Position numbers and translations under genes: made by a program. From positions 372,001-436,000 of the forward strand of contig NZ_RMVE01000002.1 in assembly GCF_003865345.1 (NCBI RefSeq): a stretch of DNA of 64,000 nucleotides, written 5' to 3'. Positions within the stretch are counted from its first letter, which is position 1. Each line of letters begins with the position of its first letter. The notes below the pieces were generated by a model that saw only the letters and a list, made by a program, of their open reading frames with translations, did not search any database and had not been told where the DNA came from. Source of the stretch: Nonlabens xiamenensis (GTDB taxonomy: Bacteria > Bacteroidota > Bacteroidia > Flavobacteriales > Flavobacteriaceae). Shown here piece by piece: positions 1 through 64,000 of this stretch.

Positions 1-145
1 GAAAAGTTAAACTATCAGAGTTTTGCATCCGTATTTGCCTGATAATCAATCCTACATTGTTAAAACGTTGAGAGCGTTTAGATTTCTTTAAAAACCACAT
101 CCCAAGAAGCCTCGTAGGTTTGTGTACATATTAAAAACACAAACT

Positions 146-1156
146 ATGAAAACTAAAATTTTAATGATCGCACTTCTTGCAGGTGCAGTTTCTTTCACAT
201 CATGTGACGATGACGACAACGTAAACGAAGAGCGATTTGACCGCGCAGAACTTTACGCTACAAGTACAAGTAATGGAAATGTTACAGTTTACGATTTTAG
301 CGAAAGTAATGATGTAACCACCACATCCCTTACCACTACCTCAACAAATAATGAAGGTATTGCATACAACCCAGATCAAAATGAACTGTATGTGGCCTCT
401 CGTAGCAATAACACCCTAAGCGCTTTTGTCGGAATAGAAGATCTTCTTACTGGTGGTGTTACTGCTATCACTGGAGCAACCAGTAATGTAGATTTTTCCA
501 GTCCCAGAGCTTTAGCTTATCAAGGCAACAGTATTGTTGTTGCAGATAATGCCAATAACACTTTCTTTGTGTACACAAGAACTGCTAGCGGACTACAATT
601 GAGAAACACTTTTGATATCAATTTTCCGGTTTGGGGAATTGAATTTGTAGGTAACGATTTATATGCTGTAGTAGATGTATCTAGTGATTTGGCCATTTTT
701 AATAATTTCCTAAATAATACTACAGATGGAAGTCTGGCGGCCACAAAACGCATTACTATCGAAGGTATAGTTAGAACTCATGGTATCGCTTATGATGCTC
801 AGGATGATTTGTTGATCATGACCGATATTGGTGAAGCATCAGGGGCTGGATCGGATACAGACGGTGGATTCCACTTGATCTCCAATGCAGTAAGCAAAAT
901 TGGCGCGGTAGCCGATGGAGGTACCTTGGCCGTAGCAGGAAACCAAATTAGAGTAGCAGGTTCTGCAACTTTGATGGGAAATCCAATCGACGTTACTTAT
1001 GACACCAATACAGATACAGTATTTATCGCTGAAATCGCTAACGGTGGTGGTCGTATCTTAGGATACAGTAACGCCAGTGCTGGAGGAAACCTTACACCAA
1101 CTGTAAACAATACATTGGCAGGAGCAAGTTCAGTTGATTTCTATCAAGAAGACTAG
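146..1156 (+). CDS. Beta-propeller-like lipoprotein (hypothetical)
   Basis: This is a 336-aa predicted lipoprotein. The signal peptide ends in a lipobox (SFTSC), followed by an Asp-rich stretch (DDDD) typical of Bacteroidetes surface or periplasmic lipoproteins. The remainder has recurring blocks (GIAYNPDQNELYVAS, RALAYQGNSIVVAD, WGIEFVGNDLYAVVD, DVTYDTNTDTVFIAE) that look like blades of a YncE/NHL-type beta-propeller. I chose the ATG at 146 because the lipobox follows at the right distance; an earlier GTG at 122 only adds a non-signal leader. A strong terminator follows. No enzymatic function is assignable. Confidence 0.8.
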   Translation: MKTKILMIALLAGAVSFTSCDDDDNVNEERFDRAELYATSTSNGNVTVYDFSESNDVTTTSLTTTSTNNEGIAYNPDQNELYVASRSNNTLSAFVGIEDLLTGGVTAITGATSNVDFSSPRALAYQGNSIVVADNANNTFFVYTRTASGLQLRNTFDINFPVWGIEFVGNDLYAVVDVSSDLAIFNNFLNNTTDGSLAATKRITIEGIVRTHGIAYDAQDDLLIMTDIGEASGAGSDTDGGFHLISNAVSKIGAVADGGTLAVAGNQIRVAGSATLMGNPIDVTYDTNTDTVFIAEIANGGGRILGYSNASAGGNLTPTVNNTLAGASSVDFYQED

Positions 1157-1175
1157 TTGTTATTTCCATAATTCT

Positions 1176-1207
1176 AAAAAGGTCGTCCTCACAGGCGACC
1201 TTTTTTT
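1176..1207 (+). terminator. Rho-independent terminator
   Basis: The arms AAGGTCG and CGACCTT flank a short loop and are followed by a run of seven T. It sits 20 bases after the lipoprotein stop codon. Confidence 0.85.
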
Positions 1208-1214
1208 ATTTAAA

Positions 1215-1246
1215 TTGTGTGACCATACATATTTTTGATACCTTTG
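1215..1246 (+). promoter_or_regulatory. Bacteroidetes-type promoter of the metal-uptake locus
   Basis: A TTG-containing -33 region at about 1215-1219 and TACCTTTG (TAnnTTTG consensus) at 1239-1246 are separated by about 20 bases. The box ends only six bases before the ATG at 1253, so transcripts would be nearly leaderless. Confidence 0.5.
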
Positions 1247-1252
1247 TTGATC

Positions 1253-1540
1253 ATGCAGATCAGCAAATCCATTTTGGCCACCATCTTCTTGATGGTATTT
1301 GCAGCAGCGCAACTTACTGCGTTGCATGAGTTCTCACATGACGACCAAGGCTCGGATTGTGAAATCTGTCTGATCGCTCATGACTTCCAACAAACAGACT
1401 TTGCCTTAACCGAGGCCATCAGTTTTGAAATAGTGGAGATCAATCCAGTTTCAAAATTGATGATTGTAGAAACCGCTTTCGCGAAAGCGGACAGTCACAC
1501 ATCTCTATTTTTCACAAGACCCCCTCCTGCTTTACTATAA
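1253..1540 (+). CDS. Small exported His/Cys-rich protein, DUF2946-like
   Basis: A 95-aa protein with an N-terminal hydrophobic segment (residues about 6-22), a HEFSH motif (H25, H29) and a CEIC motif (C36, C39), ending in a RPPPALL tail. This His/Cys pattern and the position just before a TonB-dependent receptor resemble the small DUF2946-type proteins found in metal-uptake loci. Metal binding is inferred, not shown. Residues 75-79 (AFAKA) are encoded by a copy of the dispersed palindrome, so that segment is probably not ancestral. I chose the ATG at 1253 over the upstream TTG because it sits right after the promoter box. Confidence 0.65.
   Translation: MQISKSILATIFLMVFAAAQLTALHEFSHDDQGSDCEICLIAHDFQQTDFALTEAISFEIVEINPVSKLMIVETAFAKADSHTSLFFTRPPPALL
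1473..1490. repeat. Dispersed palindrome copy 1 (18-bp perfect)
   Basis: CCGCTTTCGCGAAAGCGG, a perfect palindrome. It is read as AFAKA in the small His/Cys protein gene. Confidence 0.9.
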
Positions 1541-1594
1541 CTACCGTGGCCCGACTGGGCAAAATCAGTATTATTAGTAAAAAATCCTCTATTT

Positions 1595-4051
1595 ATGTTC
1601 ACGAGAACACTCGTGGCATTGTTGGTCCTCACGGGATTACATCTCGTTAAAGCCCAGGAATGTCGTTTGGAGCTTAAGGGTGTCGTAATTGATTTTCACG
1701 ACGCACAACCTTTAGAATTGGCCCAGATTTATGTGGTCCAGCTGCAAAAAACTTTTTCATCAAAATCCGACGGAAGCTATATCATTACCGGACTCTGTCC
1801 AGGAAATTACGAGCTGAAGATTTCGCATTTTGATTGTGAAAGCAAAACCCTGTCGCTGAACTTACAGGAAAGTATGGTTCGGGATATTACATTGGAACAT
1901 CATGTGAACGAACTTCAGGAAGTTCAGGTGCTTGCAGATGTGCACGATGATCATAACAGCTCACAGTCAGCCACCAGATTGGACCAAGAAAGCATCAACA
2001 GGTTCAGTGGAGGTACTTTGGGAGACGCTTTGGAAAGCGTTCATGGGGTAAATGCTCTTAAGACAGGTAGTGCAGTGGTCAAACCCATCATACATGGTCT
2101 TTATGGAAGCAGGGTAAGCATAGTCAATGATGGGCTACGCCAACAGGATCAGGAATGGGGTGTTGAACACGCGCCCAATATAGATCAAAATACCGCCGGG
2201 AATATCCAGGTAATTAAAGGGGCGAGCGCCCTAAGGTACGGAGGCGATGCCATAGGAGGTACAATTGTCCTGGAACCCAACCGAGTTTTGGCCAAAGACA
2301 CCCTGAACGGTAGGTTGATCATGCAGGGCCAAACCAATGGCCGCGGTGGTTCCTTAACAGGTACCTTGAACCGTTTCCGTAAATCAGGCTGGTTCCAGCA
2401 GGCAACGCTTACTTACAAACGATTAGGTGATTTTGAAGCGCCAGATTATATATTGAGTAATACAGGAAATCAGACTGCAGCAGCCAACTTGAAAATCGGC
2501 TATAAAAAATTTGAGTATGGTGCCAGTCTTAAATACAGTTATTATCAGGCATCCCTGGGAATACTGCGGGCATCCCATATTGGAAATGCCTCTGATCTGG
2601 TATCCAGCATCAATTCTAGAACACCCTTAGTGATCAATGATTTCACCTACGACATTGCCGCTCCTAGACAGGACGTAAATCATCATGGTTTACAGGCTCA
2701 ACTATTTAAAAGATTTGCCAGTGCTGGAAAGTTAGAAGTGGACTACAGCTTTCAATTCAACAATCGCAAGGAATTTGACATTAGAAGAGGAGAGAGATCT
2801 GGACAGGCTTCACTGGACATCGACCTGAGCACACATCAAATGGCTAGCGTTTTCCGATGGGACGCTATGGAAAAACTGAATTTAGAAACAGGGTTGGACG
2901 GCATGTTTCAAATCAATCAGCCCAATCCGGAAACAGGAATCCGTCGTTTGATACCCGATTATGAAGCCTACCGATTGGGTGCATTTACTTCTGGTATTTA
3001 TAGGTTCAATTCTTCATGGATTCTTGATGCTGGATTAAGATATGATTTATATCATATAGATGCGCAAAAATTTTATCTACAGAGTCGATGGGAGGATTTA
3101 GAATACGATCGTTTGTACCCACAATTTGAAGTAAGGCAAGAAGGCAATCAGATTCTTACCAATCCCAATTTTGATTATCATCTACTGGCTTTTACCACAG
3201 GTATTCAATACATATTTGACGAGCATTATGATTTATCTATGAATCTAAGCAGCGCTAATCGGGCACCCAACCCAAGTGAACTCTTTAGTGATGGATTACA
3301 TCATGCACTAGCCACGATTGAATTAGGTAGACTGGATTTGGAGAGAGAACAGTCTTATAAAATAAACACAGTCTTCCATCTCAACAAAAAAGGTTTTGAC
3401 GCAGAGATCAATCCGCATCTGAACCTAATCAATAATTTTATACAACTGGTTCCTACTGGATTGGAAACCACAACTCGAGGAGCCTTTCCTGTTTACCGCT
3501 ACCGTCAAACGAATGCCATATTATATGGAGTGGATCTATCGGCTAGATATAATTTTTACAAGCAATCCGATAGCCCGACAAATCTCAATACCAACGTACT
3601 AGCAGCAAGCATAGGAAGCCAATTCTCTTATAACCATGGAAACGAAAGAGATACGGACCGACCATTGATTGATATGCCGGCACCCCAATTGCGCACCAGT
3701 GGCACACTGTACGGACTTTTTAATACTGCCCTCCAGATAGGACTGACGCACGAATGGGTATTTAAACAGGACCGTTTCCCCGATTACGATTATGAAGTGT
3801 TTGTTCCTAACGATCAAGGCGGACAGGATTTGAGAACGGTAGAGATATCAAAATCACCTGATGCCTACCAACTCGTGCACTTAGAAATGGGATTGCCTAT
3901 TGGGGCTAAAAATTCCCAGCCTAGGGCACAAGTCTTTTTAAGAATCAACAACGTTTTTGACAGGAGTTATCGCAATTACTTGAATCGTCAACGATTTTAT
4001 GTAGACGAGTTAGGCCGCGATATACAGCTCCAATTGATTTTGAATATTTGA
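1595..4051 (+). CDS. TonB-dependent receptor, probable metal uptake
   Basis: An 818-aa outer-membrane receptor. It has a signal peptide (cleavage near VKAQ), an N-terminal carboxypeptidase-D-like domain (about 25-110), a plug domain (about 120-235, with KPIIHGLYGSRV and the plug-end GASALRYGGDAIGGTIVLEP) and a 22-strand-type barrel to the C-terminus. The plug resembles ZnuD-like metal receptors, and a His/Asp-rich stretch (VHDDHNS) starts it. The flanking small His/Cys protein and lipoprotein support a metal-import locus; zinc or copper is my inference. The TonB partner genes are not in the window. The stop is 41 bases before the lipoprotein ATG, so the three genes form an operon. Confidence 0.85.
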   Translation: MFTRTLVALLVLTGLHLVKAQECRLELKGVVIDFHDAQPLELAQIYVVQLQKTFSSKSDGSYIITGLCPGNYELKISHFDCESKTLSLNLQESMVRDITLEHHVNELQEVQVLADVHDDHNSSQSATRLDQESINRFSGGTLGDALESVHGVNALKTGSAVVKPIIHGLYGSRVSIVNDGLRQQDQEWGVEHAPNIDQNTAGNIQVIKGASALRYGGDAIGGTIVLEPNRVLAKDTLNGRLIMQGQTNGRGGSLTGTLNRFRKSGWFQQATLTYKRLGDFEAPDYILSNTGNQTAAANLKIGYKKFEYGASLKYSYYQASLGILRASHIGNASDLVSSINSRTPLVINDFTYDIAAPRQDVNHHGLQAQLFKRFASAGKLEVDYSFQFNNRKEFDIRRGERSGQASLDIDLSTHQMASVFRWDAMEKLNLETGLDGMFQINQPNPETGIRRLIPDYEAYRLGAFTSGIYRFNSSWILDAGLRYDLYHIDAQKFYLQSRWEDLEYDRLYPQFEVRQEGNQILTNPNFDYHLLAFTTGIQYIFDEHYDLSMNLSSANRAPNPSELFSDGLHHALATIELGRLDLEREQSYKINTVFHLNKKGFDAEINPHLNLINNFIQLVPTGLETTTRGAFPVYRYRQTNAILYGVDLSARYNFYKQSDSPTNLNTNVLAASIGSQFSYNHGNERDTDRPLIDMPAPQLRTSGTLYGLFNTALQIGLTHEWVFKQDRFPDYDYEVFVPNDQGGQDLRTVEISKSPDAYQLVHLEMGLPIGAKNSQPRAQVFLRINNVFDRSYRNYLNRQRFYVDELGRDIQLQLILNI

Positions 4052-4092
4052 AAGTATTTCCTTTAATTTTTTTAAACCTTAATTGTTTTATT

Positions 4093-4650
4093 ATGAAAAA
4101 GAACATTTTTAAACTAGCTATGATTTTTGTAGGTGCCATTAGTTTGACCGCCTGTGGCGACGATGATAATCCCATGGTGATCAACGAGGAAGAGGTGATC
4201 ACCACGGTAGAATACACATTGACCAATACAGCTGATGCGAATGATGTGGTGGTTTTAAGATCCATTGACGCTGACGGTGAAGGACCAAACGATCCGATCC
4301 AAACGGTTTCCGGAGACCTTACTGCCAATGCAGATTATGAAGGAAGTATCAGATTCCTGAACGAGACTGAGAATCCAGCAGAAAACATCACTGAGGAAGT
4401 GAGGGATGAGGCCGATGAGCACGAGGTGTTTTATATCACTAATCTAAGCTCACTACAAATCACTAAAACCGATACTGATGACAATAACAATCCACTAGGA
4501 TTGTTTACTGACGTTACTACCGGCGCAGCTGGAATGGGAAATCTGACCATCGTATTGAGACATGAGCCCAATAAGCCTAATGACAACACATTGGCAGGAG
4601 CTGGTGGAGAAACAGATGTACAAGTAGTGTTTGAAGTAGCCATCCAATAG
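4093..4650 (+). CDS. Lipoprotein partner of the TonB receptor
   Basis: A 185-aa lipoprotein with lipobox SLTAC followed by GDDDNP. It resembles the conserved family often annotated in Bacteroidetes as 'type 1 periplasmic binding fold superfamily protein', which sits downstream of TonB receptors. The body is acidic, with HEVFYITNL and VVLRHEP segments. Its probable role is surface or periplasmic capture of the receptor's substrate, judged from position only. The ATG at 4093 is chosen because it places the signal peptide correctly; an upstream in-frame ATG at 4048 would overlap the receptor stop. A terminator follows. Confidence 0.75.
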   Translation: MKKNIFKLAMIFVGAISLTACGDDDNPMVINEEEVITTVEYTLTNTADANDVVVLRSIDADGEGPNDPIQTVSGDLTANADYEGSIRFLNETENPAENITEEVRDEADEHEVFYITNLSSLQITKTDTDDNNNPLGLFTDVTTGAAGMGNLTIVLRHEPNKPNDNTLAGAGGETDVQVVFEVAIQ

Positions 4651-4670
4651 GATCAGATACTTTATTTGGT

Positions 4671-4702
4671 AGGGAGGCAGCCTGAGGGCTGTCTCTTTTT
4701 TT
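4671..4702 (+). terminator. Terminator of the TonB receptor operon
   Basis: The stem AGGCAGCC/GGGCTGTCT (with a G-T pair) and short loop are followed by eight T. Confidence 0.8.
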
Positions 4703-4819
4703 TGCATTAAATTCAAGCAAGGAATTTGCAAAAAAAGTTGGGGTTAGTACTAAAGGTGAAGGATGAAGCATACCAGAAATTGTTGGCAATTCAGACAAAA
4801 GACGAATCCAGTACACTAC

Positions 4820-4854
4820 AAAAAAAAACCGCTTCCTTTCAGAAACGGTTTTTA
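4820..4854 (-). terminator. Terminator of the 47-aa lipoprotein gene
   Basis: Read on the minus strand, AAACCG-type arms surround a loop and end in a run of at least eight T. It lies about 17 bases beyond the stop of the minus-strand lipoprotein gene. Confidence 0.75.
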
Positions 4855-4870
4855 TCACGTATATAGAAAA

Positions 4871-5014
4871 TTAATCTTCTAAATCATCCGCAGCATCCTC
4901 AATATCGTCTGCTACGTCTTCAACCTTATCTTCAAGGTCTTTTTCTTCTCTGCAGCTCACGGTACCTAGGGTAAACATGGCTGCAATAGCGATAATAAAT
5001 ATCTTTTTAAACAT
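4871..5014 (-). CDS. 47-aa acidic mini-lipoprotein
   Basis: A very small open frame. Residues 1-21 form a signal peptide with a lipobox (GTVSC), followed by a 26-residue, highly acidic tail (REEKDLEDKVEDVADDIEDAADDLED) with regular acidic/hydrophobic spacing suggestive of an amphipathic helix. A terminator directly follows and it is co-oriented with the 55-aa membrane protein gene 30 bases upstream, which supports a real gene. The function is unknown; an envelope-stress or membrane-associated role is only a guess. Confidence 0.7.
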   Translation of the reverse strand: MFKKIFIIAIAAMFTLGTVSCREEKDLEDKVEDVADDIEDAADDLED

Positions 5015-5044
5015 GGTTATTGAATTTAGTGGTTGATTTAATAA

Positions 5045-5254
<210 letters not shown>

Positions 5255-5318
5255 TCAAGCCTTAGTTGTTAAGGATTTACGAATTTGTCAAAGTTTAACT
5301 TAGTTATTTATAAGCCTC

Positions 5319-5330
5319 TTAAACAAAAAT
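5319..5330 (-). promoter_or_regulatory. ATTTTTGTTTAA element, copy C
   Basis: On the minus strand this reads ATTTTTGTTTAA, identical to the first 12 bases of the elements at 9365-9378 and 13169-13182. It lies about 107 bases upstream of the 55-aa membrane protein gene and beyond the stop of the photolyase gene. Confidence 0.4.
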
Positions 5331-5340
5331 TGGATATTCA

Positions 5341-6885
5341 TTAGAACTTTGCTGGGTTATCAATAACCTCTCTGGCCCGCTTTTTATGGGCCTTTAGTTT
5401 ATCTGCTGCCATTTTATCTAGCGTACTTAGCATCATATTCATCCGTTGATTGTTGGAAAAATGGGTCTTTTTCTCATCCAGAAAATTCCAATACAGCGAA
5501 TTAAACGGACAAGCATCTTCCTCTCCCCCTTTTTTGCTGACCTTATATGTGCACGCCTTGCAGTAATTACTCATTTTATTGATGTAACTACCGCTGCTTA
5601 CATATGGTTTTGTCGCTACCAGGCCGCCATCAGCCCATTGTGACATTCCTCTTGTATTGGTGATTTCTACCCACTCGATCGCGTCTATATAGATTCCCAG
5701 GTACCATTCATCTACATAACTAGGATCCGTCATGGTAAGCAAGGCATAATTTCCGGTCACCATCAGTCGCTGGATGTGATGGGCATAGGCGTTGTCCAGC
5801 GAATTGTTGATCGCATGCGACAAGCAATTCATCTTGGTTTTACCGGTCCAGTAAAATTCAGGCAGATCATTTTTGTTGTCGAGTTCGTTTTTGGTTTGAT
5901 AACCTGGCATTTCTTTCCAGTAAATCCCACGCATAAATTCACGCCAGCCCAATATTTGCCTAACAAAGCCTTCCACCTGCGAAATATGTATGTCTGTATC
6001 GCTTTCGCGAAAGCGGGAAATGGCTGCCTCAATTACTTCTTGCGGACTCAACAATTTTGAATTCATTGCAAAACTCAGTCTAGAATGGAACAAATATTCC
6101 TGTTCGGTATGCATGGCATCCTGGTAGTCTCCAAAATGTTTCAATAGATGCTGGCAGAAGTAATTAAGTACATCCAAGGCGTCTTGGCGGGTCACTGGCC
6201 AATTAAAACTTTCTTCATTGATACGACCGAAAGTCTTTACTCCCTGATCTTGTAATAATTTGACGATCTTGCGTACATCTTTGCGAAATCCTTTTTCATG
6301 AGGGATTTCTGTATCTCCATCCCATTTTTTACGGTTGCTTTGGTCATAGTTCCATTGGCCGCCTTCGGGCTCCTTGTCGCCTTCGATCAGGATATCGTGC
6401 TTTTTGCGCATATCCCTGTAAAAATACTCCATGGTAAGGCGTTTCTTCCCCTCAAAAAACTTTTGGACGTCCTTCCTTTTGGTGTAAAAATGCTCTGTAT
6501 CATAGCCTTGCCACTCGATATCCAAACCTTTGCAAAAATCCTTGAGTTGCTGGTCGAGACGATATTCATCTGGAGCGAGGTATTCAAATTTTTTGATGTC
6601 GTGTTCCTTGATGAGCTGTTTCAAGTTTTCAGTCAAATCCTGATGATTTGATTGATCATCCAATTGATAATAGACTGTATTCCACCCCCTGGATTCCAAC
6701 CAATCGTTAAAACCTCTCATGGCCATAAAAAAGGCCACAACCTTTTGGACATGATGCTTTACGTAATCTGTTTCTTGGCGCATTTCTGCCATGTGGTAGA
6801 TGATATGGTCATGGTCACCTTTATACCAACTGTGCTTGTGGTTGAGCTGATCACCCAGGACCAGTCTTAAGGTCTTTTGTAACAT
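5341..6885 (-). CDS. phrB: Iron-sulfur bacterial (6-4) photolyase / cryptochrome (FeS-BCP)
   Basis: A 514-aa protein of the deoxyribodipyrimidine photolyase-related family (PhrB/CryB type). It starts with an antenna domain (LRLVLGDQLNHKHSW) and has the C-terminal FAD domain. Four cysteines, C354 (MNCLSH), C442 and C445 (YCKAC) and C459 (ACPFN), have almost the spacing of the [4Fe-4S] ligands of Agrobacterium PhrB. The expected role is light-driven repair of (6-4) photoproducts. The dispersed palindrome at 6000-6015 encodes FRES within SRFRESDTD. The ATG at 6885 matches the family N-terminus. It neighbours a DASH cryptochrome operon. The function is well supported; the gene symbol is by family. 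Confidence 0.9.
   Translation of the reverse strand: MLQKTLRLVLGDQLNHKHSWYKGDHDHIIYHMAEMRQETDYVKHHVQKVVAFFMAMRGFNDWLESRGWNTVYYQLDDQSNHQDLTENLKQLIKEHDIKKFEYLAPDEYRLDQQLKDFCKGLDIEWQGYDTEHFYTKRKDVQKFFEGKKRLTMEYFYRDMRKKHDILIEGDKEPEGGQWNYDQSNRKKWDGDTEIPHEKGFRKDVRKIVKLLQDQGVKTFGRINEESFNWPVTRQDALDVLNYFCQHLLKHFGDYQDAMHTEQEYLFHSRLSFAMNSKLLSPQEVIEAAISRFRESDTDIHISQVEGFVRQILGWREFMRGIYWKEMPGYQTKNELDNKNDLPEFYWTGKTKMNCLSHAINNSLDNAYAHHIQRLMVTGNYALLTMTDPSYVDEWYLGIYIDAIEWVEITNTRGMSQWADGGLVATKPYVSSGSYINKMSNYCKACTYKVSKKGGEEDACPFNSLYWNFLDEKKTHFSNNQRMNMMLSTLDKMAADKLKAHKKRAREVIDNPAKF
6000..6015. repeat. Dispersed palindrome copy 2
   Basis: CGCTTTCGCGAAAGCG, read as RFRES in the photolyase gene. Confidence 0.9.
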
Positions 6886-6913
6886 TATTATACTTTTTAG
6901 TACTCATAACGAA

Positions 6914-7129
6914 ATGAACGTCATGAAAAATCATTTGAAATATACCTTGGTACTAACCCTGTTATGGCTCCTCAGTCTTTTTTACATCAGCTTTTTCACT
7001 GATGCAAGTTCCACCACCATCACCATGGTCTATGTTATTGGACAAGGGTTTTTAACAGCTTGGGTCATCTCGCAATGGAATAACAAAAGTTGTCGAAACT
7101 CAAAAAAATCTTCCAAAGCTGATCGTTAA
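6914..7129 (+). CDS. 71-aa membrane protein (hypothetical)
   Basis: Two hydrophobic segments (about 11-29 and 36-54) and a basic tail (NSKKSSKADR) suggest a small inner-membrane protein. It is alone on the plus strand between the two photoreceptor-like genes and its stop codon overlaps the stop of the cryptochrome gene. The start could be 6914 or the next ATG at 6923. I do not recognise a family. Confidence 0.55.
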   Translation: MNVMKNHLKYTLVLTLLWLLSLFYISFFTDASSTTITMVYVIGQGFLTAWVISQWNNKSCRNSKKSSKADR

Positions 7130-8451
7130 AACAACTCATCTTCAAGCCATAGTCTTTGGTATTCTCCATTCTGGTCATAGCGATCAGCTTGGGAGACTAT
7201 ATTGAACTTTCTGTCCCTGGGATCGTTCCCTACTCCGCTGTTATACATCCAGTTGCCATAATTGGAATGCACATCATAGTCGATAAGGATATGCTCAAAA
7301 TAGGCGGCTCCTAGTCGCCAATCCTGCTGCAAGTGTTTTGACCAGTAACTCGCTACATTTTGTCGTCCTCTGTTGCTCATAAATCCTGTTGCAGCAATTT
7401 CTTTCATGTTGGCATTCACAAAACGCTCATGGGTCTCCCCATTGATCCAGCGATCCAATTCGCGCAAATTATTTTTCCAATCGTATTCTTTGTCTAGTAG
7501 GCCTCCTAAGGCAAACATTTCCTCTTTATGTTTAAGGGAAACATATTTAAAAAAGTCTCTCCAGATCAATTCAAAAATCAACCAGTAAGTATCTTGGTTT
7601 TTCTTTATTTGCTCTTCAAATTTTTTGACCTGATAATAAATTTCAGGCGCTGAAATACAACCTTGGGCCAACCATGCACTGAATTTGCTGCTGTAATCCG
7701 TACCGATCAAACCGTTTCTTGTTTGCTTGTATTCCTGCAGTTTTTTGGTGTCCCAGAAATAGTGTTGTAACCGCTCCCAGGCGGCTTTTGACCCTCCTTC
7801 AAAGGGAAAAGCACTGCGATCGTCCCTATCGATTTCACTCAAACCCAACTCCTGAAGGCTGGGCAGATCACCTTGATCAATATGGGGCATCTCCTGTTGA
7901 TACCCATCCACAGATACCAATGGGCGCACATCGGCCTGTTTCTCACATCTTTTTCTAAACTCTGTAAAAACTTTGGGGATCTTTTGAAAATGATCAAATG
8001 GAATATCGTCTGGATGGAATAAAAATTGGTCGTAAAATCGATGACCCTTGGGAGGATTGTTTAACCTTCCTAATGCTTTTCCCAATTCGTTTTCCTGGGT
8101 TAATTCGTCCCGCGTCCATTCTTTTTGCAGATAAATATCTGTGACATTATGTTCTTTGACCAAGGTAGGTAGATACCCTGCAGGACTGCTGTGACTGACC
8201 ATTAATGGAATTCCCATCGCATTGAGTTGGTTCCTGAGGTCTGCTATGGACTGACGTATAAATTCGGCTCGGTACTTACCAGTTTTTCCGAATTTAATCT
8301 GAAGTCCCAAATCTTTTTCAAACGAGTCTGACGAATAAAAAAAGGGGTCAAAACAATATACCGCCATCACTGCACCGCCAGCATCACAGGCAGCTTTCAA
8401 CCCATGGTGGTTTTGAGTCCTCAAATCGTTCCGGTACCAGACTAGTTGCAT
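7126..8451 (-). CDS. DASH-type cryptochrome / photolyase
   Basis: A 441-aa flavoprotein. The N-terminal photolyase domain starts MQLVWYRNDLRTQNHHGL, and the C-terminal FAD-binding domain contains the typical WRDFFKYVSLKH, NRGRQNVASYW and DYDVHSNYGNWMYNSGVGNDPR segments, diagnostic for the DASH clade. DASH proteins repair cyclobutane dimers in single-stranded DNA and may act in light signalling. I chose the ATG at 8451 because it aligns with the family start; the frame stays open upstream but that extension overlaps the DUF2256 gene. It is last in an operon with the flavin reductase-like and DUF2256 genes. Confidence 0.92.
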   Translation of the reverse strand: MQLVWYRNDLRTQNHHGLKAACDAGGAVMAVYCFDPFFYSSDSFEKDLGLQIKFGKTGKYRAEFIRQSIADLRNQLNAMGIPLMVSHSSPAGYLPTLVKEHNVTDIYLQKEWTRDELTQENELGKALGRLNNPPKGHRFYDQFLFHPDDIPFDHFQKIPKVFTEFRKRCEKQADVRPLVSVDGYQQEMPHIDQGDLPSLQELGLSEIDRDDRSAFPFEGGSKAAWERLQHYFWDTKKLQEYKQTRNGLIGTDYSSKFSAWLAQGCISAPEIYYQVKKFEEQIKKNQDTYWLIFELIWRDFFKYVSLKHKEEMFALGGLLDKEYDWKNNLRELDRWINGETHERFVNANMKEIAATGFMSNRGRQNVASYWSKHLQQDWRLGAAYFEHILIDYDVHSNYGNWMYNSGVGNDPRDRKFNIVSQADRYDQNGEYQRLWLEDELF

Positions 8452-8461
8452 AAAATTTTTT

Positions 8462-8605
8462 CTACGATTGTTGTCGACATTTTTTACTACAGAATTTGAC
8501 CTGCTCCCAATCCTTGGCCCATTTTTTTCGCCATGTGAATTCGCGTTCACATACTGGACAGACCTTAGTAGGTAATTGATGTGGATTCCTGGCAGATTGT
8601 TTCAT
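8462..8605 (-). CDS. DUF2256 zinc-ribbon-like protein, 47 aa
   Basis: The frame encodes a 47-residue protein with two CxxC-type pairs, VCPVC and FCSKKC, and the [16 protein letters not shown] segment characteristic of DUF2256. Such proteins are commonly found next to cryptochrome/photolyase genes, which fits here: it starts 10 bases after the stop of the flavin reductase-like gene and ends 10 bases before the cryptochrome ATG. The four cysteines are likely to bind zinc. The function is unknown. It is easily missed because a longer spurious extension of the cryptochrome frame covers it. Confidence 0.88.
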
Positions 8606-8615
8606 TGGTGAAGGT

Positions 8616-9260
8616 TTATGAAGGAGATATTTTTTCTAATTCTTTACCGACCTGCGCATAGCTGAATCTGGTTCCTCCTTTCGCGGAAGCATAACCATCA
8701 AGACCATTCACCACCATACTTCCCGCGGCAGTCAGGTCTACCCATCCATCTTTTGATTGCAAACCTTTATCGAGGTAGATATCAGTTATACGACAAATCA
8801 CAAAAATACATTTGTTCTCTTGGAGAAAATATTCATTTTCGTAGACTGCTGCTACCTGCACAGGCGCCGCCTGAACAAAAGGGACCTCATGAGGTTCTCG
8901 ATCCAGGCGCTCTATTCCCAATACCTCAAATTCGGAAATGTTGGGATCGTATTTGGCGCTGGACTGATGAGCTTTTGTGACCAAATCCTGGGACACATGA
9001 TTAAGGCTTATTTCTCCAGTTTCCTTTAAATTCTTGTAGGTATTTCCCGCTCCGTGTCCCAATGGACGCTGTACAAAACCAAATAATGCAGGATCACTTC
9101 CCAAATGGAGAACACTACTAAAAATCGCTACATTATCCACCCCATCTTTAGATCTTGTTGCCAACAGGTTGGCACTCTTGAATCCCGTAATACAATTGAC
9201 CAAATTGGCTCTATCAAAGCGTTCCATATGTTGGATTTGGTCTAGACTGTAATGAATCAT
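8616..9260 (-). CDS. Flavin reductase-like FMN-binding protein
   Basis: A 214-aa protein resembling the flavin reductase / DIM6-NTAB flavoprotein family, with [21 protein letters not shown] and [16 protein letters not shown] segments that form the FMN-binding split barrel. It is the first gene of an operon with DUF2256 and the DASH cryptochrome, so it might supply reduced flavin or serve another light-linked redox step; that is inference. The region at 8677-8690 is a two-mismatch version of the dispersed palindrome encoding ASAKG. An upstream 14-bp element shared with the carotenoid regulator suggests co-regulation. Confidence 0.82.
8677..8690. repeat. Decayed dispersed palindrome
   Basis: CCTTTCGCGGAAGC differs from the 14-bp core at two positions and is read in the AFAKA frame (ASAKG). 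It may be a degraded copy or chance. Confidence 0.4.
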
Positions 9261-9364
9261 GTAGAGTTGGGTTTAGAAATTTTTCTATTGGGTGACGGCA
9301 GAGCGATGGTACTTAATAACAACGCTCACCACACCCAAATTTAAGTTTAATATTTACATAAGAT

Positions 9365-9378
9365 AGTTAAACAAAAAT
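9365..9378 (-). promoter_or_regulatory. ATTTTTGTTTAACT element, copy B
   Basis: On the minus strand this reads ATTTTTGTTTAACT followed by ATCTTATG. It lies about 105 bases upstream of the flavin reductase-DUF2256-cryptochrome operon and is identical over 14 bases to the element before the MerR/B12 regulator. Confidence 0.5.
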
Positions 9379-9399
9379 TAAGCCTTAGGATTGTGCTCA

Positions 9400-9429
9400 A
9401 AAAAAAACCGCCCTGAAATAGGACGGTTT
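9400..9429 (-). terminator. Terminator of the FKBP-TSP3 lipoprotein gene
   Basis: On the minus strand, the arms AAACCGTCC and GGGCGGTTT are followed by a run of nine T. Confidence 0.8.
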
Positions 9430-9449
9430 GTATTGAATTGTTTCCGGAA

Positions 9450-10622
9450 TTAGCTGTTCGGATCCAAGTAATCAGGAATTCCATTTCCGTTAGTATCTAC
9501 CGCATCAGAGGGGTTTCCATTATTGTTGGGGTCTGCCATCTCATTGATGGTAAGTATCCCATCGCCGTCGTCATCAGGGTCCAAATAATCAGGCACACCA
9601 TCATTATCTGTATCTCTAGCATCGGCTGGATTACCATTTCCATTTGGGTCTGGAGCTTCAAAACGATTTTGTATGCCATCGCCATCCAGATCTATATTGA
9701 CCGAATCTTCGTCCAGGTAATCAGGAATTCCGTCATTATCTATATCTTCTGCATCACTAGGGTCACCGTCTCCATTTGGATCAGCATTTTCAAAAATTGT
9801 AGGTACGCCATCATTATCATCATCAATATCTACATAATTATAAAGTATCCTAGTACGCGATCTATCCTGATCTGTATTATCTGCATTGTTAGGAGAAGTC
9901 ACACTCTTATCTCCATCTAAATCCTCGAATTTGGAAAAAATACCATCTCCATCGTGATCTGTGGTTTCACTCTTATATAACTGAAAAGTAAAAATTAGTG
10001 GAGAATAAGTTGGTATTCCAGGAATAGCACTGCTAAAATAACCTATTCCTGAAGGCATAAAGACAGCACCCACACCTGAGTCAGTAAAAGTAAAAGTTCC
10101 ATCACCATTAGCACTAGAAGCACTAGATTCGTTAAAGTCAGTTAATCCCAGAGAGAAACCGGTAACGGTGTTGGTCAAATCAAACCAAATAGGATTAGTA
10201 GATTGATCAAAGTTATTCCCATTCAATAGCTGGCCGCGATAAGTAACTAAAGTACTGTCAGCAAATGCCGGTTGTCCTGCTCCACCTCCCTGGCGCACTT
10301 TCAATACATAATACGTGTAATCTATATCGTCACGTCTGATGGTACGACTCACGACATCCTGCATAAGAGGTCGTTTATCAACATTGTTTCCAGCGATGGT
10401 ATCAAATTCGATTTCAAATCCTTCACCTTGCGGATTACTGGCAAACTCTTCATAGTTATAGAAGTGAGTTTCCAGATAGGCTTGGAGCTCGACAAGATCT
10501 TCTGCATAAACTTCGTTGCGGTCCCTCACTGGTATCCCTCCGTCATCATCATCGTTTCCACAACTATATAGCACCAAACCTGCCAACAGGCCGGCCAGCG
10601 CAAATCCAATATTTTTCATCAT
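9450..10622 (-). CDS. FKBP-type PPIase lipoprotein with TSP3-like calcium repeats
   Basis: A roughly 390-aa lipoprotein (lipobox LYSC, then GNDDDD). Residues about 95-215 form an FKBP-like domain (VTYRGQLLNGNNFDQS, then FMPSGIGYFS). Residues about 218-390 are repeated Asp-rich motifs of thrombospondin type-3 kind (DTDNDGVPDYLDPDDDGDG and variants, about six units), likely to bind calcium. This suggests a surface or periplasmic folding factor with a Ca-stabilised stalk. The start is one of two adjacent ATGs (10622 or 10619); a TTG at 10625 is less likely. Its terminator is clear, and the S4-domain gene diverges from it. Confidence 0.8.
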   Translation of the reverse strand: MMKNIGFALAGLLAGLVLYSCGNDDDDGGIPVRDRNEVYAEDLVELQAYLETHFYNYEEFASNPQGEGFEIEFDTIAGNNVDKRPLMQDVVSRTIRRDDIDYTYYVLKVRQGGGAGQPAFADSTLVTYRGQLLNGNNFDQSTNPIWFDLTNTVTGFSLGLTDFNESSASSANGDGTFTFTDSGVGAVFMPSGIGYFSSAIPGIPTYSPLIFTFQLYKSETTDHDGDGIFSKFEDLDGDKSVTSPNNADNTDQDRSRTRILYNYVDIDDDNDGVPTIFENADPNGDGDPSDAEDIDNDGIPDYLDEDSVNIDLDGDGIQNRFEAPDPNGNGNPADARDTDNDGVPDYLDPDDDGDGILTINEMADPNNNGNPSDAVDTNGNGIPDYLDPNS

Positions 10623-10658
10623 CAATTTTTTAAAGCAGTCAAAGATAGTATTTTCCGC

Positions 10659-10666
10659 TATTTTTG
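10659..10666 (+). promoter_or_regulatory. TAnnTTTG box upstream of the S4-domain gene
   Basis: TATTTTTG matches the Bacteroidetes -7 consensus and lies 30 bases before the ATG at 10697. No clear TTTG -33 box was seen. Confidence 0.35.
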
Positions 10667-10696
10667 TGGATAAAACGAGTAAATATCGGGCTTCTT

Positions 10697-11071
10697 ATGC
10701 GTGTAGATAAATATTTGTGGTGTGTACGATACTTCAAAACCAGAAGTAAGGCGACTGATGCTGCCAAAAAAGGTAGAATACGCGTGAATAATGATATCGT
10801 TAAACCAGCCCGCGATGTCTACCCAGGTGATATCATTCAAGTGCGAAAAGACCAGATCGACTATAAAATTGAAGTATTGGATCTACCACCCAGCCGGGTG
10901 GGTAATAAATTGGTCAATCTTTACCGGATGGACCGCACACCTGCAGAGGCATTTGAAGCCAAAAAGCTTATCAGCCTGAATCAAGATTATTACAGGCGTA
11001 AAGGAGAAGGTCGTCCCACTAAAAAGGATCGGCGAGACCTGACCGATTTATTACGTCAAGAAGAAGAATGA
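10697..11071 (+). CDS. S4-domain RNA-binding protein, Hsp15-like
   Basis: A 124-aa protein with an N-terminal S4 domain (MRVDKYLWCVRYFKTRSKATDAAKKGRIRVN at residues 1-31) and a basic C-terminal tail (RRKGEGRPTKKDRRDL), as in the HslR/Hsp15 family that binds rRNA on stalled 50S subunits. The ATG at 10697 is the family start. Its stop overlaps the next ATG (ATGA), indicating translational coupling with the methyltransferase. Confidence 0.88.
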   Translation: MRVDKYLWCVRYFKTRSKATDAAKKGRIRVNNDIVKPARDVYPGDIIQVRKDQIDYKIEVLDLPPSRVGNKLVNLYRMDRTPAEAFEAKKLISLNQDYYRRKGEGRPTKKDRRDLTDLLRQEEE

Positions 11072-11661
11072 AACTGGATGCCAAATATTGGGAGAATCGA
11101 TACCTGAACGAGGAGACAGGTTGGGATCTAGGGCAAGTTTCTGCGCCTATCAAAAACTATGTCGATCAAATCGCCGATACGGATATTTCGGTATTGGTTC
11201 CTGGAGCGGGTTATGGTTATGAAGTACTGTATCTGAGAAAAAAAGGAATTTCCAACGTGACAGTAGTAGATATTGCGCAAACGCCATTGAAGCGGCTTCA
11301 TCAACGCCTAGGTGATCAGCAGGGGTATGAACTGATCCAACAAGATTTCTTTTCGCATAGCGGTAGTTATGACTTAATTTTAGAGCAGACTTTTTTTTGT
11401 GCCTTGGAAGTTCGCTTTCGCGAAAGCTATACCCAAAAAATGTACGAATTACTGAAGCCTGGTGGAATACTGGCAGGTGTGCTATTTGATTTCACTCAAC
11501 AAAGAGATGCTCCGCCATACGGAGGATCTATTGAGGAATATCAGGAATTATTTGCTCCTAAGTTTGACATCTCCCGCATTGAAAGCTGCAGATGTTCTGA
11601 ACCTGATCGTCAGGGAAAGGAATTGTTTATCGAACTCATTAAACCAGTTTATGAAAAATGA
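11068..11661 (+). CDS. SAM-dependent methyltransferase, thiopurine methyltransferase family
   Basis: A 197-aa protein with a TPMT-like N-terminus (YWENRYLNEETGWDLGQVS), a SAM motif I (VLVPGAGYGYEV) and motif II (NVTVVDIAQTPL). The native substrate is unknown; family members methylate small thiols or selenium compounds. The dispersed palindrome at 11414-11427 encodes FRES in EVRFRESYTQ, replacing the usual variable segment. It overlaps the upstream S4 gene by four bases and the downstream phosphoribosyltransferase by eleven. Confidence 0.85.
   Translation: MKLDAKYWENRYLNEETGWDLGQVSAPIKNYVDQIADTDISVLVPGAGYGYEVLYLRKKGISNVTVVDIAQTPLKRLHQRLGDQQGYELIQQDFFSHSGSYDLILEQTFFCALEVRFRESYTQKMYELLKPGGILAGVLFDFTQQRDAPPYGGSIEEYQELFAPKFDISRIESCRCSEPDRQGKELFIELIKPVYEK
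11414..11427. repeat. Dispersed palindrome copy 3
   Basis: The 14-bp core GCTTTCGCGAAAGC, read as FRES in the methyltransferase gene. Confidence 0.88.
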
Positions 11662-12145
11662 AATTCTCAACCATAAAGAAGTTGAACATAAAATTAAAAG
11701 AATTGCCTATCAAATTGCTGAGGTCTACCATCAGAACGATGAGATAATTTTGGCTGGAATCGCTGAAGGTGGTTATGTTTTTGCCCGATTGATCAAAAAA
11801 GAATTGGAAAAAATAGTAGGAAGCACAATCAATCTCTGCAAGGTAAAAGTGAACAAAAATGATCCCCTAAAAGAGGTGTCCACCAGCATGACACCAGAAG
11901 ATTACAAAAACAAGGGGTTGATTTTATGTGATGATGTACTCAATAGTGGGACTACGTTGATTTATGGTGTAAAACATTTCTTGGATGTCCCATTGGACAG
12001 GTTCAAGACGGCGGTATTGGTCAATCGTAACCACAAAAAATACCCTGTCAAAGCAGATTTTAAAGGCATCTCTTTATCCACAACCATTGAGGAACATATC
12101 AAAGTACAACTTGACCAACCTCCTTATAGTGTTGTTTTAAAATAG
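11651..12145 (+). CDS. Phosphoribosyltransferase-domain protein
   Basis: A 164-aa type I phosphoribosyltransferase-like protein. The PRPP-binding loop LILCDDVLNSGTTL is clear (about residues 98-111), preceded by the hood residues IILAGIAEGGYVFARL. It resembles the PyrR/hypoxanthine family, but the base specificity is not evident. I chose the ATG at 11651, overlapping the methyltransferase by 11 bases, rather than an upstream in-frame start at 11462 that runs through the methyltransferase gene. It is convergent with shikimate kinase, overlapping by nine bases. Confidence 0.85.
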   Translation: MKNEILNHKEVEHKIKRIAYQIAEVYHQNDEIILAGIAEGGYVFARLIKKELEKIVGSTINLCKVKVNKNDPLKEVSTSMTPEDYKNKGLILCDDVLNSGTTLIYGVKHFLDVPLDRFKTAVLVNRNHKKYPVKADFKGISLSTTIEEHIKVQLDQPPYSVVLK

Positions 12146-12670
12146 ATCGCCTACGATCAATTGCACGACTTCGTGGGGACTTTTGTCATCGCATTTGATT
12201 TTTTTATCTGCTTGATGGTAAAATGGTCGACGTTCAAAAAGATGCTTCCCTATGAATTCTGCCAATTCCTCTTGGGAACCCACATCAGCAATAAGTGGTC
12301 GGTGGTCTTTTTCAGGCCACAACCTTTGCACCAGTTGAGTAATACTCAAATCCAGATACACAGTAATCACTTCTTGTTGGTCGCGTAGAAGCTCCATGGT
12401 GTTATAATAGCATGGAGTTCCACCACCAAGCGAAATTACAGTTGGCGAATCCTGCCCGAGTAATTTTTTCAACAGTTCGTGTTCCTTTTTCCTAAAATAA
12501 ATAACTCCTTTCTCCTGAAAAAGATCAGCAATGGACTGTTGGAGTTCAGAAGTTATAAAATGATCCAGATCCACAAAAGGAAGTTGAAGTGCTTTGGCAA
12601 GCTCCTTTCCCACAGTAGATTTTCCTGACCCCATATAACCCAACAAGACAATTTTAAAAGCTTTTTGCAT
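12137..12670 (-). CDS. aroK: Shikimate kinase
   Basis: A 177-aa P-loop kinase that phosphorylates shikimate in chorismate synthesis. The Walker A motif GYMGSGKSTVGKELA starts at about residue 12; the shikimate-binding FVDLDHFI, EHELL and SLGGGTPCY motifs and the lid region DHRPLI are present. The length is normal. It overlaps the upstream-facing phosphoribosyltransferase end convergently. Confidence 0.93.
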   Translation of the reverse strand: MQKAFKIVLLGYMGSGKSTVGKELAKALQLPFVDLDHFITSELQQSIADLFQEKGVIYFRKKEHELLKKLLGQDSPTVISLGGGTPCYYNTMELLRDQQEVITVYLDLSITQLVQRLWPEKDHRPLIADVGSQEELAEFIGKHLFERRPFYHQADKKIKCDDKSPHEVVQLIVGDLF

Positions 12671-12743
12671 GCGAATAAATACCTTGAAAAATGAATCGGT
12701 AAATTAATCCAAAAAAAATTAGGTAGTAATTTAAAAACAGCCG

Positions 12744-12751
12744 TATATTTG
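12744..12751 (+). promoter_or_regulatory. tRNA promoter -7 box
   Basis: TATATTTG matches TAnnTTTG and is followed by GCAGCCGCTAAC; it lies 19 bases before the tRNA-Lys. No clear TTTG -33 box is seen. Confidence 0.55.
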
Positions 12752-12769
12752 CAGCCGCTAACGCAAAAA

Positions 12770-12842
12770 GATCTGGTAGCTCAGTTGGTAGAGCATCTCC
12801 CTTTTAAGGAGAGGGTCCTGGGTTCGAGCCCCAGCCAGATCA
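12770..12842 (+). tRNA. tRNA-Lys (anticodon TTT)
   Basis: A 73-nt cloverleaf: acceptor stem GATCTGG/CCAGATC, anticodon loop CTTTTAA with anticodon at 12803-12805, T-arm CTGGG-TTCGAGC-CCCAG and discriminator A. CCA is not encoded. Confidence 0.97.
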
Positions 12843-12920
12843 CAACAACAGAACGATAGGGACTCCTAATCAAGGCATTTCCTACAATAGAATCCAAATC
12901 GTAGCTGTACAAAGTCTTCA

Positions 12921-12947
12921 AAAAGTCCTTATTTTTAAGGACTTTTT
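12921..12947 (+). terminator. Hairpin between the two tRNA genes
   Basis: AAAAGTCCTT and AAGGACTTTT form a perfect 10-bp stem around ATTTTT and are followed by three more T. It could end the tRNA-Lys transcript before the tRNA-Leu. Confidence 0.75.
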
Positions 12948-12952
12948 TTAAT

Positions 12953-13034
12953 ACCCGGGTGCTGAAATTGGTAGACAGGCACGGTTGAGGGCCGTGTGCA
13001 CTTGTGCGTGTGGGTTCAAGTCCCATCCCGGGTA
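12953..13034 (+). tRNA. tRNA-Leu (anticodon GAG)
   Basis: An 82-nt tRNA with a long variable arm. Acceptor ACCCGGG/CCCGGGT, anticodon stem CACGG/CCGTG around loop TTGAGGG with anticodon GAG at 12987-12989, T-arm GTGGG-TTCAAGT-CCCAT (one G-T pair), discriminator A. CCA is not encoded. Confidence 0.96.
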
Positions 13035-13168
13035 CTATTTTTCTTCCAGGAATCAACCACCCTATTCGTTTTACTTCAAATTCCATCTTCATCTGAAAGA
13101 GATAGGATTACTTATCAGACCCAAGTTAAATCTGTCCCAAAGACACAAAGTACTGTGGTTGGTTTTAC

Positions 13169-13190
13169 ATTTTTGTTTAACTTTACTTTG
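13169..13190 (+). promoter_or_regulatory. ATTTTTGTTTAACT element, copy A, at the carotenoid operon promoter
   Basis: ATTTTTGTTTAACT (13169-13182) is followed by TTACTTTG, close to a -7 box. Just downstream, TTTGTT (13187-13192) and AACAAA (13201-13206) form an inverted repeat. The element lies 56 bases before the regulator start and could be the promoter/operator through which the regulator acts on its own operon. Confidence 0.5.
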
Positions 13191-13238
13191 TTGTTTGATG
13201 AACAAAACAATGATTTATAATTATTAAAAACATTAACT

Positions 13239-14150
13239 GTGATCAAGACAAGGTTCAGTATTAAGGATCTAGAAAACTTGAGTGGTATTAAATCACACAC
13301 CATACGCATTTGGGAAAAGCGATACAATCTACTGAAACCAGACCGTACGGATACAAATATCAGGACCTATGACCTTGAGGCCCTACAAAAGATATTGAAT
13401 GTCAGTTACCTCAATCAACTGGGGACAAAGATTTCAACCATCGCCAGCCTCTCTACGGCTGAAATTGAAAATCAAGTTCGCAACTACGCAGAACGCAGCA
13501 ATAAAAATAACCATGCCATCCAAGAATTAAAATTGGCCATGGTCAATTTTGACCAACATATGTTTCAACGGGTGTATGACAGCGTGTTGGATGAATTAGG
13601 ATTTGAAGGTCTTTTCTACAATTTATTTGTGCCATTCCTAGAGGAACTAGGTTATTTATGGCAAACAAAGACCATCAACATTGCACACGAGCATTTTATC
13701 AGCCACCTCATCAAGCAAAAACTCTTGGTCAACCTAGAGAAGGTGCAGTACAGAGAAACACGCTTTAAAGAAAAGGTCTATATCCTTTTTCTTCCAGAAA
13801 ATGAAATGCATGATTTAGGATTATTGTTCCTCAATTACGAGTTACTCTCCAGAGGTTGCAACACTATTTATCTGGGAGCAAGTATGACATTAGATGCCCT
13901 GCCTTATTTTAAAAAGCAGGAAATGAAACCTACATATATCACCTATATTACGGTACAACCTACCATTAAGCAACTTCCGAGTTTTTTAAATCGTTTCCAA
14001 AAAAAGGTAGCCAAAGAAGATCCAGTCGAATTATGGATCTTAGGACAAATCGCTCAAAAACTGGATCCCTCCCATTTGAAAAAGAATCAAACGGTTTTCC
14101 AAGGTATGTCGGATGTTATCAAGCAAATTCCCCAACTGATCAAAACATGA
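13239..14150 (+). CDS. MerR-family regulator with B12-binding domain (CarH/LitR-like)
   Basis: A 303-aa regulator with GTG start (no in-frame ATG upstream before a stop at 13218). Residues 1-70 form a MerR helix-turn-helix (FSIKDLENLSGIKSHTIRIWEKRY). The C-terminal part matches the B12-dependent photoreceptors: W141-x9-E151-H152 in the four-helix cap and E189-x-H191-xx-G194, the base-off cobalamin ligand motif. In Thermus CarH the residue after the Trp is the His that replaces adenosyl on light exposure; here it is Gln142. Predicted role: adenosylcobalamin-dependent repressor of the carotenoid operon, relieved by light. Its stop overlaps the crtI ATG (ATGA), so it is co-expressed with its targets. 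Confidence 0.88.
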   Translation: MIKTRFSIKDLENLSGIKSHTIRIWEKRYNLLKPDRTDTNIRTYDLEALQKILNVSYLNQLGTKISTIASLSTAEIENQVRNYAERSNKNNHAIQELKLAMVNFDQHMFQRVYDSVLDELGFEGLFYNLFVPFLEELGYLWQTKTINIAHEHFISHLIKQKLLVNLEKVQYRETRFKEKVYILFLPENEMHDLGLLFLNYELLSRGCNTIYLGASMTLDALPYFKKQEMKPTYITYITVQPTIKQLPSFLNRFQKKVAKEDPVELWILGQIAQKLDPSHLKKNQTVFQGMSDVIKQIPQLIKT

Positions 14151-15613
14151 GTCAAAAAATTGCCGTTATAGGCTCCGGATTTTCTTCACTGGCCGCGGCA
14201 AGTTATCTAGCTCAAGCAGGTCACGAAGTTACCATATTTGAAAAAAACGACACGGTAGGTGGCCGAGCCAGGCGACTGGAAAGAGATGGATTCACTTTTG
14301 ATATAGGACCATCCTGGTATTGGATGCCGGATATCTTTGAAAGATTTTTTGCCGACTTTGATAAAAAACCTTCTGACTTTTACGCCCTGGACAAGCTGAG
14401 TCCAGCCTACGCGGTTGTTTTTAAAGAGGATACCATTAAAATCGCAGATAATCTGGAGGATATTAAATCCACTTTTGAGAGCATAGAACCAGGCAGTTCA
14501 AAAGCATTGGATGAATTTATCTCAGAGGCCGAGGAACACTATGAGATAGCCATTAAAAATTTGGTATATCGACCAGGTGAATCTCCCATGGAATTAGTGA
14601 CGCTGCAAACGGCCAAAAAGGTAGGTGCCTTTTTAAGCAATGTTTCCCGGGATGTGCGCAAAAAATTTCAAAACCCAAAACTCATTAGCATACTTGAATT
14701 TCCCGTGCTTTTCCTTGGTGCTACTCCTCAAAACACTCCCAGCTTTTATAATTTTATGAATTATGCCGATTTTGGACTGGGCACTTGGCACCCCAAAGGT
14801 GGTATGTACGAAGTCATCCTGGCCATGAAGAAATTGGCACAATCACTGGGCGTGGTCATTCAAACCAAAAGCCCGGTAGATAGGATACTGATAGATGAAA
14901 AAGACAGAGCGCACGGCATCATGACCAATGGGCAAAAATTCTTGTTTGATGTCATACTGTCTGGAGCTGACTATCACCATTCCGAAACCTTGCTGCCAGA
15001 AAAACACCGTCAATACTCAGAAAAATACTGGAGCAAAAAGACCTTTGCGCCCAGCTCTTTGATCTTTTACGTGGGATTTGACAAGAAATTAAAGAACATC
15101 GAGCATCATAATTTATTTTTTGATACTGACTTCACCAAACATGCCAATGAGATCTATGAGGATCCTCGATGGCCTGAAGATCCTCTTTTTTACGCCAATT
15201 TCACTTCGGTCACCGATCCAAGCACTGCTCCAGAAGGTTGTGAAAATGGTTTTTTCCTTATTCCGCTGGCTCCAGGTTTGGAAGACACACCTCAATTACG
15301 CGAGAAATATTTTGACATCGTAATCGATCGGTTTGAGAAACGTACCCAGCAAAAGGTAAGAGATCATATACTTTTTAAAGAATCATTTTGCGTCAATGAT
15401 TTTATTTCAGCCTACAACAGTTATAAAGGAAATGCCTATGGAATGGCAAATACCTTGATGCAAACCGCATTTCTTAGACCAAATTTAAGAAGTCGCAAAG
15501 TTAAAAACCTTTACTTTACAGGTCAATTAACCGTTCCCGGTCCTGGAGTTCCACCTTCATTGATCTCTGGGAAGCTAGCCGCACAACTCATTAACAAATA
15601 CTCTAACCAATGA
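14147..15613 (+). CDS. crtI: Phytoene desaturase
   Basis: A 488-aa FAD-dependent desaturase converting phytoene to lycopene. The N-terminal dinucleotide fold (IAVIGSGFSSLAAASYLAQAGHEVTIFEKN) is followed by GGRARRLERDGFTFDIGPSWYWMPD, and the C-terminal family signature YFTGQLTVPGPGVPPSLISGKL is present. I chose the ATG at 14147 that overlaps the regulator stop; a longer in-frame start at 14033 lies inside the regulator. It overlaps crtB by four bases (ATGA). The crtI/crtB order and the absence of crtE nearby mean GGPP must come from a distant gene. Confidence 0.93.
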   Translation: MSQKIAVIGSGFSSLAAASYLAQAGHEVTIFEKNDTVGGRARRLERDGFTFDIGPSWYWMPDIFERFFADFDKKPSDFYALDKLSPAYAVVFKEDTIKIADNLEDIKSTFESIEPGSSKALDEFISEAEEHYEIAIKNLVYRPGESPMELVTLQTAKKVGAFLSNVSRDVRKKFQNPKLISILEFPVLFLGATPQNTPSFYNFMNYADFGLGTWHPKGGMYEVILAMKKLAQSLGVVIQTKSPVDRILIDEKDRAHGIMTNGQKFLFDVILSGADYHHSETLLPEKHRQYSEKYWSKKTFAPSSLIFYVGFDKKLKNIEHHNLFFDTDFTKHANEIYEDPRWPEDPLFYANFTSVTDPSTAPEGCENGFFLIPLAPGLEDTPQLREKYFDIVIDRFEKRTQQKVRDHILFKESFCVNDFISAYNSYKGNAYGMANTLMQTAFLRPNLRSRKVKNLYFTGQLTVPGPGVPPSLISGKLAAQLINKYSNQ

Positions 15614-16449
15614 AAAGCCTATTCGATAAAGTCTCCAGGGAATGCAGCCGCACTGTGACGCACAATTACAGTACGTCCTTTTCACTGGCCAGTAAAATGC
15701 TGGGACCCAGTATCCGCCAAGACATCCACAACATTTATGGCTTTGTACGATTTGCTGATGAAATTGTAGATACTTTTCATGATTACGACAAACGTACTTT
15801 ACTAGATAGGTTTGAAGAAGATCTCCAAAGAGCCATTGAGGATAAGATCAGCTTAAATCCGATTTTAAACAGCTTCCAGGAAACCGTCAATAAATATGAT
15901 ATCACACCAGATATGTATGGAGCGTTCATCCACAGTATGCGACTGGATTTGGACAAATCTGTATATCTTACAGATGAGGAGTACAGAAATTATATTTATG
16001 GGAGTGCAGATGTAGTCGGACTCATGTCGTTGAAAGTATTTGTCAAAGGGGATAATGCAAAATATCAAGACTTAAAAGATGACGCTATGAGATTGGGTAG
16101 CGCATTTCAAAAAGTAAACTTCCTGCGGGATTTAAAAGCAGATTTGGACATGTTGGAGCGTAGTTATTTCCCCAACACAGACCTACATGACTTGAGCGAA
16201 GAGGATAAAGCTAGACTCATTGAAGAAATCAAAGAGGATTTTGATGCTGGACTACGAGGTATCAAAAGACTACCAATCGAAGCAAAATTGGGCGTATATA
16301 CTGCTTACACCTATTACCGCAGACTACTCACCAGATTGGAACGCACTCCTTCGAGGGAGATACGCAATACCCGAATCCGTGTACCTAATTATGAAAAGAT
16401 TTTCCTGCTGTCCAAAGGTTATGTAACTTACCGCCTCAACCTCATATAA
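15610..16449 (+). CDS. crtB: Phytoene synthase
   Basis: A 279-aa trans-isoprenyl diphosphate synthase that condenses two GGPP into phytoene. Both substrate-Mg motifs of the squalene/phytoene synthase family are visible: FVRFADEIVDT (about 46-56) and FQKVNFLRDLKADL (about 165-178), plus the C-terminal YYRRLLTRLE. Start ATG overlaps the crtI stop. Confidence 0.94.
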   Translation: MKSLFDKVSRECSRTVTHNYSTSFSLASKMLGPSIRQDIHNIYGFVRFADEIVDTFHDYDKRTLLDRFEEDLQRAIEDKISLNPILNSFQETVNKYDITPDMYGAFIHSMRLDLDKSVYLTDEEYRNYIYGSADVVGLMSLKVFVKGDNAKYQDLKDDAMRLGSAFQKVNFLRDLKADLDMLERSYFPNTDLHDLSEEDKARLIEEIKEDFDAGLRGIKRLPIEAKLGVYTAYTYYRRLLTRLERTPSREIRNTRIRVPNYEKIFLLSKGYVTYRLNLI

Positions 16450-16452
16450 TCT

Positions 16453-16899
16453 ATGCAAGTCGTCTATTGGATCTTGATTTTTGTCGGCACGTTTTGGATC
16501 ATGGAATTTAATGCCTGGTGGATGCACAAATATGTGATGCATGGTTTTTTATGGAATTTACATGAAGATCACCATCACAAGAAACATAATAGTTGGTTTG
16601 AAAAAAATGATTGGTTTTTCGTCTTTTATGCAGTGATAAGTATAGGGTTAAAACTCATCCATAGTATTTACGACATTTGGTGGTGCCTTCCCCTTAGCGC
16701 TGGTATTCTGGCTTATGGTATCGCCTATTTTGTGGTACACGATATTTTTATCCATCAGCGGTTCAAATGGTTGCGCAAAGCCAATAATAAATATGCTCGT
16801 GGCGTACGCCGCGCCCATAAAGTTCACCATAAACATTTGGGCAAAGCAGACGGTGAGAATTTTGGCATGCTTGTCGTTCCCCTCAAGTACTTTAAATAA
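16453..16899 (+). CDS. crtZ: Beta-carotene 3-hydroxylase
   Basis: A 148-aa diiron membrane hydroxylase. The His motifs WWMHKYVMHG, HEDHHHKKH, HDIFIHQRF and RRAHKVHHKH match the CrtZ/fatty-acid-hydroxylase pattern, and four hydrophobic segments surround them. It hydroxylates C3 of beta-ionone rings, which in this pathway produces the 3-OH ring of saproxanthin or myxol. It lies three bases after crtB and three before crtD. Confidence 0.92.
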   Translation: MQVVYWILIFVGTFWIMEFNAWWMHKYVMHGFLWNLHEDHHHKKHNSWFEKNDWFFVFYAVISIGLKLIHSIYDIWWCLPLSAGILAYGIAYFVVHDIFIHQRFKWLRKANNKYARGVRRAHKVHHKHLGKADGENFGMLVVPLKYFK

Positions 16900-18961
<2,062 letters not shown>

Positions 18962-18983
<22 letters not shown>

Positions 18984-20125
18984 CCATCATCGGCATGGGT
19001 TGTGCAGGCAGCCACGTGGTACTGGAGCTCATACGACGTCAAAGCAACATAAAGGTTGTGGTTCTAGATGATTTTCAAAAAGGATCAATGGACAAAACCT
19101 GGTCCTTTTGGGAAATAGGCACCGGAAAATGGGATCACCTGGTACATCATCGATGGGAGAAAGGAGCATTCATCATGCCTGATGATCATATTGAATTGAC
19201 CCTTACTCCTTATCTATATAAAAGTATTGAGAGTAGTGATTTTATCGCTTTCGCGAAAGCGGAATTACAGCAACATGAGTCTTTTACCCTCATCGAGCAA
19301 CAGGTCAAGGAGGTTTTGTCACCCGCAGCACTAGATTCAGAAAAAAGCTACCATCAGATCATTTATGGAAATGAGCGTCTATTTGCCCATCAAGTTTTAG
19401 ATAGTCGAGTCCCACATGCCTATTTTGAAGATCAAAAGAGTTTGGGCCTCAAGCAACATTTTGAAGGTTGGGTAATTAAGACCGAAGAGGAATATTTTGA
19501 TCCAAGTGTATTTACGATGATGGATTACAGGTTGCGGGATCCAGGAACGACCAGCTTTACTTACGTCCTGCCCCATTCCTCTCAACAAGCCTTAGTGGAA
19601 TTTACTTATTTTTCAAAAGAACTCGTCAAGGCGGAAGTATATGCCCAATACCTAAAGGATTATATAAGAGACCACTTGAAAATTGACAGCTTTGAGATCA
19701 TTCAAATCGAGAAAGGAGTGATCCCGATGACCACCTATAATTTCAACCAGCATCATAAGGCAGGCCATCTGCGTATTGGCACTGCTGGTGGTTGGGTCAA
19801 ACCATCCACAGGATACAGTTTTAAATCCAGCGAAAAGAAGGCAATTCAGTTGGTAGAAAACATTTTTTCTGGTGACCCGCTGTACAATGGTTTACAGGCT
19901 GGACGTTTCAAATTGTATGATGACATTATGATAGAGGTGCTGTTTCGCGATAATGAAAAAGGACCTGAGGTATTCCATCATTTGTACAAAAACAATCCGA
20001 TTGATCGCATCCTAAGATTTCTAGATGAGGAAAGCAGTTTTTCTGAAGAAATTGCTATTATGCTCCCCATGACTTCATGGCCATTTTTACGATCTTTCTT
20101 CAACAGGCTCTGGCGAAATTTTTAG
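18962..20125 (+). CDS. crtY: Lycopene beta-cyclase
   Basis: A 387-aa flavoprotein with the N-terminal fold YDLAIIGMGCAGSHVVLEL, then TWSFWEIGTG and the family region DYRLRDPGTTSFTYVLPHS and GTAGGWVKPSTGYSF (CrtY type). It cyclises one psi end to a beta ring. The palindrome at 19246-19261 encodes AFAKA in DFIAFAKAEL. The start overlaps cruF by 22 bases. The 3' end overlaps the convergent crtA-type gene by 39 bp, so the two transcripts would be antisense. Confidence 0.93.
19246..19261. repeat. Dispersed palindrome copy 5
   Basis: CGCTTTCGCGAAAGCG, read as AFAKA in crtY. Confidence 0.9.
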
Positions 20126-20824
20126 TGCTTTTGGGATATCAAAACCCTCCCAGCTCCCAGCTATTTTATAGGGCTGAAACCTCGAGAACAATTCTTCCTT
20201 GTACCATTGTAGGGCCTGAGTTTGTTGCACGGCTTGACGGTGATTTTGGCTGCGGTAGGCAAACTTATTGAGAGCTCGTGCATTGTCCCAAAGACTGAAG
20301 GTCGCCATCTGGGTAACTGGTCTTTCACCAATTCCGGCTGTGAAAAGAAGATGATCATTGTCCACCAAGTCCTTTTGACTAGTCGGTACATAATCCCAGA
20401 ATTTCTTAAGAAATCTTGTTTTAATGGTGGCTCGGGTAATCACGGCAATGAACTCTTGTTCAGTATTCAGCGAACTACTTTGTTCAAAAGGATTTATTTT
20501 GGACCACCTCCCATGGGCCTTAATGTTTTTTAAATAAAAGGTAATTCGCTCCGAACTGTGACTCTGATAACGCGCCGACAATTTTGATGCATTAAAAAAG
20601 TCTCGGGCATCTACTTCCGTGTTCCAAACCTGAAGCAAAGCATAAACGCCCCAATCAGGTTTGGGGTCAAAATTCTGTTTCCCACTGCCCATCAACTTAT
20701 AAAATTGAAGCCCTGATGTTTTTTTTAGAGCGGGTTTGGCAAACTGCATCATCATAAACGCCCATAGTTTATGCTTAAGACTGGTATACCTGTAAAAACT
20801 AAGCGTAGTAATTTGTTGGGACAT
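20087..20824 (-). CDS. crtA: CrtA-family carotenoid 2-hydroxylase (spheroidene monooxygenase-like)
   Basis: A 245-aa protein with the CrtA pattern (FYKLMGSGKQNFDPKPDWGVYALLQVW near residue 45; FTAGIGERPVTQMATFSLWD). In flavobacterium P99-3 a CrtA-related enzyme was reported as the carotenoid 2-hydroxylase of myxol synthesis; in this context that is the likely role. I chose the ATG at 20824 because it directly precedes the conserved SQQITTLSFYRY start; the frame stays open to 20872. A TATATTTG box (20829-20836 on the minus strand) ends four bases before this ATG. It is convergent with crtY, overlapping 39 bp. Confidence 0.8.
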   Translation of the reverse strand: MSQQITTLSFYRYTSLKHKLWAFMMMQFAKPALKKTSGLQFYKLMGSGKQNFDPKPDWGVYALLQVWNTEVDARDFFNASKLSARYQSHSSERITFYLKNIKAHGRWSKINPFEQSSSLNTEQEFIAVITRATIKTRFLKKFWDYVPTSQKDLVDNDHLLFTAGIGERPVTQMATFSLWDNARALNKFAYRSQNHRQAVQQTQALQWYKEELFSRFQPYKIAGSWEGFDIPKALKISPEPVEERS

Positions 20825-20879
20825 AAGACAAATATACAGGTCATTTCTGGGGAAATAACTAGATTTAAGCATGCTTATA

Positions 20880-21472
20880 AAATTATATCGCTTTTAATTT
20901 TTATCAGTAGTCTGGCCTCATCTTACAAGTAGTCGGCAAAACGAGAATTGCCTCTATCAATAGAGTTGAACACCTCCCATACCAAACAAGAGAAGAGCGC
21001 TATTCCTTTAGCGCTGAGTTTTGATTTTCCAGTAGGCAAACCAGAAGCTAAAGGCTATTACAATGCCCAGGCATTTGGTGTGAATGATCATCTGGGAGAT
21101 GATTAGAATGCAGTTACTGGAGGTAATGCTGACCTGGGCGACCCTATCTATGCCGTAGGTGCAGGCAAGGTCATCTTTGCCGAAGATCTAAGAGGCGGAT
21201 GGGGAAAGCTGATAGAAATCATACACCATTTACCTGACCAACAATTTGTGGAATCACTTTATGCGCACTGTGATAGCATGCTAGTTACAGAAGGGGATCT
21301 GATTTAAAAAGGAGCGCAAATAGGTACCATACGAACTGCCAGTGGAAGGTATCTCGCTCATCTTCATTTTGAAATCAGAGATCAGATCCATAGACCCATA
21401 GGTGGCGGATACTCATTTGATACAGAAGGATATGTGAACCCCAGTATGTTTATCACTAGCCATCGCAATTGA
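20880..21472 (+). pseudogene. M23-family metallopeptidase pseudogene
   Basis: One reading frame gives a recognisable M23 (lysostaphin-type) endopeptidase broken by stop codons at 20930 (TAG), 21104 (TAG) and 21305 (TAA). Visible parts include FDFPVGKPEAKGYYNAQAFGVND, HLGDD*N, IYAVGAGKVIFAEDL, YAHCDSML and LAHLHFEIRD. The HLGDD, YAH and HLHFE zinc/catalytic residues are intact. The stop after HLGDD sits where the family usually has Trp, a TGG-to-TAG change. No ATG is in frame; an out-of-frame ATG near 20870 hints at a 5' frameshift. It lies between carotenoid and aconitase genes. The decay looks recent because only a few bases are altered. Confidence 0.85.
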
Positions 21473-21491
21473 TCTTTAAGCCATTGATCAA

Positions 21492-21523
21492 TAAAAAAGC
21501 CCCTAAGAATTTAGAGGCTTTTC
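21492..21523 (-). terminator. Terminator of the aconitase gene
   Basis: On the minus strand AAAAGCCTCTAAA pairs with TTAGGGGCTTTT (one G-T pair) and is followed by a T run. It lies about 22 bases past the aconitase stop. Confidence 0.8.
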
Positions 21524-21544
21524 AGTGTATCAAAAGAGCATAGC

Positions 21545-23812
21545 TTAAGCAGCGTTTTCCTCTTTAATTTTATTCAGTGCACTTCCTTTGTGGAACCATT
21601 CGATTTGCGCATCATTATAGGTATGATTAACTTTAATCGTATCCTTAGTACCATCGGCGTGGGTGATCTCAATCGTCAATGGTTTATCTGGAGCAAATTC
21701 ATGCAGGTCCACAAAGTTAAAGCTATCATCCTCTTGAATCAGGTCATAATCTGCTTCGTTGGCAAACGTCAAGCCCAACATTCCCTGCTTTTTTAGGTTG
21801 GTCTCATGAATACGGGCAAACGATTTCACGATCACGGCAACCACCCCTAGGAACCTAGGCTCCATCGCAGCGTGTTCACGAGAGGAACCTTCCCCATAAT
21901 TGTGGTCACCCACAACAACAGAAGGAATACCTTCGGCTTTATATTGTCGTTGAACCTTAGGAACGGCATCATACTCACCAGTCAATTGGTTTTTAACAAA
22001 ATTGGTCTTTTTATTGTATGCATTCACTGCACCAATTAAACAGTTGTTAGAAATATTGTCCAAATGACCGCGGAACCTTAACCATGGACCAGCCATAGAG
22101 ATATGATCCGTGGTACACTTACCATAAGCCTTGATCAACAGCTTGGCGTCTTTGATATCCGTACCAATGGGTTCGAATGGTTCTAACAATTGTAGTCTTT
22201 CAGAATCTTCGGCTACTTCGACTTTTACGCTACTCCCATCTTCTGTAGGTGCCAGATATCCATCATCCTTTACTTCAAAACCTTTCGGTGGCAATTCCCA
22301 TCCTGTAGGTTCATCCAACATCACTTCCTCTCCATCCTCATTGATTAACTTGTCAGTAAGCGGATTGAAATCCAATCTTCCAGAGATGGCAATAGCCGCT
22401 ACCATTTCAGGTGAAGCAACAAATGCGTGGGTATTGGGATTACCATCCGCTCTCTTCGCAAAGTTCCTGTTAAACGAGTGAACAATGGAGTTTTTGGGTG
22501 CATTCTTGGGGTCTTCATAACGCGCCCACTGTCCGATACAAGGTCCACAAGCGTTGGTAAATATTTTTGCATCTAATTTTTCAAAAATACCTAGAATACC
22601 ATCACGCTCTGTAGTGTAACGTACTTTTTCAGAACCCGGATTAATTCCGAACTCTGCCTTGGTCTTCAACTTCTTGTCGATCGCCTGCTGGGCAATTGAG
22701 CTGGCTCGGGATAAATCTTCATAGGAAGAGTTGGTACACGAACCTATCAGTCCCCACTCAACTTTTAGAGGCCAATCATTTTTGGTCGCCTTTTCATTCA
22801 TCGTTCCTACCTCAGTAGCCAAATCTGGGGTAAAAGGTCCATTCAAATGTGGCATTAAAGTATCAAGATCGATTTCGATTACCTGATCAAAGTATTGTTC
22901 TGGGTTTTCGTAAACCTCAGGGTCACCGGTAAGGTATTCTCTTATCTCATTGGCTGCATCGGCGATATCTGCGCGTTCTGTAGCACGTAAATAACGCTCC
23001 ATGGAATCATCGTATCCAAATGTGGAAGTGGTAGCCCCTATTTCTGCTCCCATATTACAAATGGTCCCTTTTCCTGTACAGGAGAGATTTTTGGCACCTG
23101 GTCCAAAGTATTCAACAATGGCTCCGGTTCCACCTTTCACTGTAAGAATTTCGGCTACCTTTAGAATCACATCTTTGGGCGCGGTCCAACCAGATAGGTT
23201 ACCAGTTAGTCTCACTCCGATCAGTTTAGGGAATTTGAGTTCCCATGCCATTCCTGCCATTACGTCGACAGCATCTGCACCACCAACACCAATTGCCACC
23301 ATTCCTAGTCCACCTGCATTTACGGTATGAGAGTCCGTTCCAATCATCATTCCTCCTGGGAAAGCATAGTTTTCCAATACTACTTGGTGAATGATACCAG
23401 CTCCTGGCTTCCAGAAACCAATACCGTATTTGTTGGATACTGTTTCAAGGAAGTTGAAAACCTCATTGGAGGTATTCATGGCATCCTGAAGATCGGCATC
23501 TGCACCTATTTTAGCTTGGATCAAGTGGTCACAGTGTACAGTAGTAGGAACTTCAACATTATCTTTTCCTGCTTGCATGAATTGAAGCAAGGCCATTTGA
23601 GCAGTAGCATCCTGACATGCGATACGATCTGGCGCAAAATCTACATAATCTTTACCACGGGTAAAGGTTTTTTCTGGAGTACCATCCCAGAGGTGCGAGT
23701 AAAGAATTTTCTCGGCCAGGGTAAGAGGTTTGCCAGTGATTTCACGTGCTTTATTGACACGTACAGGCATCTCGGCATACACCTTTTTAATCATATCTAT
23801 ATCAAAAGCCAT
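21545..23812 (-). CDS. acnA: Aconitate hydratase
   Basis: A 755-aa TCA-cycle enzyme interconverting citrate and isocitrate. Cluster cysteines are visible in GSCTNSS (about residue 360) and ACGPCIGQW (about 425), along with [11 protein letters not shown] and the [11 protein letters not shown] swivel-domain motif. The length and pattern fit the mitochondrial-like aconitase used by Bacteroidetes; the acnA/acnB naming is by family and not certain. It is monocistronic with its own terminator. Confidence 0.93.
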
Positions 23813-23859
23813 ATATGTAAGTTTAATTTTAATCTAAGGTTTGCGAAAATACAAAAATA

Positions 23860-24263
23860 GCAGATGAAATGAAAGCCTTCAGTCATCTTGCGCTGTGTAT
23901 ATCAAAACTAACCATCAACCTTAAAATAAGCATTTTTAATGCGGATTTGATAATAAATAAGCACTAAAACCATGTTAATTGTAATCCAGTGGTTAGGGAC
24001 TATGGATCGACCCAAATATTAGACGGATTTAGAATTGTGGCATTGAGAAAGGAAAAGAGAGTTTGAAGCCAAGACACATCTCGCTACGATAAGAAAAGTC
24101 CACAGTTTGCGCAATATGTGAAGCAAAACTATATGAATCCGCACAATACGGATCCAAAAACAACCCAAAACAACCAATCGAACAGAAAAAGTGGCTGCGG
24201 TTGTCCGGCGTATCTAGCTTTTCTAGTAGGAAATCAGTCAGCGGTAGCGTGCGGGATACTTCA
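23860..24263. other. 404-base gap without a recognisable gene
   Basis: The sequence between aconitase and moxR holds only short open frames without a conserved motif on either strand. One minus-strand frame (24029-24352) is continuous but overlaps the moxR 3' end and has an unusual Phe/Ser/Cys-rich composition; I do not accept it. The aconitase -7 box (CAAAAATA at 23852-23859) lies at its edge. Confidence 0.5.
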
Positions 24264-25217
24264 TCACAGAATCTTTGCGATAATGCTTTCCTCAGTAAAA
24301 CCTTCCGCTTCGGCTTTGTAATTTTTGATGATACGGTGTCTAAGAATACCATTGGCTACCGCCTTAACATCTTCTATGTCTGGACTGTATTTACCATTCA
24401 CAGCAGCATGAGTTTTAGCAGCCAAAATTAAATTTTGGGAAGCTCGAGGCCCAGCACCCCAATCAATATATTCCTTGATCAATTCTGGTGCTGTATCACC
24501 TTTAGGACGTGTTTTTCCTACCAGTGTAACCGCATATTCTATCACATTATCAGCCACAGGAATACGACGTACCAATTGTTGGAAGTCTACGATTTCCTGA
24601 GCAGTAAATAATGCATTAATTTGAGGTTTGTGGTCACTAGTGGTGCTCTTAACTACATCTACCTCTTCCTGAAATGAAGGATATTGTAGATTAATCGAAA
24701 ACATAAAACGATCCAGCTGCGCCTCTGGCAATGGATAGGTTCCTTCCTGCTCGATCGGGTTCTGAGTAGCCAAAACAAAATAAGGAGCATCCAATTTGTA
24801 GTGTTGTCCCGCTACGGTAACCGACTTCTCCTGCATGGCTTCAAGTAATGCGGCCTGAGTTTTAGGTGGCGTACGGTTGATCTCATCGGCCAAAATGATA
24901 TTAGAAAATACGGGACCCTTTAGAAATTTAAAGGTGCGGTTTTCATCCAAAATCTCACTACCCAAAATGTCGCTGGGCATCAAATCTGGTGTAAATTGGA
25001 TACGTTTGAACTGCAAGCCCAGGGCTTGGGAAATGGTATTGACCATCAAAGTTTTGGCCAGTCCAGGAACACCTACCAATAAGGCATGTCCACCTGAAAA
25101 AATACTGATAAGAATCTCATCGATCACCACTTCTTGACCGATGATCACTTTGGCAATTTCCTTTTTTAGTTCCCGATGCTTTTGAACGAGTTGGTCGATG
25201 GCTGCTACGTCAGACAT
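24264..25217 (-). CDS. MoxR-family AAA+ ATPase
   Basis: A 317-aa AAA+ chaperone-like ATPase. Walker A GVPGLAKT (about 49-56), Walker B IILADEIN (about 107-114), sensor 1 (ATQNPIEQEG) and the MoxR C-terminal lid are present. MoxR proteins mature or activate partner complexes, usually with VWA proteins. Here it is the last gene after three PPIases in one orientation, suggesting an envelope-biogenesis role. No VWA gene is adjacent; one lies at 44097-45257. Confidence 0.9.
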   Translation of the reverse strand: MSDVAAIDQLVQKHRELKKEIAKVIIGQEVVIDEILISIFSGGHALLVGVPGLAKTLMVNTISQALGLQFKRIQFTPDLMPSDILGSEILDENRTFKFLKGPVFSNIILADEINRTPPKTQAALLEAMQEKSVTVAGQHYKLDAPYFVLATQNPIEQEGTYPLPEAQLDRFMFSINLQYPSFQEEVDVVKSTTSDHKPQINALFTAQEIVDFQQLVRRIPVADNVIEYAVTLVGKTRPKGDTAPELIKEYIDWGAGPRASQNLILAAKTHAAVNGKYSPDIEDVKAVANGILRHRIIKNYKAEAEGFTEESIIAKIL

Positions 25218-25247
25218 ATGAATTTTTGGTTTAGCCGAAATATACTA

Positions 25248-26717
25248 CTAATTCCAACCATCAAGGATTTCACATTCCTTAAATTCTTCACCAATCTTGA
25301 CGTAAGTGTCTTTGATTTTTTCGGCGCGCCATTCCTGAATGGCTTTTACCTGCTTATCCTTCAGCGCTAAATCTTTGATTTTGAGGTAATCCTGAGAATA
25401 GTTGGCTTTATGATCTGGAATCTTGTCAATTATTTTAATGATCTTAAAAGAGGTACGTCGTCCTGTTGGATCAGTTTCCTCGATGATACCACTTACATCT
25501 CCTTTTTCCAGGAATTGAACTTGAGAAGCCATATCAGACTCAAGTCTGGTCACTTCAACTCTAGCCGTTCCTGTGTTTGGATTGATGATCCGACCACCAT
25601 TTTCTGCAGAGCGCTCGTCATCGCTAATTTCGGCGGCGGCATCTTCAAAAGAGATATCACCTAAGATGATCTTGTCCCTCATTTTCTCTAACTTTTCACG
25701 AGCCGCATTTTTTTGAGCGGTTGATATAAAAGGTTCAAGCAGAATGTGACGCACATCGCGCACTTGCCCCTTAACACTTTCCACATAAAGAATGTGCCAA
25801 CCAAACATGGTTTCAAATGGTTCACTGATCTCTCCTTCCTGAAGCGAAAAGGCTTGATCCTTGAACTCCTTTACAAAAGGACTATTTCTTTTAAGCGTTA
25901 ACACACCTCCCTGTCTCTCCGTGCCCGTATCATCTGAGTATAAAGTAGCTTTTACACTAAAATCCGCTCCATTATCCAACACATCTGCCCGGTATTCTTT
26001 GAGTTTATTGATCACCAAGTCTATTTCCGCTTGTTCTGGTTTGGGAGTAACAACTATACGGGCCATCTCGACTTCTGTATTGAACAATGGACGCTGATCT
26101 TCTGGAATATCATAGAAAAACTGGCGTACTTCTTCAGGGGTGATTTCTACCTGTTCAGTGATACGCTGCTGCATGCGTTGAGCCAGCAGTTGATCTCTAT
26201 TCACACGATTCAATGCTTCACGCACCTGTTGGATGTTGTCTTTTTTGTAGAATTCGGCTATCTTTTGTTCATCCTGAGTTTTCAGCACATTTTTAAAATA
26301 GTCGATCTGCTGTTCTGTACTCCCCTCAATTTCACGATCACTGATCGTAATAGAATCTTGAATGGCATGGTGAGCATACATTTTTTCGGCGAGCAGACTT
26401 TGCATCAACTCACAGCTGGACAAATCAGAAATTCCGGCCTGTCTTTTGGCCTGTTCTTTGGCCTGTGTGATATCTGAAGATAAGATCACATAATCCCCTA
26501 TTACCCCTGATACACCATCGATCAAAAAGCGCTTCTGTTGGGGCCTAACGCTATCCAACGCAGCAAGAGTTTCCTTTTTTATTTTCTCATCTATGGCAGC
26601 ATACTCTGTGGAGTCTTGCGTGGTTTGTACCGTTCCCGCTTTCGCGAAAGCGAATCCAACCAACAGCAGCATCCAACTACTGATCTGCTTTAACTTTATT
26701 ACTTGATTTGGCATCAT
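25248..26717 (-). CDS. SurA-like peptidyl-prolyl isomerase (two PPIC domains)
   Basis: A 489-aa periplasmic parvulin-type chaperone. The signal peptide (residues 1-27) ends FAFAKA, and AFAKA is encoded by a dispersed palindrome at 26637-26652. Parvulin segments include VEMARIVVTP, FKDQAFSLQEGEISEPFETMFGWHILYVES and VRDVRHILLEPF. It overlaps the upstream PPIase lipoprotein by 41 bp. The three PPIases probably share substrates among outer-membrane proteins. Confidence 0.88.
   Translation of the reverse strand: MMPNQVIKLKQISSWMLLLVGFAFAKAGTVQTTQDSTEYAAIDEKIKKETLAALDSVRPQQKRFLIDGVSGVIGDYVILSSDITQAKEQAKRQAGISDLSSCELMQSLLAEKMYAHHAIQDSITISDREIEGSTEQQIDYFKNVLKTQDEQKIAEFYKKDNIQQVREALNRVNRDQLLAQRMQQRITEQVEITPEEVRQFFYDIPEDQRPLFNTEVEMARIVVTPKPEQAEIDLVINKLKEYRADVLDNGADFSVKATLYSDDTGTERQGGVLTLKRNSPFVKEFKDQAFSLQEGEISEPFETMFGWHILYVESVKGQVRDVRHILLEPFISTAQKNAAREKLEKMRDKIILGDISFEDAAAEISDDERSAENGGRIINPNTGTARVEVTRLESDMASQVQFLEKGDVSGIIEETDPTGRRTSFKIIKIIDKIPDHKANYSQDYLKIKDLALKDKQVKAIQEWRAEKIKDTYVKIGEEFKECEILDGWN
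26637..26652. repeat. Dispersed palindrome copy 6
   Basis: CGCTTTCGCGAAAGCG, read as AFAKA at the end of the signal peptide of the SurA-like protein. Confidence 0.9.
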
Positions 26718-27543
26718 TGAGTAAATCTTTTTCTAATTTTTGTATGTAGGCAATCTTGCTCTTGTTGAGTAAGACTTGCTTGATCGTAGGTTTAACGTAG
26801 GAAAGTGGTGCGCGATTGCCCCTTTTCAGTACATCTTTAAAGTGCACCAAATATACACCAAGACTATCCTCCAACTTCCAGTACGCTCCTTCTTTTATGT
26901 AGGTGCGCTCATTGGTCGGGTTGATGGCATTGATACGATCAAAAAGCGTGCTCTTTTTTATCCAGATGTCATCATCGAGGAAATAACTGCGATAATTGAG
27001 GTTGAGACTATCGACTTTTTTCAAAGATATGGAGTCGCCTTCTCGGAACCATTTATCAATTTGGTCCAGGTCCTTGTTGATCGGATCCAAGTGAATGTAT
27101 TGGAATTGCACCAAATCCTCATTGAGTTTTAAGTCCTCGCGCCTCTGCTCATAATATTTCTTAATTTCTGCCTCTGAAATATTGGTATCCATGTGCTGTT
27201 TCACCATTTCAGCCAGGTATTCCTGAACATACAGCTCGATACGGTAGCGCTCTATAAGTTGATCCAATTCCCGCTGTCGCTCTTCTGAAATATTGTCCAT
27301 GGCATTGTTCAACAGCATATGATCTTTGGTCCATTCTTCCAAATGCTGTTCCACAATTTGTGTACTGTCTTCTACCGTATAATCCACCGGCAACAATTCC
27401 ATGATTTCACTTCTGTACACCTTGTGTTCGCCCAGTTGCGCAACGATAATTTGCTCTTCTTCATTTTGAAAAAGAGAACAAGACACAAGGAGCAGTGTCA
27501 CAATGAGCAAAATGCCTTTTTTATGTGCGTTTTTGGTCTTCAA
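26677..27543 (-). CDS. PPIase-like lipoprotein
   Basis: A 288-aa lipoprotein (lipobox LLVSC) with a SurA-N-like helical region and a short, divergent parvulin-like part. The start is TTG at 27543, since no ATG precedes the signal peptide; it overlaps the upstream gene by 23 bp, so translational coupling is likely. It is shorter and less conserved than its two neighbours and may act as an adaptor rather than an active isomerase. Confidence 0.78.
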   Translation of the reverse strand: MKTKNAHKKGILLIVTLLLVSCSLFQNEEEQIIVAQLGEHKVYRSEIMELLPVDYTVEDSTQIVEQHLEEWTKDHMLLNNAMDNISEERQRELDQLIERYRIELYVQEYLAEMVKQHMDTNISEAEIKKYYEQRREDLKLNEDLVQFQYIHLDPINKDLDQIDKWFREGDSISLKKVDSLNLNYRSYFLDDDIWIKKSTLFDRINAINPTNERTYIKEGAYWKLEDSLGVYLVHFKDVLKRGNRAPLSYVKPTIKQVLLNKSKIAYIQKLEKDLLNDAKSSNKVKADQ

Positions 27544-29503
27544 TATGTTGTTTGACTTTTTTCAATACCTTTTTGTTCACCTTGATCTTTTTACCGTCCC
27601 TCAGCTGTTCAAGCCATTGTCTTTCTAAGGTTTGTTGATAATCATTAATCACAGCACCCCTGGCTTCTTCCAGACTCTTAATGGTAGGTTCCAGGATTTC
27701 ATTGACCTGGATCACTTTATAAAAACTATCTCCGGCGTCATGATAAATTTGAGAAACCCCTTTGCGGACCTCAAAGTCTTCTGGCAACCTACTATAGGTC
27801 TCGTCCACTATTCCTTTGGAGACCATAACTTTAGTACGATTATCAATGTTGAAACGCTCCTTGATACTGTCCACCTCAACTCCTTGTTCCAATAACTTTT
27901 TGACCTGTTCGGCCGTTTCTTCACTTGTACTTTGGGTAATAATCAAGTCCAATCGGCGCTTCCATTGATAGTCATTTTTATGATTTTCGTAAAAGTTCAT
28001 TTGGCCGACTGAATCAGTTTTTGCCTTTTCCCAAACTTTGGTCTCAATCAGGTCGAAAATCAAAAAGCCTTCCTTGAATTCGTTATACAGAAAAGCAAAG
28101 TCTTCGTTATCCTCTTCCAAGTGCTCGTCATAATAAGCCCTCAACTTATCGTTCACAAATTGGTCGAAATAAGAAGACAATTTTGCCTTTTTAGACGGGT
28201 ACACCTTAGTTTCCTTTAGTTGCTGCTGCTCAACATATGTAAGAAATTCCGTATAGGTATAAGATTGATCCTGGATGTTAAAAACGGGAGTTTCAACCCG
28301 CTGATGTTCGGCTTTTAACTTATACTCATTTTTTAACAACAGACTATCATCTACCATATCTAGTAATGTTGTGGGCAGCTTTAAATTCTCTGATATGCCG
28401 TATTTGTCTTTCAGTTTCTTGATAAAAGCCTCTGTAATCTTTTGGGATCTTGGGGATTTTTGAATTTTACCTCTCAGGCTTTTTTCCTGTTTTTCAAATG
28501 CTGGTACTGGATGCCGCTCCAGTAGTTGGATAATGTGCCAACCATAAGGTGTCTGAATGGGCTGAGTATATTCCCCAACAGATGGTATCTCAAAGGCAGC
28601 TTCGGCAAAGGTCGGATCTATTCCTCCCGTACCAAATTTATTGAGACGACCACCCCTGGAAGCACTATTCACATCATCTGAAAATTCACGAGCCAATTCT
28701 GCAAAATCCTTTCCAGCCTTCAACTGACTGTAAATTTCCTGGATGCGTTGAGCGGCGGTTTGTTCCTGAACTTCCTTTTTATCAAAGGTCATGATATGTG
28801 CAACTGTAATCTCTCCAGGATTGGAACGGCGGTCATTTACCTTAAGAATGTGGTATCCAAAATCTGTTCTGAAAGGCTCGGATACTTGACCTACTGGCGT
28901 TTGATAGGCAGCATTTTCAAATTCATAAACCATCCTAAACGCTCCAAACCACCCCAATTCTCCCGCATTACCTGCGCTTGGGCCTTCACTTTTGGTTCTG
29001 GCTAATGTTGCAAAATCAGCATTGGGTGCTGTAGCTTGACGATATAAGTCCTGGATGCGATTCCAGGCATTCAGCGTATCTGCTGGAGAGGCATCCCTGG
29101 ATACCTTGATCAGTATATGACTGGCGTTGACTTCTTCTTTGCTACGCTCATAGGCCTGGCGCACCAATTGCTCTGAGACCTCATTGTCAGTCAGGAAAGC
29201 TTGAGCAATACCAGATCTGGTGGATTGAATTTCCTTGAGATACTCCTCCTTTTGGTCCAAACCTAAACTTTTGGCTTGCTGTAATTTTAACCTGTAGTCA
29301 ATGTAAAGATTCAGGTAATTGTCAACGTCTTTTTGTTGGTCATCTTGAACGATATCCAAATTCTTAAAGTAGAATTTGATAAAAGTCCCTGCATCATAAT
29401 CGGTACCATCAATGCTTAACAATGTCTTATCCTTCAGCTCCTGACTGTTCGAGAACTGGGCGGCAAGACAAAAAACTACCAATATCCATTTAAAGTTTCT
29501 CAT
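27521..29503 (-). CDS. Large SurA-like peptidyl-prolyl isomerase
   Basis: A 660-aa periplasmic protein with a signal peptide (residues 1-21). Two parvulin domains are clear: VNASHILIKVSRDAS to GELGWFGAFRM to FRTDFGYHILKVND (about 125-230) and EITVAHIMTFDKK to GGRLNKFGTGG to TPYGWHIIQLLERH (about 231-335). The C-terminal half is coiled or globular and less conserved. It is first in the PPIase operon behind a canonical promoter. Confidence 0.9.
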   Translation of the reverse strand: MRNFKWILVVFCLAAQFSNSQELKDKTLLSIDGTDYDAGTFIKFYFKNLDIVQDDQQKDVDNYLNLYIDYRLKLQQAKSLGLDQKEEYLKEIQSTRSGIAQAFLTDNEVSEQLVRQAYERSKEEVNASHILIKVSRDASPADTLNAWNRIQDLYRQATAPNADFATLARTKSEGPSAGNAGELGWFGAFRMVYEFENAAYQTPVGQVSEPFRTDFGYHILKVNDRRSNPGEITVAHIMTFDKKEVQEQTAAQRIQEIYSQLKAGKDFAELAREFSDDVNSASRGGRLNKFGTGGIDPTFAEAAFEIPSVGEYTQPIQTPYGWHIIQLLERHPVPAFEKQEKSLRGKIQKSPRSQKITEAFIKKLKDKYGISENLKLPTTLLDMVDDSLLLKNEYKLKAEHQRVETPVFNIQDQSYTYTEFLTYVEQQQLKETKVYPSKKAKLSSYFDQFVNDKLRAYYDEHLEEDNEDFAFLYNEFKEGFLIFDLIETKVWEKAKTDSVGQMNFYENHKNDYQWKRRLDLIITQSTSEETAEQVKKLLEQGVEVDSIKERFNIDNRTKVMVSKGIVDETYSRLPEDFEVRKGVSQIYHDAGDSFYKVIQVNEILEPTIKSLEEARGAVINDYQQTLERQWLEQLRDGKKIKVNKKVLKKVKQHIEDQKRT

Positions 29504-29526
29504 AAAAAAATCATTACCAAGGCCTG

Positions 29527-29558
29527 CAAAAATAGGTATTTAGGGCACTCCTTCAAAA
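29527..29558 (-). promoter_or_regulatory. Promoter of the PPIase-moxR operon
   Basis: On the minus strand, TTTG (29554-29557) and TATTTTTG (29527-29534) are separated by exactly 19 bases, the canonical Bacteroidetes housekeeping arrangement. It lies 23 bases upstream of the start codon. Confidence 0.75.
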
Positions 29559-29625
29559 CCCCAAATGACTTGACCTTTAGGGTTTGTTAACATAAGTTTG
29601 CACTTCCCGCTACGACTTAAACCGT

Positions 29626-30129
29626 ATGATCCATACCCAAGACGAAATTATCATACATCTCCCACTGTCCAAAGTCATTTATTTATTTCAACAACCTGAA
29701 TATTTCAAACACTGGCAACACGGACTCATTGATTTTAAATACTTATCTGGAGCACCAGGGGCTCAAGGCAGCACCAGGCAAATGCGTATCAAGATGGCGG
29801 GACAGGCCATCACCATGAAGGAAGAAATCACGCTGGTCGATCTGCCCCATAGATGGAAAGCAACTTATAAGCTCAAAGGGGTAATTAATTATCAAGACAA
29901 CAAATTTGAGTCTTGCTCAGATTCTATTCAGCAGCCGCTAACAAACATTAACAAAAATAACCAAGGATCCACCAGATGGCTAGCCCAAAGCCAATTCAAA
30001 TTTACTGGCATGATGCGATGGGTCGCTAAAGCAAGGCCTCAGGCGTTTGAGAAACAGACCCGCCAACACATGAATGATTTCAAGATATTTGCCGAGAACT
30101 ATGATTTTAAAAATGACCGTCCTACATGA
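29626..30129 (+). CDS. SRPBCC/START-like protein
   Basis: A 167-aa protein with the SRPBCC-fold pattern (EIIIHLPLSKVIYLFQQPEYFKHWQHGL at the N-terminus, then PGAQGSTRQMRIKM and EEITLVDLPHRWKATY). The ligand is unknown. It is translationally coupled (ATGA overlap) with the following 77-aa gene. Confidence 0.75.
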   Translation: MIHTQDEIIIHLPLSKVIYLFQQPEYFKHWQHGLIDFKYLSGAPGAQGSTRQMRIKMAGQAITMKEEITLVDLPHRWKATYKLKGVINYQDNKFESCSDSIQQPLTNINKNNQGSTRWLAQSQFKFTGMMRWVAKARPQAFEKQTRQHMNDFKIFAENYDFKNDRPT

Positions 30130-30359
30130 GAAAGTTAAAGTTAATTTGGGATTTTAAAGGCCCTGCAGCCCGCCCGACAGCCGAACACCACCTGGTGCAC
30201 CTGAATGAGTTTTTAGAAATAGAATCTATCGATAGTTTGGCGTGTGGTGTAGAACAGCTTCACGACAACCACTGGATCGCATTTGTTGCATTAAATGAAG
30301 AGTTTATGCCACTGGTGCGCGATAGACTTAAACCTCATCGTGGGCAGCTTTGGTCATGA
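30126..30359 (+). CDS. 77-aa conserved hypothetical protein
   Basis: A short soluble protein starting MRKLKLIWDFKGPAARPTAEHH. No domain recognised. Coupling to the SRPBCC gene by ATGA overlap suggests joint function. Its end overlaps the convergent membrane protein gene by six bases. Confidence 0.65.
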   Translation: MRKLKLIWDFKGPAARPTAEHHLVHLNEFLEIESIDSLACGVEQLHDNHWIAFVALNEEFMPLVRDRLKPHRGQLWS

Positions 30360-31079
30360 TTGACTTGAAGTAGTCTCATTCGTGGCATCTTTCGATAGGC
30401 TTGCGCGAGCCAAAATACTTGCCCTGGCTGTGGACGGGTATTGAATACGCTTCACCATTTGGTAGGCCAGCATTGACACCAAAAGTATATAAGTCATCCT
30501 CGATAAAATAAAGAACCAATCGTGTATAGTAAAGATGGCAATAACCAAAAACGCATTACTGATCAAATAAGCATATGGAATTATCAAGAAATGTTCGTTG
30601 TCGGTGCGATCTAGCTGCATATAACTCACTCCAGAAATCATTGTACACAAAGTTCCTAAAGCCCCGTAAATATAAAAACACAAGAGTTGGGTTGGTTCAA
30701 TAAATTCAGCTACCGCTTGAAGCAAGACATGGAGTAAATAAAGATTAAAGCCTGTAACAACAGTCAAAATAAGCGTGTTGCCCAGGTTAAGTTGGCGCCA
30801 ATCAATCACTCGCCAAATACTCGTCATTAAATAGGCAAAGCCCGTTTGGGAAATGATAAGATATAGTATAGATACCCAAAATTCATCGAAGAAAACCAAA
30901 CATAAATCAGACATGACTAGAAAAGCCCAACTAATCATGTACTTGGTTTTCTTGTTCAGATCCCATCTAAACAGAAGATAGGCAAATAAGAAAAGTCCTG
31001 TCGCAAACCTTATCCAAAATACAAATTCTGGCAGGGTTATGATGACTAGAAGATTCACTATCAGGAGAACGACCCCCAA
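30354..31079 (-). CDS. Multi-pass membrane protein (hypothetical)
   Basis: A 241-aa protein with about seven hydrophobic segments and a Ser/Thr-rich C-terminal tail. The pattern is reminiscent of YhhN-like proteins but not diagnostic. The only plausible start in the frame is TTG at 31079, since no ATG lies between it and the upstream stop, so the true N-terminus is uncertain. Confidence 0.6.
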   Translation of the reverse strand: MGVVLLIVNLLVIITLPEFVFWIRFATGLFLFAYLLFRWDLNKKTKYMISWAFLVMSDLCLVFFDEFWVSILYLIISQTGFAYLMTSIWRVIDWRQLNLGNTLILTVVTGFNLYLLHVLLQAVAEFIEPTQLLCFYIYGALGTLCTMISGVSYMQLDRTDNEHFLIIPYAYLISNAFLVIAIFTIHDWFFILSRMTYILLVSMLAYQMVKRIQYPSTARASILARASLSKDATNETTSSQS

Positions 31080-31258
31080 TAAAATAATATGTCGTTTTAG
31101 GCGGCTAATTTTTTGGCGAATAGATTATTTGAACTGGAAATCTAATAGAAATCAAAATCTTAGCTTTGCACTCTAGATCAATTATTTATTAAAATCGATA
31201 AAATACCACTTTTTTGTCGTTCATCTATTCTTTAATCTATTGACTGTCGCAAAACAAT

Positions 31259-32644
31259 ATGAACTTCTCTATTCGTCAACTCTTTAACGAATTTCTTCAA
31301 AAGGACCAGATTCTGACTGGCTCAGATTTGGACACCCGTTATCACCACATCTGGCACATGGATCAGTCGCTCCAAGCGGCTTGCCTACTCTTACCCGAAA
31401 GCACCAAAGAGGTATCCATGATCATGAAGCAGTGCGATAAGCACCAACTTACCGTCGTGGTACACGGGGGATTGACCAATCTTGTGGGTAGCACTGAAAC
31501 CCAGGAAGATGAAGTAGTTATTTCGTTGGAGCGCATGAACCGTATCGTACAAACCGACACTTCCAGTAGGACGATGGAAGTGGAAGCCGGCGTTATTTTA
31601 GAACATATTCAAGACAAGGCTGAGGAAAATCAGCTGCTCTTCCCCCTCAACTTTGGCGCGAAAGGAAGTGCGCAAATAGGCGGTATCATATCTACCAATG
31701 CCGGAGGCTTACGTGTATTAAAGTATGGTATGACTCGCCAGTTGATCTTGGGATTAGAGGTTGTGCTAGCCGATGGACGCATTATTTCTTCCCTTAAAAA
31801 AATCATCAAGGACAACAGTGGTTATGATTTGAAGCAGCTTTTTATAGGTAGTGAAGGTACATTAGGTATTGTTACCAAAGCCATGCTTAAATTAGAAGAG
31901 GCGCCCAAAAGCAGAAATGCAGCCTATGTAGGTTTTGACGCTTTCGCGAAAGTGGTTCATTTCCTCAAATATATGGACGGTCAGCTGGCAGGACAGCTCA
32001 GCGGATTTGAATTGATCTGGAAGAATACGTATCAGCAAATGACCAGCACAAGTGATGCCGTACGACCACCGCTCCCTTATGACTACAATTATTATGTGTT
32101 GGTTGAATCCATGGGAGCAGACCAGATAAAAGATCAGCAAAGTTTTGAATTTCTACTTGAAAAGGCCTTGGAATCAGACATGATCCTGGATGCGGTCATG
32201 GCACAGTCACCCAGTGATGTGGAATGGTTTTTCAGGATCCGGGAAGATGTAAATAACCTGGTTGATTTCATGACCCACGACCAGCATTTTGACATCAGTC
32301 TGCCCATACCACTGATAGGAGAATACATTGCAGACCGATATGAGCGGCTGAAGGAAATTGACGGCGTTGAACAGGTATATGCTTTTGGACATGTAGCCGA
32401 TGGAAATATTCACTTTATGATTGGTAAAGAAAATACCTCAGCCGACCTAAAAAAGGCCATTGATCATTGCATCTATGATGGGCTCAAAGCTATCGGTGGT
32501 TCTGTAAGTGCTGAACATGGGATTGGCGTACACAAAAAGGAGTACCTGCAAATATGCCGTACCACAGAAGAAATCCAGTTGATGAAACAAGTCAAAAACA
32601 TGATGGATCCTAAGGGCTTATTGAATCCAGGGAAGATTTTTTAA
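31259..32644 (+). CDS. FAD-linked oxidase (D-lactate/glycolate/2-hydroxyglutarate dehydrogenase type)
   Basis: A 461-aa PCMH-type flavoprotein. The FAD-binding region shows VVVHGGLTNLVGS (about 67-79), GAKGSAQIGGIISTNAGG and YDLKQLFIGSEGTLGI; the C-terminal substrate domain ends FGHVADGNIHF and SAEHGIGVHKK, the conserved metal/substrate motif of D-2-hydroxyacid dehydrogenases. The exact substrate is not fixed by the sequence. A near-palindrome copy at 31939-31954 encodes AFAKV. Confidence 0.87.
   Translation: MNFSIRQLFNEFLQKDQILTGSDLDTRYHHIWHMDQSLQAACLLLPESTKEVSMIMKQCDKHQLTVVVHGGLTNLVGSTETQEDEVVISLERMNRIVQTDTSSRTMEVEAGVILEHIQDKAEENQLLFPLNFGAKGSAQIGGIISTNAGGLRVLKYGMTRQLILGLEVVLADGRIISSLKKIIKDNSGYDLKQLFIGSEGTLGIVTKAMLKLEEAPKSRNAAYVGFDAFAKVVHFLKYMDGQLAGQLSGFELIWKNTYQQMTSTSDAVRPPLPYDYNYYVLVESMGADQIKDQQSFEFLLEKALESDMILDAVMAQSPSDVEWFFRIREDVNNLVDFMTHDQHFDISLPIPLIGEYIADRYERLKEIDGVEQVYAFGHVADGNIHFMIGKENTSADLKKAIDHCIYDGLKAIGGSVSAEHGIGVHKKEYLQICRTTEEIQLMKQVKNMMDPKGLLNPGKIF
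31939..31954. repeat. Dispersed palindrome, one mismatch
   Basis: CGCTTTCGCGAAAGTG differs from the 16-bp consensus at one base and is read as AFAKV in the FAD-linked oxidase gene. Confidence 0.75.
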
Positions 32645-32718
32645 CCAACGCAAGTTGAGCAAATTAGGTTGGGCTGTAAATACGGCACTAATATTGATAC
32701 ACTAGCAAAAATACCCGC

Positions 32719-32820
32719 ATGCGTTATTTTGCCTACTCAATCCTCACTATTTTAATCTCCTGTATAACCACATTGGCCTTAAAAAATCGGCATTATTTCA
32801 ACAGTTGGGAATGGGTCTAA
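32719..32820 (+). CDS. Possible 33-aa single-helix peptide
   Basis: An ATG-initiated frame (MRYFAYSILTILISCITT, then ALKNRHYFNSWEWV) with one hydrophobic helix and a Trp-containing tail. It lies in the gap after the FAD-linked oxidase. No family, clear RBS or terminator supports it, so it may be spurious. Confidence 0.3.
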   Translation: MRYFAYSILTILISCITTLALKNRHYFNSWEWV

Positions 32821-32863
32821 AGCTAAACTTCAGTATGAGAATTCATCCAACAATTTGAGCCGA

Positions 32864-33496
32864 ATGAAATATACGATCGCTTCTATAACCCTGATTTGCT
32901 TTTCTGCTCTCACGCTTGTGGTCAATGAAAAATTTGGCGCCAAAACTATTGAAATATGGGGCCAGTACACTCCAGAAGCGGACTTAGCCCGACATGAGAT
33001 TGATGTTGATGATTTTGAGACTTACAATGACTTTTTGGAAGCCCTAAGTGATATAGATTGTAATAATAAAACTCCCATCATCTTGCTTAGAGATCAAAAT
33101 ATAACCTACCACATTCAGCCGATGTTCCATAATTGCAAAAGACTAATTTATTGCGGTAGATCGAATCGATATATTCAAATCACTTCGGACTTTATATATA
33201 TTGATGAACCTGTACAATTTGGGCGTTTAACTGAAGAAAATATGTATACATTTTTCCAGGAAACCTTTCGAAAGGAACCCTATTTTCTTACACCTCAAAA
33301 ACCTAGATATTCTAATCTCCATTTTGTGTTCAACAAAGATCAAACTATAGAGGTTTTCAGGGAGATCTTGCTTCTAGCCGTTAAAGCATATGTAAAAATT
33401 AAAGACCAACATGATGGAGAAGTTCCATTTAATGCACATTTTTCTTTTCCTATCCCTCCACCTCGACCACCGTCATTACTGATTGAAACCTCGTAA
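32864..33496 (+). CDS. Hypothetical membrane-anchored protein
   Basis: A 210-aa protein with an N-terminal hydrophobic segment (residues about 4-20) and a proline-rich C-terminal stretch (PIPPPRPPS). Cysteine-containing segments (DIDCNNK, HNCKRLIYCG) could form disulfides. I do not recognise the family. An ATG at 32864 is preferred to a TTG nine bases upstream. The 3' end overlaps the convergent exonuclease gene by 21 bp. Confidence 0.6.
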   Translation: MKYTIASITLICFSALTLVVNEKFGAKTIEIWGQYTPEADLARHEIDVDDFETYNDFLEALSDIDCNNKTPIILLRDQNITYHIQPMFHNCKRLIYCGRSNRYIQITSDFIYIDEPVQFGRLTEENMYTFFQETFRKEPYFLTPQKPRYSNLHFVFNKDQTIEVFREILLLAVKAYVKIKDQHDGEVPFNAHFSFPIPPPRPPSLLIETS

Positions 33497-34243
33497 TTTA
33501 ATAGCAGTCAGCACTTTTTTAGTGTAAAGCGGGAAATCTGCATTCTGGATCCAGCTGTAGTACCCGGGCTCACTCTCCAATACATCCACTACACGCTTCC
33601 CTTTGTGTTTGCCAAAATTAAAACACTCCTCTCCCTTATCGTTATAGGCTAGCATACCTGCAAAATCCACTGGCTTTCGTCGGGCGGAGAATTCAGCCAG
33701 GGATTTCATGTCATTCTCTAATTCTGGATAGCGCTCCAATTGTCCTTTCAACACCTCGTAGGTGGCAATGGTGTCTGCCTCCGCACTATGAGCATCGGTC
33801 AATTCTTTGTCGCAGTAAAATTTGTAGGCCGCCACCAGGGAGCGTTGCTCCATTTTATGAAATATATTTTGCACATCAATAGCATTGCGATTACCCATTT
33901 CAAAATCCACTCCGGCCCTAAGCATTTCCTCGGCCAAGAGCGGAATGTCAAATCGGTTGGAATTGAATCCGGCCAAGTCTGAATCCTTAATGATATTATT
34001 AATTTCATGAGCGCGCTCTGCAAAAGTGGGTTCATTAGCTACCATTTCATCTGTAATTCCGTGTACCGCAGTAGTTTCAGCTGGAATTGGAACCGTAGGA
34101 TTAACCTTGAATGTATAGGTTTTTTCGTTGCCGTCAGGGAATACTTTATGGATGGATATTTCAACAATACGATCCTTGGAAATGTTGGTACCTGTGGTTT
34201 CTAGATCAAAAAAACAAATGGGACGATGCAGGTTAAGTTTCAT
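33476..34243 (-). CDS. DnaQ-like 3'-5' exonuclease
   Basis: A 255-aa DEDD exonuclease. ExoI is FFDLETTG (D13, E15), ExoII GFNSNRFDIPLL and ExoIII HSAEADTIATY fit the DEDDh pattern. A C-terminal region (FNFGKHKGKRVVDVLESEPGYYSWI) resembles the exodeoxyribonuclease X C-terminal module. Probable role: DNA repair or proofreading-like exonuclease, not the replicative epsilon subunit. Confidence 0.87.
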   Translation of the reverse strand: MKLNLHRPICFFDLETTGTNISKDRIVEISIHKVFPDGNEKTYTFKVNPTVPIPAETTAVHGITDEMVANEPTFAERAHEINNIIKDSDLAGFNSNRFDIPLLAEEMLRAGVDFEMGNRNAIDVQNIFHKMEQRSLVAAYKFYCDKELTDAHSAEADTIATYEVLKGQLERYPELENDMKSLAEFSARRKPVDFAGMLAYNDKGEECFNFGKHKGKRVVDVLESEPGYYSWIQNADFPLYTKKVLTAIKLRGFNQ

Positions 34244-34299
34244 GAATGGCAGTGCTGTTTGGGATTGAACATTTTGGTGATTACAAATGTAGGTAAGTT

Positions 34300-34315
34300 C
34301 GCTTTCGCGAAAGCG
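34300..34315. repeat. Dispersed palindrome copy 7 (intergenic)
   Basis: CGCTTTCGCGAAAGCG in the divergent gap between the exonuclease and the 126-aa protein genes. Confidence 0.9.
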
Positions 34316-34413
34316 GAGTCCCTAACCACATCAGTATTTGCTATTTTTACAAATATAGGTTTCAGATCAGGAGCCGAGGCACAGAATTTGAAAAGAATAC
34401 GCAAAAACTACTT

Positions 34414-34794
34414 ATGAAATTGATCGCCACCTTCCTGTTATTCATTTTTTGTCTACCAGATCAACAATTCCATCCAGGGATCAAGATCAGTGTTCGCAAA
34501 GAAAAACGCAGCATTGTATATGAGGCTGAAAACACGACCGACAAGGACCTGGATTTATTTTTTAGGGTAGAAAGCAAAGGATTCAGACGCAGCGCAGATC
34601 GCCCGATGATCACTACTATTCCAGCAAAGAAGAAGATTGATTTATTGGAAATGATACCGCTTACAAAAGATGCCGATACTGTCCATACTTATACAGCCAT
34701 CGTGACCCAAAAGGACAATAACCTGAATTTGCAGCGATCTGATTCGGTGACTACAGAAGTAAGACGGATACGACCAGACAGTTTGGGTTATTAA
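34414..34794 (+). CDS. Small secreted hypothetical protein
   Basis: A 126-aa protein with a short signal-like N-terminus (MKLIATFLLFIFCLP) and an Ig-like beta-rich body (YEAENTTDKDLDLFFRVESKGF). No family recognised. The stop overlaps the stop of the convergent flippase gene by four bases. Confidence 0.6.
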   Translation: MKLIATFLLFIFCLPDQQFHPGIKISVRKEKRSIVYEAENTTDKDLDLFFRVESKGFRRSADRPMITTIPAKKKIDLLEMIPLTKDADTVHTYTAIVTQKDNNLNLQRSDSVTTEVRRIRPDSLGY

Positions 34795-36083
34795 GCCTTG
34801 AACAGGTCTTTGCGCAGCAATATGAGAAGGCATACAAAATACACGATATAATTGGCCAGATAGGCAATAACAACACCCTCCTCTGCATAAACAGGAATTG
34901 CATACCAAGAAAAGATGTAGAAGCTAGCGATACTAATGATTTCTGCGGTGAGATAACGTCTTAAGTCATTTTGCGCGATGAATCTGAACGCCATCACCGT
35001 TGTAATTATCTTGACAAAATCCCCCACCAGCTGCCACTTAAACATGGGTAGGGCTCCCTCAAACTCTGCCGTAAACAAAATAGCCACAATCCACTCCCGA
35101 CATAGGTAAACTGCAACCAGACCTATGATCACCAAAGGCAGGATATTTTTATAAAAACCCCAAATGGTACTTCTATAATTACCCCTGGAAGAATTTTTAC
35201 TCAAACTGGGAAGCACATACATGCTGATCAAACTGGTCACAAACATCATATAATAACTGGACACACGAGTGACCGCTTCCCACCAACCGGCTGCCTCGTC
35301 GCTCACCTGCTCCATCAACATCGTACGTATCAAAATATGAACCAGTGGGATCATCAAGGCACTAAACAAAGCCATAAGACTGTATTTAAGGAGTTGGCGT
35401 ACCACCGTAGTATCAAAGGAAAAATTTATCCTTTTTGACAAACCTGTTGTTTTGGCTGTTCCCCAATGCCACCAGCCCCACGCCACCATGGCCTGAATAA
35501 CGGGAACAACAACCAGGACGTATAATGCACCGCTTAGGTTGTATTGATACACACTATAAGCGGAAATCCCAAAAACAAGAACACTGATACAGATATTGAC
35601 CCAGATAAACTTCTTGTACCATTGAAACCCCTGTAACAGAGACGAAAAGAATACAAACACTACGTAAAAAGGCAAACAAATGGCCAGCCACCTAAATAGG
35701 TTGGCAAAACTAGTATCAACTGCAATCAATTGTTGATCCAGCCATGGGGCCGCTAAAAAGATCAGAATCCCAGCCACCAAACTGGCGATAAACATCAGTA
35801 TTTTGGCGGTACTTAAGACTTTTCTTAGTTTGGGTATATTTTCCTGAAACTGGGCCACGTGCTTGACCATTCCATTTTCTAGCCCCAGTACAGAGAAACT
35901 CAGTACGCCTTGTACAAAATTGCGAAGGTTCCCCAATATACCCATTCCAGCCGCACCTACATAAATAGCAAGCAGATGCGACATTAAGGCACCCGTACCT
36001 ATTTTAAGGAACACGTGGAGCGAATTGAACCCAGCGAGTTTGAGTAACAAATTCTTGTTCAGTGAATGCAATAACCTCCTCAT
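34791..36083 (-). CDS. O-antigen/polysaccharide flippase (Wzx-like)
   Basis: A 430-aa MATE/MOP-superfamily membrane protein with about 12 hydrophobic segments. The N-terminus (GTGALMSHLLAIYVGAAGMGILGNLRNF) resembles WzxE-type O-antigen translocases. It overlaps the upstream aminotransferase gene at the stop/start, giving a two-gene unit for an amino-sugar-containing lipid-linked glycan. Confidence 0.83.
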   Translation of the reverse strand: MRRLLHSLNKNLLLKLAGFNSLHVFLKIGTGALMSHLLAIYVGAAGMGILGNLRNFVQGVLSFSVLGLENGMVKHVAQFQENIPKLRKVLSTAKILMFIASLVAGILIFLAAPWLDQQLIAVDTSFANLFRWLAICLPFYVVFVFFSSLLQGFQWYKKFIWVNICISVLVFGISAYSVYQYNLSGALYVLVVVPVIQAMVAWGWWHWGTAKTTGLSKRINFSFDTTVVRQLLKYSLMALFSALMIPLVHILIRTMLMEQVSDEAAGWWEAVTRVSSYYMMFVTSLISMYVLPSLSKNSSRGNYRSTIWGFYKNILPLVIIGLVAVYLCREWIVAILFTAEFEGALPMFKWQLVGDFVKIITTVMAFRFIAQNDLRRYLTAEIISIASFYIFSWYAIPVYAEEGVVIAYLANYIVYFVCLLILLRKDLFKA

Positions 36084-37183
36084 CAGAACTTATTGATTAC
36101 ATCGACAATACGCTCCATCTGTTGTGCAGTCAGAAGAGGGTGGCAAGGCAAGCTCAATTCCTGTCGATGCAATAATTCTGTCCTGGGAAACACCCCAAAA
36201 TTATAGGAACTCAGTGCAGGCTGTTGGTGCGGTGGAATTTCATAGTGACAACTGTAACCGATACCATGTTGTTCCAGATGTTTTTTAAGGGCGTCCCGAT
36301 CGGCTACCAAGACAGGGAAAACATGTAACGCGTTGTGATAAAGAAAATCTGCCGGTAGCAAGTCAATCCTTTCATTCTTGATATGGGCATAATAATATTG
36401 GGCAACCTCCTTTCTTTTGCTATTATCTTCATCCAGAAGCTCTAATCTGGTGGACAGGAAACCCGCCTGGAGTGGATCTAGCCTTGAGTTGAGACCTAAT
36501 TGATCATTTTCATATCTACTCAGCCTACCATAATTACCGAGTTTTCTACACATCCCAGCAAGTTGGTGATCATCCGTAGTAATTGCTCCACCATCTCCCA
36601 GTGCCCCAAGATTTTTTGTGGGATAAAATGAAAATGCGCTGGCACGAGCCAGGCTACCTGCTTTTTTCCCAGTTGCATTGATCGCACCGTGGGATTGTGC
36701 GGTATCGCAATAAATTGGTATATCGTGTTCTTTGGCGTAGTCATAGACCTCATCGGCCACCATTTTGCCATATAGATCCACAGCCAAAATACCATCATAA
36801 GATGTTTCACAAGCCTCTACAGCTTTGAGATCAAGATTGAGATGGCCTACGTCAACCGGAATGGGGTGCATACCAGCATGGATAATACTCAAGAAACTGG
36901 CGATATATGTATGGGCCGGCACCAAGATTCTTGCCTTTTGAGGTAATATTCCTAATTCCTGATCAGCCAACAGAATGAGGCGTAATGCATCGAGTCCATT
37001 GGCAGTGCCAACGGCATGACCAACTCCACAGTAAGAAGCAAATTCATTTTCAAATGCTTCTAACATAGCACCACCAATAAATTGGCCGACCTCATGCAGG
37101 CGGGTTAAAGTTTGTTGATCTTGCAATGCAAACCTGGCTTGCAAGGCAGGTAGATCCAGATATGGTATTTGCGTTGGCTTCAA
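36083..37183 (-). CDS. DegT/DnrJ/EryC1/StrS sugar aminotransferase
   Basis: A 366-aa PLP enzyme that transaminates nucleotide keto-sugars. PLP Lys190 lies in FYPTKNLGALGDGG, and D160 in CDTAQSHGA. The C-terminal SCHYEIPPHQQPAL segment resembles WecE-like enzymes. The apparent start is TTG at 37183 with no in-frame ATG nearby. Its stop overlaps the flippase ATG. Confidence 0.87.
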   Translation of the reverse strand: MKPTQIPYLDLPALQARFALQDQQTLTRLHEVGQFIGGAMLEAFENEFASYCGVGHAVGTANGLDALRLILLADQELGILPQKARILVPAHTYIASFLSIIHAGMHPIPVDVGHLNLDLKAVEACETSYDGILAVDLYGKMVADEVYDYAKEHDIPIYCDTAQSHGAINATGKKAGSLARASAFSFYPTKNLGALGDGGAITTDDHQLAGMCRKLGNYGRLSRYENDQLGLNSRLDPLQAGFLSTRLELLDEDNSKRKEVAQYYYAHIKNERIDLLPADFLYHNALHVFPVLVADRDALKKHLEQHGIGYSCHYEIPPHQQPALSSYNFGVFPRTELLHRQELSLPCHPLLTAQQMERIVDVINKF

Positions 37184-37228
37184 TAGATTTAATTCATCCT
37201 CACGAAGATATTAAAAGATCTCTTCCTT

Positions 37229-37528
37229 CTAGCCAAACCACTGGCTCAGATCCTGCAAATTGCCAATCAACGCCAAAATGAATAAAATAAAATAGAACAC
37301 ATTGATCCCTAAACCTATGTACTTTTTCCAGTGGTAGGACTCCCTTAAACTTAACATAGCAAAAACAAAACCCAGGATCAGACTCACAAAAAAAAGTGTA
37401 ATTAAATATCCAGTAACATCATTGATATTGTTTTGTGTGGTACGATCAATATTAGAAAGCACCACAAAGCCAACTAACAGAAGACTGGAGAGCACAGCAA
37501 TGTGAAAAGAGTGCTTGGTGTATTTCAT
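37229..37528 (-). CDS. 99-aa membrane protein (hypothetical)
   Basis: Three hydrophobic segments (about 9-24, 37-61 and 72-92) in a 99-aa protein. It is 45 bases upstream of the aminotransferase start and co-oriented. No family recognised. Confidence 0.65.
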   Translation of the reverse strand: MKYTKHSFHIAVLSSLLLVGFVVLSNIDRTTQNNINDVTGYLITLFFVSLILGFVFAMLSLRESYHWKKYIGLGINVFYFILFILALIGNLQDLSQWFG

Positions 37529-37622
37529 GGGTAATTCTTTGTCTTCAAAGGTACTTTCTTTTGCAATAACACTACTTAACAGTGCTTAACGGGACTTAGT
37601 GCTTTAAAACTAGGTATCGCTT

Positions 37623-37792
37623 TACATTTGTATCATCATAATATTGGAAGACAAAGTTTGGATTATTGAATTAGCCTGAAATAATACCTCTACTACTGAA
37701 GATACTATGAAAAAGGAAAAATAAGTTAAGTTTGGTTGAAGGACCACCGATCGCAATGAGTTTGATAGCCTCTTTGAAATTGGTGGTTTTTT
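37623..37792 (+). ncRNA. Candidate small RNA with terminator
   Basis: A TACATTTG box (37623-37630) begins a gene-less stretch that ends in a hairpin ACCACCGAT/ATTGGTGGT (37743-37787) followed by six T. Inside lies a six-codon frame MKKEK with stop at 37707-37724. No gene follows on the plus strand, so this looks like a separate short transcript rather than an attenuator. The -33 box is not clear. Confidence 0.35.
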
Positions 37793-37858
37793 ATGGCCTA
37801 GAGGTAACCAGATATGTGCTGGCATTGCTGACGAAAAAAGCGTTTCTTTATAATAGAG

Positions 37859-38815
37859 TTATTCTACATCTTCCTGGAGTTGTTTTTCCAGTCGGCTAAC
37901 TACAGTTGTCGTACACCCCAACTCTTCTTTAAATCGCTGCAATCCTCTATTGATACTACCATTTGATTCGTTTACGGGACCGTAGTCCATGATTTCAAAT
38001 CCACGTGCTGCAAAATATTTCATGCTTTCGATATACGCAAAAGCCATGGCATCCTGTTTCATCCCTTTAGTCGTAGCGGCAGCATATTGAGATTTCACTA
38101 CGTTGCCTTTTAGAAAAAAACATATGCCAGCAACCAGCTCTTCTTGATGAATTACTTGGAAGAGTAGTATTTGCTCTGGAAATTTGGAATACAAATGGCA
38201 GATCTCTTTTGCAGAGTGGACTGGACGGGCCTTGTGCCTGTTTTGCAAGGATGGGATAAGTACTTGTTCCCAAAATTGTTCGAATCGAGAACCCAGTGAA
38301 AACTTCATGTTGTCAAACTTTCCATTGCGGTAGCCTGCAGTTTTTTTAGAGGATACAACAAGTTTTTCTGACAGCTTGACCCACATGGAGTGTTGTTTGC
38401 GCTGTAGGTTAAAGCCTAATTGCGTTAAGACCTCATATTCCTCGTGGGTTTTGGAGTGATACCAAGGACTTTGCAGTTGAATTTCCGCTTTCGCGAAAGC
38501 GGACGTTTTCAGATAATCCAGGATATGTTGATAGACTAGTAAATAGTCTAAAGAAGACAAGCTATTTTCCCAGGCTACGCCGCCATAAGTGAGTCCACGG
38601 TGGCTATAGAATGAACCGTCGACCACATGAGCTGGCATACAAGCCAAAAGTCGGTCGCCTTTGTAAATCATCAGGCTATGGTCCTGGAACCTGTCTTGAT
38701 GATATTCCATAAAATCCCTTTCCCAAATAAACGTCCCATTGGCAGAAGTTAGGATAAAGTCATCCCACTGCTGTCTAAGACTGGAATTGTATTGATGGAT
38801 CTTATAAGGCGCCAT
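37859..38815 (-). CDS. GNAT-type acyltransferase (FemAB-like)
   Basis: A 318-aa protein with an acetyltransferase-like fold (VAGICFFLKGNVVKSQYAAATTKGM, AFAYIESMKYFAARGFEIMDYGPVNES). It resembles FemAB/PEP-CTERM-type GNAT proteins of glycan loci. Substrate unknown. The palindrome at 38485-38502 encodes AFAKA. I chose the ATG at 38815; the frame extends 20 codons upstream without a signal. Confidence 0.78.
   Translation of the reverse strand: MAPYKIHQYNSSLRQQWDDFILTSANGTFIWERDFMEYHQDRFQDHSLMIYKGDRLLACMPAHVVDGSFYSHRGLTYGGVAWENSLSSLDYLLVYQHILDYLKTSAFAKAEIQLQSPWYHSKTHEEYEVLTQLGFNLQRKQHSMWVKLSEKLVVSSKKTAGYRNGKFDNMKFSLGSRFEQFWEQVLIPSLQNRHKARPVHSAKEICHLYSKFPEQILLFQVIHQEELVAGICFFLKGNVVKSQYAAATTKGMKQDAMAFAYIESMKYFAARGFEIMDYGPVNESNGSINRGLQRFKEELGCTTTVVSRLEKQLQEDVE
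38485..38502. repeat. Dispersed palindrome copy 8 (18-bp perfect)
   Basis: CCGCTTTCGCGAAAGCGG, read as AFAKA in the GNAT-like gene; identical over 18 bp to copy 1. Confidence 0.9.
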
Positions 38816-38873
38816 AGTTGAAGTACTGCTAAGATACAAGGTGTAGGCAAAAGCCCGAGAATTTATGCAAAAC

Positions 38874-38905
38874 AAAAAGCCGATCCACTGGAAATCGGCT
38901 TTTTA
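38874..38905 (-). terminator. Terminator of lpdA
   Basis: On the minus strand AAAAAGCCGAT pairs with ATCGGCTTTTT around a short loop, ending in T. It lies 22 bases past the lpdA stop. Confidence 0.85.
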
Positions 38906-38926
38906 AATTGATCATCAAGGATAGAC

Positions 38927-40327
38927 TTAAACGTGCAATGGTCGATCATCAGTGGCTGCAAGGGCTGCCTCTTTGACCGCCTCGGCATAGGTTGGGTGTG
39001 CGTGCGACATTCTGGCGATATCCTCTGCGCTGGCGCGATATTCCATCGCGGTAACTGCTTCAGCGATAAGATCTGCTACCCTGGCACCTATCATATGGAC
39101 GCCTAATACCTCATCCGTATTTTTGTCGGCTAGAATTTTTACCAAACCATCGGTATCACCCGAAGCTCTGGATCTACCCAAAGCACGCATAGGGAATGAA
39201 CCGGCTTTGTATTCGACTCCAGCTTCTTTCAATTCCTCTTCCGTTTTTCCTACACTTGCCACCTCGGGCCACGTATAAATTACGTTGGGAATAAGGTTAT
39301 AATTGACATGTGGTTTTTGACCAGCCAAGGTCTCTGCTACAAACACTCCTTCTTCTTCGGCTTTATGGGCCAACATGATTCCTTTTACCACATCTCCGAT
39401 GGCGTAAATATTGGAAACATTGGTTTGCAAGTGCTCATTTACTTCAATTTGTCCTTTTTCATTGACTTGAATACCCGCTGCGGTGGCATTCAATCCGTCA
39501 GTAAATGGACGACGTCCAACAGAAACCAGGCAGTAATCGCCTTCAAAAGTTACCTCATTGTCCTTTTTGTCTTTGGCTGTAATGGTGACTTTGTCTCCAT
39601 CACGCTCTACTTTGTTAACGGCATGTGACAAATGAAATTTGATGCCCTGTTTCTTAAGAACTTTCATCAATTCTTTGGAAAGTGCCTTGTCCATGGCCGG
39701 CGTGATACGGTCCATGTATTCTATAACGCTTACCTCTGCACCCAATCTGCGGTACACTTGTCCTAGTTCCAGCCCGATTACACCACCACCAATGACGATC
39801 ATGTGTTTAGGAATTTCTTTTAGAGAAAGTGCCTCTGTGGAGGTGATGATGCGTTCTTTGTCCACGGTAATAAATGGCAAGGTCGCAGGTTTCGAACCTG
39901 TCGCGATAATGGTATGCTTAGCCTCAATAGTTTGAGACTTATCCCCTTCAATTTTAATATGTGTAGCATCCTCAAAAGAACCAACACCCGTATAGACGTC
40001 AATCTCATTTTTCTTCATAAGGTAGGCGACACCATCGCAGGTTTGGTCAACGACCTTTTTCTTCCTGGCGATCATTTTTTCAAAATTGATCTTTATGTCT
40101 CCAGGTATTTCTATACCGTGTTCCTCAAAATGCTTGATAGCATCGTCATAGTGGTGAGAGGAATCCAACAGTGCTTTGGAAGGAATACATCCTACATTCA
40201 GACAAGTTCCTCCCAAGGTATTATACTTTTCAATGATGGCCGTTTTCATGCCTAGTTGTGCACAGCGTATTGCGGCTACATAGCCACCAGGTCCTGAACC
40301 AATTACTGCAACATCATACTTACTCAT
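38927..40327 (-). CDS. lpdA: Dihydrolipoyl dehydrogenase
   Basis: A 466-aa E3 subunit shared by 2-oxoacid dehydrogenase complexes. FAD fold VAVIGSGPGGYVAAI, redox-active GGTCLNVGCIPSKA (C42, C47), NAD fold VIGGGVIGLELGQV and the C-terminal HAHPTYAEA with the catalytic His are all present. A TATCTTTG -7 box lies on the minus strand at 40359-40366. Monocistronic with its own terminator. Confidence 0.95.
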   Translation of the reverse strand: MSKYDVAVIGSGPGGYVAAIRCAQLGMKTAIIEKYNTLGGTCLNVGCIPSKALLDSSHHYDDAIKHFEEHGIEIPGDIKINFEKMIARKKKVVDQTCDGVAYLMKKNEIDVYTGVGSFEDATHIKIEGDKSQTIEAKHTIIATGSKPATLPFITVDKERIITSTEALSLKEIPKHMIVIGGGVIGLELGQVYRRLGAEVSVIEYMDRITPAMDKALSKELMKVLKKQGIKFHLSHAVNKVERDGDKVTITAKDKKDNEVTFEGDYCLVSVGRRPFTDGLNATAAGIQVNEKGQIEVNEHLQTNVSNIYAIGDVVKGIMLAHKAEEEGVFVAETLAGQKPHVNYNLIPNVIYTWPEVASVGKTEEELKEAGVEYKAGSFPMRALGRSRASGDTDGLVKILADKNTDEVLGVHMIGARVADLIAEAVTAMEYRASAEDIARMSHAHPTYAEAVKEAALAATDDRPLHV

Positions 40328-40429
40328 AAGAGTGTTTTTATGTTAAAATTATAAGATACAAAGATAAGAAAGCAAGCGCGTTTGCCGGGATTTAAGACTA
40401 AAATATTGTGTGCAACAAAGTTCCCAAGA

Positions 40430-41725
40430 TTACTTCAATCGTCCAGAAATTTTCTTTTTCTGATAAGGTCGTATGATCAGTCGGGCTGCCCTGTCAAAGT
40501 TGAAATAGTTATAAGTCCAATTGAGAAAGACCACCAGACGGTTACGTACACCTACCAGAAAGTAGAGATGCACTCCCAGCCAGGTAAACCATGCCAGCGC
40601 GCCTCCCAGGGTAAATTTACCAACATCGGCCACGGCTTTGTTTCTTCCAATGGTAGCCATGCTTCCCTTGTCAAAGTATTTAAATTTTTTCAGTTCCCTG
40701 CCCTTCAACATCCTTTTAAAATTGGACACCAAATGAGCTCCTTGTTGGATGGCGGGTTGGGCCACCATAGGATGTCCGTGGGGAAATTTTTCAGTTTGCA
40801 TCAACGCAATATCTCCAACAGCAAAAATATCGGCATAGCCTTGAATCCTGTTATATTGATCGACCAGATAGCGCTGGGATTTCTGATTGATATGCTCCTC
40901 ATGGATACCACTTATGGGATTCCCAATTACACCAGCACTCCAGATGAAAGAATAAGCTTCTATAGAAAAATCTGTATTTGTCGTTACCAAATTATCCTGA
41001 TAATCTTTGACCATCACGTTCAGGTGAACGTTTACACCGAGCTTCTTCAAGTACTTTTTTGCTTTGATGGAGGCTTTTTCACTCATACTGGCCAACACCC
41101 TATCCGATCCATCCAGCAGGTGGATTTCCATTAAATCTGGATCCAAATCTGGATAATCATTGGGCAAGACACCTTTTCTGAATTCGGCAAAGGCACCGGC
41201 CAATTCCACCCCTGTTGGCCCTGCACCAGATAGTACAATACGCATGAGTCGGCGTTGTTCTTCCCGGTCATCAGTCAGCGTTGCTTCCTCCAGGTTTTGA
41301 AGCATATAACTACGTATGTTCAAGGCTTGAGGAACGCTTTTCATTTGCAAGGAAGCTTCCTCTAGCTCGCTGTTTCCAAAAAAATTAGTTTTAGAGCCAG
41401 TTGCCAGGATCAGATAATCAAATTTGACCGATCCGATAGAGGTTTTTAATTCTTTGAGTACAGGTTCCACGCTATAGACCTCGGCCAATCTAAAAACAAA
41501 ATTCTTTTTTTGCTCCACCAGTCCGCGCAATGGAAACGCGATCGAATCAGGTTCTAGGCCGCTGGTGGCCACTTGATACATCAAAGGCTGAAAATTGTGG
41601 TAATTGTGTTGGTCAATTAATACAACTTGTAGATCTTGCTTGACCAGCTTTCGCGAAAGCGTCACACCACCGAAGCCACCGCCCACGATGATCACACGTG
41701 GAAAATCAGACTTAGGTAGGTTCAT
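40430..41725 (-). CDS. ndh: Type II NADH:quinone oxidoreductase
   Basis: A 431-aa NDH-2-type flavoprotein that passes electrons from NADH to menaquinone without pumping protons. The FAD fold VIIVGGGFGGVTLSRKL and NAD fold IVLSGAGPTGVELAGAFAEF are clear, as is AVGDIALM and the C-terminal amphipathic membrane segment (LAWFTWLGVHLYFLVGVRNR). The palindrome at 41647-41660 encodes LSRK directly after the FAD GxGxxG region. A TATCTTTG box is at 41742-41749 on the minus strand. Confidence 0.9.
   Translation of the reverse strand: MNLPKSDFPRVIIVGGGFGGVTLSRKLVKQDLQVVLIDQHNYHNFQPLMYQVATSGLEPDSIAFPLRGLVEQKKNFVFRLAEVYSVEPVLKELKTSIGSVKFDYLILATGSKTNFFGNSELEEASLQMKSVPQALNIRSYMLQNLEEATLTDDREEQRRLMRIVLSGAGPTGVELAGAFAEFRKGVLPNDYPDLDPDLMEIHLLDGSDRVLASMSEKASIKAKKYLKKLGVNVHLNVMVKDYQDNLVTTNTDFSIEAYSFIWSAGVIGNPISGIHEEHINQKSQRYLVDQYNRIQGYADIFAVGDIALMQTEKFPHGHPMVAQPAIQQGAHLVSNFKRMLKGRELKKFKYFDKGSMATIGRNKAVADVGKFTLGGALAWFTWLGVHLYFLVGVRNRLVVFLNWTYNYFNFDRAARLIIRPYQKKKISGRLK
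41647..41660. repeat. Dispersed palindrome copy 9
   Basis: The 14-bp core GCTTTCGCGAAAGC, read as LSRK in ndh, next to the FAD-binding motif. Confidence 0.88.
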
Positions 41726-41913
41726 AGGTTGTTGTTTGTATCAAAGATAAAACCTGGATAGCCGTCCTACGACCGATTAACATACTTTTTAAATACTTGG
41801 GCACCGCATTATATTTTGATAAGCATAGAAAATAATTTACTGTAAATTGTGAGGAGGATGTAACATATCGATATCAACTAAGACTGATTATACAACCAAG
41901 CCAATATCAAATA

Positions 41914-42408
41914 GTGCGAAAGGATTTAGAACAGGAATTTGTACAGCAACTCGAGGAGAACCAGAACATTGTCCATAAGATCTGTAGGCTTTACACGAAT
42001 GATCGTGCGGCACACAACGACTTATTTCAAGAAGTAACGGTTCAGTTATGGAAAGCTTATCCCAAATTTAGGGGTGATTCCAAGTTTTCTACCTGGATGT
42101 ATAGAGTGGCGTTGAATACTGCTATCACTTTGTATCGTAAATCAAAGCGCAGGGTCAACACCCAGGACTATGACAGCGTTCAGTTCAAGATTGCCGATGA
42201 AATTCAGGATGATGAACAAATGGAACAATTGAGTTTGCTTTATGGTGCGGTAAAGCAATTGAATGATATTGAAAAGGCATTGGTATTTCTCTATTTGGAA
42301 GACAAAAGCTATCGGGAAATTTCTGAAACCATGGGAATCAGCGAGGTGAATGCACGGGTAAAGATGAACCGCATCAAAACAAAATTGACTAACATTATTA
42401 ATCCATAA
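41914..42408 (+). CDS. ECF-type RNA polymerase sigma factor
   Basis: A 164-aa sigma-70-family protein. Region 2 (AHNDLFQEVTVQLWKAYPKFRGDSKFSTWMYRVALNTAI) and region 4 (LEDKSYREISETMGISEVNARVKMNRIKTKL) are clear. The start is GTG at 41914. It is followed five bases later by a four-helix membrane protein gene, a likely regulatory partner. Its regulon is not evident. Confidence 0.9.
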   Translation: MRKDLEQEFVQQLEENQNIVHKICRLYTNDRAAHNDLFQEVTVQLWKAYPKFRGDSKFSTWMYRVALNTAITLYRKSKRRVNTQDYDSVQFKIADEIQDDEQMEQLSLLYGAVKQLNDIEKALVFLYLEDKSYREISETMGISEVNARVKMNRIKTKLTNIINP

Positions 42409-42412
42409 AAAG

Positions 42413-43054
42413 ATGGATCAACTCGATATACTCAAATCAAAATGGCAGTCCCAGACCAGCGACGTGCCTAATTATTCCAAGGAGCAGCTGCGTGGTTTGC
42501 TGGCCAAAAAATCAAGCAGCATCGTCAAATGGTTACTTATTATCGCCATCATTGAATTTGCCGTTTTTGCAGTCTTGGGTTTTTTCTCTCATGGTTTAAA
42601 CGTGGAACGCAATACCATAGCCATCATAGGTAAGCCTTTTTACTATGGCTCTATTATCCTCCATTATGCAGCTATATTGGTGTTTATTTATTTGTTTTAT
42701 CAGAACTACAGAAATATTTCAACCGTCCAGCCTACCCGTAGCTTGATGAACAAAATTTTGAAGACACGACGCACCATGAAGTGGTACATTTGGTACAATC
42801 TGATCTATATGATGCTCGTCACTATGATAGTTGCTGTATTGACCATAGAGCATGACCCAAACATTGTCAAGCTCTCCCAAACCCAAGAATTTATGGAACA
42901 CCCTACCTTGTTTTATTTTATGATGTTGGGAGCCTTTTTTGTCGTTACTCTGGCAATGTGTGTTGTGTTATTCTTAATCTATCAAGTCATCTATGGTGTA
43001 CTCTTGCGGAGGTTAAAACGCAATTACAACGAACTTAAACGTATGGAAATTTAG
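42413..43054 (+). CDS. Four-helix membrane protein linked to the sigma factor
   Basis: A 213-aa protein with a short cytosolic N-terminus (MDQLDILKSKWQSQTSDVPNYS) and four hydrophobic segments (about 40-58, 74-95, 122-144 and 165-197). Its gene follows the ECF sigma gene by four bases. The N-terminal pre-TM region could bind the sigma factor, but no classical anti-sigma motif is seen. Confidence 0.65.
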   Translation: MDQLDILKSKWQSQTSDVPNYSKEQLRGLLAKKSSSIVKWLLIIAIIEFAVFAVLGFFSHGLNVERNTIAIIGKPFYYGSIILHYAAILVFIYLFYQNYRNISTVQPTRSLMNKILKTRRTMKWYIWYNLIYMMLVTMIVAVLTIEHDPNIVKLSQTQEFMEHPTLFYFMMLGAFFVVTLAMCVVLFLIYQVIYGVLLRRLKRNYNELKRMEI

Positions 43055-43341
43055 GCACTGGGTTGACCTGTTCGGACTTCTTAGGTTACTTTAGACAAAG
43101 TCAAAATAAATAGCTTTGAGAGGAAGACGACAACTTCCTAGATTGACTAATAAATAGATCTTACCAATCAATAACACTGGCTATTCATTTTTTACCTTAG
43201 TTCAAAGCCTGCTTTAGATTCAAAAAGCCAGCTATACAACCGCTATTTTTTTCTCACTCCCAAGACTAAGATTGCATCAAAAATGTTTTATCAAAGCTCG
43301 TGCGGTTCACAAGCATTCAAATGACATCAAATACAACTCAT
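43055..43341. other. Intergenic stretch, no gene recognised
   Basis: Between the sigma-linked gene and the porin terminator. A TAGCTTTG box (43111-43118) could start a transcript, but no plausible frame or hairpin follows. Confidence 0.4.
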
Positions 43342-43375
43342 AAAAAAAGCCTTTACAAGAAGTAAAGGCTTTTTA
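43342..43375 (-). terminator. Terminator of the outer-membrane protein gene
   Basis: A perfect 13-bp stem, AAAAAGCCTTTAC with GTAAAGGCTTTTT, around AAGAA, with flanking T runs on the minus strand. Confidence 0.88.
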
Positions 43376-43401
43376 TTATTATAAATGTTATTTCTTGAAT
43401 T

Positions 43402-43992
43402 TTAGAAACGGTATCCCAAAGAAGCATGGACTGTACCTGGCAACTGATTACGGTTAGGACCATCGGTTTCATTGTCGATGATATCAGAAAATCCGTAGGT
43501 CAAAGTACCTTTAAGGTAAAGACCGATTTCCTTAAAATCATAACCAAACCCAAAAGTACCAGCAAAATTGGTGTTAACCGTGTCTTCAATTTCCTCTTCG
43601 TTTCCATCATTCACGGAAGATTCACCTTTCAACAAGAACCCAATTTGAGGACCTGCATGAATACTAAAACCTTTAAAAGCATAGTATTTGAACTGTAGAG
43701 GAACATTGATATAGGATAATTTTACATCGACTTCATCCCCAGCCGCATTAGCAAACTCCTCGCCTTCTACAGAGTAGAGCAAACTTCCTTCATAGGACCA
43801 GTTTTCAGCAAAAGGTAGTTCTGCAAATAAACCGGCGTGGAATCCAGTACGGGTATCCTCAAATCCAGATCCTCCTAAATTATCAATCTTAGAGAAATTG
43901 ACTCCACCGATGACACCATAGGAAAAGTCTTGGGCCTGGGCCGCAAAGGAAACGGCAAAAAGGGCTGTAAGCGAGAAAAGTATAGATTTCAT
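43402..43992 (-). CDS. Outer-membrane beta-barrel (porin-like) protein
   Basis: A 196-aa protein with a signal peptide (cleavage near AQAQ) and an eight-strand-like barrel (FSYGVIGGVNFSKI, FHAGLFAEL, GTVHASLGYRF). It resembles the PorT/OmpA-like small porin family common in Bacteroidetes. The ATG at 43992 is chosen because the signal peptide starts there; an in-frame ATG at 44016 is less likely. Confidence 0.82.
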   Translation of the reverse strand: MKSILFSLTALFAVSFAAQAQDFSYGVIGGVNFSKIDNLGGSGFEDTRTGFHAGLFAELPFAENWSYEGSLLYSVEGEEFANAAGDEVDVKLSYINVPLQFKYYAFKGFSIHAGPQIGFLLKGESSVNDGNEEEIEDTVNTNFAGTFGFGYDFKEIGLYLKGTLTYGFSDIIDNETDGPNRNQLPGTVHASLGYRF

Positions 43993-44096
43993 TATATAGT
44001 TTTTGGTTTGTGTCAAATATATAAAAATGATGCGGGTTCTGCGATTTATTTCATATCACATTAAACGACAATTGATCATTACGCAAAATTTGCGTT

Positions 44097-45257
44097 CTAT
44101 TTCAGGCGTTTCCTTCTGTTGGATTCATAATCACTAAAGATCATTTCTCCCAGTCCTTTTAAGCCAGTAAAAAAGGCCTTTCCCTGATTAGCCTCGGTGA
44201 ATTGGTCTACAAAACGCTGTAGATAGGGATCGTTTGCAATCATGAATGTGGTAATGGGAATGTGTAACCTTCTTGCCTGGGCAGCCATCGTGTAGCATTT
44301 CTCTACTATGTATTCGTCCAATCCATTGGAATTCTTATAATATCGGCCATCCTTAAGACGCAAACAACTCGGCTTTCCATCGGTGATCATGAAAATTTGT
44401 TTATTGGTGTTGCGTTTGCGTCTAAGTATATCCATGGCCAATTGCAAACCAGCTACAGTGTTGGTGTGGTATGGACCCACCCTCAAATAAGGCAAATCAG
44501 CAATCTTGATCGGCCAAGCATCATTTCCAAAAACAATGATATCAAGTGTATCTTTTGGGTAACGGGTGGTGATGAGTTCTGCCAGTGCCATGGCTACTTT
44601 TTTGGCGGGCGTGATACGATCCTCTCCATAAAGTATCATAGAATGGGATATATCAATCATTAAAACCGTGCTCATTTGGGCTTTGAATTGCGTATCTTCT
44701 ACCACCAGATCGTCTTCGGTGAGGTTAAAATTCCCCATACCATGATTGATTTGTGCGTTTCGCAGGCTCTCGGTCATCGAAATCCTGTCCAGACCATCCC
44801 CAAAACGATAAGGTCGATAATCACCGCTGTGCTCATCTCCGCTGCCTAATTTTCCTGTCTTATGATTACCAGAATTACCTTTGCGCATATTTCCAAAAAT
44901 CTGTTCTAAGGCATGTTTACGCAATAGTTGTTCAGTCTTTGCGGTAATACTAAACCTTCCATTCCCAGACCCTTCACCGTCTTCTCCGTCCTGATTGCCA
45001 TCTCCAATGCCATTGGGATCAAATTCCTCGCGTATATATCCGCGATCCTTTAAGTCCTCTATAAAATCGTCAATAGTATATTCGGGTGTTGTAAGCTCGT
45101 ATTCCTTATCCAGTTCGCGCAGCCAATCAATGGCTTCATCAAAATCTCCTGAGGTATGCGTGATCAGCTCTTTAAAAATATCAAACAGCTTATCAAAAGG
45201 ATCCTTTTCCTGTGGATCAAAAAACTTAAATTTAAAACCCAATCTTTCCTGTGCCAT
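44097..45257 (-). CDS. VWA-domain protein
   Basis: A 386-aa protein whose C-terminal half is a von Willebrand A domain with the metal site DISHSM (about residue 207), LDIIVFGNDAW and MITDGKPS. The N-terminal part is acidic with a Gly/Asp-rich linker (GDGNQDGEDGEGSGNG). In Bacteroidetes such proteins usually partner MoxR/Mg-chelatase-like ATPases; none is adjacent here. It might work with the MoxR at 24264-25217. Confidence 0.83.
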   Translation of the reverse strand: MAQERLGFKFKFFDPQEKDPFDKLFDIFKELITHTSGDFDEAIDWLRELDKEYELTTPEYTIDDFIEDLKDRGYIREEFDPNGIGDGNQDGEDGEGSGNGRFSITAKTEQLLRKHALEQIFGNMRKGNSGNHKTGKLGSGDEHSGDYRPYRFGDGLDRISMTESLRNAQINHGMGNFNLTEDDLVVEDTQFKAQMSTVLMIDISHSMILYGEDRITPAKKVAMALAELITTRYPKDTLDIIVFGNDAWPIKIADLPYLRVGPYHTNTVAGLQLAMDILRRKRNTNKQIFMITDGKPSCLRLKDGRYYKNSNGLDEYIVEKCYTMAAQARRLHIPITTFMIANDPYLQRFVDQFTEANQGKAFFTGLKGLGEMIFSDYESNRRKRLK

Positions 45258-45392
45258 ATCTTAAAAATAGTCGACTTTTACTCTATTCCTATCGCTTCTC
45301 TAAGATTTAACATGAGATTATAGACTACGTTATCGTTGTAGTTATGATTATCAATTAAAAAGTAGCAGATTTTGCCCATTTTATCCTTGTTT

Positions 45393-45408
45393 CGCTTTCG
45401 CGAAAGCG
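45393..45408. repeat. Dispersed palindrome copy 10 (intergenic)
   Basis: CGCTTTCGCGAAAGCG, 41 bases upstream of the ppa start codon in a divergent promoter region. Confidence 0.9.
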
Positions 45409-45448
45409 TGATGCGCAGTATTTTCGCAGCCGCTTAAAAAAATTGAAG

Positions 45449-45988
45449 ATGACTAAACACGCTTGGCATGATGTAAGTTATGGGGCAAACGCACCAAAGA
45501 ATGTAACCGGTATTATAGAAATACCTAAAAATACCAGAGCAAAATACGAATTAGACAAAGACTCTGGGATGTTGATCCTGGATCGTGTGATCTATTCTTC
45601 CATGTATTACCCCACTAATTATGGTTTCATTCCTCAGACTTATTGCGATGACAAGGATCCATTGGACATACTTGTACTTTCTCAGATTGAGATCGTACCG
45701 ATGTGCCTGGTAGACGCCAAGGTGATCGGTGTGATGCAAATGATGGATGGTGGCGAGATGGATGATAAGATCATCGCTGTGGCAGCAAACGATATGAGTG
45801 TGGCACACTTCAACGATGTGAGTGAGCTTCCTGAATACTGGAAAAAAGAAATGAGAAACTTCTTTGAGGATTACAAAAAACTGGAAAACAAAACAGTTGA
45901 AGTGGAAGAATTTCAGGGACGGGAGAAAGCCATGGAAATCGTACAGAAGGCAATTGAGGATTACAAGATCGAATTCGGCGACCGATAA
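45449..45988 (+). CDS. ppa: Inorganic pyrophosphatase
   Basis: A 179-aa family I soluble pyrophosphatase. Metal and catalytic residues are in [34 protein letters not shown] and the FEDYKKLE C-terminal segment. Start ATG at 45449, preceded by TATTTTCGCAGCCGC, close to a -7 box. A bidirectional-looking terminator follows. Confidence 0.93.
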
Positions 45989-46009
45989 TCTTTACTGAAA
46001 AATAATTGT

Positions 46010-46041
46010 AACACCCGTGACCTCAAAATCACGGGTGTTTT
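46010..46041 (+). terminator. Terminator of ppa
   Basis: AACACCCGTGA pairs with TCACGGGTGTT around a loop and is followed by T. It also sits at the end of the convergent 173-aa gene. Confidence 0.85.
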
Positions 46042-46562
46042 TATTTTCCACTACCTTTAAACTGCTGATCTTTGCTCCCAAAGAGTACGTTAAAGGTGGT
46101 CAGACTTCCATAAATTCGGGTGATATACTGCTGCAAGTCAACCTTGAGCTGATCGTCTAAGCTGGAGCTGTTGATTTTTTGCTCCATCACGCGCAGGCGA
46201 TCTCTTAGCATTACAATCTTGTGCCAAAAGGTGTTGATAGGAATTTCCTTAGAGGCGAGTTGCGCATCAGCTGGTTGCAGGATCATCGTACCATTTTTGT
46301 ATTTATCCGCCAGCGCCACCACTTCAGTTACATCACTATAGCGCTGCAGAATTTCCTTGAGGGATTTTTCTACTTCGTAAAGGCTGATCGTATCTACATC
46401 ATCCTCGCAAGATTCTATAACCTCAAACTCATCGTCCAGCGGCAAGGTTTCTAAACCATCCTTTTGAAAAGTTACCCAGTACATTTTTGAGGTCACATTG
46501 GTGACTACGCCAAAACCAAATTCTGGATGATTGATCCGTGATCCTATTCCCAATAATTTCAT
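46041..46562 (-). CDS. Conserved hypothetical protein
   Basis: A 173-aa protein. The N-terminus (GIGSRINHPEFGFGVVTNVTSKMYWVTF) looks like a small KOW/SH3-like beta barrel, and the rest is helical. Function unknown; it is a Bacteroidetes-type conserved protein. Confidence 0.7.
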   Translation of the reverse strand: MKLLGIGSRINHPEFGFGVVTNVTSKMYWVTFQKDGLETLPLDDEFEVIESCEDDVDTISLYEVEKSLKEILQRYSDVTEVVALADKYKNGTMILQPADAQLASKEIPINTFWHKIVMLRDRLRVMEQKINSSSLDDQLKVDLQQYITRIYGSLTTFNVLFGSKDQQFKGSGK

Positions 46563-46619
46563 AAGCTATATTTTGTGTGATTATATTTGAAGGACTAAGT
46601 TGCTAAAAAAACAAAGGCT

Positions 46620-47327
46620 TTGAAAAAAATATTACGTTTTATAGGAAAATCTACGCTGTATTTGGCTGGATTCCTGTTATTGGCCGGAATAATCATCAAA
46701 ATTATTTTTACGGAAGATATTCCCGAGGGCCAAACTGGACCAGCCGCCAATGAGTTGGCTTTTAAAATGCTGGAGTCAATCAACTACAAGGAATTTGCCA
46801 ATGCCAACGAAATACGCTGGACGTTCAGGGACAAAAACACCTATCATTGGAAAGTGCAAGAAAAACTAGTGAATGTTTATTGGGATGATTACAGAGTGGC
46901 ATTTGCCACCCCTTATCCAGAAATAAGCCATGCTTTTAAAAATGATCAAAAGCTGAGTGGAGAAGAAAGAGAAAATGCCATTGCTTATGCTGAAAAAAAC
47001 TTTAATAACGACAGTTTCTGGATCGTAGCTCCTTTTCAGGTAATGGATATTGGCACAAAAAGATCCGTAGTCAAGGAGGATGGAAAAGAGCAGTTATTGG
47101 TCCAATATACCAGTGGTGGCACTACACCTGGAGACACTTATTTGTGGGAATTAGATAAAGACTATCAACCGATCGCTTTTAAAATGTGGGTAGATATAAT
47201 TCCACTGGATGGCGTGCGAGCCAAATGGCAGGAATGGGAAATGACGGCTGGAGGATTCCCGCTTTCGCGAAAGCGCACCATTTACGGACTGGAAATTCCT
47301 ATTTCAGACCTGGAAGTGATTAAATAA
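46620..47327 (+). CDS. Membrane-anchored hypothetical protein
   Basis: A 235-aa protein with a single N-terminal helix (residues about 11-28) and an extracytoplasmic body. A TTG start at 46620 is used since it precedes the basic signal-anchor MKKILRFIGK directly; TATATTTG at 46582-46589 is a possible -7 box. The palindrome at 47260-47275 encodes LSRKR. No domain recognised. Confidence 0.7.
   Translation: MKKILRFIGKSTLYLAGFLLLAGIIIKIIFTEDIPEGQTGPAANELAFKMLESINYKEFANANEIRWTFRDKNTYHWKVQEKLVNVYWDDYRVAFATPYPEISHAFKNDQKLSGEERENAIAYAEKNFNNDSFWIVAPFQVMDIGTKRSVVKEDGKEQLLVQYTSGGTTPGDTYLWELDKDYQPIAFKMWVDIIPLDGVRAKWQEWEMTAGGFPLSRKRTIYGLEIPISDLEVIK
47260..47275. repeat. Dispersed palindrome copy 11
   Basis: CGCTTTCGCGAAAGCG, read as LSRKR in the 235-aa protein gene. 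Confidence 0.9.
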
Positions 47328-47799
47328 AATTTTCGCTTTCTTTCTTATCCTTTCTGGACCTGGACTTTTCTCTTACCGCCTGCCAAATGTTGAAATAATC
47401 TGCCGAAAATTTATTGTAATAAATGGTGTAAAATAAGGCCACCTTCAGTATCAAGGTATAAGAATGTATAAGTGCGGTCTCCAAATCACCAGTCAGATGA
47501 AATAAGGCGGTAAAAAAAACACCTAGACTTATACCCCACTTCAGGCTCATTCGGGTGTAGAGTCCAATAAGTAACATGGAGGCGATAAAAAACTCAATCA
47601 ACGGAACTGCTGGTGTAAAATAGGCCAGAAATCCAAAAGCACTATCCTCTGGCACATACTGACGCGACATGAGTACAAAATCATTGTAATGAATCAGATT
47701 TAAGACAGCGTGAACAAACAAGTAGAAGCCAAGTCCAAACCTCACCGTAAAATAAAGGATACTTTTCCAGTCTGTCTTGGTATGGTAAAGTTGTGGCAT
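47320..47799 (-). CDS. DoxX-like membrane protein
   Basis: A 159-aa protein with four hydrophobic segments, similar to DoxX/MauE-like proteins (FVHAVLNLIHYNDF, LIEFFIASMLLIGLYTR, SLGVFFTALFHLTG). Function in envelope redox is possible. It is convergent with and overlaps the preceding gene by eight bases. Confidence 0.7.
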   Translation of the reverse strand: MPQLYHTKTDWKSILYFTVRFGLGFYLFVHAVLNLIHYNDFVLMSRQYVPEDSAFGFLAYFTPAVPLIEFFIASMLLIGLYTRMSLKWGISLGVFFTALFHLTGDLETALIHSYTLILKVALFYTIYYNKFSADYFNIWQAVREKSRSRKDKKESENFI

Positions 47800-48061
47800 A
47801 AAATAGTTATTCTACAAAAGAGCGATGCCTAAGGGCACACCTCTTCAATTATAATTTATTTCAACCAATTAAACATCTAGCATAAAGAGATTTGGATCAA
47901 TACACCTATATGCTCGATCAAAAACGTAAGACAAGCAGACAACGAACAAATTAGCCTGGCCAGAGATCCTAATTTACTTTAACAGGGACAGGGGATATTT
48001 AAGTTGGCTTTATATAAAAATAACGACTTGATGGGGTAAATTCGCAACAGGTTCTACACTT

Positions 48062-50893
48062 ATGGGATACAACGACGAAATCATTGAAGTTAAAGGCGCG
48101 CGCGTTCACAATTTAAAGAATATTGATGTCAACATACCCAGAGAGAAATTGGTGGTGATCACCGGACTTTCTGGCTCGGGAAAATCCTCGCTAGCCTTTG
48201 ATACTATTTATGCCGAGGGACAACGTCGCTATATTGAAACTTTCAGTGCTTATGCCAGGCAATTTCTGGGTGGACTGGAACGACCTGACGTGGATAAGAT
48301 TGACGGCCTTTCTCCCGTCATCGCAATCGAACAAAAAACTACCAGTAAAAGTCCGCGAAGTACAGTAGGTACTATTACAGAGATCTATGATTTCCTAAGA
48401 TTATTATACGCCCGCGCCAGTGATGCTTATTCCTATAATACGGGTAAGAAAATGGTAAGTTACAGCGATGAACAGATCCGTAATTTGATCATTGAAGATT
48501 ACAAAGAACAGCGCATCAATATTTTGGCGCCAGCCGTCCGATCCAGAAAAGGACATTATCGCGAATTATTTGAACAAATTGCCAAACAGGGTTTTGTCAA
48601 GGTACGTGTAGATGGGGTGATCGTTGATATCACCAAAGGCATGAAATTGGATCGTTATAAAACACACGACATCGAGATCGTAATTGATCGCTTGCAGGTA
48701 GGAGATAGCGAGCAAGACATCAAGCGATTGGATGAAGCCATCCGACTAGCCATGCACCACGGAAACGACATCACCTTGTTAGTACCCCATGGTGCTGACG
48801 AAGGCCGGTTCTTTTCCAGAAGCCTGATGTGCCCTGAAACCGGGATTTCTTATCCAGAGCCAGAGCCTAACAATTTTTCCTTTAACAGTCCTAAAGGCGC
48901 CTGCCCAAAATGCAACGGAATCGGCCGACTGTATCAGGTCAATGAGAAAAAAATTATTCCAGATACCAGCTTATCCATCACCAAAGGTGGTCTTGCTCCT
49001 TACCCAGATAACAAAAAAAACTGGATTTATAAGCAACTCGAATTAATTGCCAAGCGATTTGACTTTAAACTCTCGGATCCGTTGGAAACCGTCCCAGAAG
49101 AAGCCATTCAAATGATCCTCTATGGGGGTACCGAGAAATTAGAAGTGGACAGTAAAGAATTGGGCGTCAAACGCAATTATAAAATTGATTTTGAAGGTTT
49201 GGCTAATTTTATAGAGCAGACCTATCACAACAACGATAGCGCAAGTCTCCAACGATGGGCCAAATCCTTCATGGATCGGGTCAAGTGCCCGGTTTGTGAC
49301 GGCTCCCGATTACGCAAGGAGTCCCTCTATTTTAGGGTAAATGAAAAAAATATTGCAGAATTGGCTCAAATGGATATTGTCCAATTGGTGGAATGGTTCA
49401 GTGGTTTGGAGGATACGCTTTCGCGAAAGCAACTACAAATAGCTAGCGAATTGCTCAAAGAGATCAGGGAGCGATTACAATTTCTATTGGACGTAGGTCT
49501 GGATTATCTGGCCCTGGACCGAAGTGCAAAAAGCTTGTCTGGAGGCGAAGCCCAACGCATACGCCTAGCTACGCAGATCGGATCACAACTGGTTGGCGTA
49601 TTGTATATTCTAGACGAACCCAGTATTGGCTTACATCAAAGGGACAATGAAAAATTAATCAATTCGCTGGTATCTCTTCGCGATACAGGGAATTCTGTGA
49701 TCGTGGTTGAACATGACAAGGATATGATTGAACGTGCTGACCATGTCATTGACATTGGTCCTAGGGCTGGAAAACATGGTGGTGAAATCATCAGCGAGGG
49801 TTCGCCAGAGGAAATTCTTAAACACGACACGCTCACTGCTCAATATCTCAATGGAAAAAAGGAAATAAGCATTCCCACAAAACGTAGAAAAGGCAATGGA
49901 AAAAAAATCAACTTGAAGGGTTGTACCGGGAATAACCTCAAGAATATCTCTGTGGATTTTCCTTTGGGACAAATGATAGTCGTCACCGGAGTTTCTGGAA
50001 GCGGAAAATCTACTTTGATCAACGAGACACTGTACCCGATCATGAATGCGCATTTCTTTAATGGCGTAAAAAAACCTATGCCTTATGAAAAGATCAAAGG
50101 ACTAGATCATTGTGATAAGGTGATTGATATCAACCAAAGCCCGATTGGTCGCACCCCAAGATCAAATCCTGCCACCTATACCAAAACATTTGACGAGATC
50201 CGATCTCTATTTGCCAAAACACCAGAAGCACTGATTAGAGGATACAAACCCGGACGATTCAGCTTTAATGTAGCTGGTGGTAGATGTGAAACCTGTAAAG
50301 GTGGAGGTCTTAAGGTCATTGAGATGAATTTCTTACCCGATGTTTACGTGACCTGTGAAACTTGTCAAGGTAAGCGATTCAATAGAGAAACACTTGAAAT
50401 CAGATACAAAGGAAAGTCTATCAGTGATGTTTTGGAAATGACCATCAATGAAGCGACCAGTTTTTTTGAAGCTATTCCTAAGATTTACCGTAAACTGAAG
50501 ACCATTCAGGATGTGGGGTTGGGATACATCACACTAGGACAACAATCCACCACTCTTTCTGGTGGAGAGGCGCAACGCATCAAATTGGCCAGCGAACTTT
50601 CAAAAAGGGATACGGGTAATACGTTTTACATTTTGGATGAACCTACGACCGGATTACACTTTGAGGATATACGCGTATTAATGGATGTACTGAATCAGTT
50701 GGTTGAAAAAGGAAATACGGTATTGATTATTGAGCATAATCTGGATGTGATTAAAATTGCTGATCACATCATCGACATAGGTCCCGAAGGCGGTCGTGGT
50801 GGTGGTGAAGTGCTTGCCACAGGAACCCCAGAGCAGGTGGCCAGACATAAAACCAGCTATACCGCAAGATTTCTACGAAAGGAATTGGATTGA
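48062..50893 (+). CDS. uvrA: UvrABC system protein A
   Basis: A 943-aa nucleotide-excision-repair damage sensor ATPase. Two ABC cassettes are clear: Walker [10 protein letters not shown] (about 31-39) and GVSGSGKST in the second; zinc fingers CPKC and CETC; signatures [13 protein letters not shown] and [17 protein letters not shown] motifs. The palindrome at 49427-49440 encodes LSRK in [11 protein letters not shown] at about residue 455, just before the conserved [12 protein letters not shown] helix. Confidence 0.96.
49427..49440. repeat. Dispersed palindrome copy 12
   Basis: The 14-bp core GCTTTCGCGAAAGC, read as LSRK in a variable loop of uvrA. Confidence 0.88.
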
Positions 50894-50937
50894 CCTGATT
50901 CCAAAGATGAAGAGCATCGTATAATAGAAGATAGCAC

Positions 50938-50973
50938 AAAGCAAATGGCCATCAATTGATGGCCATTTGCTTT
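50938..50973. terminator. 36-bp perfect palindrome between uvrA and yidC
   Basis: The half-site AAAGCAAATGGCCATCAA is followed immediately by its exact reverse complement. It sits between convergent genes and probably forms a terminator for both, although the T tracts are short. Confidence 0.65.
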
Positions 50974-50992
50974 AGAAATAAATAGGTCATCT

Positions 50993-52816
50993 CTATTTCT
51001 TGGACTTTTTCTGGATCTCTTGTTGAGCCTGGGCCTGTTCCATGATTTCCTGCATCTTTGACGCAAAACGACCCTTCTTCTTTTTCGGCTTTGCTTTGGC
51101 CTTTTCAATTTTAGCCAATACTTTATCCTTATCGATAATCACATATTTGATCACCAACATCAAACCAATGGTAATCAGGTTGGATATAAAGTAATACAAG
51201 GATAATCCACTCGCATAGTTGTTAAAGAACACCAACATAAACAGTGGGGACAAGTACATGATAAATTTCATGTTAGGCATACCAGGTTGTTGGGCAGCCT
51301 GCATATTTTGTCCAGTGGTCATCTGCATATAAAAGAAGATAGAAACCGACGCCAGAATAGGAAACAAACTTACGTGATCACCATACCCCCAAATATAAAA
51401 TGGTAGCTCAAAAATCTCGTCATAACTGGAAAGGTCGTCTGCCCAGAGGAAACTTTTTTGTCTGAGTTCAAAAGCCGTAGGGAAAAATTTAAATAGGGCA
51501 AAGAACACCGGCATTTGTAGCAGTGCAGGTAAACAACCTGCCAACGGACTCGCACCTGCCTCACTTTGCACGCGCATCGTCTCTTGTTGCTTCTTCATCG
51601 GATTGTCCTTGTACTTTTCGGCAATCTTATTGATCTCAGGTCTTAAGATTTTCATCTTTGCTTGCGTCAGATAACTCTTGTACAATACAGGAGACAATAC
51701 CAAACGCACGCAAATCGTCAAAAGAATAATAGCTATCCCGTACGGAATTCCCAATCCGTTATCAGGATTACTCAACAAGCTAAACATAGGACGTATCGCC
51801 CATTCATTGATCACGCCGAATATTCCCCATCCCAAATCAACCACTTCATCTAGGTTGCGGTCATAGGTATCAAGGATATCATAATCGGTTGGACCAAAAT
51901 ACCAGTCCATATTGTATACAAGCTCACCGCCATTGTATTCCATCTGAACTTCTGAACTGAACTTTTTGGTCAGCTCATTTTGCTCATCATTAGCGCTATA
52001 GTTGTTGAAGGATTGCATTAAACCACTTTGAAATGGCGTATCTGTCAGGAGAATAGAGGAAAAGAAATGTTCTTTATAAGCTATCCATGTAATTTTTTCC
52101 GCCTCCTCTTCAGCGTTTTCACCTTGACCTGTATAGTCATCACTTCCACCATCATATTCAAATTTGATTTCGGTGTAGCGGTTCTCATTAGAAATACTTT
52201 TAGACCTTCTATACGCTTGAAGTTCCCAATTTAAAGTCGCAGCTTCGGTAGTGTTCACGAGTTGAGACAAACCTTGAGACCTTATATTGAAGTCCATCAT
52301 ATAATCGTCTGGCTTCAATTCGTACCTAAATTCTAGGGTCGCGCCTTGTCCTGGATTAGCAGTCAGACTCAAGACCTGGTTTTCCCCATTGCGCGAAGTT
52401 TTAGGGGTAAATACCATATTACTGGTATTTAATTGGCGACCATCCTGGGTTTGAAAAGCAAGGTTGAACTTGTGGTCATTTCCTTTAACCAGATACACCG
52501 GAAGGGAATCATAGGTAACAAATTTTTTCAACAACGCCTCTGTAATCAGAGCTCCTTTGGTACTGATCTTAAAGTCTACCAGTTCGTTTCCAAAATCGAG
52601 CACCTGCGCTTTGTCGACAATGCTGTCTGTGGATATACTGCTACTATCGTTAACTGTATTGACGGGAGTAGTTTGTTCTGTTATCGACTGGGATTCAGTG
52701 GTGGTAGGTTCCTCCTTGGGTGGTTCTTCCTGATTTCTCAAAAACATAAAGGCCAGGATCCCAAAAATGAGGGCCAACCCTAACATGCTTTTCCAATCTG
52801 TCTTTTTTTCTTCCAT
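50993..52816 (-). CDS. yidC: Membrane protein insertase YidC
   Basis: A 607-aa insertase. An N-terminal TM (about 11-24) is followed by a large periplasmic beta domain (about 60-330) and the conserved C-terminal helices with KSYLTQAKMKILRPEI, SPLAGCLPALLQMPVFFALF and a basic tail (KAKAKPKKKKGRF). It inserts inner-membrane proteins with or after SecYEG. It follows pyrG by 61 bases in the same orientation. Confidence 0.95.
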   Translation of the reverse strand: MEEKKTDWKSMLGLALIFGILAFMFLRNQEEPPKEEPTTTESQSITEQTTPVNTVNDSSSISTDSIVDKAQVLDFGNELVDFKISTKGALITEALLKKFVTYDSLPVYLVKGNDHKFNLAFQTQDGRQLNTSNMVFTPKTSRNGENQVLSLTANPGQGATLEFRYELKPDDYMMDFNIRSQGLSQLVNTTEAATLNWELQAYRRSKSISNENRYTEIKFEYDGGSDDYTGQGENAEEEAEKITWIAYKEHFFSSILLTDTPFQSGLMQSFNNYSANDEQNELTKKFSSEVQMEYNGGELVYNMDWYFGPTDYDILDTYDRNLDEVVDLGWGIFGVINEWAIRPMFSLLSNPDNGLGIPYGIAIILLTICVRLVLSPVLYKSYLTQAKMKILRPEINKIAEKYKDNPMKKQQETMRVQSEAGASPLAGCLPALLQMPVFFALFKFFPTAFELRQKSFLWADDLSSYDEIFELPFYIWGYGDHVSLFPILASVSIFFYMQMTTGQNMQAAQQPGMPNMKFIMYLSPLFMLVFFNNYASGLSLYYFISNLITIGLMLVIKYVIIDKDKVLAKIEKAKAKPKKKKGRFASKMQEIMEQAQAQQEIQKKSKK

Positions 52817-52877
52817 AAATTTGCCTTGTTCAGGCGTTTATTGCACTTCGTATTCGTTTAGTGTTACCCTTTAGGGT

Positions 52878-54503
<1,626 letters not shown>

Positions 54504-54633
54504 TTACATTTATACAAAAACAGCTGCAAAAGTAGTTATTTTGACTAACAGATACGAGAACTTTTTGAGGGAATCAGAGCAAGCCTTCAAGCTACCCAAT
54601 TCTTTAACTGTCTACGCGTGCTCACCAGAATCT

Positions 54634-57372
54634 CTATTCCACCAGAATTTTTTGGGTATTGACTCTTCCTTCATTTTCTATACGAACCAAATACACTCCA
54701 GAGGTCACGTTGCTCAATTCAATTTTCTTGCGAAGTCCATTTGTGAAATCGTAGATTGTCTGATATACAGATCTTCCATTCAAATCAAAGACTTGAATAT
54801 TAGTCTTTCCTGTACGGGCTTCCCCAAAATTAATTTCAAAAGCCCCCCGATTGGGATTGGGGTAGATACTGAATCGATCGGCAGCAAACTCCTCATTGCT
54901 TAAAGGTGTTACGGTGGTTGTGCATATCTCTACAGCCCAATCATTCAAGGTCCCGTTATCACCGGAAAAGAAATCGGCAATAGCCAAGGTCCAATTACCT
55001 CCAGAGTCATTTCCGACAAAATCATTTAAATTTCCTAGGGGTTGATAGGTACCGACGGTGGGACTTGCACAGACAATATTGGGCGCACCTTCTTCAAAGT
55101 TTACATCTAAGTCGTCATTGTTCCCACAATTGAACTGCCACAATCTTACGGTAGTGCTAGAAGGGTCAGTTACTTCAAAAATAAGGTCCTGAATAAAGCT
55201 ATGGGATATATCCACATTTATACTGATCCCAGTGATACTATCGTTGTCAGGGATATTGATCACATTTGCTGTTACCGGGCCTGCTACTGGAGTGGTTCCT
55301 GATCCCGTTCCATCTGCAATCGGTATTGAGATATTTCCTGAAGAATAGGTGGTACAAGTCTCTGTAACCTGAGCGTTTACACTGAAATCAGTACTATTGA
55401 TATTAAAAAACGGATTAGTGGCTCCTACCACCATCAAACGACAGAAAGGAGCAACAATTCCGCCAGGGACTGTAATAGTGGCAGATCCGTTGTTGGGTAC
55501 ATTGGATGCTAATATTGTATCAAAGGTCTCGCCGGCATCTGTGGAAAGCAAAATATCAACCGAATTTTCATTCACACCATTGGCGTTGGTTCCAGCAACG
55601 TCCCATGTAATTGTTTCTGTAGTGTTTGGCAGCCATGTGATGCCGGTTGTATTTTGGGAAGTCACAACAAATGGACCTGCATTATCTGTGGTAATAATAT
55701 TGACAAAATCCACTGCAGTCTGACCTCCCCTACTGTCATTATCTCTCACTGTAAGTGCAAAAGTCATGGGCCTAGAAATGGAGGCCAGTTTTTCCCAGGT
55801 GGTTGAATTCCCTCCATTGAGGACAATATCAGGTAACCTTGGTATATATCTAATTGGATCATCGCTTCCCTCAAATGATCGCACGAGTGGACCAGAAGCG
55901 GAGGTTTCGGTTGGAATTCCTGATGGTCCGAGATCAAATTGTTCCCAGGTGTAGGTATGCCCTACCGTTCCATCGACATCAGTTGAAGCTCCCACCAATC
56001 TATATGGAGTTGAAATGGGAATAACACGATCACTTCCAGCTATTGCAACAGGCGCTACATTCAGACTAGCTACATTTTGCGAGCAGGTAGAGAAACCGCC
56101 TGGTCTGATATTGTCAAAGATATTTTCCAAACTGATTTGATGGAAATAAGGATCAGTGCTCTGTTGCACATTCTGCGGCGGACATATTCCTGCGTAACCC
56201 ATGATGGTAGAACCACTGCCAGGCTCATAGGCTGCGGAAGCAGACCTATTTCCACCAGAGCAATTGGCGGTACTCCCATTAAATGAATGTAATGCACCAA
56301 ATTGATGGCCAATTTCATGGGCTACAAAATCCACATCAAATGGATCACCTATAGGGGCGGGCAGACCAGTTACCCCCTGTGCTTTTCTATTGGTACAAGG
56401 TGATGCTAGTGATGCAATACCACCGCCACCAGTGGTAAAAACATGACCTATATCATAGTTATTGAAACCTATATTGGCGTCAAGTACTTGCGGATTCTGT
56501 GAAAACAAGACATTATTGGCATTGTTGTTATCTAGATTATCGCTATTGATGAAGACCACTAGGTCATTATTGGCCACCAATTCCATGGTCAGCGACAAAT
56601 CACGTTCATAGATAAAGTTATTTCTAGCCAAGGTGACATTCATGGCTGCCAGCACCGCAGTACGCTTTTGAGCTTCGGTATCTGTGGCCGATAAACCAGC
56701 TCTGGTCCAATGAAATTCTGAATACTCCACCGTTGCCGAAATAGCAATTCTAAACCTGCGCAATAGCCCATCATTGGCATTTTTTGCATGATAGGAAGAA
56801 GGACCCATGCGATGGTTAGGCATGTCTTCCTCCACCACTTCGCAATGTGACCCTGTTTGAATGGCGGGTAAGTCTGCTTTCGCGTAAGCGATATAAGTAC
56901 CGCGATCTGTAGTATAGGGATCAATAAAAGAAGTCCCATGCTCTGGAGAAAAAACCATTCCGTGGAAACCATAAGGATCCACCGTGAACTTAATGCTATT
57001 TCCGGTCCCTCCGGCAGCGGCGCCAGTATAGGTACGTATATTGGGATATTTATTTTGAAGGGCATCAGCCATGGTTGGTGTTTCAAATACTTCAAATACC
57101 TCAAGCCCATGTGATGTAGGTAGTACTATGCTTGTAGGCACAGCACCTGGAATGCTGGCCTCAGTTACTTGCTGCAACTGAGCACGCAGGTCAGACAAAT
57201 CCATTTTGTAAAAATTAGCCCGGGATGGTTCAGACTTTCTAAAGAGTGCGGTACTACCCATATCTGGTCCACCGACCTTTTTCCAAATCAATTTTCCATT
57301 GTTTTGAGCGAGACCAGATCCCGTCATTAAAACCATTACCAAAACAAGGAGGCCATGAGCACTCTTATACAT
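54634..57372 (-). CDS. Secreted M12B-like metalloprotease with T9SS sorting domain
   Basis: A 912-aa secreted protein: signal peptide (1-22), propeptide, a reprolysin-like protease domain with HEIGHQFGALH at 352-362 and a Met-turn (TIMGYAG at about 389), beta-sandwich domains, a proprotein-convertase P-like domain (about 670-820) and a type A T9SS C-terminal sorting domain (YPNPNRGAFEINF to GVYLVRIENEG). It would be exported by the type IX system. The near-palindrome at 56876-56889 encodes AYAKAD at about 162. Confidence 0.9.
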   Translation of the reverse strand: MYKSAHGLLVLVMVLMTGSGLAQNNGKLIWKKVGGPDMGSTALFRKSEPSRANFYKMDLSDLRAQLQQVTEASIPGAVPTSIVLPTSHGLEVFEVFETPTMADALQNKYPNIRTYTGAAAGGTGNSIKFTVDPYGFHGMVFSPEHGTSFIDPYTTDRGTYIAYAKADLPAIQTGSHCEVVEEDMPNHRMGPSSYHAKNANDGLLRRFRIAISATVEYSEFHWTRAGLSATDTEAQKRTAVLAAMNVTLARNNFIYERDLSLTMELVANNDLVVFINSDNLDNNNANNVLFSQNPQVLDANIGFNNYDIGHVFTTGGGGIASLASPCTNRKAQGVTGLPAPIGDPFDVDFVAHEIGHQFGALHSFNGSTANCSGGNRSASAAYEPGSGSTIMGYAGICPPQNVQQSTDPYFHQISLENIFDNIRPGGFSTCSQNVASLNVAPVAIAGSDRVIPISTPYRLVGASTDVDGTVGHTYTWEQFDLGPSGIPTETSASGPLVRSFEGSDDPIRYIPRLPDIVLNGGNSTTWEKLASISRPMTFALTVRDNDSRGGQTAVDFVNIITTDNAGPFVVTSQNTTGITWLPNTTETITWDVAGTNANGVNENSVDILLSTDAGETFDTILASNVPNNGSATITVPGGIVAPFCRLMVVGATNPFFNINSTDFSVNAQVTETCTTYSSGNISIPIADGTGSGTTPVAGPVTANVINIPDNDSITGISINVDISHSFIQDLIFEVTDPSSTTVRLWQFNCGNNDDLDVNFEEGAPNIVCASPTVGTYQPLGNLNDFVGNDSGGNWTLAIADFFSGDNGTLNDWAVEICTTTVTPLSNEEFAADRFSIYPNPNRGAFEINFGEARTGKTNIQVFDLNGRSVYQTIYDFTNGLRKKIELSNVTSGVYLVRIENEGRVNTQKILVE
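56876..56889. repeat. Dispersed palindrome, one mismatch
   Basis: GCTTTCGCGTAAGC, one base from the core, read as AYAKA in the propeptide of the T9SS protease. Confidence 0.7.
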
Positions 57373-57528
57373 ATTCTAATCTTTAAGCCACAATAATAGA
57401 GTTTTATGTAAAATATTTAAAAGTTTTTAAAGATTCCTTAACCGAGGAAAGATAAAATTCAATATTTTCCCCCTTTAATCGATGCTAGCAGGGAATACTT
57501 GTCCTTAAGGCTGTCAAATATTTAATCA

Positions 57529-58044
57529 ATGACAAGACTCTTTATATTGTTCATAGCGGCTTGTGTTGGCATGGCTTGCCAGAGCAAAAAACTTAGGTTT
57601 GACGAGCAATTGCATCGTCAAAATTGCCCAGAAAATGGCAATTGCGACTTAAGGATTTATACAGATAAGGGGGTAGAGACCAAAAAGGACGAATTCAATG
57701 CTTCTTATCAGGAACTCTACACCGCCGAAGGTAGTCATGTTTTGGAATTTGAGTACGTTAGAAATACTTCTCCCGAGATACAAGATGATCAATACCGGGA
57801 AATCATTCGTATAGAATTTGATGATGATTTGCAGGCTTTGTCGCTTACAAATAAGGAGTTAAATCAAGTGAAAGTTAGCCTGACGCGACTTTGCAATTGC
57901 AGGGGAGCGACAGGCGTGTACCCCATCGACCAGGGAAGCTTAAAAATGAGGAGGCAAAACGGGAAAATCGAATTAGACCTGAAGTTCAGCCTGTCTGAAG
58001 TACCCCACGAAATCCATAGCATTCAGGAAGTATTTTCCTATTGA
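57529..58044 (+). CDS. Lipoprotein (hypothetical)
   Basis: A 171-aa lipoprotein with lipobox GMAC and a C-x7-C-x4-C-like pattern in the body (NCPENGNCD; RLCNCRG). No family recognised. It is divergent from the T9SS protease gene. Confidence 0.65.
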   Translation: MTRLFILFIAACVGMACQSKKLRFDEQLHRQNCPENGNCDLRIYTDKGVETKKDEFNASYQELYTAEGSHVLEFEYVRNTSPEIQDDQYREIIRIEFDDDLQALSLTNKELNQVKVSLTRLCNCRGATGVYPIDQGSLKMRRQNGKIELDLKFSLSEVPHEIHSIQEVFSY

Positions 58045-58583
58045 TCTGTCTGCGCCCAAGCTGAGTAAGTAAATAATTCTTCCCTTATTTGTTGCTGCCA
58101 ATGGGACTGGGCTTCTTTGTTATTTCCATGTTGGGACTCACGATCGTAGTTTTGTTGTCTGGCCCTTCTTTTTTTCTCAAATACCTTAAAAATAAAATCC
58201 ACCTCCTTTTTAGGCTCATTTTTTGGTACGTAGCGACTGTACGCCTCCCTTAATTGTCTGGCATACAACTCGCTGATATCCCAATGAAGTTGCTCATGCG
58301 CCAACAACGCCCGATCATGCTCATCCAATTCCTTTTTCCAGCTCAATTGTGGGTAGAAATAGCTATTGACCCGAACATCTACATGCCATTCACCATTTTG
58401 CATTGAACTACTGAACTGGTAGCCCATACCAGAATTTACGCTGGCATGATGATCTGCATTAGATGGCGGTGTCCCTCTAAAATCTTCCCAACTCAATGTG
58501 GGATGCTCTTGGTAAGTCCAGCGTTCTTTAGGTTCTGAATTTAAACACAGTACTAATGCTGATAAGGTGACCAACCATTTCAC
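58038..58583 (-). CDS. DUF922 putative zinc protease
   Basis: A 181-aa exported protein. The AHEQLHWDISE segment is the HExxH-type motif of DUF922. The rest includes PTLSWEDFRGTPP, typical of this family. GTG start at 58583 overlaps the OsmC stop (GTGA). It is the last gene of the guaA-LysM-OsmC unit. Confidence 0.78.
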   Translation of the reverse strand: MKWLVTLSALVLCLNSEPKERWTYQEHPTLSWEDFRGTPPSNADHHASVNSGMGYQFSSSMQNGEWHVDVRVNSYFYPQLSWKKELDEHDRALLAHEQLHWDISELYARQLREAYSRYVPKNEPKKEVDFIFKVFEKKRRARQQNYDRESQHGNNKEAQSHWQQQIREELFTYSAWAQTDQ

Positions 58584-58987
58584 GACATCCAGTTAAAATT
58601 AATGTCTTTTTCAATCTCTGGGTGCAAACTATTGAGCACTGGACAGGTAAGTGCCACCCGTTCCAGGATGGTTTGCATGCGTTTATCGCAAGAAGCTTTC
58701 ATGTCCAATTCTACCTCAATCCCACTGATACGACGAGGATTGGAAGCCATGATTTTGTTTACTTTGGCGGTACTGCCTTTGAGTTCAATTTTCAATTCCC
58801 GGGCTTTTATACCCATTACAGTAAGCATGCAACTTGCCAACGCGGTAGCGACAGTATCTGTAGGAGAGAATGCCTCACCTTTACCATTATTATCGACAGG
58901 TGCATCAGAAACAATAGATTCTCCGCTTTTAAGGTGCGTGGATTCGCAACGTAATTCTCCCAAATATTCAACCAAGGCTGTCATCAT
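58580..58987 (-). CDS. OsmC/Ohr-family peroxidase
   Basis: A 135-aa OsmC-type thiol peroxidase. Family cysteines lie in ALASCMLTVMG and LTCPVLNSLHPE. It protects against organic hydroperoxides. The start overlaps the stop of the LysM gene and the stop overlaps the DUF922 GTG. Confidence 0.85.
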   Translation of the reverse strand: MMTALVEYLGELRCESTHLKSGESIVSDAPVDNNGKGEAFSPTDTVATALASCMLTVMGIKARELKIELKGSTAKVNKIMASNPRRISGIEVELDMKASCDKRMQTILERVALTCPVLNSLHPEIEKDINFNWMS

Positions 58988-60942
58988 CAGTTTTGTGTAA
59001 AACCAGGTGAACCCATCTCAAGCTCCTTGATACTCAAATCTTCCTGATATTGTAGAATGTACACTGCGTTATTGAAATATCCAGAACCTGGTTTTTTCAA
59101 ATACTCAAATTTGTTTTCTGTCATTACAGTTTTTCCGTTGCGCACAACGCTCTCGTATAAGTCTTCGGCACTGGCCTGTCTTAAGAAGACATCCATACTC
59201 AAATCAAAACCCCGGGTTGCATAGGCATTTGGAGAGATCGCAAATTTCTGAAAATAGGCGGTTTTGAATTCGTTATCAGCTCCACCATCATTGAACATCT
59301 GAGGATAGGTATAATGCAAGGCAGCCAACCTCATATTGGAAAGTTCCATCTCTTCAAAGGCCTCTAATCCAAACATGGTGATTCTGTGGGTGTCTGCTTT
59401 GGCAGCATAACTACTCACTGCATCTGTTACAAAACCAACATTGTCCACAGCTAGAACCACTACGTTTTCACGTTCCGGATCCAGTTCCTTGACATATTGG
59501 ACGTTAAAGATGTAATTTTTCTTCTCGTTGGGAATCAACAATTTTGCCTCAGGAAGCAAGTTGGCAAATTCATTTTTAAGACCTGGTTCATTGTTGTCAG
59601 TCACAATGATTACATTTTTACCTTGTGCATAGGTTTTTAAAAATACTTTCAATTTCGACTTGAGTAAATCTGAGTTGGGTCTTGCCTGAAAATAATTTTC
59701 AAAATTGGCCTGGTCTACCGTAGACAATGGTGAAATAACCGGTATTCCATCTTGTCTCAGGGCTTTGGCTGTTTCTAAGGCATTGGTGGACATCAAAGGA
59801 CCAATTACCGCAGAATACGCTCTAAAATTATTGTTATCCAAAATATCTTTGGTTTGCTGTAAGTTCTTCTGGGTATCATAAACATCAAACTGGACATTGA
59901 TTCCCAGATTGCGAGCGCTATCCCTCGCTATTTGCATCCCGCTATAAAAATCCAGTGCTATACGCAAGGTGCGATCCTCTTTAAGCCGATCTCTATCCGT
60001 AGTTTCTTCATTGATCTGTTGAAGTGAAAATGGCAATAAAACCGCAATACGCTGAGCTTCAAAATTGCGTAAACTATCTACAAGTCGGGCGACTTCTCTG
60101 TTGCGGTCTAACAAGACTACATCACTTGTAAGATTAGGATTGGGAATTCTGATCACCATACCTTCCTTTAGCCCATCATTTAATGCCGGATTGAGCGCTA
60201 TGAGTGAATCCTCGCTAATTCCAGCAATATTTTTAAGGGAATACATACCCATGCTTTTGGGAATCGTATAGTCCACAAATTTATCCACAGGAGCTGGATT
60301 GGTATCGGCATCAGCATCGTTATCTGCTTCGGCTATCTCAATGCCTTTGGGTACATTGAGAATCGTACCAGGTCGCAATTCGGTCACCTTTGGATTCATG
60401 GCCTTGAGTTCCTGGATCTTTATCCCGTGATTGGTAGCAATACGGAACCATCCTTCAGATGGACGCACTACATATTTACCATCGGGCAAGTTCGTACGAT
60501 CCACAACTTCGGGAGCAGTATCTGCAATGGAAGTAGTCACTTCTTCAAATACGGGAATCTTAATTTTATCGCCCTTTTGCAGTGGACTGGAATACAACTG
60601 TTTGTTGGCTTCCTTGATGTCCAGTTGTGTTACCCCATATTCTTCTGCCAATCCAAAAAGCGTCTCTTTACGCTTGACTTTATGGCTTTTATACCGAACA
60701 ACTTTACGGGAAGTGATGATTTCCTTTGGTTCTGGAATAAGTAAAACCATACCATATTTCAAACCAGATTTGAGATCTGGATTCAGATCCAGCAATTGCT
60801 TTGCCGTTACATCATAAGTTTTGGTCAAGGTATAAATGGTTTCGCCTTGGGCGACCTTATGCTGTTTATAATTTTGAAGGAAGGCTGCGTCCGCTTTCGC
60901 GAAAGCGAAACACACCAACATCACTATCAATAGATTTTTCAT
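58987..60942 (-). CDS. LysM-repeat protein with periplasmic-binding-like domain
   Basis: A 651-aa exported protein. A signal peptide is followed by four LysM-like repeats (about 25-70, 84-130, 157-200 and 236-280), such as HKVAQGETIYTLTKTYDVTAKQLLDLNP, then a type 1 periplasmic-binding fold (AVLLPFSLQQ to VIGPLMSTNALETAKALRQDG). It may bind peptidoglycan and sense or anchor. The palindrome at 60892-60907 encodes AFAKA in the signal peptide (13-17). It starts four bases after guaA. Confidence 0.87.
   Translation of the reverse strand: MKNLLIVMLVCFAFAKADAAFLQNYKQHKVAQGETIYTLTKTYDVTAKQLLDLNPDLKSGLKYGMVLLIPEPKEIITSRKVVRYKSHKVKRKETLFGLAEEYGVTQLDIKEANKQLYSSPLQKGDKIKIPVFEEVTTSIADTAPEVVDRTNLPDGKYVVRPSEGWFRIATNHGIKIQELKAMNPKVTELRPGTILNVPKGIEIAEADNDADADTNPAPVDKFVDYTIPKSMGMYSLKNIAGISEDSLIALNPALNDGLKEGMVIRIPNPNLTSDVVLLDRNREVARLVDSLRNFEAQRIAVLLPFSLQQINEETTDRDRLKEDRTLRIALDFYSGMQIARDSARNLGINVQFDVYDTQKNLQQTKDILDNNNFRAYSAVIGPLMSTNALETAKALRQDGIPVISPLSTVDQANFENYFQARPNSDLLKSKLKVFLKTYAQGKNVIIVTDNNEPGLKNEFANLLPEAKLLIPNEKKNYIFNVQYVKELDPERENVVVLAVDNVGFVTDAVSSYAAKADTHRITMFGLEAFEEMELSNMRLAALHYTYPQMFNDGGADNEFKTAYFQKFAISPNAYATRGFDLSMDVFLRQASAEDLYESVVRNGKTVMTENKFEYLKKPGSGYFNNAVYILQYQEDLSIKELEMGSPGFTQN
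60892..60907. repeat. Dispersed palindrome copy 13
   Basis: CGCTTTCGCGAAAGCG, read as AFAKA in the signal peptide of the LysM protein. Confidence 0.9.
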
Positions 60943-60946
60943 AATT

Positions 60947-62482
60947 TTATTCCCATTCAATGGTTGCAGGCGGTTTTGAACTGATATCATAGACCACTCT
61001 ATTAACGCCTTTTACCTTATTTATTATTTCGTTACTGGTCGCCTGTAAAAATTCGTACGGCAAATTCACCCAATCTGCGGTCATTCCATCCGTACTTTCT
61101 ACAGCTCGCAGGGCAACACATTTTTCATACGTACGCTCGTCACCCATTACACCTACACTATTCACAGGCAATAACATCGCCCCAGCCTGCCATACTTGAT
61201 CATACAGGTCCCATTTTTTGAGGTTATTGACAAAGATGGCGTCAACTTCCTGTAAGATAGCTACTTTTTCTGGAGTAATGTCACCAAGAATACGAATTGC
61301 CAGTCCAGGACCAGGAAACGGATGCCTTCCCAACAACTCGGCTGACATTCCCATGGATTTACCCACCCTGCGTACCTCATCCTTGAACAAGGAACGCAAC
61401 GGCTCGACAATTTTCAGCTTCATGTAATCTGGTAAACCACCCACATTATGATGCGATTTGATGGTAGCACTAGGCCCTCCGGTTGCACTGACACTTTCTA
61501 TAACGTCAGGATAAATAGTTCCTTGAGCCAACCATACCACATCTTTGACCTGGTGGGCTTCATCATCAAAAACATCAATGAACACCTTACCGATGGCTTT
61601 CCGTTTGAGTTCTGGATCAGCCTGGCCCTTCAAGGCATCCATAAACCGTGCCGAAGCATCCACCCCTTTTACATTCAGCCCCATACCTTCATACTGCTGA
61701 AGCACCTGACTGAATTCATTTTTACGCAGTAATCCATTGTTGACAAAGATGCAATAGAGATTTTCTCCAATTGCCTTGTGCAATAACATCGCCGCTACCG
61801 AGGAATCTACCCCTCCAGACAAACCTAATACTACACGATCGTTGCCCAACATTTCCTGCAAACGCTCTACGGTTTCTTCTACAAAAGAGTCAGGCGTCCA
61901 GTCTGGTTCAACTCCAGCAATATGGATCAAGAAATTTTCAAGCAATTGCTTGCCATCGGTTGAATGGTATACCTCTGGATGGAATTGAATGGCAAAAGTA
62001 GTTTCCCCTTCTATTTTATAAGCAGCGTTCTCTACATCATGCGTGCTGGCCAATAAAACGCCTCCTGTAGGGAGTTTTTTGATGGTGTCGCTATGACTCA
62101 TCCACACCTGACTTCCTGCCGATATTCCCTTAAAGAATTCCTCACCATCCTTGATGTGAGAAAGATGAGCACGGCCGTATTCTCTTGTGCTGGAAGCGCC
62201 TACCTCACCACCGTGAAAATGAGCGAGATATTGCGCGCCATAACAAACACCTAGCAACGGCTTTTTCCCTCTTATTTCCTCTAGATCAATGTGGAATGCC
62301 TCATCAGATCTTACCGACATCGGACTTCCAGAGAGAATCACAGCTTTGTAGGATTCCAGATTGGACGGAATCTTGTTGAAGGGATGAATTTCAGAATAAA
62401 TATTGAGCTCCCTTACTCGGCGCGCAATCAGTTGGGTATATTGCGAGCCAAAATCTAGTATAAGTACCTTGTCGTGTTGCAT
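60947..62482 (-). CDS. guaA: GMP synthase (glutamine-hydrolysing)
   Basis: A 511-aa enzyme making GMP from XMP. The class I glutaminase has Cys80 in [11 protein letters not shown] and FHPE; the ATP-PPase loop is [16 protein letters not shown]; the C-terminal dimerisation domain ends [12 protein letters not shown] at 62482 is chosen over an upstream ATG at 62515. First gene of a four-gene unit with the LysM, OsmC and DUF922 genes. Confidence 0.95.
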
Positions 62483-62573
62483 GGGCAAATTTACTTTTTT
62501 CTGTTGGGAACCCATTCGATTGATTGGGCTTTTGTTAACGTGTTTTCAAGATTGTATAAAGCCCTGGATAAAA

Positions 62574-64000
62574 CTACTCTTCAAACACCAGTACACTAAA
62601 TCTCAAGTCCAACGGGTCTAATCCAGCCTGGATCCACTGAATCATTACTGGACCATAAGCTTGATAGAAATAGGAAAAATTACTCTGACGTTCCTGTAGG
62701 CTCTGGTTGGGAAAGAGTTGCTGTTGAATAAGTAAGCTGCGTTCCACCTGATCGGATAGCTTGCGCTTCTGTGCTTTGAGTAAGCGTTTTTCCAGATGTT
62801 CCAATCCCTTAATTTGTTTACGCTCCTGCGCTCCAACGGCTCCGAGAAATGAAGGGTCGGTTTGTTCGGCCAGTTCATATAATTCCTTGAACTGATGATG
62901 AAGCCTTTTTTTCTGTGGAGTAAAGTCAATATCAATTTGACTTAGTACGCGCGTTGCCTTTTCAGCCAACTGATGTTCTGGAAGGAAAAGATCTTCTAAT
63001 TCGACCGGTAATCGTTTTAGTTTGCCCCATTCTTTTTTGGACATCAATAGCGCTGAATTTCGCAAGAGCAAGATAGGAAACACTACACCTTGGGAGTCAA
63101 AGTATTGTTTAAGTTGCAGCCAATAAGCCATTTCGCCCCCTCCACCTATATAACATAAATTAGGCAAGATAGATTCTTGATACAGCGGACGCATTAATAC
63201 ATTAGGTGAAAAGCGTTCTGGATACTGCTTCAACAGATCAATGATCTCCTCTTGAGAGAATGAGGTTTCCATTTCGTCCAAATAAAACCGACCGTCCCGC
63301 TTAATGATACGTTTTCGGTATTCGTCGGTCAGATAGAACAAGTTGATTTCCCTGGGGTTGACCTGTATGTTATATTGATCGGGCCACTTTTTTAAGGTTT
63401 GGCCGACAGATTGATGGCAGGAATGCTTTAATAATTCTTCCTGGAACGTGGGAATCATGAGTTTCTTTAACCTAGCATCATCTGCGTCTAAAACAATAAG
63501 TCCATCCTTGCCAAATAACTCATGTGCAAGGTATTGGGTAGCCGCCGCAAGATTGTCGTGATCCAGATAGGCTTCTTTAAATAACTCTTGCAATCGGAGC
63601 GCATTGTCGTGTTTCCCCAAAAATGTAGAAAAACCTTCTAAAACATGATCCAGACCTTCTGTGGTCAACCTACCGACAGCACCAGCAGCTTCTCGATCGT
63701 ACACAATCTTACGACCGCCGTAATTGAAATACTGAATTTCTTCAAAATCATGATCTTCGGTAGCCATCCAATAAACAGGTACAAAATCAAAAGCTGGATA
63801 TTCTTCTTTCAAACGTTCACAGAGCTTGATGGTAGAAATAATCTTGTACAAGAAATATAAAGGTCCAGTAAAGAGATTGAGTTGGTGGCCCGTAGTAATG
63901 GTAAAAGTGGTATCCTTAGACATCAGGTCGATCTGAACCATTGCATCCTTCTTATATTGTAAAGAGGAATACTGCTCTTTCAGGACCGATACTAAGGTTT
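62574..64000 (-). CDS. bshC: Bacillithiol biosynthesis cysteine-adding enzyme (5' end beyond the window)
   Basis: A BshC-family protein, with TTGHQLNLFTGPLYFLYKI and the family regions VPVYWMATEDHDFEE and PNLCYIGGGGEMAYWLQL. The frame remains open to the window edge, past the apparent ATG at 63941 (preceding residues include VLKEQYSSLQYKKDA), so the gene is partial and lacks its N-terminal part. BshC adds cysteine to glucosaminyl malate to form bacillithiol. Confidence 0.92.
   Translation of the reverse strand, partial: TLVSVLKEQYSSLQYKKDAMVQIDLMSKDTTFTITTGHQLNLFTGPLYFLYKIISTIKLCERLKEEYPAFDFVPVYWMATEDHDFEEIQYFNYGGRKIVYDREAAGAVGRLTTEGLDHVLEGFSTFLGKHDNALRLQELFKEAYLDHDNLAAATQYLAHELFGKDGLIVLDADDARLKKLMIPTFQEELLKHSCHQSVGQTLKKWPDQYNIQVNPREINLFYLTDEYRKRIIKRDGRFYLDEMETSFSQEEIIDLLKQYPERFSPNVLMRPLYQESILPNLCYIGGGGEMAYWLQLKQYFDSQGVVFPILLLRNSALLMSKKEWGKLKRLPVELEDLFLPEHQLAEKATRVLSQIDIDFTPQKKRLHHQFKELYELAEQTDPSFLGAVGAQERKQIKGLEHLEKRLLKAQKRKLSDQVERSLLIQQQLFPNQSLQERQSNFSYFYQAYGPVMIQWIQAGLDPLDLRFSVLVFEE

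What the first reader, a model, noticed from the sequence alone, without database searches (positions are those of the whole stretch)
1473..60907. Dispersed short perfect palindrome GCTTTCGCGAAAGC, mostly inside genes and read in all three frames
I counted 13 exact copies of the 14-bp core (1475, 6001, 11414, 17627, 19247, 26638, 34301, 38487, 41647, 45394, 47261, 49427, 60893), two with one mismatch (31940, 56876) and one with two (8677). That is about one per 4 kb, far above chance for 14-16 bp. Most extend to CGCTTTCGCGAAAGCG or an 18-bp palindrome. Fourteen copies lie in coding sequence. The unit is free of stop codons in every frame on both strands and is read as AFAKA (seven copies plus the decayed 8677 one), FRES (three) or LSRK (three). 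They sit in variable segments of unrelated proteins (photolyase, crtD, crtY, uvrA, ndh, protease propeptide). It resembles in style the intragenic Rickettsia palindromic elements or cyanobacterial HIP1, but is a different sequence. It could be an insertion-type repeat, a DNA uptake or nucleoid signal, or a methylase target centred on TCGCGA.
Basis: partly seen in the sequence, partly recalled or inferred. Interest (0 to 1): 0.88.

Follow-up and report, generated by a model that had tools for sequence, protein, structure and literature searches.

The report
Evenly spaced palindromic landmark in marine bacteria
Two groups of marine bacteria carry hundreds of copies of one exact 16-letter mirror-image DNA word, evenly spaced along the chromosome and mostly kept at the same places in different species, which suggests an unknown protein that reads it to organise or maintain the chromosome.

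Summary
The window (genus Nonlabens) has 13 exact copies of GCTTTCGCGAAAGC; its genome has 553, with 0 for the reversed control. The 22 other Nonlabens searched have 288-857 and ten genomes labelled Dokdonia 385-905. Other Bacteroidota sampled have 0-19, G290 (408) apart.

It is not an insertion repeat. Most sites tested sit at the same place in Nonlabens species only 65-77% identical there. Where one is missing, the gene aligns without a gap (12 of 12). Copies are strikingly even (no gap under 1.5 kb among 130; 28 expected). The site is bigger than reported: a 16-bp core with 13-18 bp flanks, G/T-rich 5' and A/C-rich 3', with a 3-bp rhythm also at sites outside open frames.

Sites are absent from one biosynthetic cluster and two phages, but present in other phage contigs. 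The type IV pilus motor is missing in 6 of 8 site-rich genomes, which weakens an uptake role.

Best reading: a nucleation site for an unidentified symmetric, oligomerising chromosome protein. The reader protein was not found.

The parts
1475..1488 (.). exact 14-mer, in a 101-aa ORF
6001..6014 (.). exact 14-mer, in a DPRP (photolyase-related) gene
8677..8690 (.). degenerate copy, 2 mismatches, in a flavin-reductase-like gene
11414..11427 (.). exact 14-mer, in a TPMT-family methyltransferase gene
19247..19260 (.). exact 14-mer, in a lycopene cyclase gene; present in 22 of 22 Nonlabens covered, own included (21 exact, 1 with one mismatch), and exact in a Dokdonia orthologue (L049)
26638..26651 (.). 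exact 14-mer, in a PPIC-type rotamase gene
31940..31953 (.). copy with 1 mismatch, in an FAD-linked oxidase gene
34301..34314 (.). exact 14-mer, intergenic, near an exonuclease gene
38487..38500 (.). exact 14-mer, in a 338-aa ORF without Pfam match
41647..41660 (.). exact 14-mer, in an NDH2-type gene; same place in 3 of 3 Nonlabens whose fetched stretch covers it
45394..45407 (.). exact 14-mer, intergenic, upstream of the inorganic pyrophosphatase gene; same place in 14 of 14 Nonlabens covered (one maps about 50 bp off)
47261..47274 (.). exact 14-mer, in a 235-aa ORF; variable: 5 of 17 Nonlabens with the gene have it, the other 12 align without a gap and read other amino acids
49417..49430 (.). 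exact 14-mer, in uvrA; same place and exact in 18 of 18 Nonlabens fetched; of three more, two exact and one with one mismatch
56876..56889 (.). copy with 1 mismatch, in a reprolysin-like protease gene
60893..60906 (.). exact 14-mer, in a LysM-protein gene; same place in the Nonlabens genome G002

Best explanation
The repeat is a dedicated double-stranded DNA landmark: CGCTTTCGCGAAAGCG with about 13-18 bp of G/T-rich 5' and A/C-rich 3' flank whose preference peaks every third base. Most likely a symmetric DNA-binding protein recognises the palindrome and nucleates an oligomer that extends both ways in 3-bp steps. It would act over a few kilobases around each site, so the cell keeps one site every 4-8 kb round the whole chromosome, for nucleoid organisation, segregation or repair of resident DNA. 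Shown: copy number, enrichment only in the Nonlabens and Dokdonia lineages (and G290) among the genomes sampled, even spacing, mostly fixed positions, origin by substitution in the cases aligned, mirrored flanks with period 3, absence from one biosynthetic cluster and two phages, presence in other phage contigs. Inferred: the protein, its oligomerisation, and the chromosomal process served.
For: Exact copies greatly outnumber near misses (130 exact, 21 one-mismatch, 7 two-mismatch in 800 kb; 90/19/26 in 400 kb of D. sinensis), as expected under strict recognition. Gaps: 0 below 1.5 kb against 28 expected (minimum 16 in 2000 simulations), CV 0.55 against 0.99; D. sinensis CV 0.65 against 0.98. 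Gamma shape 3.5 and 2.8. Positions: 17627 and 19247 in 22 of 22 covered genomes each (39 of 44 exact, 5 with one mismatch), 49417 exact in 18 of 18, intergenic 45394 in 14 of 14; 14 of 15 own sites exact in the G002 sample, the miss being a 26%-identity hit. Flanks: A+C 0.71 (own) and 0.78 (D. sinensis) at eight phased positions a side, against 0.51 around 21 chance copies in unrelated genomes and 0.50 at random positions. Period 3 at 86 sites outside any open stretch of 70 codons: permutation p = 0.00025. Even round G002: 3-7 per 20 kb in 19 of 20 samples, 0 in one, whose ORFs look like an NRPS/PKS cluster. Copies with the same flanks lie in phage genes (primase, head protease, an ATPase), and three such contigs encode an integrase or transposase.
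Against: No reader protein was identified. The obvious candidate, an extra ParB/Noc-type protein, is not there systematically, and RecA is single in 15 of 16 genomes. Period 3 is absent in coding frame 2 (column permutation 3123 and 1972 of 5000), only p = 0.09 for frames 1+2 together, and for Dokdonia intergenic sites 315 of 5000 in one test and p = 0.009 in another. A 91-kb stretch of G002 lacks sites (listed places), so no single site is likely to be essential. Site 47261 is missing from 12 of 17 relatives. Of 9 Nonlabens sites compared with Dokdonia loci only 2 are shared; against D. sinensis 0 of 1 and, in reverse, 0 of 4, all hits of 22-32% identity. For the own genome a hard minimum gap plus exponential fits as well as a gamma.
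Confidence: 0.45

Rival explanations
1. Recombination or repair signal working like Chi: an exonuclease/helicase entering from either side responds to the site, and RecA loads on the G/T-rich strand that ends at the core.
For: Density (one per 4-8 kb) is close to that of E. coli Chi (recalled). On both sides the strand running 5' to 3' towards the core is G/T-rich with a 3-base rhythm, and RecA binds DNA in base triplets and prefers G/T-rich DNA (recalled). Absent from two phages and one biosynthetic cluster, present in other phage contigs.
Against: Known Chi sites are 5-8 nt and not palindromic (recalled). RecC is absent from all 16 genomes searched, site-rich and low-copy alike. RecA is ordinary and single in 15 of 16. 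AddAB was not tested.
Confidence: 0.2
2. DNA uptake sequence: the cell takes up DNA carrying the word, and transformation spreads and maintains it.
For: Hundreds of copies, shared by a few genera, conserved positions, even spacing. Even spacing has been claimed for uptake sequences too (Karlin et al. as cited in PMC1939737, passage).
Against: Known uptake sequences of Gram-negatives work through a type IV pilus machine (PMC7811141, passages). The motor ATPase PF00437 passes its cut-off in only 2 of 8 site-rich and 1 of 8 low-copy genomes searched. Copies lie in phage genes. [quoted passage not shown] these are very even.
Confidence: 0.15
3. HIP1-like word created or maintained by DNA methylation and repair.
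For: Dispersed GC-rich palindrome in coding DNA that arises by substitution where tested.
Against: 14-16 bp rather than 8; one per 4-8 kb; mostly fixed positions across a genus; structured flanks. HIP1 deviations are biased to the first and last bases (PMC4390886, abstract), whereas here 11 of 21 one-mismatch copies deviate at positions 5/10 and 7 of 21 at the ends. Inner TCGCGA is not enriched outside the core. Methyltransferase content was not surveyed.
Confidence: 0.07
4. Mobile or inserted palindromic element (Rickettsia-type or REP-type).
For: Many near-identical copies inside unrelated genes.
Against: Orthologous positions across the genus; 12 of 12 Nonlabens orthologues lacking site 47261 align without a gap; of 7 Dokdonia orthologues lacking a site 6 align without a gap and 1 with one; none in the 20 kb of the biosynthetic cluster read.
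Confidence: 0.01
5. RNA-level or transcriptional signal (terminator, processing hairpin, operator).
For: The palindrome could fold in RNA, and D. sinensis copies lean to intergenic DNA (58 of 90 in genes).
Against: Most Nonlabens copies lie inside genes (108 of 130 in C5). Intergenic copies whose gap type could be told show no strong preference (tandem 80, divergent 26, convergent 18; 27 not told). Flanks are about equally marked up- and downstream in frame 0, the largest coding class, though somewhat weaker upstream in frames 1 and 2. No pairing between flanks beyond composition.
Confidence: 0.04

Closest known systems
Noc-binding sites (NBS) and parS, read by Noc/ParB
   Same: 16-bp palindrome with a TTTC..GAAA core that nucleates a protein which then spreads on neighbouring DNA (PMC8429893, start of abstract and passages)
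   Different: Core spacing and sequence differ; far more copies here (NBS number recalled as tens); no systematic extra ParB-family protein; the single ~300-aa ParB looks ordinary and a canonical parS is present
HIP1 and alternative HIPs of cyanobacteria
   Same: Dispersed palindrome at high frequency, function debated (PMC4390886, abstract)
   Different: Longer, rarer, mostly fixed in place, with phased flanks
DNA uptake sequences (Neisseria DUS, Haemophilus USS)
   Same: Abundant, clade-specific, with extended flanks (flanks of USS partly recalled)
   Different: Palindromic, very even, carried by some phages, and the pilus motor is missing in 6 of 8 site-rich genomes tested
DnaA box plus DnaA-trio
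   Same: A protein box next to a repeating trinucleotide read by a filament (PMC6669920, passages)
   Different: Mirrored on both sides, hundreds of copies, another sequence
Chi sites
   Same: Similar density (recalled); G/T-rich strand beside the site
   Different: Palindromic and about twice as long; RecC absent

Membership tests
Rickettsia palindromic element / inserted repeat | orthologues without the repeat show a gap | tested here: not met
   12 of 12 site-less Nonlabens orthologues at 47261 ungapped; 6 of 7 site-less Dokdonia orthologues ungapped
HIP1-type palindrome | one-base deviations biased to the end bases | tested here: not met
   7 of 21 at positions 1/14, 11 of 21 at 5/10
HIP1-type palindrome | cognate methyltransferase and methylation | not tested
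   only the frequency of TCGCGA outside the core was counted
DNA uptake sequence | type IV pilus uptake machine in the genomes that carry the word | tested here: not met
   PF00437 over cut-off in 2 of 8 site-rich genomes; other uptake machines were not sought
DNA uptake sequence | strong, clade-specific over-representation | tested here: met
DNA uptake sequence | stimulates uptake | not testable with these tools
   needs transformation assays
Noc/ParB site | extra ParB-family protein, or changed ParB, in site-bearing genomes | tested here: not met
   24 of 24 genomes have one ParB of about 300 aa; a further ParB_N match in 1 of 6 Nonlabens (G019), 1 of 4 Dokdonia (G126), not in G290, and in 4 of 13 low-copy genomes. 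One alignment column (88) passed my script's threshold for differing
Chi (RecBCD type) | RecBCD present | tested here: not met
   PF04257 in 0 of 16 genomes; AddAB not tested
Terminus-restricted site (matS) | restricted to the terminus region | tested here: not met
   3-7 copies in 19 of 20 spaced 20-kb samples of G002

The most novel reading that the evidence does not exclude
A chromosome-wide nucleation system: several hundred mostly fixed palindromic sites, each with triplet-phased flanks on both sides, seed a filament- or clamp-forming protein that spreads in 3-bp register and serves the whole bacterial chromosome at 4-8 kb intervals. No bacterial architectural protein that I know of (recalled) combines these features.
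Probability: 0.3. Interest if true: 0.93.

Novelty: new variant of a known kind. Interest (0 to 1): 0.8.

Why it matters
Several abundant short DNA words turned out to have a reader (Chi, KOPS, uptake sequences, NBS; recalled). This one is unusually clean: an exact palindrome, even spacing, positions mostly fixed across a genus and a 3-bp rhythm in its flanks. It should lead directly to a new DNA-binding protein, and it makes it possible to ask what even spacing along a bacterial chromosome is for.

Tried and rejected
Insertion repeat: rejected by orthologue comparison. ParB/Noc as reader: no systematic extra protein, ordinary ParB, one canonical parS. Special RecA: single in 15 of 16; the window's genome has one further weak match. 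RecBCD-Chi: RecC absent. Type IV pilus uptake: motor missing in 6 of 8 site-rich genomes. Other genera with their own equivalent word: nine low-copy genera (1-6 copies per genome), 40 kb each, showed no 12- or 14-mer palindrome with four or more copies; a small sample. Flank-flank pairing: not beyond composition. Autoregulated reader gene: listing genes next to intergenic sites gave no convincing candidate. Codon artefact for the 3-bp rhythm: excluded with sites outside open frames, though frame 2 shows none. Literature: no paper held contains CTTTCGCGAAAG; 10 contain TTTCGCGAAA, none on this subject by title and start of abstract; Nonlabens + palindrom 7 papers and Dokdonia + palindrom 5, none relevant by listing; RecA triplet and phasing searches gave nothing useful by listing. 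'Not in print' means only these searches of the held library. Papers seen: PMC4390886 abstract, outline and an empty term search; PMC1939737, PMC7811141, PMC8429893, PMC6669920 passages and starts of abstracts.

Limits: 864 kb of 3.68 Mb of the window's genome was read. Gene calls are mechanical, so some 'intergenic' sites are coding (11414 is one). For the chance-copy control I left out L060 (its genome has 89 copies); one three-copy viral contig (L202, L259) and piece L245 stayed in the 'other viral' group. Notebook corrections: entry 9 says 5 of 18 for site 47261, the right denominator is 17; entry 2 first says six low-count genera, it is seven.
Full report
What is there. The window holds 13 exact copies of GCTTTCGCGAAAGC plus two with one and one with two mismatches, against 0.16 expected. 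The genome holds 553 exact copies and none of the reversed control. In 800 kb of contig C5 there are 130 exact, 21 one-mismatch and 7 two-mismatch copies; one 5th-order Markov sequence gave 0, 1 and 10. Among the twelve top-ranked 10-, 12-, 14- and 16-mers of C5 every word overlaps this one.

Who has it. The 22 other Nonlabens genomes searched have 288-857 copies; 7 of 48 genomes of other genera of the family have 1-6, and 47 genomes of other families in the order have none. Of 32 genomes reached through loci that carry the word, 8 Nonlabens (one labelled Flavobacteria bacterium BBFL7) have 478-701, 10 labelled Dokdonia 385-905, two labelled Cytophagaceae 89 and 369, and the other 12 have 1-13. 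Of 397 genomes drawn across the family, only four Nonlabens (own included), G290 (408) and G306 (857, D. sinensis) exceed 19. Of 395 Bacteroidota drawn across the phylum, no genome except the window's own exceeds 6. Nine low-copy genera, 40 kb each, show no equivalent palindrome of their own.

Spacing. In C5 no gap is below 1,594 bp, while uniform placement gives 28 gaps below 1.5 kb on average and at least 16 in 2000 simulations; CV is 0.55 against 0.99. D. sinensis: 7 gaps below 1.5 kb against 25 expected, CV 0.65 against 0.98. A gamma with shape 3.5 (own) or 2.8 (D. sinensis) beats an exponential, though for the own genome a hard minimum plus exponential fits equally well. Exceptions exist: G002 has one pair 109 bp apart. 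In 20 spaced samples of the single-contig genome G002 there are 3-7 copies per 20 kb in 19, and none in one. That one lies inside a stretch of 91 kb between consecutive listed places and encodes large NRPS/PKS-like proteins, by inspection of the ORFs.

Fixed positions. Nonlabens orthologues of the carotenoid genes at 16.5-20.1 kb are about 65-76% identical in DNA, yet both sites are present in all 22 genomes covered (own included; G013 was not covered): 39 of 44 exact, 5 with one mismatch, while many neighbouring positions vary. In 18 relatives fetched around uvrA, site 49417 is exact in 18 of 18, intergenic 45394 is present in 14 of 14 covered and 41647 in 3 of 3 covered, but 47261 in only 5 of 17. 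The gene holding 47261 is found in those 17; the 12 without the site align there without a gap and read other amino acids. So this site came or went by substitution. It lies 1.9 and 2.2 kb from its neighbours, so the variable site is a closely flanked one; yet the pair 17627/19247 is 1.6 kb apart and both are invariant, so this is only suggestive. Against the G002 sample, 14 of 15 own sites are exact at the orthologous place; the miss is a 26%-identity hit. Against other Nonlabens loci 2 of 3 are exact, the miss again at 26% identity. Against Dokdonia loci 2 of 9 are shared (19247 exact, one with a mismatch), and 6 of the 7 without it align without a gap. Against 400 kb of D. sinensis 0 of 1, and in the reverse direction 0 of 4, all at 22-32% identity (all). 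A few intergenic sites flank the same genes in both genera, for example between serC- and serA-like genes (names from inspection). The system therefore appears older than the split of the two genera, with turnover since.

Flanks. Beyond the 16-mer, each strand is G/T-rich and C-poor 5' of the core and A/C-rich and G-poor 3' of it, strong for about 15 bp and weak to about 30. At eight phased positions on each side A+C is 0.71 (own) and 0.78 (D. sinensis), against 0.51 around 21 chance copies in unrelated genomes and 0.50 at random positions; G is 0.10 and 0.05 against 0.28 and 0.21. One-mismatch copies have 0.65 and 0.73, and 12 sporadic copies in other Flavobacteriaceae 0.67. The preference peaks at positions 18, 21, 24 and 27. 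The rhythm appears at mechanically called intergenic sites and in coding frames 0 and 1, not in frame 2. In the strict test, 86 of 435 sites lay in no open stretch of 70 codons on either strand, and these keep the rhythm (phase means 0.70/0.78/0.54, permutation p = 0.00025; 46 Nonlabens p = 0.005, 40 Dokdonia p = 0.016). In the largest coding class (frame 0) the flanks are about equally marked up- and downstream of the site, and the two flanks do not pair beyond composition. This points to double-stranded DNA read symmetrically, with a triplet component.

Phages. Two Nonlabens phages without an annotated integrase (35,000 of about 35,700 bases each) have no copy even with two mismatches. Several viral contigs found carry two to four copies in the pieces held. 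In one contig a copy lies inside a primase gene and an integrase gene is present; in another an integrase gene lies beside a copy; a third has a transposase gene and a copy in an ATPase gene (MuB-like by context, my inference); in two more a copy lies in a gene matching head protease families. Their flanks match the host type (A+C 0.71, 32 copies in 21 loci), while 100 copies in the other viral loci do not (0.51). I chose the 21 loci by several copies or by low G+C plus the CG extension, not by flank score. Their hosts are not named. Phage copies argue for a benefit inside the cell.

Mechanism. A perfect 16-bp palindrome with few near misses implies a symmetric protein. Even spacing suggests that each site serves a few kilobases and that extra copies close by bring little. 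Period-3 flanks recall proteins that read DNA in triplets: RecA-type filaments (recalled), and DnaA on the DnaA-trio next to DnaA boxes (PMC6669920, passages). Noc shows that a 16-bp palindrome can nucleate spreading (PMC8429893, start of abstract and passages). I therefore favour a nucleation site for an oligomerising chromosome protein. The identity of the protein and the process it serves are inferred; the known readers tested (ParB/Noc, RecBCD, pilus-based uptake) do not fit.

Noticed in passing
L071:115-5478; G315, G260 (places): Sporadic copies in other Flavobacteriaceae come in sets with identical spacing (933, 10754, 3991 bp) in Aquimarina (L071's contig), G315 and G260. In L071 they lie beside a TolC-like efflux gene and a multicopper-oxidase-like gene (names from inspection). 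Probably a metal-resistance island that came from a site-rich genus; the word could serve as a tracer of gene transfer.
   Followed up: partly
L252, L174, L183, L246, L191: Phage contigs, three of them with integrase or transposase genes, carry the host word with the correct flanks.
   Followed up: partly
L331 (G002 C1:195001-215000): Large NRPS/PKS-like genes fill a site-free stretch; site-free stretches may mark recently acquired DNA.
   Followed up: partly
genome of L060 (G142): 89 copies in a 5.0-Mb MAG labelled Cytophagaceae: possibly a mixed bin.
   Followed up: no
L376-L377 (Altibacter), L384-L385 (G315), L388-L389 (G290): Locally repeated 12-14-mers unrelated to this word turned up in the word count; not examined.
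   Followed up: no
G000:C10:39969-40694: A second, weak RecA-family match (62 bits, 358-aa frame) besides the normal RecA in the window's genome.
   Followed up: no
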